Under the pieces are notes generated by a model, which was given only the letters and a program-made list of their open reading frames with translations, did no database searches and was not told the origin of the DNA. A stretch of 64,000 bases of DNA from Nautilus pompilius. Its lineage: Eukaryota > Mollusca > Cephalopoda > Nautilida > Nautilidae. This document shows, one piece after another, positions 1 through 64,000 of the stretch. How positions within the stretch are numbered: the stretch's first letter is position 1; each line of letters starts with the position of its first letter. The stretch is taken from NCBI GenBank assembly GCA_018389105.1, contig JACATO010002133.1:186001-250000 (forward strand), given 5' to 3'. The translations under genes and the position numbers were made by a program.

Positions 1-490
1 TTATTAGCTTTATTTTTATTTTGTTTATTTATTTTTTAACATTTTGTTTTACTCTCATGGAGTATGTTGTTTTTATTTGAAAAAAATTTTTTTTTCTAAA
101 AATAAATGGAATGAAGTGAATGCCTCTATTGTTGTTTTAAAAATAACATTTTCTTGCATTTAGGTTAAGAATCTGAAAATGAAGAGTCTGATAATATATG
201 AAAATAGGATATATGTAGTGCCTTTCCATAATAATTTGGCCACTTGTTATTACAGTATTACAAATAAATGGCAAATAAAGCCAAGCAAAAATGTGAAATT
301 CTTTTTGTTAGTATTTGCCCCAGCCTTTTGCAGCATGAAAGAGTCTCTTACTCTATGCACTAAATCAGTGAAATTATATATTATGGTGGGCTCAGTATCC
401 ACGTGAGAAATTTCTTTAACTCTGTCATATGGACAAGTTGCTGTCAGCTGACAAGCTAGATTCGGAAAGGAAGTGTGGTATTTAGTGCCT
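1..490. other. AT-rich intergenic DNA, nothing recognised
   Basis: AT-rich sequence with many T and A runs. Only short, unconvincing open frames are present, and no recognisable exon, RNA gene or repeat was seen. Confidence 0.6.
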
Positions 491-499
491 TGCTGATAT

Positions 500-890
500 T
501 ATAGTAGAAGATGTATCTTTTAAAATGGCAATGTACCTTTCAGAATTGAGACATCTTTTGACAAATACCAATTCTGTATTTCCATCATGCCAGATCGCAT
601 CCCATACCAAAGTACTTCCATCTCCATACTTGACTGTGGGCTGAAGATGGTGGGGTTTATAGTCTTCAAACCCAGATGTGAATTGCTAAAATTTGGACTT
701 GTCAGATAGAGAGTACACACTACCAATACTCAAGGATCTTACAGACATCTTCTGGTCAGATCCAAAGCATTTTATTCCTATTGGTCAGAAGATAATTCTT
801 ACATGCTTACACACCATTTGTAGCCAAGTTGATGGAGGTGACATTGGATTAGTCTTTGGCTTATGTCTCAGCAACAGATGATGAGTAATA
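500..890 (-). pseudogene. Tc1/mariner-like transposase relic
   Basis: Read on the minus strand, one frame gives a block like the middle of Tc1-type transposases: a degenerate SDKSKF (families usually have SDESKF, which carries the first catalytic Asp), then PTVKYGDGSTLVW (compare PTVKHGGGSVMVW), then a segment ending RYIAILKD. The clearest part is about 540-730. An in-frame stop follows SDKSKF, and I found no clear second catalytic block or terminal repeats, so this is a dead fragment. The assignment rests on motif order recalled from the family, not on an alignment. Confidence 0.45.
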
Positions 891-3800
891 GCAAGTTTTT
901 GTGGTGTCACTGTTGAAAACTTTCCAGATCATTTTGTCACAGCAGTGCCATTTGCCTTGACAAATTTCATGAGATAATGGTGACAGATCCATGAGGAATT
1001 AGATCTTTTGCAATCATTAGCTAGTCATACTCTGAACATCCCTATAGAATTATCTTTGATAAAAAGACAAATATTGTAAGATTTGCCTGTTTTTGTCATG
1101 GTGATAATGTACATGCTATCTGTCCACTTATTCATTCAATGTACATATACTTAATCATCTGAAGTATTTAAATTTTCATCAGATATATTTGTTTATGGTG
1201 TGGGTGTTAACAGAAGTGTGCATATATACAGAGTTAAGGTGAATGCAGTCCAGAGTTTACAGATTTTGTCACTAGGGGGATGACCACCACAGATACAGAG
1301 CTGCAAAAACAGTTGCCAAGATTGCACAGCATTTGTGGAATTTTTCTATAGCAATGAATGTAATGTAGGGTGGCTTTAAGCTTTAAATACCTTTCATCAT
1401 GACAGGTATGCGATAAAGTTGCCATCTATTTGCAGTAGAAGTATTGTGCCAGTTTTTGTTTTTTTATAAACTTCATATCAGATTCTCCCTTATTATTTCT
1501 TTTTGATAATAAATACTGCTTTTTAATTATTAAAATAATAAAAATAGTTTTGTCTTGCAAATTTTAACATAAAATAATTGTAGATTTAATGATTCTTTCC
1601 AATTTTCATTGGTCCTATGTTCTGTTATATAATTGGCTGGTTACTTTATAACTAGTTATACAGATATATGCTATTTAGTAAAAAAGATAAACAAAAGTTA
1701 ATAACTGCGTCAACATTAAAACATTTATTTTTATTTCTAGGCTGTTATCAAAACTGCCATAGTATTTTGAGTATAAGTTTCAAATTAATGGTAATATTTT
1801 GGGGTTTGTAGTGTATATTAAAAGAGTGACAAAAGCCATATTAAACAAAAGAAAGAAAGAATTAGAATACATAGCAATAAATCTTTCAAAAGACAGAATC
1901 CTCTACATTACTATTGGCAATTTTACATAAATTTAGTGCCTTCAAGGTGTCAACAAGATACTAAAAGGGAGATTGCAAAGTTTTGCAATTTTCACACATC
2001 TGTAAACACTTTTAGACACTGAATCATTTCATTTTTGAATAAAAAAGTCATATATACATACAATGTGCCTTTTTTTTTTCTCATGGCATTATTTAGATAT
2101 TTTATGATCAATTCATGTATTGCATTTTAAATATATAACTTTGAAAGAGACACCATAATAATACATAAGAAAAATTGCTTTAAAATTTAGAATTTATAAT
2201 AAAAAGACTACATTTCACTTTTAAAAAATGCTAATGGAATAGGTAACAGATTAAATTTACTAGCTGTCAATAAAAAGAACTCTTAGTAATCTGTGACTTT
2301 TGACTTGCAATAAGTGCTTTGTTTTGTTTTGTTTTGTTTTTAAATTTATTTTTACACCATTAAAAAATTGAATTTTTAAGTACAAGGATGAAGGAAGTTG
2401 AGGTGTGTTCAGGGATATATCTGATATACCGAAAATATCTCCTGTCCCTATGTTTCTACTCCATTAGAACCAGTGTAATTTCATTACAAAATTTTATTTA
2501 AAATTATTAGAAAATTATTCCAACAATTATAATTATTATTGTAAACTAAATTTTCAGTTAGCTTTGTTGTTTTTTTCTCTCTCAAAATTGATTTTTCCAA
2601 GTAAACTAAACAGATGTAGATTTATATTTTGCAGACTGGTCAACTTCCAATCAATCTTTAAAAAATTTGTTGATGAAAAGCCAGACAAAGTTGTGTTAAT
2701 GTATCCTTGCTTGTGACATCCTTTTTTTAAGGATTGGACTTGAATGATGTAATATTCTAATTATAATTTTAGTTCAGATTTTAATCAATTTTAGTTAGAT
2801 TCGGGTTATATATAAAATATTTTAAAAATTCCATTTAAAAGGTAATGCATCATTAAACACAAAAGCATGGACATTAGTAGGCTGACCTTTCAAGTTTGAT
2901 AGATTATTCAAGATATTCTTATGCTAAAAAAAAAAAATGTTATGTTACCTTCCATTGACAATGTTAACAAAGGAGGTAAATCATCTATCTGTGGCCTGGT
3001 TTTTCGCAATACTTGTGATAAGGCCTTTTAAATAATTGGTGGTGTACTCACAGAATTTAGCATTCTGCTGCAGTAACCCATGATTTAATACAGTTGTTAA
3101 CCTTAAAAAAAACAAACAAAGGTGGTTTTAATATTTTACCTCACGTAAACCTGAAGTATTGCTTGCCATTCCTGATAGGTCATGTTTGCCTATTTTACAG
3201 CTGTGATTTGATATGTGCGCATACATTGCTCAGTTTATCCTGCAAGTGATGATTAAAGACAGATCTGATTGCACTGTTTGGCCAGGAAAAAGTTGATATT
3301 TGACCATTGAAAACAATGCTAGGCCAACTGTTATACATTCTTTAGAAAATTTATTTTGGGGGGGGGTGGTTGTGGAAACAATATACCACACAGAACATGT
3401 AATGATGGTGCCAAAACATGATGCCTCTCCATACCATAATAGTTCTATCTTTCTAACAGACTCTATTATGTATGTTTTCGCATGATGTATACTTTATTAT
3501 CATCATCAGACATGGATGTAATCATTTGTAAATAACATTAAAATAAATTTCATCTGAAATGAGAGTCTACCACTAGTTGCCAATGCAAACAAGCACTAAG
3601 TCTATTGTAGTCACTGGTGCCTATGATGTTATGTTACAACAGGGCAATAGTTTAGTCATTTGTCTCTTTTAATATTCATAGTTATTGCCTCTGCTTCCTG
3701 GAATTCTTTTTTAGATGTTGCACTTGGATGTGGGCATCCCACATGCAAAATGCTATGATGACTATACAGTTATCTCCAGAATAATTTATGCACTGCATCA

Positions 3801-6330
3801 CGAAAATGCACCCAAGTAGGCAAGTATCCCTTTATGAGTGCAAAATCAGTTGGCATCTATTTACAATAATATTTCTGGTCTAAATGCAAGAATATCAGCC
3901 ATTATAAAAAAAAGATTTTTTTTTGTAAGCCATTGTAGTTTCACTATTGCTTGCACTTGTATAAGATATGAAATACAAAAATGAGAGTTTATCCAGTTTG
4001 GTGTGATGGTGATTGAGAGCAGATTTGGTAGAGTTGTTGTTTGAAATATTTAATAAACTTGAGAATGTAGATCTAGAAAGATCTTATTTGTCTCTTCAGT
4101 TAATAATTTTGATAGAAAGCTTTAAGTTATTTAAATCCAAGAACGGGTTACTACTGCTAGAGCGAGAATGTAAGAAGTTAGACTCTTCTTTTCCATTAAA
4201 CCCACATGCTGATGTTGGCACATAAAGCATTTATCAGAGAAACCCCCCTGGTTTCAGTGTAGGGATTAGTCACTTACTAAATGAAGTTAAGAATGCACCT
4301 CTTGGAGATTTTGAATTTTTATACTGATTTAATATAACAAAGACTTCCTGCCTATTTACATTACCAAACTTTATAGTTTCATAGCTGACTGTTACAATAA
4401 GTAATACATTGTGTGCCAAGTGTATGCACACAAAGGCTAAAATTTGTCTCAAAAAGTGGGGGAAGAACACCCTACAAAGGCAAAGACAATGAATGTTGTT
4501 TCTCTACTACATTATTAATAGTAGTATCTACTATCATTGCATAATTATTATTTTAACTGCAGTATTACAACCAATTCACCACAAAACTTGTATAGTACAT
4601 TTCCTAGCCATTAATTACTTTAGTTCAACACGTAAACATGAAAATGCAATAAAACTTGGTTCTGATGAGTTTAAAAATTAGGAGATTTAAAAGAAAGGGA
4701 GAAACTATACTAATGATTAACACATTGTCCAAACCATGAGAATTAGATTCAATTGCATAAATCAAAAAAACATACTGCACAAACTGATTTATTAGAGTAT
4801 GTATAAATAAAATATTTTAATTTATCATAAGATGATTAATACATTTTTCTAATTTCACATTTAAGTAATTCACTGATGCATATGCTTCCAGGTGGTAGCA
4901 AATTTGAACCACACATCCCGGAAGGAAGCAGAAAAGATGGCATAAACTTAGTTTTCTTATTTCACCATATTGACCATTAGATATGTTTTAATATTGTAGC
5001 ATCGTAATTGACAAAAAGATTGGGAAGTAAGAACAGTAAAGCTTTTATAATTAGAATTTATTTACCAAATAAATTTTCTCCATGTATATTTGATAATGCT
5101 AACCGTTTGGAAATATTATTGACATCAATGTTATCAAGAACATCTTGGTGAGTATGACAAACAGTCTGCATTGGCCAGTTCTGCTTCAGCACCAATTCTT
5201 TAACCTTCACAGTTCACTAATGTTGCACTCTGACTCTACTGATGAAGTAAGAGCTATTAACAGTATGTGACATGAGGTTTCCACTCGATTGAAGTGTGTT
5301 CACACCTCACTCAATGAGGTTTTTAATGCATTCTGTACATTTATGAAATATGGAAATGGACTGAAATAATCATCAAAATGTTTCATTTGATAGATTAATT
5401 AGCCTGTTCTCATTGTGTTTAAGGTATAAGTTGGTGATTTCTTTGGCATCTCCATTTAGAACTCGGTTGGCAAAGCAGCTTTTAGTGGACTATACTGCTT
5501 CGACTTCATTATTATATCTTCTTTCCATTTCTTGGTTTGCCATGTCCGCAGCAGCAGCAAATAATAACTACTGTTTGAAAGACTGTACAAGATCCGACTC
5601 ATTCAGTTGACTTCTTCGGCAAATGTCTCTCATTCTTTGGTGGGGGCGCACATACACCCCCCCCCCCGGGTTCTAAGTCTCACACTTTCCACCTCTGGAA
5701 TGATGGCGACCAGATCTCTTCCCTAGCTGTGTGCATGACTGAAGCGAGGGCGTTTTGGTGGAAAAACGGCTGACAGGAACGAGGAATCGGTTCCTCTTCT
5801 CTCCGCCAGCAACTGAAATAACAAGACAAAACAAAAACAAAAAAAAAATCAGTTAAACATGGCGTCGAAAACTGTGGGACATCACCATACAAAACTTTTC
5901 TTCTTCTTTATAATTTAGGCCTATACAAGAGAAACTAAACACTTAATCATTTACCTAATAATATTATTATTATTATTTTTAAGAATTAAGACTCATTAGC
6001 GCAAAGTTTCCTGTATCTTGTCGTCACCTTAATTACAGGCATTGAAACAACCACAGAAATGCCTCAGACTTTGAATAAACAATCTATTATGAAAAAAAAA
6101 AGAAAACAAAAGAACAGTCGTTCTTAAATTTGTAAATAATAGCAATAATTTTAAATTCCAGACGTTAAATGCATCACGCGAACGTCAATTAGAAGCGGAT
6201 TTTTTCCGTTTGCTGATGAACGCTCATTTTTAAAATAAAAAAAAAAAAAAAACATTACCGTTTTGTCAAGGCGCACGTGCACGAAAATATGTATCCATCC
6301 GCGTAGTAGTAGTAGGAGGAGGAGAGGGGG
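891..6330. other. AT-rich intergenic region upstream of PABPC1
   Basis: About 5.4 kb of AT-rich DNA with poly-A/T runs and short open frames that lack splice context or family resemblance (for example 4013-4225). A short poly-C run sits near 5658-5668 and GC content rises after about 5640, towards the PABPC1 promoter. I see no gene or RNA here. Confidence 0.6.
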
Positions 6331-6335
6331 GTTGA

Positions 6336-6350
6336 TGACGTCATATAAAG
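6336..6350 (+). promoter_or_regulatory. CRE palindrome abutting a TATA-like box
   Basis: TGACGTCA (6336-6343) is a perfect CRE/ATF palindrome and is followed at once by TATAAAG (6344-6350). It lies about 210 bp upstream of the main PABPC1 TATA box. It could be an upstream element or an alternative start; the sequence alone does not decide. Confidence 0.45.
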
Positions 6351-6506
6351 TATGCACATTTGCGTTTTATGCAAAAGTAATTAAACTGGCTGAACGACTT
6401 TGTAAAGTAAACAGTCTGATTTCAAAGGGTAAACGCCTGAATAGATGAAACACCGGCGGCGGGGGGTCGCGGGATTTTATCTTCGGGCGGAAGCACACAC
6501 GAGCTG

Positions 6507-6564
6507 ATTGGTTGAGGAGGAGAGGACGGGGGGGGGGTTGCGTGTGCGAGATTCCGTATAAAAG
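6507..6564 (+). promoter_or_regulatory. PABPC1 core promoter: inverted CCAAT box and TATA box
   Basis: ATTGG (6507-6511, an inverted CCAAT box) precedes TATAAAAG (6557-6564) by about 45 bp in a GC-rich stretch. About 20-30 bp further on is the pyrimidine-rich CTCGCCCTTCTTTT (6581-6594), a suitable start site for a 5'-terminal oligopyrimidine (TOP) mRNA. Vertebrate PABPC1 is a known TOP mRNA. The start near 6585 is inferred from this spacing. Confidence 0.7.
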
Positions 6565-6584
6565 AGCGCGCCTCGACCGTCTCG

Positions 6585-16288
<9,704 letters not shown>

Positions 16289-18510
16289 GTTGCTGCGAAT
16301 GTCCTCACAACATCTATGATTGGAATTTGTCATGGTTGTTGTGATGATAAGTGTTCAAGTTGACTGTTGTCGTTTAACTCAGCCTCCTTATTGCACGAGT
16401 TTTGGTTCAGAACTGTTCAATAAGTTGGACGTCATATCAATGGATTATTAACTTCACCCATGTTTGTGTGCTTTGTATTTGAAATTCCTAAATTTGCTTA
16501 AAGCTTTCAGAAGGGAAGGAAGATGGGCGGTTGTCATTTGGATTCAGTTAATAATCTATTGAAATAGTCTCAGCACTAAGTATATACTAAGAAAAATACC
16601 CCCAAAAATATATACATTTAAAAAAAAAATTCACAAAAGCAAGCTCTCAAACTGCAAAAAAACAAGATAAAACTGTCACAAAGCTGAAAAATTTTAAAAA
16701 ATAAAAACCAACAAAAAAACAGGAAAATCAGTCCTGATCAGTAATTGTCTCTAATCTGATTAGGATTTATAAAATGTACTTGGAAGTTCTTTAATTTTTT
16801 TTTTTTTAAATTAAATTTAACAATTAAAATTTTTATTATTCGGGGGAAAGTAACCCCAATTGAAATCACATGTTTAGACTCTTTCTTTCAGCAATATGAA
16901 GACCCTACAGTGGTGGTGTTTACTTACCAGACTGTAGTTGAAATTCTTTGTATTGTTTGTTTATAATTCAGTCATTCATTGGCCTAGTCTAAAAAAAAAA
17001 ATTGAAAAACTTCATATTTTATTTAATGATTTAAAAAAAAACAAAAAACAAACTTCTAGTTTTACTCTTGAATTTTTTTCCATGTATGTTTACTTTGAAA
17101 TAAAAATTTCACCAGTTTATATTTTTTGAATTGGTAACACTTATGCAGATGCCATCTTTTCCTGTTGGCTTGAGATATTACCTTAAACCATTTAATACAC
17201 AGAGAATTACAGATATTATGCCAGTGCTTTGATGTATACTCTTTTTAAACAAAAACAATTAATAATACGAGCTGTTATTATTCAGAATGTTTTCTGAAAG
17301 TGGACTTCTGTCTTGCCTCACTTAATTTGTCCATGCAGAAATTTCTGGTTTTTGAAGAGATGTATTAAAAATGCTTTTGAAAGTAAACCATTTAAGTTCT
17401 TTCAGATGAAACATTTTTCTACACTAAAACGAGTTCTTATGTTTTCAGTAGAAAAGTTTGAACAAAACACTTGAATGGCAGGCAGTAGCTTTAGTAGATG
17501 CAAAAAGGCAGTTGTTCAATCTGTTTAAATATTCTGATGGGGAGATAGCTTTCGACTGTCCAAGAGCCTTTGCTTGGTAACTTTTTCTACAATATGCAAG
17601 ATAATCTCAAGACTTGCTTTGCTAAATGGTAATGTGAATGAATTCTGGTTTGAGAAGGCTTTCTGTTTGAAATAACTACTTAAGATTGAGTATACGGGTT
17701 GGGATATGTGATGTTTGGACATAACATTTTCCAGCCATTTGTAGTTTGTACTACTACATGCAGCCTAAGACTTAAAACGTATTTCCTGATTAACTTTAAA
17801 GTTGGTTAGTGAAGATTTTTAACTGGTGTAAATGTATGTGCACTTTATGCAGTTTCACATTTCTCTAGGAGCCATTAAAGATTTCTCTACTGATTATTTA
17901 AAGGGCTGAACTAGTACTGCCAAATAGCACCAAACTACTAGAACTTTTTTTTGTCTGAGTTCTTTCCCTTTAACCACACATTTGTGGTGCATTTTCCTGG
18001 ATAGCATGGCTTTAAGTATTTGAAGCTGTCAGGTATTAAGTTTGTAGAATAAACAGCTTGAAATAGGGAAAGGACTATGCTGCAATTTTCAGTTTTGTAT
18101 CTTAAGAATTTTTTGTTTGTTAATACCAGTCAACTGAAAATGTCAAGTAAAGACATCTGGTTTCTTTTGAACATTTACTCCCAGTAGGAGTGGTATGTGA
18201 TAGCTTTGCATAGGGCTGCAAGTTAAGCAGCAGCTTGAGCACTGAATTGTAGACTCCAATAATGGTTGTGATTATCCATTAAATTCTACTCCTTTTAAGG
18301 ATATTCCATTTGTTTAGATTTTTTTTCTCTTTTCCCTTAATTGTTGAATGTGGTAGTAATCTAATATTAACAGTTGGAATGCCCAGGATTCTTCCATGAT
18401 AACTTATTGGTATAATTTTAAAAAAAATACTTATGATTCTGTTTACAGTTCTTAAATGTGCATGTGAGCGTGAAATTGTACAATAAATACCAAAACTTGT
18501 ACCAACTAAT
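16289..18510 (+). other. PABPC1 3' UTR (inferred) with several poly(A) signals
   Basis: AT-rich DNA without genes after the stop codon. AATAAA signals include 17099-17104, 18048-18053 and 18482-18487; the last, about 200 bp before the next transposon relic, is the likeliest distal end. A-rich stretches at 16608-16740 could be further PABP-binding sites. Which signal is used cannot be told from DNA alone. Confidence 0.55.
18482..18487 (+). terminator. Likely distal PABPC1 polyadenylation signal
   Basis: AATAAA is the last canonical hexamer before the hAT relic starting near 18690. Alternatives at 18048 and 17099 would give shorter 3' UTRs. Confidence 0.45.
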
Positions 18511-18689
18511 CCCAGATAACTCTACAGCGCATTAGATTGGCTGGAGGTGAGCTGTGAGAGAGACAAGTGGCTTTTGGTTCCCTTCAATACCTGTATTTCG
18601 ATAAACCTCTTGTTTACTTAGCATTATTGTGAAACTTAATCCTATAGGACAGACTGTATTAGTGTCCAATCTTTTGTAGCCCAAGAGCT

Positions 18690-20320
18690 GTAGGTTCGAA
18701 TTTTTACAAACCGCGTGCCACAACAGACAGATGATTTTTACATTTCTTGCTATACAACTAAAAGGAATCTATCATTTTTCTTAGTTTTTTTTCACAGATA
18801 TAGTGAAATATCTGGCATGAAAAAAATGACAATGCAGGAAGAAATTTTTATTTACCCCATTGATAACATAACCATAATTTTATGAACAATTAATGAGATG
18901 CTTGGCCTTAAATTGCAGCAATATTCTTAATTGCTGGCTGGTATTGTGTTGTTGCTACTCACCATATCTTGTGAATGTTCATCACTCAAATAAGTTCATT
19001 TTTTCAACTTTGTCATGACAGAGAATCCCTTTTCACAAGTGTAGGTGCTGCCAAACATGGTCAATGTTTTCTTAAATCATCTGTAGATACACTAAGTCAA
19101 TGCTGGAAACATTTCATCAAAAATTCTGTTATTTCTTGAGCTTGTTCCTTAGTGTTGAATTATGCTGCATCTTCTAATGCTTGCATCTTTCCACCAACTG
19201 AGATATTGCAGAAAAATGGGTTGCTTACAAATTGCAGAACTGGAAGTAAATGTTGAATATCTTGAAATCGAGAAAAGTTGGCTTTTAATATTTCTATTGA
19301 TTCATAAAATTTCTTGCTCAAGCAATTTTGGCCAATGCCAGGAATTGCAAGAAATTTAGCTGCCTCAATTGACTAACAAATAGTGATATCTTTGCTTCAA
19401 ACCAATTTCATTCACTAAATTGGGCGGTGTTTTTTGGAACCTTGCTTTTTTAAATTTAGGGCATTGGGATGCTAGGTGATGTCGGATAAAAAAATGCCAG
19501 TTTAACAATGAAAGACTTTCAAAATGATGTAATAAATTGTTCTGATTTTTTTCTTTTATTTCTGGAATTAGCTTCATTAATCTGTTCAGCACCTTGCCTT
19601 TGCTTAACCAACAAATATGATTGTGAAGAATCACATCTTCATAGGCAGCATCTTAGATTTTTGGTGGTACAAAGAATGACTTCTAATCAAGTTCATTATC
19701 TTTCAATTTTGAGCGCACAGCCTGCTGATGGATGATGCAATGATAATTGAAAATCTGGAAAATCTATCCGATCACAGTAGTGCAATAAGTCCATTGTTCT
19801 TTCGTACCTTCGCGGGAGTACCATCAGTTGTAATCGATAAAAGCTTTTGAATGTCAATGCTATTTTCAATTAAACATTCCTTCACTGCTGCATAGATATT
19901 TCCACCTTGTGTTGTATTTCTTAGTGGCCTCAAAGCCAATAACTCCTTAAATCTATTCCTCACATCATATTAGATCCATACCATCAGTTGTACTGTATCT
20001 GTGATATCACAAGACTCATCTATGGCTAAGCTGAAACTAGTGGCGCTATCCAAATCACGGCAGAACTGCTCAAAAATATTCAAAGAAAGCATCTCAACGC
20101 ATCTCACCACAGTTTGATGGGACAATTGAAGTGATATGTTTTTAAAATCCACGAATAATGAATTAATACATTCTTTAACAATTTCACCACCAGAAAGTGG
20201 CTTCTGATGCTTTGCCAAAATCAAGCTAATACTAAGAGAGATGCTGCAGTGGCACAAGTAATTGTGAATAAACATTCCTTTGAGCATTGAAGTTCCTGTT
20301 AAACCTGCCACGGATCATTT
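18690..20320 (-). pseudogene. hAT transposase relic, GTF2IRD2/Charlie-like
   Basis: The minus strand carries fragments in the order expected for a hAT transposase like the one domesticated in GTF2IRD2: LAKHQKPLSGGEIVKECI and FSLAIDESCDITDTVQLMV (20311-19970), ITTDGTPAKV with the second-Asp context (19963-19772), then HNHICWLSKGKVLNRLMKLIPEI and NWHFFIRHHLASQCP (19634-19365), and a weak C-terminal tail. Stops and frame changes lie between the pieces. The left end may be near 18688, where the sequence resembles a hAT terminus, but no matching right terminus or target duplication was found. The relic separates PABPC1 from its partial copy. Confidence 0.75.
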
Positions 20321-21198
20321 CGAAGTGTCACTGGGTGTTTGCTTTCTCTCCCATTGTCGAGAACGACCGATAGCAAAGCAAACAGGCTGCTTTATTACTA
20401 ATAGAAAATCAGGCTCCCATTGAAGAATTTAAAGCACGATCTTCCTCATAAATTCTGTGGTTTTTCCAGCCCTTCGTTGATTCTCCGCTTGATATCTCTT
20501 TCTTTCACTCGTTTTTATGCGATTATTCTAAAACCAAAAGTTAAAGGTAATACCATTAGTCAAAGTTAAATGCTCTTAAAGAGCAACCCCCGAGTTAATC
20601 AGTTTATTTGAGATCAACTCTCACTTTCGAGGACACAGTTTGGGAGTAATTATGGATACTGATTGATTTCACAGAGACGATTTCTCCTAATTGAAGAAGA
20701 AGAAAAAAGGGCCCCACCCCACGCCACGTTTCACAACAAGAACAAAGACCGCCGGGCGATAGCTGTATAATAATCACCGCCTGTAGACTCGCGTATCTAT
20801 GCCGGTCTGGAGGCGCCACAGTTTCGCATCTTCTCGACTGTGGTGTGAATTAAGTTGGTGGGGGGGGGCGACTGCCGGCATAACAGATGTTCGCGTTGTT
20901 GTCTATTCTCCAATTACGGCAGCAACAAAAGAGAAGAAGTGAAAAATGGAGACGCTTGTTGCTCATGTCGAGGGATGGAGGAACTAATATTAGGCACAGA
21001 AAGGAAAGCAGCTCGGGGTGTTTGACAGCCAAGTTCTGCCTAATTCTCTTACGTTCCTTTTCTCGTGTACGGCTTTCGATCTTACAAATCTAACTCGAGA
21101 TCTGCCTCGCAGGCGAAACCCCTTTCTACCGCTTCACGGACCCCGACGACAGATTGAACGAACCCTTTTTTTTTTTGTTTTTTTATATCTCACGAGAT
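20321..21198. other. Intergenic DNA, no gene recognised
   Basis: Mixed composition with GC-richer parts at 20700-21130 and a poly-G run near 20858-20868. Short open frames here do not resemble known proteins. Confidence 0.6.
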
Positions 21199-21500
21199 CC
21201 TGATCAGAACCGCTCTACCGTGGTCAATACAAACTGGAGGATGCTCTGCTTTCACTCCAGGACAAAAGAGTAGCCTCCCCTTACTACGATTTCCGTACTG
21301 TAGATATTACTGACATTTGCATTTACAACGACAGTCAATTTTCGTTTTTAAAAACATTTTTTTTTTGTACCTGTACGCAAGAGCTTTGTCTTCTGGAGCA
21401 GACTTCCAGCATTTATTGGGCATTGAGCTACTACACCTACATAGCTACTGTTAGTTACCTTTGGTCGTTTTGTTTGTTTGTTCGGAATTACTGAAAGCCC
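21199..21500 (+). repeat. Left copy of a dispersed repeat flanking the PABPC1 fragment
   Basis: Resembles 23977-24490 in the same orientation. Shared blocks include CTGATYARAAMCGCTYTA followed by TGGTYAATACAA, TACTGACATYTGCATTTA, an AAGAGCTTYG...TTCTGGA block, and a GGTCRTTTTGTTTG...GGAATTACT block. The match is diverged (about 75% over the first 33 bp by eye), so the two copies are old relative to the 2.1-kb duplication between them. Confidence 0.55.
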
Positions 21501-21502
21501 AG

Positions 21503-21820
21503 ACCCGCAGCTCCGAGTTACCCAATGGCTTCGTTATACGTTGGTGATCTCCAGCCACGTTATTAATTAGGGGAATATCGGTCCCCACCCCACCTCGACA
21601 CCCCGAACAGTCGGAAAAGAAAGGTTCCTCGAACGTTGGGTCCTTCGAACAGCGGCGTTCTCCCCATTACGGACGGAACATCGGCTGTGGGAGGGTTAAA
21701 AAAATGGCCGCCATTATAAAAAAAAAAATTTTTTTTTATAGGAAGTGTGGTTGGAACAAGATTCCGTTCTTTCTGTGCTTTAACAAACTCCCAGTTCGCA
21801 TCGCTAAATGCCTACTCCAT
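21503..21820 (+). pseudogene. Scrambled pieces of PABPC1 exon 1 and intron 1
   Basis: 21507-21557 matches the start of exon 1 (MNP-proximal codons through LYVGDL) with a few substitutions and no ATG. It then jumps at CCAG to sequence like intron 1 (about 7338-7520), with small deletions and substitutions up to about 21725. A weaker match to about 7715-7738 follows near 21790-21818. Introns are kept, so this is a genomic rather than processed copy, and it cannot start translation normally. Confidence 0.8.
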
Positions 21821-21822
21821 AG

Positions 21823-23944
<2,122 letters not shown>

Positions 23945-23976
23945 GTCCCTTATTTACTCATTAGACCACACAAGCC

Positions 23977-24490
23977 ACTGATTAAAAACGCTTTATTATG
24001 GTTAATACAAGTTCTAAATGCCAAATTGGAGTGTTTTCATTCCGAAAGATAGTAGATGATATCATACAAAATTGGAGGGGAAGCTTACTGACATCTGCAT
24101 TTATAGCGAATGCATTTTTATTTTTAAAAAATTGTTAATTTTCCTACATGTAAGAGCTTCGTTTTCTGGAATATACTTTAAAAAAAATTTTTTGGTTGGA
24201 TTATTAAATTACAAATTCTGAATGTTATATTGGAGCATTCGTTGAAAGAATGAAATCAAACCTCTTTGCGTGAAATTCATTTTGAAAAATTTTGGACAAC
24301 TAAGAACAGAAGTGGTTACAAAACATTTCGACCAATGTTTACAGGAATAAATACCTTCAAAATAAGGAAGTTGTATTTAGTTATAAGACAGTTTGCTTTT
24401 CCTATGCTAACAAACGTACATACAAGCTGTTATAACTACATTATTACCGTTATTTACTGTCGGTCATTTTGTTTGGAATTACTTCACTTA
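23977..24490 (+). repeat. Right copy of the dispersed repeat flanking the PABPC1 fragment
   Basis: Direct-orientation relative of 21199-21500, longer by about 200 bp in its middle (about 24190-24415). It begins about 33 bp after the end of the 2.1-kb duplication. Confidence 0.5.
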
Positions 24491-24760
24491 TTCAAAGTCA
24501 AGAAACAGTCAGTGTGGAGGTTACCTCCCTTATCTACAAATAGCAAAAGAATGAAAATCGATGTCTCTATTCCCTGACTGGCACTTACGATATCATTAGC
24601 AGCTGTAATAATGTTCTAATGTTAAAATTTTGTGGTAGAGTAGTTTTAGATGATTTAGTATTTGTTGACTGCTTATATTTATGGCGTTTTTAGCAAATAT
24701 TTAAATATTAGATCTGGAAGAAGTCTTTTGTTGTTGTTTTTTAACGTTTTGGGCCGGTTG

Positions 24761-25199
24761 TTAAGCAAAGCAACGTGTAAATATTAAAATGGCAGCAGTG
24801 GTGAGTGAAGCAAACCCAGCGGGGCCAGAATTTGAGTTCATGCTGGAGTAGGTCATGCTACATTTCCCCACGGCGTCCAGACCCGCCTTTCGGCTTAGAT
24901 ACACATTGCAGATGATATCTTTATGCTTGGAATTGCGGAGCTCCATCGTCATGTTCTCACCAGCCGTTGCCTTCCAGCGGTGGCTGCTGAAGCTGGGGCT
25001 CAGGCTGAAATCGCCTCCCTTGAGTTCCTGTTCTTGCTGGGTGTAGATGAACGATCCCAGAATCAGCTGGCAGTCCTGAGTGTCATTGGCGAGATCTGTC
25101 TTGCATAGCGTTGTTATTGCCAGCTCTCGGTACCAAGTCACATCGCCCTTGGCTGTCACTTGGAGCTTCTCTTTGGAAAGTTCAGTTGGACGAGAAATT
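24761..25199 (-). CDS. Acetylcholine-binding-protein/nAChR-like gene, 3' exon
   Basis: The acceptor TTCTTCAG leads into ISRPTELSKEKLQ, then GDVTWYRELAITTLC, the Cys-loop CKTDLANDTQDC, LILGSFIYTQQEQEL and HRWKATAGENMTMELRN, ending at a stop (24763-24761) after NVYLSRKAGLDAV and a short tail. It joins the 26508 exon in frame (phase 2). The order of loops matches the second half of a Cys-loop ligand-binding domain. Oddities: 10 residues lie between the Cys-loop cysteines (13 in receptors, about 12 in snail AChBP); the loop-B Trp of GSWTY is Phe; there is no vicinal Cys pair in loop C; and no membrane helix bundle follows. A splice inside the tail to missing exons is possible. Confidence 0.75.
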
Positions 25200-26507
25200 C
25201 TGAAGAAAGATAAATAAAGAAATCTCTAATATATTCTCGCTTTCAGTTGATGAGTAAAACTAGGTGTGAGAATGGTGGGCGTGCTCCAAGACACTACATT
25301 ATTTAATGCACCATGCGATATTGTTCCATGAATATCTGTCTACACCATTCTGCAGAAATTAAGGTTTGTTTTGAAAACACCCTAGAGGGCATTTGATGGT
25401 TTACCTATTTGGGTTATGATAAACGATGTAAAAGAAAAGAAGAATTGTTGGCGAAAATCCCCCCCCTATATGGCCATAAAACTCGTTAGGATTCAAATGC
25501 GAAAGATTTATATTATTTGTAGTATAATATCTTAACATTGTTTGTTTTCTGGGCTTGGGTACTTGGTGCCCCAATAACATACGTCTGTTATAAAACTGCC
25601 TGTTCGTGCTGTTTCAGAGCACATCATCATTTGCAGCAAAACTGTTGTCCTAGTGCATTGAAGGGCGGTTTGGGGATAAATCATTCAAATCAAAGATTCT
25701 TCCAGGTGAGTCTTCTCGAAAAGAGCTGATACACTTTAACAGACACGAGGGAGTATTAATGACAGAGTAGAATACGAAACAAAACGTTTTTTTTTTGATG
25801 ATAAACTTGGGAACTGCTTTCATTCCTTCCTGACTTATGATGAAAGTGATACTGCAGCTGTGCGTTCTTGCCCTTTAAAAGGTGGCAAGCATGTTGGTCA
25901 AATGTAGGAGTATTTCCTGAACACTGAAAAAGTTTACATTTTCATTTCATTCACGTTATGCCAGAGTCATACTGGATGTGATGATCTTAATTACCAGAAA
26001 ACCTGTGATTTTTATTTGCCACAAAAAAATAGCACATCGTGGAAATTCATTCTAAGAGAAGAATCAGTTCATCCACGTAGCACAGGTGGCTTCCTGCCTG
26101 AACGAGGCTCGCCTTTAATGTCGCTGTTTCCAGTGTAAAAATGTAAAGACCACAGTTTCGCATTCGACTCACCGCACCATTTACATTCTGCAGCCGAGCG
26201 TGAAGGCTTAGGATTTGTAGAGAAACTCTAGTAGATATTTTTATTTCAACAAATTAATGAGTAGAGGCAACATTATACTTCGTGCAGATGTAACCACAGG
26301 TTTGTCTCCGAATAGTCCCATTACTTTTAGTACAGATCTCATGATTATACAAAAACAAAAGGCCAGTGGTTTTTGTTCTACTGAATAATATTACGTTATG
26401 CATTATTTAAAAAGTATTTATAAATAAAGATATTGCGATATGTTCCCATTAAGTACCATTTTCGCCATTCCTGTATAAGGCCTTTCAAAAAGTTTTTTTT
26501 TACAAAC
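25200..26507 (-). other. Intron of the Cys-loop gene
   Basis: Bounded by the donor GTTTGT at 26507-26502 and the acceptor CAG at 25202-25200 (minus strand). Nothing else was recognised inside it. Confidence 0.6.
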
Positions 26508-26608
26508 CCGTTAATGAAAGAGATTTCTGGAATCCAAATCTTTAATTTGTCCACCACTACACTTTGGAGATTCTGTGGGTACCATGCCAGTCTTCTATCA
26601 GTCCACCT
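26508..26608 (-). CDS. Acetylcholine-binding-protein/nAChR-like gene, middle exon
   Basis: A 101-bp exon preceded by a pyrimidine tract and TGGCAG. It encodes RWTDRRLAWYPQNLQ, then VVVDKLKIWIPEISFING. The WTDRRLAW segment corresponds to loop D (WSDRTLAW in snail AChBP) and IWIPEI to loop A (W-x-PD in receptors, here with Glu in place of Asp). It starts in phase 0 and ends in phase 2, joining GGA and then ISRP of the 25199 exon. The equivalent vertebrate nAChR exon is 110 bp. Confidence 0.78.
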
Positions 26609-27138
26609 CTGCCAGACAAAAAAAAAAAACAAAAACAATAAGAAATGGAGTGATGGGGCAAAGAACAGCCAGCAATAGTAGCTTCAAACGTAAGACAGTA
26701 GCTAAAAGATGCTGGACACTGCAGAAGTTAGCATAAATCTCGCGCCGTGGTGTTTTTTTTTTTTAATGTTCTTATATGGCAGAAAGATGTTTGTGTGTAC
26801 TTATTCTCAGAATCGCGTTCCAGGCTTCAAAGAACTGCTGGCTTTCTTGCTTCTCAGTTGCCCTGCGAAAAGCCCAGAAAATTATTTGCCTTAATATCAA
26901 ATTTGAGTAAACTAAGGAAACGCAACGCTTCGGGTAGGCCCCAGGTGAGTGGGGATTGTGTCGGTCGTTTTGATTAGTTCTCGCCTGAAGACGAAACTAG
27001 TTTTCGAGGATTTTGATTGGCCTCCGACCTAAGTTGCGTTGCATAGCTCGGTTGTAAAGCGAACATTCTTGGGACAGCACAGGTGTTTATACTTAGGACG
27101 AAAGAAAATGAATAAATAAACAAGCAAATATCTCTCAC
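26609..27138 (-). other. Intron of the Cys-loop gene
   Basis: Donor GTGAGA at 27138. Vertebrate nAChR genes have a 45-bp exon in this position. Compared with AChBP, the direct join lacks only about two or three residues, so no further exon is required here. Confidence 0.55.
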
Positions 27139-27352
27139 CAGTGACATGGCTACCAGCGAACTTAGTTCTTCTTCCTCTATCTTTAACGAATAGATGTGCT
27201 TGAGTTCAACGTCCACCCGGACGACGACAGCCTCGCTGTGGTTACGGGGAGGTCGGACTCGGGGGTCATACTTCCGGAAAATAGTGCTATATATCTGCGT
27301 GGATTCTTTGTGGGAAGTTACAACCGTTTCTCCTCTGGACTGGCCAAGAATT
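27139..27352 (-). CDS. Acetylcholine-binding-protein/nAChR-like gene, 5' exon recognised
   Basis: A 214-bp exon between TTTTTCAG and GTGAGA. After one leading base it encodes ILGQSRGETVV..., QIYSTIFRKYDPRVRPPR, NHSEAVVVRVDVELKHIYSL and EEEELSSLVAMSL. This is the N-terminal helix, the YDPxVRP motif and the first beta strands of a Cys-loop ligand-binding domain, with an Asn-His-Ser glycosylation sequon. The exon with the start codon and signal peptide should lie further upstream (above 27355 on the minus strand) and was not found. With the two following exons it gives about 250 residues, close to AChBP size. Confidence 0.75.
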
Positions 27353-30300
27353 CTGAAAAATTAGCCGCGTAAAGCGGGAGTTGTATTAGGCGTGTTGTGG
27401 AGAAAGCGAATTTTCGAGGGTTCTGGCGCTATATTGATCGCCAGTACGACCTTGCTAATTCATTTGCTGAAATATGCAAATTTTAAAGTTACTAACCTTG
27501 ATAAATACCAAACTTAAGGAAGTATGTCCGGGCCAAAAATGCATTTATACATTTTTTAAAATCTACGATATTGAAGTATAGCTCGCAAAATTTAATTTAA
27601 TTTATTACTTTCATATTTTATTTATAATTATTACTAACCAACTCTCGGGTAAAACTCGTGAAATACAATGTATCGTAATAAAGTTGCATTGTTGATGAGT
27701 GGAGTAGACGTTATGCGAGTCAGGTTAAGTGATGCAGTTAGTCGTCGTGATGGCCACCGGTTCTCTGTCCCGGAGGAGTAGCGGTCGATATATTGAGAAT
27801 AATACCCTCAGCAGTAACAGAACAACAACAACAACAACAACTGGGGCCATTTTGTTGTTTTGTGGTGGTGGTGTTTTTTTTTTTTTTTTTTCCAGCGCTG
27901 CACTTTTTCGTAGCTCTTTTTTAAGAAATTATCCGGTCCCCTTTCGACCCCATCTTCGGAAAGTAGATTAACAATGGCTGGAATTCGCCAGCGGGTGATT
28001 GAGGGGACAAAATGCCAACCCCTTGCACCATTGATGATGGCCGGCCGGCCGCTGGTGGTGAAATTACATCCCGCCAGTTTCCCAAGTTATCCCCGGTGTA
28101 GGATACTAACGCGGGGCTTCACGCGCGCGCGCCAGATGTCGCTTCAAGACAAGGGTGAAGGATGATGACAGGTCCGACCCGCTCACGTGTTCTTTCTGAA
28201 ACGACAGCAACCGACTCGCTGCGCTTCGTTTCGTTTCTGGTGATTACGACAGTGGCCCCGATACTTTTGTCTACCACTGTGTTTACCACCCACAGCGACA
28301 CAAGCGGAGTCGATCGGCCGGGGTGAGGTCAGGAACGCTAATCCAGCGCGGAATGAGAATAATTCGGGAGGAATGATCGGTCGTCCGTCCGTAACTGGCA
28401 GCACGAAGAAAGGTTTTCGGCTTCCCCCGCTTCATTCCACATTGCCGCATCTATGACGAGCTTCATGTCCGGCCAAGCGCAGCGGCGCACTGCCCGGCTA
28501 TTTCAGCAGAAATGAGCCGGGAGGCCACGATCGCGTCGCGCTATCTCCCAGTTATCAGGCCGTGAGGCGATGGTAGTCGTAGATACAGAGAGGTTGGGAT
28601 TCGTGGAGGACCGGGAAACTGAAGTGCACGATAAGGCACGCGCCGAAACCTACACTGACATGTTACCATAGGAACCGTGCTCTCTCTCTCTCTCTCACAC
28701 ACACCAGAATTCATTTAAAGATCTGGTGCCGATAGATCCCGCACCAGAAACGTATAAAATCAAGGGTGCGGAAATAAACGACAGTATGGCGACCATATAT
28801 TGAAATGAGTTGCATCTGAGCAGGTCGGCTTACGGAGGGGGGGGTATAAAAATTACTTTAATAATATTAAGTTGATGGCCAATCGCTGCTTAAAATAGAG
28901 GAAAATGCCCCTCGGTTCCATATCATGTTAGTAATAAAGCATCACGGTGGGAATAGGGATCTCCTGCGCGATTGACTTCTCGATATTCTTGGGGGCCAGA
29001 CGGCCATGTTACTCGAGCTGTGTAACCAGTTGACCGGCTTAACGATTAGAAAAGGATAAAACATGGCAGCGCCGAGCCAAATCAACGCCGTGTTGAGAGG
29101 GACCCTTCAGCGTGGGCGGGCAGCCCAGATAACCCCGCAGTCTGCCGTGAGAGAGTTTTTTCTTCGGACTTCGGCCTCTTGGGGAAAAAATCGGCGGAAC
29201 TGAAAAGGGCACATTCAGAAATCTCGGCGCCCCAATGAGTAAAGAAAGGGGGATGTGTGGAGGGAGAGCTTGGACTATCAGAGTGGGGGTTCAGTACGGT
29301 AAGCGACCTAGACGAATTGCCGGCAGCACACGGAAATAGTCAACCAAAGCGCGAGTTGCTCGATTAGTTGGTGACAGGATGTCCTTGCAGGTGACAGAAC
29401 GGACTATAGACCCGTGACGTAGACGATGGAGTGTCACGCGTGACGGCGTCTTACACAATTTAAGAATTCGAGATCAGTGCTTCTCACTTGGTCGAAAAAT
29501 TAATGATGGTAATAGATCTCTCGTCTTAGAGTTTTAGAGAAGGAACAGTGCACTGCGTATTTCGAGTATCGGTCACATCGGTGTGAGAGAAGTCGGTGCT
29601 CGTATCGCTTTAATTTCCCCACCGGAGCGAGCCAAGCAGAGAAACCAATCGTCGGTGGGTGGAGGCTAGAATACCCGGAAGAGACCCACGCGGAACGAGA
29701 CTCGAAAGCTTTTACCTACTTAAGAATAATCTGAAACGTTTCATCAACATAAAGATAATTCGCTTGTTTTCCGCGTGGAACAGGAAGATGTTCTAGAACA
29801 TAAACAAGCAATTAGCTGCTGCGGTCCGGTTCGGGGTGTTTACGTGGCAGAAACTCGCTACCATGTAGAAGTCAAGCGAGTATCCGGAGTCGCTACGTGC
29901 AGATTATTATTATTATTTTTTTTTTTTTTTAATCACTTTCAGGCTACTGTGGAGTAATGAAGTGAACATCATAGCCAGCAATGACTCCGAAGTTTGCTGT
30001 GTGGCGAATTCTGGGCATTGAAAAATTAAAAACTAAACTAGAATATAATCAAACCAGCTGGTTTCGTTTTGAAAATCGTTACCATATACGTGGTGTTGGA
30101 GAGCTGTCTCGCGGCGTAGGCGAACAGGTGCACGAAAACTCTCTTATAGGCTATAACGGGAAGAGAGAAGCCAGAAGATGCCGAAGTCCTATCTCCGAAC
30201 ATCAGCAGGATTCGTTGAGGAGAGATCAGTCTCGAACAACGGGACAAATCGCGCTGTCTTAGTCAATCAGAGATCCAGGATTCGAGCCAAAATGTCGGCA

Positions 30301-30487
30301 GCGAATCTTGACAAAAAAAATTAGCTACATCGGGTCGGTTTCGTTTTAAGAAATGAATTTAAGATAGATATTTTAAAAAAAAACGGGGGGATATGTTTTT
30401 GTTCTTGATATATTTCATAAAGATTTTAGAATTATTTCCTGATATTTATTTTCTTGTATGCTTAGTTGTTGTTTCTTCCATTATAGC
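27353..30487. other. Intergenic or 5'-gene region with GC-rich patches
   Basis: 27700-29900 is richer in GC and CpG than its surroundings and may contain promoter DNA or the missing first exon of the Cys-loop gene. A CT/CA microsatellite lies at 28680-28705, a CAA run at 27821-27840, and T runs at 27871-27890. No exon could be assigned. Confidence 0.5.
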
Positions 30488-30691
30488 CCCTCTCTCTCTA
30501 CTGACGTCGTATATCTCTAGTGACGTCATCGCTCTGTACTAGCGTCATATCTCTAGTGACGTCGTCGCTCTGTACTAGCGTCATATATCTCTAGTGACGT
30601 CATCGCTCTGTACTAGCGTCATATCTCTAGTGACGTCGTCTCTCTCTCTGTACTGACGTCGTATATCTCTAGTGACGTCGTCTCTCTCTCT

Positions 30692-30738
<47 letters not shown>

Positions 30739-30742
30739 GTAC
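30488..30742 (+). repeat. 36-38 bp tandem repeat with GACGTC core, ending in a CT microsatellite
   Basis: CTCTAG starts at 30515, 30551, 30589 and 30625, giving periods of 36, 38 and 36 bp. Each unit contains CTCTAGTGACGTCRTC and CTCTGTACTAGCGTCATA. After 30640 the array passes through CTGTACTGACGTCGTA into pure CT repeats ending at 30737. The core is shared with the 42.4-kb satellite and the 56-kb minisatellite. Confidence 0.85.
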
Positions 30743-31186
30743 AATAAAACACATTTACCAGAGACTTGAACAGAGAGTGTTTCTCGCAAAGATGTTCTAT
30801 GCATGTAGACCGTTCAGGACGTTCAACCAGGGGTCGGTAAAAATTAATTGCAATTAATTAATTTATTGCGAAGCTTTTGCAATTACAATTATTTATTGCA
30901 GAACTGTAAAAATTGCAATAATTTTTTTGCCACGCCTGGCCATTTTCCTCAGCGCAGTGGGCGTGTGCGTGAGAAATATGCGTAAACACGTTAAGCACGC
31001 TTGCACGCACAGTTCTGTTTTTCCACAATCCAGACAACGAGGTCAAGGTCACACGCAGTAGTGGGCGTGATCTCACAGCGGCTTATCATTGGTCGGGACA
31101 CTGCGGGCTCGTTGATTGGATCAGGAGTAATCCTAAGCACGTTGACTACTTGCAGGCTCACTAAAATTGATTTCCAATTCGCCATC

Positions 31187-32740
31187 ATGTCTAAGAAGCC
31201 AGAAACAATCATCAAACTTTTCTTCACCGAAGTTGATCCTGCGAACGATAAATGGCAGTGCAAGTGCAGAAAGCTGCTGGTTAGGCGGGAAAATACTGGG
31301 TGGACTAATCTACTCAATCATTTAAGAAGCCAACATCCAGATTTCAACAGCGATCAGCAGCCAAAGTCGTCCCTCGATCGTTTTCTAACTTCGGCAAACG
31401 TTTCGGAAAAGGGCTCCAACATCTACGACTGGCTGCAGTGGGTCTGCATTGATCTGATGCCATTTACCTTCGTGGAAAAGGAGACCGTCAGACGATACTC
31501 ATCCCTCAAACCAATTTCCACTATACATGGATTTGGTGACGAAGGAGGTCGAAAAGAAGATTGCGACTCTTCTGCCGTCTCAATTTGCCCTCATTTCGTT
31601 GGCGTGTTCGCATCCTTCTCTTCATCAAGCAACAATTCTTATGAGACAATTCTTCTGGCATTTTCTCCTCTTCTCAAAGAAACTGGATTCACCGCAAGTG
31701 ACCATTTTGATTTGCTGAAATTTGTGCTCAGTGTATATGACAAAACTTTTGATAATGTCGTCGCTCTTTGCGGTGACAACGCGGAGGTCAACAAGGCTTT
31801 GGCTAGAGCATGTAACTTGCCTCTGGTCGGATGTGCCTCCCACCGTTTCAATCTAGCAGTTATGGACTTCATCAAGCCCCACAAGGATTTGTTGGAGAAA
31901 GTAAACACTCTAATGGCTGGACTTAAAACTGTCCGGACTACTTCTGACGCATACAACGCTACGGCCTGTAATGAAAAACGATACCAGATGATCCAGTACA
32001 GCCAAAATGGTGGATCGCTATGATAAATTAAAGTCCCATCTTTCCCAACCTGATTTCGCCAACAATCATCAGTTGATGGACTTTTTTCCAACTGCAAGGG
32101 AGGCCTCACAACTTCAGACACACTTTGAGAAACTGAACTCTATCACACTGGCTCTTCAGCGAAATGACATAACTGTAGCTGAAGTGCGGTATCTGCTTGA
32201 TAAAACCATCGAACTATATCCGTGCATGCATAAATATTTGAGTCCCGATGCCGATATTGTTCAAGTTCCTCTGTTTGAAGTCTTTGGTAAAAATTCAAAA
32301 CCAAAAAAGCCGATGAGCTGACGCCAGAGGAGGAAGCATCTGTTACTAACTTAAAGCTGCCCGAATCATCGACCACCACAGAAGACAACGCTTTGAACGA
32401 TGATTTTGAAGATTTTGCTGCCTCCATGCTCAAAAGGCGTCGTCTTTCGATGGGAAAGCACAGCCGGGCCCGGTTCGCCGATACGTCTTTTATTTTGCCG
32501 ACTTCGAACTTAGTTGAGAGATTCTTCAGTTCGGCAGCAAATGCATTTGACGAATCCCGACAGCATCTTTCACCTGTAAATTTAGAAATGCAGCTTTTTT
32601 TACGCCATAACGACCGTCTTTGGGATCGTGAACTTGTTTCTCGTATCGTTTCATCCAATCCCACACCTAATTGCTTATTATATCTATTTTTTTCACATCC
32701 GGTCACTCGTTTTTTTCTACTTACTTTGGGGTGGAAATAA
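31187..32740 (+). pseudogene. hAT transposase with BED finger, frameshifted
   Basis: ATG at 31187 (MSKKPETIIKLFF), a BED-type finger (WQCKCRKLL...LLNHLRSQH), then a catalytic region with SDHFDLLKFVLSVYDKTF, ALCGDNAEVNKAL and LVGCASHRFNLAV. A pair of compensating frame changes (about 31525 and 31640) garbles the stretch where the first catalytic Asp should be. Another shift near 32000 moves to the frame with EVRYLLDKTIELYPC, and another in an A run near 32305 moves to the last frame, which holds the dimerisation domain (TSNLVERFFSSAANAF...LEMQLFLRHN). Not functional as it stands. Confidence 0.85.
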
Positions 32741-33015
32741 AAATTTTGAGACGGCAACCCAGAAAGTTTGGACGCTGTGTGGAACTGGGGAAACTAACAG
32801 GATCAAGTCAGGGCTACAGTTATAAAGGGGGTTCACACAAGCAGATGTGTGCTCAAGCTTGATAAAGGGGGAAATACCGCGCGCAGTCAAGGGGGAGCTT
32901 GCATGCGCGCGTCCAATGTCCAGCTGGTTTGGTTACATAGTCACATAAATTTCCGTTTTCTAGATAACTTAGCGGGATTTTTTAAAGATTGCTCGTAAAG
33001 CGGGATTTTACTAGC

Positions 33016-33102
33016 TCCGTTACTCTAACTCTTCATCGAGAGGACAGTTCCATGTCGGAAGTAAGGTATCTTTTCAACAAAACTATCGAATTATTTGCTT
33101 GT
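33016..33102 (+). pseudogene. Fragment of a second, related hAT transposase
   Basis: Encodes VTLTLHRE and EVRYLFNKTIELFAC, a diverged repeat of the element's own ITLALQRN and EVRYLLDKTIELYPC segment (32142-32225). It ends exactly where the small inverted-repeat element begins, which suggests a nested fossil rather than a tandem duplication. Confidence 0.6.
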
Positions 33103-33208
33103 GTAGCGAAAATTACTGGAAGAGAACTTGTTTGTATCTTAGCGCTAAAAATACAGTGGCTTTTTTTTGAGAATGCAAACAAGCTGCCTTCCAGTAATTT
33201 CCGCTACA
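33102..33208. mobile_element. Small MITE-like inverted-repeat element
   Basis: 107 bp starting TGTAGCGAAAATTACTGGAAG-like and ending in the inverted complement (20 of 21 bp); pairing continues imperfectly for about 15 more bp (ACTTGTTTG against GCTTGTTTG). It cannot code for protein and sits inside the hAT element. No clear target duplication was seen. Confidence 0.65.
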
Positions 33209-33416
33209 CTCTGTAGATGTGAAAATAATAATTTTTAAGAAAAAATATTGCATGTAAAGTTTCTGGAAAAATTGCAATTAATTGCAATTATTGATTGCAA
33301 CAAACGAAAATTAAAATTAATTTATTGCAACAAAGTCAGAATGCAATTAATTTATTGCAAAGGAAAAATTAAATTGCAAGCTCCAAAATTAATTTTTACC
33401 GACCCCTGCGTTCAAC

Positions 33417-36400
33417 TATTCCATAAGTATACTATTTTTTGGCGGACAAAAGATATCTCCACCCGTATAGACAGACGTACGAAGGATTAACGTATCATAT
33501 TTGGACGTAACAGCTCTACGGGGAAGGGAAATACCGATAGCAGATCGTGCGAAAGGTGGCGTGGCTTTCGAAAAGTAGGAAAATGGAATTTGGCGACCAT
33601 TTATTTTTTGTAGCAAACTTTAAATATGAAAGATTAGTCGTGGTTATTTTTGTCCGAGTTTAGAGTATATACATAATCTCTAAAGGTGGTCTTAAACCGG
33701 ATTTCACTAAGATTCTAAACTACGTTTTTTTTTTTTTCCAAAAAAAAGGAAGAAACCTAAATACAATTGAACTGTCGGAGGGGACATTAGAGCGTTCTAT
33801 GATCGTGATCTTCGGTGCGAGGAGATGGGAGCTGTGTAGGTTTCTGAACGATGCAGGGGGAGAGAACTCTAATCTGTAGACTGACTTGTCTAAAACGATA
33901 CGATTCACATCGGTATAGAACACGAAAACCGTCAGACGTCACGCTTACGGCACAAGGTATAATGGCGTTCCATTAAGCGCGCGCGTGAGCTGCCGAGCTC
34001 CCTGTAAACTCCCTAATAGCGACTTTGTGGCAGGAACGAGTCCGAAGATTATTAAGCACCCATTCGCCGGGCCATTTATGCTTCCGGAATAAACAAACGT
34101 CGTCTTTCTGACTCGGGTGGTGCCTGCCCGCCAAATCTCGCGCGCGCCGGCTAAAAATAGAACTGAAATCCGTCTAATGTCTGGTCGACCAGAAACGACG
34201 GGTAAACGAAGTAAAGAAACGTTTCAAAAAGCTGATTATTTGAAGCAGATGCCGGTCTTTGGCTAACGACCTACATATAACTAAATCAGGGCGGCCACTC
34301 TGCGATGGGATGAGCGAACCCCTTAATAATGCGGTCGGGTTCCCTTCGGCCTCGTTTTCGCGCAGAAACACGAGTTCGCATTCGTTTGTCCTCGGCCGAA
34401 TCTGAATTCAGGGTCGGAAAAGATCACTTCCGGCACTCGGCTCGACGACTGATGGTCCGGAAGCCGGATAAGATACAAGATCTTCTATGATAGATCGCGT
34501 ATTTTTAATTGCTTATTTATAGAGGTGATTTTCACGCTTGGCCGAGCCTTGGCACGTCCGGGCGTTGAAAACGCTTCAATGACTTAAGCAGTGCGCTAAG
34601 TCTCCACCACCAATTCTCTGGCTACAGAAAAATGGCATTTGTCTTCATATAGACGCGTAATCTTTGGGGTGAAACGGCAAACATCAGGAGATCATTATTT
34701 CTATGAATAGTCGCGCTGACGTCAGAAGTCACGTGTACTTCCGGAACTCAACAGATTCACAGTGTTACACCGTTAGTGCAAATGGCTCATACAGAGTCTC
34801 ACTTCTAGAAGTCTTAGAGCGCGTGGCCGTTATTCTTTCTTGCTTTTGTGCCGCACAGTTGTGCTCTGGTTCTTTCCTTGCTTCATTTGCATAAAGGATA
34901 CTCGCAACCTAGCGTAGACACTTTTAAGGGATTTTTACTAGGCAGCGTTTGTGGCTCTGACGCCTCCACCTACTTGAACACATATCTCTGTACCAGTGTT
35001 TGCAAAATCCATGAACAGATTTTTCAAGGCTTAGTAAGTTTCTATTCAACAGCACAGACAACACAAACACACGTATAAGATTCGACATCTGTATATTATT
35101 CTAAGCTTTGAAAAAACTTTACAAATTCTCTATTCGAAAAGACATCAACATCGATAAGTCAAAGTCTTCGATTTTTTTTTCCTAAAGAAGACACTAATGG
35201 ACGAGAATCGAGCTAGAAAGTCCCAAAGCCATTTAGGGGCAATAATCAGCCTGTCTTTGACAGTGATGGGGATGGGAAATCAGTGTTTAACGGGAGCAGG
35301 ATGTTTGATGGCTTGTTCTCTGATCACACTTCGTGGTGATGCTACCAGGAAAGTCTGGAGCATTTTTTTTAAAGGATAGAACTTCGATGACATATCTTCA
35401 ACATCTTGAACAGTCAGACTGTGGTGGAATCTTCCACTTTGAAGAAGTTGGGCTGCAGTGGACATTTCGCTGAAAGAACCTGGTGCCCGCGATCTCATGA
35501 ACCCTTGGGCTCGCGCTTCCTAATTCCTGCCATCATCAGACCGATGACTACTTGTGGACGGGAGGTTTGAAGGAACAGCATTTACCGAATCGCACCCAGT
35601 GAATCAAGTCATTATTGTCTATACTCTTGGCTTGCTGACTGAGACTTTTCTCTCGACGACTCGCAAGGTGGCAGGATGTTGCTAAGCCTTTAATATGCAG
35701 TCAAAGTACCATACAGTACAAAAATATTAGGATATCAAAAAATATTTATCTGCATTTACAGAAGATTACTAGTACACGTGAACTAAACTCATTAAAAATG
35801 AAGTATTTAGTATCCGAATCAAACAAGATCTGAAATTGTCTTCCATCTATCTACACTTTTAAAAATGGAAAAGTTATTATTTTCAACAAAAAGCAAAAGG
35901 TTAATGCCTACATTTCAGTAGTTCACCGGGCGGCCCACTCGTGATGTTAAACACCAGTCATGTTGCAAGACGTAAACAGGGGAGATAAACAGCAAGAAAT
36001 ACAGGTAGAAGAAGAAAAACAATTTTTTAACAGTTTGTCAGCGACAGTAAAGTCATTGCTCAAGTTAATAATGAAACCGATAAAGATTCCTTCTCTCTTT
36101 TTTTAGAACTGTTTGAAAAAAATAAGTAAATTTAAGTAAAAAAAATCTCTTTAATTTATTTGAATATTTTTTTTTTACAAATTGACAAAAATAAATCCAT
36201 ATAGCATTATTAAATTGACCAGGAGTTGTAAATCGGAAATATAGTTTCAGAGAAAGGCTCAGCAAGGAAAAACGATGCTTAGAAAGCTGACAGGGTGACA
36301 GACAATTAGCCGGAACGAAGGAAATTTTGGTGCCGGTGAACAAAACCTCGGTCCGTCCACGTGTTAACTATCCAAAATAAGCGCGGAATCTTTACTTGTA

Positions 36401-36477
36401 AGAAGATTATCACGATATTATGGGCAATGTATTAAAACATTCTAATGTGGTTCATGAACATCCGAGAGTAGAGATGA
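33417..36477. other. Intergenic DNA
   Basis: GC- and CpG-rich at about 33940-34600, AT-rich later. TGACGTCA (34718-34725) lies close to CACGTG (about 34731-34736) and an ETS-like CTTCCGG (about 34739-34745). No exons were recognised. Confidence 0.5.
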
Positions 36478-36735
36478 TTTACGTGGGTGGTTCAGTAGTA
36501 GACCACTTGGTCGGGTTCGATTTCCGGTCATGACCGGCCCGTTCTGGCGTTCTTCCCTGGAATCGTTTCTTCTCGCTCTTACACATCTGAAAAAAAAAGT
36601 TTTTAATAGCGTTTTTTGGGTAGAGACTCCGCGGGAAATTCTTGACTGGCTTGCATCCCTCCAATTGTACCCAGGTAACTCGCTTTGATCATCAAAGCTG
36701 AACCTCAAGCACACACCTCTTCCCTTGTAGCTTCC
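36478..36735 (+). repeat. tRNA-derived SINE (tRNA-Gly-like head)
   Basis: TGGTTCAGTAGTAG (A box) and GGGTTCGATTTCC (B box, about 36512-36524) resemble tRNA-Gly, but the anticodon arm between them is too short for a working tRNA. The body runs into unrelated sequence to about 36735. Open frames on the minus strand here are translations of the SINE. Confidence 0.6.
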
Positions 36736-39700
36736 TGCTGTGAGATGTCCTCAGACCTCAAAAGTCAAGACAGGGCTCTCACCAAGGAGATTTGTTTCTG
36801 AGGTTGATATTACTGCTTGTTTTGCTTTCTTCAGTCATCAACACTTTCAGCTGTTAGGAGATAATTAAGTGCACATCTAGACACGAGTTATGCCCGTATA
36901 ATTGTCAGCAGTTATAAATTAAATTAAATCCTGGCTACATACTGCTTTTAAAGTAACCTTCATAACGAAACAAGTCACTGTCTGAACAACAGCCAATCTG
37001 GTTAATAGGCGAACACAGTCACCGTCTGAGCGGTGCTTTCTCACAAGTCGACTTTTCTGTTCTCCACAGTAAACCAATCCGTCTCCGAGAAGCTCGGATT
37101 CCTCGACCGTTCAGTCTCCTGATATATCGGCTCTCGTGGACGCGACCCGTTGATCGCCGAGCACCTGCGAGTGCACGTGACTTCTCCGGAAGTTCGTCCG
37201 CGACACCATATAGCAGCAGCCGGTCGACTCCGGGGCGATCCTGCGCCTGCCACCTCTTCGTTTCGTAGTACTTCGACTGCGTCGATGGATAATGAAAAAT
37301 CCACGCGTATCTGAAACTGTCCTAAACTCAGTCTCGCGCGTGCAACTCGTTAGCCCCTTTTGGGATTTCTACCCCTCTCTGTCGACATTGAGAATGTCGG
37401 AAGAGGCGCATACATCCAGCACTGGAACGTCGGCTCACGTGATCACCACGTCACTGCCATGTAAAATGACATAAGCGCACCTGCTCCGCCAAAAAAAAAA
37501 AAACGCTATAACAAATTAAATATTTCTGTATATTTTGTGTTAAATTTATAAATTTTGCTAAGCTGACGATTGCAAGACTTGATAACAGAGAAAAAAAAAC
37601 ATTAACAGAATCATATATAAAGGAATAGAATGGTAGATGTGCGTCGCAGTCGTTAGTAGAACAGCGTGAGCTCGTTTGATAACCAAATCGATAGACATTT
37701 TTTACTCTGGTGTCCCATGTAGGCCAAGACCCAGCTCACAGTCAATAAGCAAACCTGAAGTGAAGGTCAGGTGAGGCCGAGACAGGCCGCCTGCTGCAAC
37801 CGTCCTGTCTGTCCGCACACTGCGCATGACGCAAACTCGGTCGTTCGAAGAGGTAAGGGCTACAATGTCAAAGCGTTCTGATGGAATATCCTCCGAGAGG
37901 AATGAAGAATTCGGAAGGTATCGAAGATTCAAAATATCAGACCTGTCAAGTCTGAAGTTCAAGTGTCTAAGAGGAAGATACCCAATTAGTCGCTTTCAAA
38001 GTAATTAAGGGTTTGAGTCCTAGTCGCGGACAAGCATTGGTGGGAAGAGCTGTTTCCAGTTTTTAAAACTAGGTGTCACGCCCATAAATTAGCTAAGATC
38101 CTACGCAGTGGTTAACCATTTCCAATCACAGGACTGTTAATGAGCAGAATAAACTACCAACAGCAGTGATAATATTAATTAACGAATCTTCAGGACCCAT
38201 TGCGTAAGCCATGATTGATGGCTCCTTGTAACTACTAATCTAAACAACATGGATAACTGTAAATGGACAGCTCCGGACTTTTCAAGGGACCTTGAACATT
38301 TTTGTCTGCTATAATTAAATTCGCAGCACAGCTTTCACTTTCCCACCATCTGTTAATCGGACTAGCAGCAAAACTTAGTAAATCGACTAAATTTGATATC
38401 TAAGTCGTGTGAGCCAGCCAGGTGATCTTTCAAACATCTCATTTTAATCAGTTCATTTACGACTATAGCTGCCATTAACACAAGCACACGACTGCTAGAA
38501 AATACTCATATTTAAAAAAGTTGATTTTGAACTTTCGTCATACAAAAATTTTCTCATCGAAATATCCGTTAGTTTAGATGAAGTATTCTCTTGGTACGTC
38601 CGCAATTATCGCCGCCATTGTATGCACAACAAAAGGATATATATATTATTTTTCCCTAAACACCAGTAACCTTTCAAAGATGACTTATCTATATACACGA
38701 TTTAAAAAATTAATAATCACATGAAACAACGGACCGGCCTCGCTTGTTTTTAGCACCGGTAAATGCTGGGTATTGGTCAATGATGTAAGCGACATGATAT
38801 TCAGTGAGATTATAGGTCTGCGCTGCTTTGTGATTCCGAGTTTTACTGTCTTCACGGTTGCTACTACGTTTTGCTGTATAATTACACCGGCCGTACAGAA
38901 GTCTAAGAAATTTTCTCCATTGTGGAAAGAAGGTTGCAAGGGAAAAGGAAGCCGGTCACAGTTTATACAGCCCCCACCCAAAGTTAAAAAAAAATTGTTC
39001 ATCTATAGGATTCTGAAGCTAATCAACACCTTAAAAGACAAAAAACGGCTGCTTCTGCAATTTCCTTATTGTACTTCCCGCCCAAGGGAGAAAATCCTTA
39101 CGCCCAGTCACTGCAGCCCTTGACTTTTTCCACTAAAATTCTTTAATAAATAATCTAAAAAATAGTTATAACAATAATAATCGTTAGTATGGTAGATGCT
39201 ATCTCGTTATAATCGTGATAAACGTGGGTAATTGATACGTGCAGGAAGGAGATGGCAGTCGGATCCCAAATCGGGCTACAACCAATTCAGTCTGTCACGT
39301 TATCTATAAACGTATTTAGTTTTACTCGACGTGCAGCTATAGTACCCCTGATTACTGAAAATAAACAGGTACATATTACCTGGTCTTTAATCTCGCATCG
39401 TACTCGAAAAAGGGTTTCTCGATTTTTTAATATAGTTTTCACTGACTCCCCCTTCACCGCCAAACACTAACTTTAACTCTAGTCCGCCATCTTAGCTTCA
39501 GTTCACGGAATCTCTCGTCCGCGTGGTCCGGCCGCACCGCAACCTCGTCAGATGGCGGCGGCGGCAGCTCGGGGTCTCCAGCTATCCGGGAAGAACTGAG
39601 CCGACTGGAGACAACAGAAACGAGCGATATATCCCATTAGTGCGAGAAGTAAAACGAAGCATCCCCTTCTCGTCTGTAATGGCGAGAAGGCCGTGCGCGT

Positions 39701-41235
39701 GACAATTTCTACAAGATGGCGTCCTTGGCCGGCGGAAATTCGACTAAAAATTAAAGCGGACGACTTTTTCAAAACGTTTAAGAGGTTCAGCGCTTTTCGA
39801 CACCCAACCCTCAATAGGCTGCAATATAATAGACATCATGCAAAACAGGCGAATTAACGCCGTTTGTTTTGTTGTTGTTGTTGTTTTTTTTCCTTCCACA
39901 TTTCCGAGAGTGAAATGATATCCGAGTCCTTCGGTTTTAATTGGACAATTCCCCATTGTTCCCTGAACCATTATCTCGATCAGAGCCGCACAAAACAACA
40001 AGAACAGTTCAGCCTCCCATCCTGTTGCGCAACTGATCGATCCCAATCCTCGCGTAAGATTCCGGTCCGTCCATAACTTTCTCCATCACTTTCACTTTCT
40101 TTCTTGTCGCGGGGTCAAATGGAAGGGGCAGCGTTCGGCGTAGCTTGGAAATTAGAAGCAGGGGGTCGCAGTAAATCAGCACGGCACAATGGGTTGGTCT
40201 GCCAAGAGCTTTTAGTTTACGAGACGCCACAGCTTTCCGCATTAACTGTCTGCGACGAAGCGAGCGCCGTCTGCTACGCAACAGAGGAAAAAACAACAAC
40301 AACAACAACAACACTTGAATAAAGCAACTGAATATCAGACGAACGATGTAAAATGTATCCGAAGGGCCGCCGACAACAAAAGAAGACTTTCTTCATATCA
40401 AACTACTTGCAAAACGGAAGACGCTTACGGCAAGATTAGTTTCTGAAAAGTTAGGTTTCATGTCGTTATATCAAAAGAATCTCAACAGTGGACATCACAG
40501 ACTCGCTCGGAAGCTGCGAGGAGCAGTCAGGCTGAAAACGTTCGGCTAATACGCCGTTTGTTTTTTTTTTCCACAGTTGCTGAAGTCGTTTAGATAACAA
40601 CACATCTGCAACCAGGCGGTCGAAACTCATTTAGCCGGTCGACTTCGCTGGATAACAAATAAGCGATCATCTGTTCGGAATCGATTACGTAAAGCGTTTG
40701 AAGTCCGGGCCGTGTGAAACTATTCATGAGCCACGCCGGACACCCATCACCGGCGTTGTCTTGACGACCGGCCCGGTTCGGAGCCCGAGTAATTTGGCTC
40801 AGAGCACTTTCTGAAATCGTTTCGGGGACACGCTGATTAGACCACGCTAGAACGTTTGTCGAAGGGGGGCGAGAAGAAGTCGAGGACGACAGCTTTTCCC
40901 CTGTTATTGATCCTGGAGTCGTCATATCGGCCCGTAGGGGAGACTTTGGCACCTATTTCGTTTTACAAAACAGGTAGGCAGAAGTTTACCGTCAAACATC
41001 AACCACATAAAAGTTGGGTAGTGGGGGGGGGTGGTTTTATAACGCACTGCCTGCCTGCCTGGTTGGGGTCGGCTCTGAATATTTTTAGAAAATGTAAAAA
41101 GACAAAAACATTACAAAATAAAGAAAATGGGGAATCGTCCTTTAAAGCGCGAGCGATACATTCACTGTGCATATAAATCGGTCAGGTGCGGCAAATTTTC
41201 TTTTACGTTTATAAACAATAATAATGACGTTTATG
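36736..41235. other. Intergenic DNA with GC-rich, promoter-like patches
   Basis: Contains CCGCCATCTT (39484-39493) and AAGATGGCG (39713-39721), both YY1-type motifs, within a GC-rich stretch (39480-39740) that could be a promoter. CAA/GTT runs lie at 39865-39885 and 40291-40315. Open frames show no known family, and no exon is assigned. Confidence 0.45.
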
Positions 41236-41252
41236 CTAATAATAATAATAAC

Positions 41253-41287
<35 letters not shown>

Positions 41288-41309
41288 CAACAACAACAAC
41301 AACAACAAC

Positions 41310-41340
<31 letters not shown>

Positions 41341-41381
41341 TAATAATAATAATAATAATATAATAATAATAATAATAATAA
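41236..41381. repeat. (AAT)n/(AAC)n compound microsatellite
   Basis: About 145 bp of AAT and AAC triplets with single-base interruptions. Asn- and Ile-rich open frames here are repeat translations. Confidence 0.95.
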
Positions 41382-41949
41382 AAACTCAAAACTCAAAACT
41401 TTTAGTGCCAATTTTTCTCGTGAATCGAACTTTGGAGAAAACGCGACATCATAACGGAAGTTGCCGCAGTAATCGTTTCCGCGCCTGCGCAAAGGCAGTC
41501 TGTTAAAAAAATTTTAAAATGCCGCGCATGCGCGCGAGCGATTGGTGACCGTAAGTCTGAGATAACGAAAACAAAATGTCCCCAAAACCGCCGCGTCAAC
41601 CCTGTAACACTTCAGACTGGCCAGTTTAAAAGAACTAATTCAACTTTTTTTTTTTTCTTCTAGATTTTAAAAGCAAACGTATTAAATGCGTGTTTTTGTT
41701 TGTTTGCTCGCTCGATGATGAGGCACGTATCAGAGAACGTGAGTACAATTGAAAGTAACGAAAACAACTTCCGTTATAGTCCACATCACCAGCTGTCGTA
41801 GCGTTTACATGCAACAAAACAAAACGCAACAACGACGGGTTCAGAAAAGATTTATGGGGGGGGTTTGTTGTTGTTTTCCAGGATTTAATTGTAAAAAAGC
41901 TCAGGCGGGAAAGTCCGAGTTACGAGAGCTCATTTTCATGTTTCAGCGC
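41382..41949. other. Intergenic DNA
   Basis: Unique sequence with GCGCATGCGCGCGAG (about 41524-41538) and T and G runs. No gene was recognised. Confidence 0.5.
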
Positions 41950-42045
41950 TGATTACCTCATTCCTCGAACGGATGAGGCGAACGGCAAGCTAACCGGCGC
42001 ATGTTAGACTGATTTCCAGGTTCGATTGCCTATAATTAAAACTTG
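41950..42045 (+). repeat. tRNA-derived SINE fragment
   Basis: AAGCTAACCGGC (A-box-like, 41987-41998) is followed about 20 bp later by AGGTTCGATTGCC (B-box-like, 42018-42030) and an A-rich tail. It cannot fold as a normal tRNA. Confidence 0.45.
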
Positions 42046-42398
42046 TTTAAAATTCCAAAAAGAAAACAACATCTTTTTTAAGCATCCCTTAGTCAACTTA
42101 GAAGCATATCAAATACACTCTGTAAAAATGACTTAGTGACGGTATTAAATAATCTAGTGGGTTCGCTGTTTGGGTGGGGGGGGTGTTTAGCACCACGAGA
42201 GAGGCTGTTTATTTCTTCTGTTTGTGTGTAAACGAAAACAGTTATTTCAGCTTATTGCTAAAGTATTCAGTAAATTTGCGCAATTTCCGAGTGCATTTCA
42301 TTCAGATATCTAATCATGTTTATACATAACATCAAATATAGGAGCAGTTTCGTCGACATCATAGGCGAGAGAGCCGAAACTACTTGTTACAGTACTAG

Positions 42399-45300
42399 TG
42401 TTTACCTATAGATGAGGCTGTAATGGACGTCATATGTTTACGTGTAGATGAGGCTGTAATGGACGTCATATGTTTACGTGTAGATGAGGCTGTAATCGAC
42501 GTCATATGTTTACGGATAGATGAGGCTGTAATCGACGTCATATGTTTACCTATAGATGAGGCTGTAATCGACGTCATATGTTTACGGATAGATGAGGCTG
42601 TAATCGACGTCATTTGTTTACGTGTAGATGAGGCTATAATCGACGTCATTTGTTTACCTATAGATGAGGCTATAATCGACGTCATTTGTTTACGTTTAGA
42701 TAAGGCTGTAATGGACGTCATATGTTTACGTGTAGATGAGGCTGTAATCGACGTCATATGTTTACCTATAGATAAGGCTATAATCGACGTCATATGTTTA
42801 CCTATAGATGAGGCTGTAATCGACGTCATATGTTTACGTGTAGATAAGGCTGTAATGGACGTCATTTGTTTACCTATAGATGAGGCTGTAATGGACGTCA
42901 TATGTTTAGCTATAGATGAGGCTATAATCGACGTCATTTGTTTACGTTTAGATAAGGCTGTAATGGACGTCATATGTTTAGCTATAGATGAGGCTATAAT
43001 CGACGTCATTTGTTTACGTTTAGATAAGGCTGTAATGGACGTCATATGTTTACCTATAGATAAGGCTATAATCGACGTCATATGTTTACCTATAGATGAG
43101 GCTGTAATCGACGTCATATGTTTACCTATAGATGAGGCTGTAATGGACGTCATATGTTTACCTATAGATAAGGCTATAATCGACGTCATATGTTTACCTA
43201 TAGATGAGACTGTAATCGACGTCATATGTTTACGTGTAGATAAGGCTGTAATGGACGTCATTTGTTTACCTATAGATGAGGCTGTAATGGACGTCATATG
43301 TTTAGCTATAGATGAGGCTATAATCGACGTCATTTGTTTACGTTTAGATAAGGCTGTAATGGACGTCATTTGTTTACCTATAGATGAGGCTATAATCGAC
43401 GTCATTTGTTTACGTGTAGATAAGGCTGTAATGGACGTCATTTGTTTACCTATAGATGAGGCTATAATCGACGTCATATGTTTACCTATAGATGAGACTG
43501 TAATCGACGTCATATGTTACGTGTAGATAAGGCTGTAATGGACGTCATTTGTTTACCTATAGATGAGGCTGTAATGGACGTCATATGTTTAGCTATAGAT
43601 GAGGCTATAATCGACGTCATTTGTTTACGTGTAGATAAGGCTGTAATGGACGTCATTTGTTTACCTATAGATGAGGCTATAATCGACGTCATATGTTTAC
43701 CTATAGATGAGACTGTAATCGACGTCATATGTTTACGTGTAGATAAGGCTGTAATGGACGTCATTTGTTTACCTATAGATGAGGCTGTAATGGACGTCAT
43801 ATGTTTAGCTATAGATGAGGCTATAATCGACGTCATTTGTTTACGTGTAGATAAGGCTGTAATGGACGTCATTTGTTTACCTATAGATGAGGCTATAATC
43901 GACGTCATATGTTACCTATAGATGAGACTGTAATCGACGTCATATGTTTACGTGTAGATAAGGCTGTAATGGACGTCATTTGTTTACCTATAGATGAGGC
44001 TGTAATGGACGTCATATGTTTAGCTATAGATGAGGCTATAATCGACGTCATTTGTTTACGTGTAGATAAGGCTGTAATGGACGTCATTTGTTTACCTATA
44101 GATGAGGCTATAATCGACGTCATATGTTTACCTATAGATGAGACTGTAATCGACGTCATATGTTTACGTGTAGATAAGGCTGTAATGGACGTCATTTGTT
44201 TACCTATAGATGAGGCTGTAATGGACGTCATATGTTTAGCTATAGATGAGGCTATAATCGACGTCATTTGTTTACGTGTAGATAAGGCTGTAATGGACGT
44301 CATTTGTTTACCTATAGATGAGGCTATAATCGACGTCATATGTTTACCTATAGATGAGACTGTAATCGACGTCATATGTTTACGTGTAGATAAGGCTGTA
44401 ATGGACGTCATTTGTTTACCTATAGATGAGGCTGTAATGGACGTCATATGTTTAGCTATAGATGAGGCTATAATCGACGTCATTTGTTTACGGATAGATG
44501 AGGCTATAATCGACGTCATATGTTTACCTATAGATGAGGCTGTAATGGACGTCATATGTTTACCTATAGATGAGGCTATATCGACGTCATTTGTTTACGG
44601 ATAGATGAGGCTATAATCGACGTCATTTGTTTACGGATAGATGAGGCTGTAATGGACGTCATATGTTTACCTATAGATGAGGCTGTATGGACGTCATATG
44701 TTTACGGATAGGTGAGGCTATAATGGACGTCATTTGTTTACCTATAGATGAGGCTGTAATGGACGTCATATGTTTAGCTATAGATGACGCTATAATCGAC
44801 GTCATTTGTTTACGGATAGATGAGGCTATAATCGACGTCATATGTTTACCTATAGATGAGGCTGTAATGGACGTCATTTGTTTACGGATAGATGAGGCTA
44901 TAATCGACGTCATTTGTTTACGGATAGATGAGGCTGTAATGGACGTCATATGTTTACCTATAGATGAGGCTGTATGGACGTCATATGTTTACGGATAGGT
45001 GAGGCTATAATCGACATCATTTGTTTACGGATAGATGAGGCTATAATCGACGTCATTTGTTTACGGATAGATGAGGCTATAATCGACGTCATTTGTTTAC
45101 GGATAGATGAAGCTATAATCGACGTCATATGTTTACCTGTAGATGAGCCTATAATCGACGTCATATGTTTACCTATAGATGAGGCTATAATCGACGTCAT
45201 TTGTTTACGTGTAGATGAGGCTGTAATGGACGTCATATGTTTACCTATAGATGAGGCTATAATCGACGTCATATGTTTACCTATAGAGGCTGTAATGGAC

Positions 45301-45604
45301 GTCATATGTTTACCTATAGATGAGGCTATAATCGACGTCATTTGTTTACGGATAGATGAGGCTATAATCGACGTCATTTGTTTACGGATAGATGAGGCTA
45401 TAATCGACGTCATATGTTTACCTGTAGATGAGCCTATAATCGACGTCATATGTTTACCTATAGATGAGGCTATAATCGACGTCATATGTTTACGTGTAGA
45501 TGAGGCTGTAATGGACGTCATATGTTTACCTATAGATGAGGCTGTAATGGACGTCATATGTTTAGCTGTAGATGAGGCTATAATCGAGGTCATATATTTA
45601 CGTA
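42399..45604 (+). repeat. 36-bp satellite array 1 (about 89 units)
   Basis: The monomer reads TGTTTACCTATAGATGAGG followed by CTGTAATCGACGTCATA, 36 bp in all. Variable sites are CCTA/CGTG/CGGA/GCTA after TTTA, GAT/AAG, CTG/CTA, ATC/ATGG and CATATG/CATTTG. Because 36 is divisible by 3 and no frame-ending codon occurs in the unit, long open frames run along both strands (12-residue repeats); the breaks fall at single-base deletions, for example near 43516 and 43911. A 216-bp higher-order repeat of six monomers is visible at about 43490-44460. Confidence 0.97.
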
Positions 45605-47689
45605 AGGTATTAATTATAATAAGTTCTAAAATTATTTTTTTCTCTCTCTGAAAAACAATTAAAATTCTACAAAGGATCAAATTTGTATGTAAAAAAACTC
45701 TGCACCTTGCAATATAAATAATGTTTCTGATTGGGCGTCTGGAAGTTAGGAGTTATGTCTGCTTAGGATTTTTTCATACTAACAAACTGTATTTGCACTC
45801 CTAAGGTTTATCCCAATGGATTTATTGAGTCTGAACAGCCCCAGATTTATAGCATTCGTATTTCGCCACCTGCCAGATGTGTGCTTCTATGAATAAGAAA
45901 TCAGCCTCTCTGCTTCCAGTGACCAGAAAGTCTACGCCATAATTATAAAATGCGGCTACAAAGTAAATTCCTCCGTTCGAGTCTGGACTCGGTGTTTGCT
46001 TTCGTCTGCAGTCCAGATGTTGGTGATAACTGCTTCATCTCTGCCATATTAGTTTTGTCGAATTCTTTATTTGGTCAGCTTTACTGATGTCCGGCCGTCA
46101 GAGTAAACACCTGGAGAGGTTTCACCTCTGCTATAGGAAACGTTTAGCCGTCTTTACGCGGTCTGCATAAACAGATGTTCTTTAAAGAATACATGGAAAG
46201 ATGTTTTAATACACGGTATCAGTAACCATTCTTCTGTAACACAAACTGAAATGAACTATCGCTTATAGTCATCATAACTTACACGTGCACACAATACGAG
46301 TTGTTTTTCTACTGACTCCGTAAGACAAAAGCAAGGGAGGTAATTCGTCATATATCTCGTGACATTACCTAGTCTTGTGCCAAGACGTATATTTTAAAGT
46401 AATTCTGTGGTAAGGTTTTTAAAGAAAGTACGTTGAAATATTAATTAATTTTTATTAATTCTTTCCATATCTAAAGTTACCTGTTCTAGAAACGTCAAAA
46501 CTATAGATGACTAAGGTATCAGCAGGGCGAGGTTATGAAATAGGTGGGGGAGACAAAAACCAAACAGCAATGAAGGGAATTAATTCCCAAGCCATAGTTC
46601 AGGGTTAGGGGACAGCATGAATCTTCGGGGAAAATCCCCATTTCACTCCCCTGGTTAGGGGTGGGGTTTGTATTAACCCTAACTAATGGCTTCTTTCTCC
46701 TTATAACAGCTGAACTACCATTCGTGGTTATAATAAACCGATCTGAACTTTCATGCACAGTTCAGGGAATTTCTTAAAGACCTGTTATGGTACCGAAAAG
46801 TACCTTTATAACAAAGTCATTCGTGCTGTTTGTTTGATCTTCTACAAAAGACTAATGCAAGAAAATCTAGATAGAATATACAAAGGGGAACTCAGGGAAA
46901 GATGACAACGAACACAAAATAATAAAGCAGCCCTGCTAGAAACCTATTGGTACAAATACAGGAATACCGGGGTGGCGGACACTGGAATTCTATTCAAACA
47001 GATCTTGTTGCCGGGTTCCATCTAGCCTAAGACCTCAAGCTGGCTATAAAGAACTTTATAATCGGCTACGGAATGCCGAGACGGTGTAACTGGGGTTCTG
47101 CCCGGGTGGTGCTCTCTCTCTCTCTCACACACACAAATGGAAGCAATAAGGGAAATGTGCTCTCCTCCTTTTTTTTCTTCAAAGAGATGGATGGACCTAA
47201 GCAAAAAAATAATAATAATAAAGAAGGCATCTGGTGTTGCTTTTAGGCGGATAAGTAAAATAAAACTAAAGTAAAGAATATATAATTTTAAAAGGTGCTT
47301 TACCCACGTGCAGAATTTCTTTTAAATGAGACATACATAGAGAAAAGGAGAATTTCGTAATCATATTAAATCCACCTACGCAATAACGTTAACCCCCGGT
47401 GAAGCATAGTGTTACAGAAACCAGCCATTTGTGGTCTTGGCATCAACATATAGCAGTCTTGCAGTGCAGCAAATGTAACTACGATGGCTTTCAAAAGCGA
47501 AGCAACAAATAACATAGCATAATAAATTTTGAAATTGTTAAAGTTTTATTTAATAAGTAATCACCACAAACTCCTCTTCATCTAGCACAATTTTTGTCAA
47601 AGAAATATGTAAATTGCAGATCATTTATAGGGGTTTAAAGGAAAACGAGCAGGATCAAATTAGGAAACAAGGAATTCCGACATAAGGAA
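45605..47689. other. Intergenic DNA between the satellite arrays
   Basis: Mostly AT-rich. A short CT/CA microsatellite lies at 47111-47135 and an AAT run near 47210. No gene was recognised. Confidence 0.55.
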
Positions 47690-48260
47690 TGTAAACAAAA
47701 ATGAATTAGAGGTAGTAGATAGGGGCTGTGCCCTTCCCTGATTGCAATACATTGCCCACAACAGCCTTGCATGCTGCTTATAACCCTATCAACGAGACAG
47801 TGGGAAATAAAGGCCATTGTCTGTCAGAGAAGATTGCAGTTCTGGGAGGGAGTTGGAGGGTGGAAAACATGGCTTCTAGGATATCCCAAACATTCTTAAT
47901 ATTGTTTAGTTCAGGAGGATGCGCTGATTATATCACAGAGTAATGGTTTGGTCTTAAAGATACTGGTCGATTAGACGTGCTCTATGTGGACGAACTTTAT
48001 CGTCCATGAAAATGCAGTTGTCTCCAATTGCACCTGCGTAAATCTGACATAGGGATCCAGAATCTCATCCCTATATCTCATTTCTCTCAAGGTATCTCCC
48101 TGAAACGCACAGGTCTGTCTGTACGCCCACCCAATCAAATTCCTGCCCAGATGATCACATCTCTACCACCTTAGTGATATGTGTTCCATGTTCTCTCCAG
48201 ATGAGTACGTGCTCGTAGACAAAGTGAAAGCTAAACCTTGATCCACCACTAAAAAAAACA
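47690..48260 (-). pseudogene. Tc1-like transposase relic
   Basis: The minus strand reads, with frame changes, LIWREHGTHI (about 48190-48215), WAGI and LREMRYRDEILDPYVRF (48060-48150), FMDDKVRPHRARLIDQYL (the second catalytic Asp region, about 47959-48012), HPPELNNIKNVWDIL (compare SPDLNPIEHVWDML, about 47880-47930) and LVDRVISSMQGCCGQCIAIREGH (about 47735-47800). The order matches Tc1 transposases. The first catalytic motif is degenerate (SGGSRF for DESRF). TGGAAACCAGTGTA at about 48640-48653 resembles a Tc1-type terminus, but its partner was not found. Confidence 0.75.
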
Positions 48261-48990
48261 TATATCCAGTCACATGGTGTCCAAGCGACATGTTCATAGC
48301 ACCAGTCAAACTGCCCCTATCTCTACTTATTTTAACCATTTTCCCACCTGAATCTGACTGTTCGGCCTCTATTCAACTACTAACTTACCATCTTAGAGAA
48401 GTTTACAAACGACTAAGACAACCCATGTGTAATATTTTCCTTTAAATCATATTTCTAACAGAGGCATAATGAATATGAACATAAACAAATTTTAATGTTT
48501 TTATACCGAAGTTAATTTACTGAAACTTATTTATACATTTAGTTGATGAAAGTTTTGGTATATGTGAAAGAGTCTGTTTTGAACATTTGGTGAATAAAAC
48601 TAACCATTTTGGAAATTATTTTTTGTTTTTGTCTAATTTTTGGAAACCAGTGTATTATTTGACATTATTTTCGCTACGGCGGCACTCTGTCCTTTTTAAT
48701 GTTATACTCAGTCAGTGATCTAAATCAATAAACCTGAGATTTTTATGACATGGTATACTATTGTCATTTACTGGGGTTTGGTTTATATGTGACAATATAT
48801 AAACTGTTATGACATCACGAGCATCTTCAAGGTAATCATTGGAATTATATTAGTTCCAAACTTTTAAAATTTATTCATAAGTTTTGATAATCGCCGGTAA
48901 TATTTTATGATTTATAAACGATGCATTATGGGAAACCTGGGTAATTGTCACAGAGGCAATTTGTTATGACATCAGTAATTCTTAATTTAA
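48261..48990. other. AT-rich intergenic DNA
   Basis: Probably includes the 5' part and terminus of the Tc1-like relic (to about 48655). Nothing else was recognised. Confidence 0.5.
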
Positions 48991-49962
48991 CCTATACATG
49001 AGGCTATAATCGACATCATATGTTTACTATAGATTAGGCTATAATCGACGGCATATGTTTAGCTATAGATGAGGCTATAATCGACGTCATATGTTTACGT
49101 ACAGATGAGGCTATAATCGACATCATGTTTACGTATAGATGAGGCTATAATCGAAATCATATGTTTAGCTATAGATGAGGCTGTAATCGACATCATGTTT
49201 ACGTATAGATGAGGCTATAATCGACGCCATATGTTTAGCTATAGATGCGGCTATAATGGACATCATGTTTACGTATAGATGAGGCTATAATCGACGCCAT
49301 ATGTTTGGCTATAGATGAGGCTATAATCGACATCATGTTTACGTATAGATGAGGCTATAATCGACGCCATATGTTTAGCTATAGATGAGGCTATAATCGA
49401 CGTCATATGTTTAGCTATAGATGAGGCTATAATCGACGCCATATGTTTACGGATAAATGAGGCTATAATCGACGCCATATGTTTAGCTATAGATGGGGCT
49501 ATAATGGACATCATGTTTACGTATAGATGAGGCTATAATCGACGCCATGTTTGGCTATAGATGAGGCTATAATCGACGCCATATGTTTAGCTATAGATGA
49601 GGCTATAATCGACGCCATATGTTTAGCTATAGATGAGGCTATAATGGACATCATGTTTACGTATAGATGAGGCTATAATCGACGCCATATGTTTACGGAT
49701 AAATGAGGCTATAATCGACGCCATATGTTTAGCTATAGATGAGGCTATAATCGACGCCATATGTTTAGCTATAGATGGGGCTATAATGGACATCATGTTT
49801 ACGTATAGATGAGGCTATAATCGACGCCATGTTTGGCTATAGATGAGGCTATAATCGACGCCATATGTTTAGCTATAGATGAGGCTATAATCGACGCCAT
49901 ATGTTTGGCTATAGATGAGGCTATAATCGACGCCATATGTTTAGCTATAGATGAGGCTATAA
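48991..49962 (+). repeat. 36-bp satellite array 2 (about 27 units)
   Basis: Same family and orientation as the 42.4-kb array, mostly TTTAGCTATAGATGAGG followed by CTATAATCGACGCCATA. The GACGTC core is largely changed to GACGCC or GACATC, and 34-bp units with GACATCATGTTTACG alternate with 36-bp ones. It looks like an older or independently homogenised relative of array 1. Confidence 0.95.
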
Positions 49963-51864
49963 TTTATTTTTCGATTATAGACATATTTCTACGTTTAATA
50001 AAGATTATCCATTTCTCTATACCTAAATATACAAAGACTTTTTTTTTGAAAATCAGAAAAATCCCATAGTTATTTAAATTCACACTATCAACGAGCTATA
50101 AATACGTATTAATTACCTCGCTGTTACCCGCGCAGAGCTATTGTTTTTCGCTCAAATAATGACGCGTGTGTAATTGAAATCTCTTTTCCCCTGGTAGATA
50201 GCACGGGCACGTTAGTGTTTATCGAACCTGTCTAAAAATAAAACTGCTGAATCTCATCTTTCCTCTACTATCGAATTGAATAAGTAATAAAAAGCTGTCT
50301 GTGTTGGCTACGACGCTGTAGATGGCGTAGCGATGATTGCAGCAACAGAAGCTAAGATTTAACTCGAGCAAATGTGAAAAAACAAAACAACCCCTTTTTT
50401 GATAGTGACGGCCATTTTGCTAAAGAAAAACAAAAACAAAACCTAAAGTATTACGCAGTTGGAATAGCGGAAAGCTTGAGTTGTTTTAGTTGTCAGCTGA
50501 CCACAGGCAGATTACCACTAATTATCGGGCGCTATACCTCCAGGCAAATCCATTAGCAGAGTTCTTAGATTTTAGTAAATAAATGAATACCTATTTTGTG
50601 ATGTTTCTTTCAATCATTTAAATTTAATTATTTATATAATAAACTAAATGATGATAAAATGTAATTATTATCCCTAACTTATGTGAAAGGAATTGTGGTT
50701 ACTGGATTCACATAACTGTTGAGTTAACGTTTTTCTGATTTGTTCTGGATGTCGTCGAAAAGCTAAAGAACTCTGGCGTGCGATGTTTTGCCTTTAGGGG
50801 TTCCGTGTTGTATCTCGACGAATGAACGCTGTCCGCTCCGCCATCTTCCTTACACAGATTTCTTCGGACGCTCCGGACATCACCGAACAGCCCCGACGCG
50901 CCATCCAACGACGAACTGATCTGAAATGTCTGTAGGTAACATCTGGAACTTTATCTTTCTTCTATAGTATAGCGAAATATATTTACCATTCTTTCCTCCT
51001 ATAAAGCAACTACACCTAAAAAGAAGGAAAGGAACGACGATTTATGCAAACGGGGGGGGGCGCTAATAGTTAGAGATGGAAATGATGCGGATGCCATTTA
51101 AATCAGTTATCTTTAATGTCATTCGACAGGGGAACGCCCATCTCCGCAAAATTGGATGCGTGCACCAGTCTAAGGGATCCACTAATTAATTAACTTCGTA
51201 TGCTTATATTAATTGCACAAACAGAAACCGGCAACATCGAGGTACAAAAATAAAGTTCCATTTGGCGAGTTTCACTTTCCTGTCTGGAAACACGACTTTG
51301 ATTGCGGTTCAGGTTGGGAACACGGATCACGTTACCAATGCTTTTCGTCGACAATCTCCTTGGCTTTGTTGTTGGTGCTGGGTTTTTCCTAAATTTATAC
51401 ATCTATTTATTGTTATTTGAATGCTGTTTGCAATATATATATAGTATCAAAATCTCCAGTACCAACATCATCACCACCACCAACAACAACAAGATCTGGG
51501 GGTGAAAATAGCTATCTCCTGCGCGAGTTACGAGTTGTGGGAACAGCAACAACAACAAAAAGGAAAAGCCGTCCCCGGCCTAGACGCAGTATCATCTTAT
51601 TCTGGCTGCTCTCCGTGCACTGTACGACCTGTCGGGATGCCTGTTATTCGAGAGGCTGTGAAGAGCTGTACTCGTCATTGGTGCTGCGTCGCTTACATTC
51701 AATTTTACCCTTTATGTTGTATTTTGTTTCCAGCCCCCCCCATCCGGACCGACGCGCGGGTACGTGGAAGCGATACACCTAAAAACAGTAAAAAGGGAAA
51801 GCGACGTCTCCATCTAAGGGGCAGATAACTCAGAGCTTTAGAAAAAAAAAACAAAAAAACAAAA
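49963..51864. other. Intergenic DNA
   Basis: AT-rich at first, GC-richer after 50700. CGCCATCTTCC (50839-50849) combines YY1- and ETS-like motifs, and a G run lies at 51053-51060. No gene was recognised. Confidence 0.5.
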
Positions 51865-54344
51865 CGTCTGGTCAGGGCCGGCTGAAGGTACCGGCAACTC
51901 GACGCTAGGGGGCGCCACGTCATGTGTTTGGTAACTTCCAAATACAAAGGGGAAAATGTGAAAATAATAAATGAAATAAAATGAAATAGAAAAACAAAAT
52001 GTGAAAATTCCTTGAGTGGAGTCAAATTTGCGAGAATCTGATTATTATATTAATTCTTTCTGTTGTGGTGATCAAACTGTGAAAACCAATTGACAAGGGA
52101 AATTCCCACGACCGTCAGCTAGTCCGGTGAGATCAGTACCACTCCGGGGCCTCAGTGTTGACCGAAAAGTCGCACAAATCGGCCAGAAACCCGCGGAAGG
52201 GACGGAGCCAAGAAAGTGGCCGGTAGGAATGTGGAGGGTGTGTCACATGGGTGAGTCACGTGTAAATTTGTGGGACTGTGCCGGCCTTCTGTTCAAGATA
52301 TGGCGGTGCCAGTTTAGCTGTTACACGAAAAAATATGATTTTTAGAAATTCTAGACGTATTACTCGCATCACACGAAAGAGCTCAAAATTCGCACAAAAA
52401 GTTGCACCCCGCCAAAGCCTTTGTCTGCCTTAGAAATTTGTCGAAGGTGAGCTTATTTTAAAATGTTGCACATTTTTGTGCCAAAAAGTAACGGAATTGG
52501 CAACTGTGCAACACAGGTGTGAGAAGCAAAGGAACGGGTCTTGATGCTCACCTGTGACCCAAGGTGGGCAGCTCAGGACCCGGGTATAGTGATCGATATA
52601 ACACTTTGTGTATCTGTAAGTTTATTTGCAAAGATTAACGATGTTTTATTGAACTTTGAATTATATAAGATGTTTAATAATGTATTCTAATTTTAATCTA
52701 TTTATATTTTACATTATTAGCCAATGTTTATCTACAGACCCGGAGGGAGAAACAAATTCGTGGACGGGTATTAAATTTTCTCGGGGGGGGTCATTCTGCA
52801 GGCCCTCTTGCATCATAGCCCCCCCCCGACAACTTCCTGTCACTCTGCCACCCTGATAGAAACACGGACGATACACGCTGGCGACAGGGGCCGGAACTCG
52901 AACTGTTATCGCAGTAGGACTGACGTAATCGAGTCGCGCTCCATTGGGGCCGGCGGCTAGAAGACTCGGACCACGACCGCTGTAAGGACTGGACAGTGGC
53001 ACACTAGCCAGCTCGGCTCTAGGCCAACTTGGACCCCGTGCAGGTGGCTATAGGCCCGATGAGAGACTTACGAAGGCGGGCCGGGCCGCTTTGCATAAAA
53101 TGAAAGGGTTAATGGGTTGAGGGCGGGCACATAAGTTGTCTTTCTGTTTCTTGCGGGTGTGGCCAAGAAACACCCAAAGCTATCAAGTTTCTTCAACCCT
53201 AACTCTAACAGTGGGAACAATGCAGGCTCAACTTCTTCAGCTGCATCTATCTCTCCAGATTTGTCATCTACTGTTTGTGAAGTCAATCCAACCGAAGATG
53301 CTGTACCTTCTCAAGGAAAGAACGATTGCACGCATGAACCAAAACATCGCGATCACATTTTCAGTGATGTCGAAGACTTGGGCAATAATGTCATAGTGGG
53401 GAATTCTGAGAATTTTAAAAGTAAATTTGAAAACTCCACCTAAGAAATGTCAACTACTATGATCCAGCACACTGGCTGGACGAATTATCAGTGGCGGAAA
53501 CTGATCACATCACTATGAACGGGCCGCATCCTATTAATAAACAGTACAGTTTTCCAAAAGATGCAAATAAACGTAGTTTCTCTGCGTCAATGATACATAG
53601 GAAAATTAATAATGGCGAAAGTTTTCTTAGAAGGTGGCTTGATTATTCAGGGAGCACCAATAAAATTTATCGCTTTTGCTGCAAAATTTTTGACTTCTCA
53701 AATAAGTCATTTTAAGGAAAATCTGGAATTAATGACTGGAATCACGCTCTTGAATATTTGCAATCACATGGAAATTCCGTACATCACCTGGAATGTCTTA
53801 AGAAGTGTTTTGAGACATCACTGCGATTGCAGACTAATAAAAACTATTGGTAAGAAGATGCAGTGGGAAAAGAACGAGAGCACTGGTTTAAAGTTTTGGA
53901 ACGTTTAATAAGCATCACTCTGTATTTAGCTGAACACAATTTGGCTTTCAGAGGAACTTCAGACACATTATTTACACCGCACATTGAGAATATTTTACGT
54001 CTTGTTGAGCTACTTGGAAAATCTGATTTGACAATGAACGAACATTTACGTCGCGTTGTGTCTAAAGAAATTCACATTCACTATTGTGGAAAAAATGTTC
54101 AGAATGAATTAATCAATTTGTTGGGAAATGCTGTTCAGGGAAATATATTAAAAGGAGCTAAAGAAGCCGAATATTTCAGCCTTATCTTAGATTGTACTCC
54201 AGATATAAGTCATGTGGAACAGCTTTTACTTACAATACGATTTTTAGATGTAGAAGACATTTCGATAAAGGAAGATTTTGTCAGCTATAAACCAGTTATA
54301 GATACTACAGGAAAAGGATTATATGAAAGTATACTTGATTTTCT

Positions 54345-54392
54345 GAGAGAGAGAGAGAGAGAGATGGAGAGAGAGAGAGAGAGAGATGAGGG

Positions 54393-54455
<63 letters not shown>

Positions 54456-54473
54456 TGGAGAGAGAGATGGAGA

Positions 54474-54511
<38 letters not shown>
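54345..54511 (+). repeat. GA microsatellite inside the transposase frame
   Basis: About 167 bp of GA repeats with occasional GGA/ATG interruptions replaces the short stretch between DFL and IAAEVR/IAEVR of the transposase. The Arg-Glu open frame is a translation of the repeat. Confidence 0.95.
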
Positions 54512-54711
54512 CTTCCATAGCTGCAGAGGTCAGGGCTATGATAATGGTTCAAATATGAAAGGAAAGAATAAAGGCGTTCAGGCGCGGATCATGAAGGGAA
54601 ATCCACGGGCGTTTTATATGCCATCTGGATGTCACAGCCTGAACTTAGTGGTTGGTGATAGCGCAACAAGTTGCCTGAAATCCACTCCATTTTTTGGTAC
54701 TGTCCAGCGCT

Positions 54712-54730
54712 TATATATATATATATATAT
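54712..54730. repeat. Short TA microsatellite in the transposase
   Basis: A TA run between FGTVQRLY and SASPGRWHVLKKH; probably a local expansion that helps to break the frame. Confidence 0.85.
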
Positions 54731-56035
54731 TGGTTTCTGCCTCTCCTGGGCGATGGCATGTACTGAAAAAACATGTTAAATGTCTCACTGCAAAACCTTT
54801 ATGCGATACTACATGGGAATGCAGATTAGAATGTGTCAAAGCCATTAAATATGAAATTATAGGAATCCGAGAAGCTTTTTATGAACTTTCAGAAATGTCT
54901 GCTTCTGATCCTGAAATCCGACTCTTGTATTACAAGTAGAAGATTACAGTTTTCTAGTGATGATGAATGTCTGGTGTGATGTCTTAGGCAGACTAAATGT
55001 TGTCAGCAAAACTATGCAGAGTGCCTCTGTGGAACTGTCCACAGCAGTTCCATTAATGAATAGTGTCACTAATTACTTAATTGATTATCGTGCAAATGGA
55101 TATGAGAGGGCACTAGCATCAGCTCCAGAATTGGATGTAGAGCCCATTTTTGAAAGTAAAAGGATAAGCCGAAAAAGAAGGCAGTCTGAATATGAGTGCA
55201 TTGACGAGGTTCCAAATACAGATGACCCAGAAAGAAGATTAAAAAATCGTGTGTTCAGTGTAATACTCGACACAGCTATTAATTCTTTACCAGACAGATT
55301 TGAACAGTTACAGAGCTTCAATAATACATGGGGATTTTTAAGTAACATAAAAGACTTGCCAGATAAAAATAAACTGAGATTAGCATGTCAAGGTTAGGAG
55401 GATACCTTAAGGTATCCAAAAAACTAGTGATATTAACGGGTGTAATCTCTTGACTGAACTAGATATCGCGGAAGAATTATTTCCTGGAGATGTAAAGCTT
55501 CCGATAGAAGCCGTTAGATTCATCAACGGTAATAAGTTACAGGATGTCATGCCAAATCTGTGGGCTACATTAAAAATAATGCTCACGATACCTATAACTG
55601 TGGCCACGGGAGAGAGAAGCTTTAGACATGTTTTCGGTCGTTCCTGACACAAGACAGATTAAATTCTTTGGCAACTTTGTCAATAGAAAACGATCTTGAA
55701 GAAAAGATAGATATAGAAAGTGCTATGAAAACATTTGTGATCTAAAGTCGAGAAAAACTGTTTTAGCTGGATAATGTATGCTTTTCAACATCTGTTCTTT
55801 TGTTCATATTCTTTAATTTATTAGGAGAAAATTCGCGACATCGACAGTTTTTATCATGAACTTGACGGAATATAGTATGCTTCTCAATTTGTTTGCTACG
55901 GTCTCTGTGGCTTTCACTAGAGGCCATAGTACAGATATCTAGCAGATCAACGGCACCTTTCGGACCCTCTCTCACCTATTCCTCCTCCATTCGGTGTTTG
56001 TTTGTAACAAAAATGAGTGGAGGTCATTGCCACGG

Positions 56036-56706
56036 TCTCTCTCTCTCTCTCTCTCTCTGTACTGACGTCAACTCTCTCTCTCTCTCTCTCCATCTCTCTC
56101 TGTACTGACGTCATCTCTCTCTCTCTCTGTACTGACGTCACTTCTCTCTCTGTACTGATCACCTCTCTCTCTCTCTCTCTCTCCATCTCTCTCTGTACTG
56201 ACGTCATCTCTCTCTCTCTCTCTCTGTACTAACGTCACTTCTCTCTCTCTCTGTACTGACGTCACCTCTCTCTCTCTCTCCATCTCTCTCTGTACTGACG
56301 TCATCTCTCTCTTCTCTCTGTACTGACGTCACTTCTCTCTCTGTACTGACGTCACTCTCTCTCTCTCTCTGTACTGACGTCATCTCCTCTCTCTCTCTCT
56401 CTCTCTCTCTGTACTAACGTCACTTCTCTCTCTCTCTGTACTAACGTCCCTCTCTCTCTCTCTCTCTCCATCTCTCTCTGTACTGACGTCATCTCTCTCT
56501 CTCTCTGTACTGACGTCACCTCTCTCTCTCCATCTTTCTCTGTACTGACGTCATCTCTCTCTCTCTGTACTGACTCACCTCTCTCTCTCTCTCCATCTCT
56601 CTCTGTACTGACGTCATCTCTCTCTCTCTGTACTGACATCACCTCTCTCTCTCTCTCCATCTCTCTCTGTACTGACGTCATCTCTCTCTCTCTCTGTACT
56701 GACGTC

Positions 56707-56750
<44 letters not shown>
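56036..56750 (+). repeat. CT-rich minisatellite with CTGTACTGACGTCA core (about 20 copies)
   Basis: CTGTACTGACGTCA, most often ending in the full CRE palindrome TGACGTCA, recurs roughly every 24-42 bp, separated by pure CT runs, some with a CCAT interruption. Variants include CTGTACTAACGTCA and a few with deletions or C-to-T changes. It sits in the 3' non-coding part of the 5-kb hAT element. Ser/Leu and Arg/Glu open frames here are repeat translations. Confidence 0.95.
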
Positions 56751-56752
<2 letters not shown>

Positions 56753-56951
56753 GTTATATTAATGAAAGGATTTGAAACTTTGATGCTGTGTTTGAACTGT
56801 GTTCTTTAGCTTGTATATTGTAATAAACTCTTTATTTCTACATTTGTAGTTTTTCCACCTTGTGAAAATTTTAAAAAATTATATTTGTAAGGGCGCAGGA
56901 GTTCAGGTTTCCCGGGTCGTCAGCAACCCTAGGGCCGGCCCTGCGTCTGGT

Positions 56952-57196
56952 CATAATTAAAACGGTCAGCTGGGGCATTTCGGACGGGAAAGCGTTAAAG
57001 GGAATTTTTTAAAATTCATTATAACATTAAATAAACATCATTAACATTCTGACAGGCTCCTCGCTCGTGACAGCGTGAGGAAGCCGCGCGAGGCGTCCGA
57101 GGAGGGGGGTGGGCATCACCACCAATTGCTGATGCCATTCTTGGGTGTGTTGCAGCGTCTCATTCACCGAGTCAAGTCTAACGGGCGTAGACAGAA
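56952..57196. other. Flank of the hAT element, no gene
   Basis: Unique sequence leading into the 41-bp minisatellite. Confidence 0.5.
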
Positions 57197-57525
57197 AGAG
57201 CCGGAGAGAGGGGACACGCAGGCAGAGACAGACGGGAAAAGCCGATGTGAGAACACGCAGACGGGAAGAGCCGAAGAGAGGGGACAGGCAGGCGGAGACA
57301 GACGGGAAGAGCCGAACAGAGGGGACAGGCAGGCGGAGACAGACGGGAAGAGCCGAACAGAGGGGACAGGCGGGCCGAGACAGACGGGAAGAGCCGAACA
57401 GAGGGGACAGGCGAGCCGAGACAGACGGGAAGAGCCGAAGAGAGGGGACAGGCGAGCGGAGACAGACGGGAAGAGCCGAAGAGAGGGGACAGGCGGGCCG
57501 AGACAGACGGGAAGAGCCGAAATCT
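57197..57525 (+). repeat. 41-bp minisatellite (about 8 units)
   Basis: GACAGACGGG recurs at 57297, 57338, 57379 and 57420, exactly 41 bp apart. The unit also contains GAAGAGCCGAA and AGAGGGGACAGGC. The first units (57197-57290) are diverged or shortened. The period is not a multiple of 3, so the Arg/Glu/Gly-rich open frames cycle through frames and are not genes. Confidence 0.93.
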
Positions 57526-58946
57526 CCTTTAGGATTTAGAGCATGGAATCCTGGGACACGAGAGAATCAAAAATAAATCACGTGATGCTAAACTTTCAAA
57601 TTGGCAATGGCAACCTGACCGCGTTCATTTGTTTGACATGTTTTCGTGTCGACCTAATGGTTCAGAGCCTCCATCTACGTGAGAAATGGTAGAGTAAAGC
57701 AGCGAAAACGGTCGTCTCGGTACTTGGAGTAAGACTGATTGCGGCAATGAAAACTACGGCGATCGCAAGTGTTTCCAGCTTCTTTTTTCAATTGTTGCTG
57801 CATTTATTTAATATTTACAAACCGATCTTATTTTCAATAGTAGAACAAGGTGATAAATTACAAGATAAAAACGCAAAGAAATGTCCCCTAACTACATCAT
57901 TCTGAAGAATCCACTTGCGTTACTAATATAAACCATCAGTCAGTTAAGATTTAAAACTAATTAGAATGGAATTTTGATAATACGCCACGACTTCCATCTT
58001 GGTGCTGAAAGATTTAGAAAATAAATATCTGCGATTTACACAATGATGACGTAGAATGCGAACATTAACTGCTAATGACGTCATGCAAGTGCCCTACAAT
58101 CGACGTAGAGCGCAGATGTTAATAAGGAATGCTAATGTGTAATTGATGCATCTGACGTGTCTCCTTCTCAACCGAAGAGTTCATGAAGAGGTACATGGTT
58201 TAGATTTTAGGTCACGTTTACTTTCGCTTGATTGGATAAAATTAACACCTGCTTAATTTGCATAATAACGTTGGGGGGTAACGCGTTGGAGTGCGGACCT
58301 TCTCTTGATGGAAAAAATGACCGAAATTGTGAAACGTGACAATCTATCATCTGCCATGTAAAGCACGTGATTTCCGGAAAGATCTCGAGACCGCAAGAAG
58401 AATCAAATACGCGTTCCCTATCGATCTCTGAAGACCGTCGTTAGGGGCTTTTCGAAAGTGAGGGTATGTCGAGGATGCTGAGAGTGTTCTAGCGGGGCGT
58501 TTCCCCGCCGAAGTCGGGCCATCCTGGAAGCTAACAAACATCGGCGGGACCGCACTTTCTCACCAGGTTTGTCTCCCTTGTGAGAGTCGGTGAAAGGGGC
58601 ATAAAATCACGAGCAGCTCGCCAGTGAATTGTTTTGTTTTTATTTATTTATTTTTTTACTAATGACCTTGTACGAATAGAATTCCCGAAATTGGCGCTGA
58701 CTGCCCTTTAAATGTCTGCAAAAAAAAAATAAAATGTAATAAAAATATCTTATGTAACTTTGTTTCAGAACGTTATTTTATTATGTTACTACAATATTCC
58801 GATACGCCGAACCCATTCAGAATGATCAGAACCACTGTAGTTTAATACACAGACATTTGACAGGACTCGGTGTAGAAAAGTGATACCCTTTTTTGAATAT
58901 CTGTTCCGGTATTTCCATGATATCGTTTTTTTTTTTTTAATTCCGG

Positions 58947-58949
<3 letters not shown>
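57526..58949. other. Intergenic DNA
   Basis: Contains another perfect TGACGTCA (about 58077-58084). 58340-58600 is GC-richer. No recognisable exon. Confidence 0.5.

Positions 58950-59018
<69 letters not shown>
58950..59018. repeat. (AAT)n microsatellite
   Basis: About 70 bp of AAT triplets with one interruption near 58988. Confidence 0.95.
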
Positions 59019-59020
<2 letters not shown>

Positions 59021-59655
59021 TAGGAGCATAATCATTCAGTAGGATCCCCCGTAGCTCCCAGCCTATAGCCTCACTTTGAAAGTTGTGCATCAAGAAATTT
59101 TAATCTTTTAATAAATAAATAATAACAATAAACGTAGCAAGGTGTTTCTTTCCATACACACAGAATACAAACTTGTTATTGTCACAAGCACAGATAGCAA
59201 AATTTTGCTGGGCGGTAAACTGAAACCGTTCCAGTCGTCTAGTGCAGTCAACTAATTAAGGGGTTTGAGCGAGTGGACAGGGACAAGTTTACAAAGTTTT
59301 CTACAGTTACTAAAACTATTGGCCATAATTACAAATTAACTAAAATTCAAGCATCAAGCTTTTCTTAAATTATCTAATTTATGAATTGTATTGGTGCCAA
59401 TTTCTGCTCCCCGAGGGTTCCTCTTTCATAATCTGTGATGGCTTCCTGCCTCTTTGCAACTACTAAACTAAACTAAACCAACCACGAAGTGACACGTCAG
59501 CAACAGGCTCGATAAGCTGTTCGCCACGCATGCGCTGCAAACTAGTTTGACTAGTTGAGGTTACCATTTGTACAGCCGATAGGAGGGCAGTTAGGGTAGA
59601 TAACTAAGTAAACTGGATAACGTAACCATTGCTTGTTTTTGAATCTATGAACGTT
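59019..59655. other. Intergenic DNA
   Basis: AT-rich unique sequence; no gene was recognised. Confidence 0.5.
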
Positions 59656-59657
59656 TC

Positions 59658-59760
59658 GTGAGCTGCGCGGTAGTTCGGTGGTTAGTCTGCTGAAGTAGAG
59701 GACACGAGTTCGTCTCCCGGTGGGGATTGGCTCGGTTTCTCCTCGATCTTCTCCACATCA
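59658..59760 (+). repeat. tRNA-derived SINE head
   Basis: GTAGTTCGGTGGTTAGTCTG (A-box region) and GAGTTCGTCTCCCGG (B-box region, about 59707-59721) are spaced as in tRNA promoters, followed by a short body (TTGGCTCGGTTTCTCC). The arms do not pair like a functional tRNA. Confidence 0.55.
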
Positions 59761-60152
<392 letters not shown>

Positions 60153-60447
60153 GAAACGAAACATATAATCAGCAATCTTTGTTGTTATACTGTAAAAGGA
60201 TCTAATAAGAAAACAACAACAATCTACAACTTTATTCATGTTAAAAGGTACACTAACCGCTACTTCTGAATTTTTGCTTGTTTAAACAGATGAGACATCT
60301 AAGATAGATCTACATTAGATAAGCACAAATGTTTGTTTGTTGTTTTTTTTTAATGAATGCGTTGGTTTCTTTCAGCAAAGATGATGAAGGGAGACAAACC
60401 TGAGTCCAGTTGCTACAGCAGCAGTGATTTCCTTAAGGTTGTGGTAT

Positions 60448-60500
60448 ATGACGTCAACTGTAGACTCAGCTAGACGTCCTATGATGTCAACTGTAGCTTC
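60448..60500 (+). repeat. Two-copy repeat with GACGTCAACTGTAG
   Basis: TATGACGTCAACTGTAG at about 60448 and TATGATGTCAACTGTAG at about 60479 are about 31 bp apart. The first carries a GACGTC core next to CTGTAG, loosely echoing the other arrays; the second differs by a C-to-T transition in that core. Confidence 0.6.
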
Positions 60501-61348
60501 AGTTGTACGTTTAATTAGAAATTACTGGCGCTGTAACAGCTATCCCCGAACTGCCTCTTCCGTTATTGGAAACCCTTGCTAAGAATTTTACACGTTTGCT
60601 CAAAAAATAAAAGGACGTAATGATAAATATGAAAACAAATGAAAGTCAAAAATGTAAATCGACCCTTTTTTTTTTTTTTTTAAAAAATGTATTTGCCTTC
60701 TATGAAATGTGGTGCCATTCAACAAGGTTGGAATATTGTTCATGGTTGTAACCTTACAACAACAACAAGAACATTTTATGATGTACTTTCACAAATCTTT
60801 TCGAAAATATTCTTACTGATGAAAGATGCAAAACTTTCTGAATATATTTAGCTAACAAAAACCTCCTGGAAAATCTAACTACTATCATTGTCTCATGTGG
60901 CAAATACTGTATTATTTTGATATTATATTGTTACATTCGATTAAAATACCAAACTCTCTAATTAGAATTCTATTTATTTATTTACAGGCAAATCATTCCG
61001 CTTTAAAGAAAAAAAAAACGTTAATCTACAGTTTTAATATATGCTGATATGCTCAATCATTAAATTTTATTGGTAAAGTAATCGATAGCAAATTATCAAG
61101 TGCAGAAAGGAAATATGTAATTGAATGTTTTCACATCGACGCTCACGATACTCAGAAGAGAGAGAGATCTCGTTTACTTTTTATTAGCTCTTAGTGAGAT
61201 CAGAACCCACGCGAACGAGCGCCATCCATGTTGCACAACTATGACCCTAAGGAAGCTGTTTTCGGTGCTTCCTTACAGAAGATCTATGGCCTGCATACTC
61301 GAGAGTTTCAACTTACTGAAATTCCCAACGACACAGGTAACATTGTTA
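60501..61348. other. AT-rich intergenic DNA
   Basis: No gene was recognised. 61195-61260 has GAGATCAGAACCCACGCGAAC, which may be SINE-derived but is too weak to call. Confidence 0.5.

Positions 61349-61384
<36 letters not shown>
61349..61384. repeat. (CA)n microsatellite
   Basis: About 18 CA units. Confidence 0.95.
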
Positions 61385-61388
<4 letters not shown>

Positions 61389-61872
61389 CAACCCCAGATT
61401 TTAGTTATTGAGAAAAGATGTCTCTCTATTTACAGATCTCAGTTCCTTTCTATAAAAAACAACGACGACGATAAAAGACTTCAATAAATATCACTATTAG
61501 CTGGACATTTTTAATTTTTTTTAACCGAAACAACTCACCGAAGTATAGCGTATTTTTTAACAAGTACTTCCTGTTATTGTGTTGTTTTCTTATTAATTCC
61601 ACACAAAGGTTAGGAGTTCTCAGCTCTTTCACTATCACTCCATAAAAAAAATACGACAACACCACTTCTCTTTGTCGTTGTTACTACAGTAGTTCAAAAA
61701 TTATAATAAAATATGTATTTATATATTTGTCCGTTTTGCCATCGAGTTTGATTGGACCGTACTATTTACAACTTCAGGGCAAGGAATTAATCTGATTTCG
61801 AAGAACAGAATGGACTTTTCAGATATTCCGTCAATATTTGAAGAGCTCGATTCTGATTGTTATTATAAAACC
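61385..61872. other. AT-rich intergenic DNA
   Basis: Nothing recognised. Confidence 0.5.
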
Positions 61873-61873
61873 T

Positions 61874-62655
61874 TGTGCGTGTGTGTGCGTGCGTATGTAT
61901 GTGTGTGTGTTTGTATGTGTGTGTTTGTGTGTGTGTGCGCGCGTGTGTATGTGTGTGTGTTTGTGCGTGTGTATGTGTGTGAGTGTGTGCGTGCGTATGT
62001 ATGTGTGTGTTTGTGTATGTGTGTGTTGTGCGTGTGTGTGTGCGTGCGTATGTATGTGTGTGTATGTGTGTGTGTTTGTATGTGTGTGTTTGTGTGTGCG
62101 CGTGTGTATGTGTGTGCGTGTGGATGTGTGTGTGTTTGTGCGTGTGTGTGAGTGTGTTTGTGCGTGTGTGTGTTTGTGTTTGTGCGTGTGTGTGAGTGTG
62201 TGCGTGTGTGTGTGTGTGTGCGTGTGTGTGTGCGTGTGTTTGTGAGTGCGTGCGTGTGTGTGTGTATGTGTGTGTGTGTGCGTGTGTTTGTGAGTGCGTG
62301 CGCGTGTGTGTATGTGTGCTGTTTGTGCGCGTGTGTATGTGTGTTTGTGTGTGTGTTTTTGCGTGTGTGTGTGTGTGTGCGCGCGTGTGTATGTGTGTGG
62401 TGTGTTTGTGCGTGTGTGTGTGAGTGTGTGCGTGTGAGTGTGTATGTGTGAGTGTGTGTGTGTTTGTGCGTGTGTGTGCTTGTGTTTGTGAGTGCGTGCG
62501 TGTACTGTGTGCGTTTGTGCGCGCGCGTGTGTGTGTGTGTGTGTGCGTGCGTGTGTTTCTGCGTGTGTGTTTGCGTGTGTATGTGTATGTGCGTGTGTGT
62601 GTGTGCGTGTGTGTTTGCGTGTGTATGTGTATGTGCGTGTGTGTGTGTGTGTCTG
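61874..62655. repeat. 780-bp GT-rich tract (Z-DNA-prone)
   Basis: Nearly pure alternating purine-pyrimidine GT with frequent GC, AT and TTTGTG interruptions (GTGCGTGTG, GTATGTGTG). Cys/Val-rich (+) and His/Thr-rich (-) open frames are translations of the repeat, not genes. Confidence 0.97.
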
Positions 62656-63430
62656 TTGGTTGAGGGTAGAATATTTTGATGGAAACTTTTGAACACGAAG
62701 AGTAGGGGAAACAGTCCTGGTTTCCGGAAGACTTCCTTTCTACCCCTTTCCTGTGTAGACGCTCTGTTGTTGATATCCAGGATGACCCTAAGCCCCTAAC
62801 CGTGCGAACACTAAATTATAAAATGTATGCGACAATGTATTTGCAGCCGACTCGCTTTAAAAATTCACCAAAATGCAGCCCTACCCCACAACAGGCTGTG
62901 ACTGTGTACGGGTTTATGGTTGGGGGAGAAGGAGAAGCGAATATACCCCGCGGGGTATAGGGGCCCCGCCTGACCACCAGCCGATAACCGACCGGGGACG
63001 ACGAACACGATCTCTCGCAGTCGAAACGAATGGCCGCCCCACCGCCGAGGAAAAACACACACAGAAGAAGAGCTGGCGCTACTTACCCCGGACAGATCGA
63101 CGCCGACACGAAATGGAAAACCAAGGCCACCACTACCTGCGAACTCATCGCCACAGACTCTCTCTCTCCGCCCACCCTGCCTGCCTGCCTGCCTGCCTCT
63201 CAGACACTGCGGTAATTATCTGCCGGGGCCGGCGGAGTGGAACCGACTCAGAGAGAGAGAGACAGAGCTCGAGGGGACGGCTCGGATTTCTGCCGATGAT
63301 GGTTTCGCTGTTCGTGGGGAAGCAACAGCGAGTAAGATGATTTATTGAACAAGGGAAGGTAAACACACAGTGGACTATGTGCCGGCGCGCGAGCTTATTT
63401 GGTCAGTGCACGCCCACTGTTTTTCTTTTC
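62656..63430. other. GC-rich region, no gene assigned
   Basis: 62930-63260 is GC-rich with CTGC repeats at 63177-63197 and a GA tract at 63250-63263. It could be promoter DNA, but no exon is recognisable; the + strand open frame 62873-63340 has no familiar domain. Confidence 0.45.
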
Positions 63431-63464
<34 letters not shown>

Positions 63465-63512
63465 TTGTTGTTGTTTTTTTTTAAAAGAAAGAAAGAAAGA
63501 AAGAAAGAACCT
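63431..63512. repeat. Compound microsatellite: (ATT)n, (GTT)n, T run, (AAAG)n
   Basis: ATT triplets at about 63431-63464, then GTT and T runs, then AAAG repeats at 63485-63510. Confidence 0.93.
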
Positions 63513-64000
63513 TTAATAATCGAGGAAGAGAACGAAGATAGAGATTGGTTCCGTTCCTGTGTGATGACCGAGAACTTGTTCACTAACTCGCTTCTTCTAA
63601 ATATAGTAGGCCTATCTATCTAAGAGAGAGGGGGAGGGCGGATAATGACAGTCTGACTCGAAAGCCGCCTTCCTTCATACGGCTACAACACATCCAGGAA
63701 AATTATACGCATATTTTTATTAAGAGAGGAAGCAACAGTGAGAGCGGTGACCTCGGCCCGATGCTGACACACACACACACACCGGCTGGACACTGGAAAA
63801 CGCCTCCAAGAAGGAGAGTGATCACGAGTCTCTGTCGTGGGAGGGATTATCTGTCCTTGTCTCTGCCCTTTTTTCTTTAATCTTTGAGTTATCTTAGAAT
63901 TAAAGTTGAAATTTACTTTTATTATAAAGTTAAATTGTCACTCGCCTCCTCTTTTTTTTTCTTCCTTTCTTTCTTTCTTTGGTCCAATCCCTCCCCCCCC
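63513..64000. other. Right edge: intergenic DNA with short microsatellites
   Basis: CA repeats at 63767-63781, a CTTT run at 63961-63980 and a C run at the window end. No gene was recognised. Confidence 0.5.

Follow-up and report, generated by a model that had tools for sequence, protein, structure and literature searches.

Jeffreys reportedly described, in 1985, human hypervariable minisatellites with a shared core, and the human minisatellite core is G-rich and chi-like. One of the two repeat families treated here resembles those minisatellites in being a dispersed family that is defined by a short common core in different surroundings, and differs from them in that its core is set off by CT microsatellite spacers and that an empty CT site can be read. 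The claim of the earlier note on this DNA that no described satellite family is defined in this way was thus too strong. Jeffreys 1985 is the reference for human hypervariable minisatellites in PMC3880010.

Other described systems are closer in how the repeats may have arisen. The Rsp-like satellite of the Drosophila simulans complex expanded recently and occupies new euchromatic places inside 1.688 arrays (PMC7919458); the CT family described below would be like it as a repeat recently expanded into existing arrays of another tandem repeat, and differs in its plain CT microsatellite host, its unit of ~15 bp plus CT, its thousands of loci and the unrelated animal that carries it. A foldback element of Drosophila virilis (Tetris/TIR-220) has tandem repeats in its terminal inverted repeats that seeded satellite arrays (PMC4079207), and the Xstir (Xenopus) and HindIII (bivalve) satellites are MITE-derived, the units of Xstir coming from the TIR (PMC9659126). 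Our 36-bp satellite would resemble the former in arrays built from repeats within an element's inverted ends (although the unit is ~220 bp there and 33-37 bp here, where no autonomous partner was identified) and the latter in units drawn from a MITE, a likeness of origin and not of sequence. Dispersed mollusc satellite repeats have abrupt junctions to anonymous DNA, with anonymous or Helitron flanks (PMC5139131); abrupt junctions to anonymous DNA are found here too, but both junctions of the CT-family arrays are CT tracts.

Reviews of how short tandem repeats reach new loci lean on carrier transposons (PMC6947457). A literature search with the core letters gave nothing relevant, as judged by title, and searches on minisatellite cores with TGACGTCA, Nautilus satellites, the spread of interrupted microsatellites and interlocus conversion at dinucleotide repeats gave nothing useful. 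The unit of the CT family is shared by numerous loci, no carrier of it was seen, the microsatellite at one site can be read with and without the unit, and its spread is local and indifferent to strand, so that homology-driven copying between microsatellites becomes testable in a single genome.

Two repeat families side by side in the window

The window (the whole 64,000-nucleotide stretch of Nautilus pompilius DNA analysed) contains 105 occurrences of GACGTCAT, compared with a mean of 1.39 and a maximum of 5 among 100 shuffles. The three arrays for which the earlier note had proposed a common core were recovered by TRF where it had placed them, with the kind of words it quoted (Table 1). They are two repeat families side by side and not one; a single satellite family for all three is ruled out by the unit alignments and shuffles together with the MITE evidence below. 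The unit of the 30.5 kb array aligns with that of the 56 kb array (score 43) and with the genome's common CT unit (score 70), 0 of 2000 shuffles scoring as high in either test, and these alignments support descent of the two arrays from one source. Spacers that had been said to differ completely do so for the 36-bp satellite only, and CT spacers and a terminal (CT)n are common to the other two.

Table 1. Positions of repeat arrays, MITE-like arms and associated features in the window
Feature	Position	Strand	Remarks
CT-family minisatellite array	30490..30737	+	variant with GTACTAGCGTCATATCTCTAGTGACGTC units; (CT)n tail at end; TRF
Left MITE-like arm running into 42.4 kb array	42381..42439	+	part of tip missing; 75%
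36-bp satellite	42399..45601	+	89 copies; probable tandem expansion of MITE-like arm (CTGTAATSGACGTCAT); TRF
Left MITE-like arm running into 49 kb array	48961..49025	+	83%
Sister 36-bp satellite array	48992..49963	+	core mainly CGACGCCA or GACATCA, palindrome lost; TRF
Right (inverted) MITE-like arm remnant, end of 49 kb array	49971..50007	-	local alignment, score 19
Transposase-like frames of element carrying 56 kb array	53854..55394	+	hAT-type by our reading; DUF4371 match
(GA)n tract in element carrying 56 kb array	54345..54511	+	no core; grew from short GA stretch
CT-family minisatellite array	56036..56749	+	15 GTACTGACGTC cores; within repeated element with hAT-type transposase remnants; TRF
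Separate MITE-like copy	60408..60546	.	right arm 60480-60546 clear (score 41), left arm weak (score 18)

The 36-bp satellite and how its core resembles that of the CT family

A short non-coding element contains the monomer of the 36-bp satellite within its inverted arms: 19 stretches comprised 7 arm pairs, 4 with one recognised arm and 8 arrays. The element is dispersed as single copies, the tip of its arm having 1,225 genome sites at two mismatches or fewer versus 0 in the control. Because inverted arms flank the single copies, arm tips are abundant and arms stand at the array edges, a MITE-like origin is indicated, and the 42.4 and 49.0 kb arrays appear from their letters to have formed when the inner portion of a single arm of this palindromic, MITE-like element expanded in tandem. 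No recognisable right arm was found at the right end of the 42.4 kb array (alignment score only 8), and no clear target-site duplication was seen by eye in eight MITE-like copies and the 60.4 kb copy of the window. The second 36-bp array, at 49 kb, did not figure in the earlier note's core finding; its GACGTC is almost gone (2 GACGTC, 15 CGACGCCA and 8 GACATCA).

The cores of the two families are alike, but is the likeness one of descent? CTGTAATCGACGTCATAT and CTGTACT-GACGTCATAT match at 16 of 18 positions with one gap, GACGTCATAT being exactly shared. In shuffle tests the 42 kb unit gave P values of 0/2000 against the 56 kb unit, 0.001 against the common CT unit and 0.065 against the 30.5 kb unit, and the MITE-like arm gave 0.0005 against the common CT unit, but the 49 kb unit gave only 0.23 (56 kb unit) and 0.10 (common CT unit); all of these are optimistic because they are single-pair values for a pair picked by eye among several arrays. 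A 20-mer that would bridge the two cores has six sites in 728 Mb, none of them exact (by context two lie in CT arrays, one in a MITE array and three in one CT/GT array), so that this search gave no convincing intermediates, and a MITE-like arm was found at none of 23 CT loci. A common origin of the two cores is thus unproven from the letters, and the likeness may be either chance or remote common origin. That a MITE-like arm gave rise to the CT core by a remote capture, or the reverse, followed by separate amplification with CT spacers, is a serious alternative that we nevertheless consider unlikely: the 16-of-18 match and the low P values of the arm and the 42 kb unit speak for it, and the weak values of the 49 and 30.5 kb units, the choice of pair by eye, the inexact bridging sites and the armless CT loci speak against it. 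Of the earlier proposal that a common seed was amplified three times, a shared ancestry is supported for the 30.5 and 56 kb arrays, and the 36-bp satellite largely drops out with its different, MITE-like source. Unrelated cores, an outcome that the note reckoned as speaking against its proposal, are largely what was found for the 36-bp satellite (MITE-like source, no exact bridging 20-mer) and not for the other two.

The CT minisatellite family across the genome

The unit of the CT family is a 15-bp core, (CT)nGTACTGACGTCAT(AT)CTCTC, set within CT microsatellites, and its short arrays of tandem units in the range of roughly 10-100 bp are those of a minisatellite. The core CTGTACTGACGTCAT has 53,496 genome sites at one mismatch or fewer, versus 157 for the reversed pattern, and all 23 core loci examined lie in CT tracts, mostly in tandem, which does not refute the enrichment of the core in arrays on which the earlier note depended. 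Very roughly 6,000 loci are extrapolated, which may be too high because the density of core loci was taken from contigs with matches (C3 and C4 show none). Eight control places totalling 80 kb, chosen at round positions and not a random draw, had no core within 2 mismatches, though 6 CT runs of at least 8 units were present. COX1-like nuclear fragments of this genome can be read in the invertebrate code and, by our reading, look mollusc-like and have the order nad2-cox1-cox2.

The short core recurs in arrays at many unlinked loci whose flanks are unrelated. The flanks of the 23 loci (up to 900 bp per side), compared with 253 kb at E 1e-5 with matches of the flanks of one locus (L065) left out of the output, gave only one 29-bp and one 70-bp match elsewhere. 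C/T makes up 92% of the 10 nt upstream of 131 exact 12-mers and 86% of the 12 nt downstream of them, partly by construction since arrays were delimited partly by C/T content (array boundaries here, in the flank comparison and in the word-sharing comparison below overshoot by some bases). Of 25 loci, 6 have a two-core unit and 4 a unit prefixed by CCAT, tallies that, like the core conservation below, exclude two loci fetched by another pattern (L065 and L066) and four not tallied (L067-L070). A minority of loci (L045, L048) have only one or two cores, L045 having a single core. In some arrays other cores have taken over, GTACTAGCGTC at 30.5 kb and TGAAGTC in L052. In L087 cores stand between GT repeats in one array, and CT is for this reason perhaps not strictly needed.

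Empty relatives could be read at one site only, the 56 kb array, so that a CT tract preceding the core is shown once. The frames of its host element match DUF4371 (E 3.9e-05, 24.1 bits, below the gathering score of 32.1), and ten contigs match both the transposase-like part and the 56 kb flanks, about 1.2-1.6 kb apart. All 17 other copies of the element that were fetched are without the core; at the array site 15 of the 17 carry a short TC tract, or what remains of one, and 2 have lost the tract. A tandem repeat was therefore present before entry, and the core array was gained in the copy at 56 kb, provided that loss of an ancestral array from the 17 copies is discounted. Next to the array, 12 bp that are retained in 15 of the 17 are missing from the window copy, a gap that could reflect insertion by end joining. 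No locus could be singled out as the donor of the 56 kb array. Joining the flanks of 19 other loci as queries (four of the 23, L036, L037, L052 and L055, were left out, and 40 of 92 candidates were scored) gave 18 that matched only themselves and one, L046, with a second place (98%) that also carries the array. At 30.5 kb, 240 bp to the left and ~80 bp to the right matched only themselves in a genome search for an empty site; the end of a repeated element begins ~80 bp to the right.

Local spread and the explanations for it

Variant units cluster by neighbourhood, over tens to hundreds of kilobases and on either strand. The CTCCTGACRTCA variant is present at 8 of 9 loci on contig C1 and at 0 of 14 elsewhere, these 9 and 14 loci being the only control of clustering against other core loci. 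Word sharing is 0.314 within contigs and 0.255 between them (13 of 5000 permutations were as high); within-contig similarity among the 23 loci does not fall with distance (Spearman -0.11, P 0.37). The two-core unit, from the 100 exact sites listed of 267, occupies 48 loci with 29 pairs at 100 kb or less, versus 0.31 expected under uniform placement, and 28 of its 69 pairs at 500 kb or less (in the same 100 of 267 sites) are on opposite strands. The 30.5 kb variant was searched as a preplanned test of local clustering: all 96 sites found genome-wide were used, in 28 loci, giving 7 locus pairs within 100 kb versus 0.10 expected, again under uniform placement, and 4 loci on the window's contig, two per strand.

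We consider it probable that there are two separate families, one of CT-core units copied locally into pre-existing CT microsatellites where they then expand, and the other the satellite from a MITE arm, their core likeness being chance or of remote origin. Core-bearing units would pass by copying between neighbouring CT tracts, the CT on both sides of the unit serving as homology; the copying, a step that we infer, may be by gene conversion, template switching during repair or re-entry of small circles, which one assembly cannot separate. Slippage and unequal exchange would then expand the entered units, and the inner part of one MITE-like arm would likewise have expanded in tandem to give the 36-bp satellite. 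More tentatively, and with distinctly less confidence, the core on CT tracts could be a transposase-free copy-and-paste repeat that converts nearby CT microsatellites in either orientation and has colonised thousands of loci although it codes for nothing. TGACGTCA might even further its own spread if, next to a polypurine-polypyrimidine tract, it promotes breaks.

A very small mobile element that inserts into CT microsatellites, or a retrotransposon with (TC)n as its target that leaves its truncated end there, would also suit the single-core locus and the entry into a TC tract already in place, and LINEs that target (TC)n exist (Kibi, Koshi). This we judge improbable. The flanks of the 23 loci share nothing beyond CT and core, so that the insertions show no part of an element other than the core, and no longer element was seen at the loci examined; the two-core and CCAT-prefixed units imply that pieces larger than one core travel; and the spread is local, an argument that is weakened by the local hopping known for some transposons.

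TGACGTCA, which we take to be a perfect CRE, occurs 197 times in 25 CT arrays, and the core is 77.0-99.5% conserved per position (locus-weighted, 25 loci), as might be expected if selection preserved a CREB/ATF-type binding site through the turnover of the spacers. That a protein-bound core is so kept is nonetheless very improbable. The remark that the core is often the perfect CRE/ATF palindrome is true of the CT family (15 TGACGTCA at 56 kb, 2 at 30.5 kb) and not of the 36-bp arrays, which have none: the 87 GACGTC of the 42.4 kb array follow C (49) or G (38), and hardly any GACGTC is left in the 49 kb array. The CpG of the CT core (C10 0.914, G11 0.939) is less conserved than A9 and T12 (0.982 and 0.979) and no better kept than C6 or C13 (0.924 and 0.922), changes there being C-to-T in 15 of 22 cases and G-to-A in 22 of 29 (25 loci); this is an absence of special protection, not proof against selection. 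Shifts of some arrays to other cores and the sharing of variants by neighbourhood also weigh against it. No finding calls for selection on what is, from its letters, a candidate CRE/ATF site, and repeat dynamics can yield, as a by-product, arrays of what looks like a transcription-factor site.

Carriage of the arrays inside larger transposons or by segmental duplication, to which the repeated element around the 56 kb array and the second place of L046 might point, is scarcely credible and, as carriage in a longer transposon, is rejected for the loci tested by their unshared flanks, the joined flanks (18 of 19 matching only themselves among the 40 of 92 candidates scored) and the core-free element copies, loci that share variants moreover being often on opposite strands. 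The (GA)n tract at 54.3 kb was considered as an insertion of a core-bearing unit and rejected, since 12 related copies hold a short GA stretch there and the tract must have grown in place.

Two array families in the window

The three tandem arrays named by the earlier note are all present in the window, and GACGTCAT is enriched there as it had said (105 observed against 1.4 expected), but its view that one core is common to the three holds only in part: the 30.5 and 56 kb arrays are related (alignment of each to the other and to the genome's most usual CT-family unit, the common CT unit, exceeds 2000 of 2000 shuffles), while the 36-bp satellite is a separate family, to which a fourth array at 49 kb belongs as a sister of the first.

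Coordinates of features in the window
Feature	Position	Remark
RRM_1 frames (Pfam)	7524-8876	by reading, resemble poly(A)-binding protein gene exons
CT-family array, 30.5 kb	30490-30737	
zf-BED frame (Pfam)	30995-32017	close to the right end of the 30.5 kb array; another transposon is likely
36-bp satellite, 42.4 kb	42399-45601	
Sister array, 49 kb	48992-49963	
(GA)n tract	54345-54511	
Site of absent 12 bp	56032-56033	just left of the CT array
CT-family array, 56 kb	56036-56749	
GC-rich 41-bp minisatellite	57258-57521	6.4 copies with 96% matches, ~0.5 kb to the right of the 56 kb array
Further MITE-like copy	60.4 kb	
Degenerate (TG)n tract	61874-62656	~780 bp

The window corresponds to C2031:186001-250000. 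When the assembly (one assembly, 727.6 Mb in 2,558 contigs) was searched with at most one mismatch allowed, the CT core CTGTACTGACGTCAT proved hugely commoner than its reversed pattern, with 26,840 forward and 26,656 reverse sites (53,496 together) against 157. The 100 places listed for this search fall into 23 loci, and at every one of the 23 the core is set in CT tracts. Nine of these loci lie on contig C1 (1.05 Mb), seven on C2 (0.87 Mb), six on C5 (0.70 Mb) and one on a contig of 15.7 kb; extrapolation from 22 loci in 2.61 Mb gives roughly 6,000 loci genome-wide, a figure that may be high, as it is drawn from the first contigs with matches and assumes constant density. Among open-licence PMC papers, judged mostly by their listing, we found none on the CT-family repeat.

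The empty site at 56 kb

The 56 kb array lies within a repeated element in which transposase-like frames also occur; on ten contigs there are matches to the transposase part as well as to the flanks of the array. GACGTC is absent from all 17 other listed copies of the element, each of which was fetched, and their longest TC run is 11 units. In 15 of the 17 the array site holds a short run of TC units or what is left of one (the segment is lost in the copies L088 and L089), and both edges of the original TC tract are kept in the window copy. Unless there were 17 separate losses, the TC microsatellite thus came first and the core array arrived later in the window copy; this evidence concerns one locus in one assembly. 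The window copy is without 12 bp just left of the array that 15 of the 17 copies keep, perhaps a mark left when the array arrived. No donor locus for the array was found.

The (GA)n tract of the same element, inside a transposase-like frame, has only a few GA units and no core in 12 relatives, and so is a clear case of microsatellite growth in place within a transposon. Since it grew without a core, slippage alone makes plain tracts, and the core must come from elsewhere. Near the 30.5 kb array, a repeated end begins ~80-90 bp to its right.

Do other CT-family loci share their surroundings? Comparison of up to 900 bp on each side of the 23 loci with 253 kb of sequence (E 1e-5) gave no shared flanks except one 29-bp and one 70-bp match. 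When joined flanks were used as queries, for 19 of the 23 loci as well as for the 56 kb array, 18 of the 19 matched only their own place (40 of 92 candidates scored); one flank of locus L046 has a second place at 98%, and the array is present there too.

Local sharing of variants and a proposed route of spread

The variant CTCCTGACRTCA occurs at eight of the nine C1 loci but at none of the other 14 (Fisher 1.8e-5). Loci on one contig also share more words than loci on different contigs (13 of 5000 permutations as high), although among the 23 loci similarity did not decay with distance within contigs (Spearman -0.11, P 0.37). A two-core unit has 267 sites in the genome against none for its control, and the 100 sites listed, all exact, represent 48 loci. 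Under a simple model of uniform placement, 0.31 pairs of these loci would be expected within 100 kb and 1.55 within 500 kb; among the 100 sites there are 29 and 69, respectively, with 28 of the 69 on opposite strands. The 30.5 kb variant, searched afterwards as a test of local clustering, has 96 sites at 28 loci (four on the window's own contig, three of them outside the window near 316, 582 and 593 kb), and gave seven pairs within 100 kb (0.10 expected on the same model) and 14 within 500 kb (0.52 expected), eight of the 14 on opposite strands.

We propose that CT-family units move a limited distance, into unrelated DNA and on either strand, and that entry would be by homology between CT tracts. 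Such homology would account for how units enter, why the CT edges are kept and why strand makes no difference, the last because each unit would come to lie in whichever direction the receiving tract runs. Any of gene conversion, template switching or small-circle re-entry is compatible with this. In the CT-family array L087, the core is also found with GT repeats on both sides, and CT may therefore not be an absolute requirement for entry. The main alternative to homologous entry is a very small transposon that targets CT. The closest precedent found for the spread is the entry of an Rsp-like satellite into 1.688 arrays (PMC7919458).

The 36-bp satellite and the resemblance of the two cores

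The 36-bp satellite is of different origin. Its core CTGTAATCGACGTCAT has 4,196 genomic sites with at most one mismatch (control, 111), and the 19 stretches fetched around listed sites include eight tandem arrays with periods of 33, 36 or 37 bp or multiples of these. A 77-nt MITE-like arm, whose inner part is the unit repeated in arrays of this type, is present as an inverted pair in seven of the 19 (L018, L022, L023, L028, L030, L031 and L033) and as a single recognised arm in four. The tip of the arm forms no part of the satellite unit; with at most two mismatches it has 1,225 genomic sites (control, 0), and it adjoins one array on C7 and one on C126. In the window, each array of this family starts with the arm. 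An inverted remnant of it closes the 49 kb array; at the far end of the 42.4 kb array, alignment recognised no right arm. MITE arms are known as satellite sources (PMC9659126 and PMC4079207).

A distant seed common to both core families, which the earlier note had raised, is possible but in our view rather doubtful. At best, the two families agree at 16 of 18 positions, with a single gap. When the 42 kb and 56 kb units are compared, none of 2000 shuffles reaches the observed score, and against the common CT unit the shuffle P comes to 0.0005 (arm) and 0.001 (42 kb unit). However, it is 0.065 between the 42 kb and 30.5 kb units and 0.10-0.23 when the 49 kb unit is set against CT units, and the true surprise is smaller than these values suggest because the pair was spotted by eye among several arrays. 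Moreover, a bridging 20-mer has six genomic sites, none exact (two in CT arrays, one in a MITE array and three in one mixed CT/GT array), and all 23 CT loci lack a MITE arm.

Within the window, only CT-family arrays hold the CRE palindrome TGACGTCA that had been noted in the shared core: there are 15 copies at 56 kb and two at 30.5 kb, with none in the 36-bp arrays. In 294 core copies from 25 loci its CpG positions are conserved at 0.914 and 0.939, below the flanking A/T (0.982 and 0.979) and near other C positions (C6, 0.924; C13, 0.922), which argues against both special protection and unique loss of the CpG; the changes there are mostly transitions. Some CT arrays have adopted other cores. 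Nothing in these sequences calls for a bound protein at the CRE site, and the protein-bound core first suggested is unlikely.

Among other repeats, 117 COX1-like matches were seen over the contigs (for example stretches L071-L074), many with the same few segments, which suggests a multiplied nuclear mitochondrial family.
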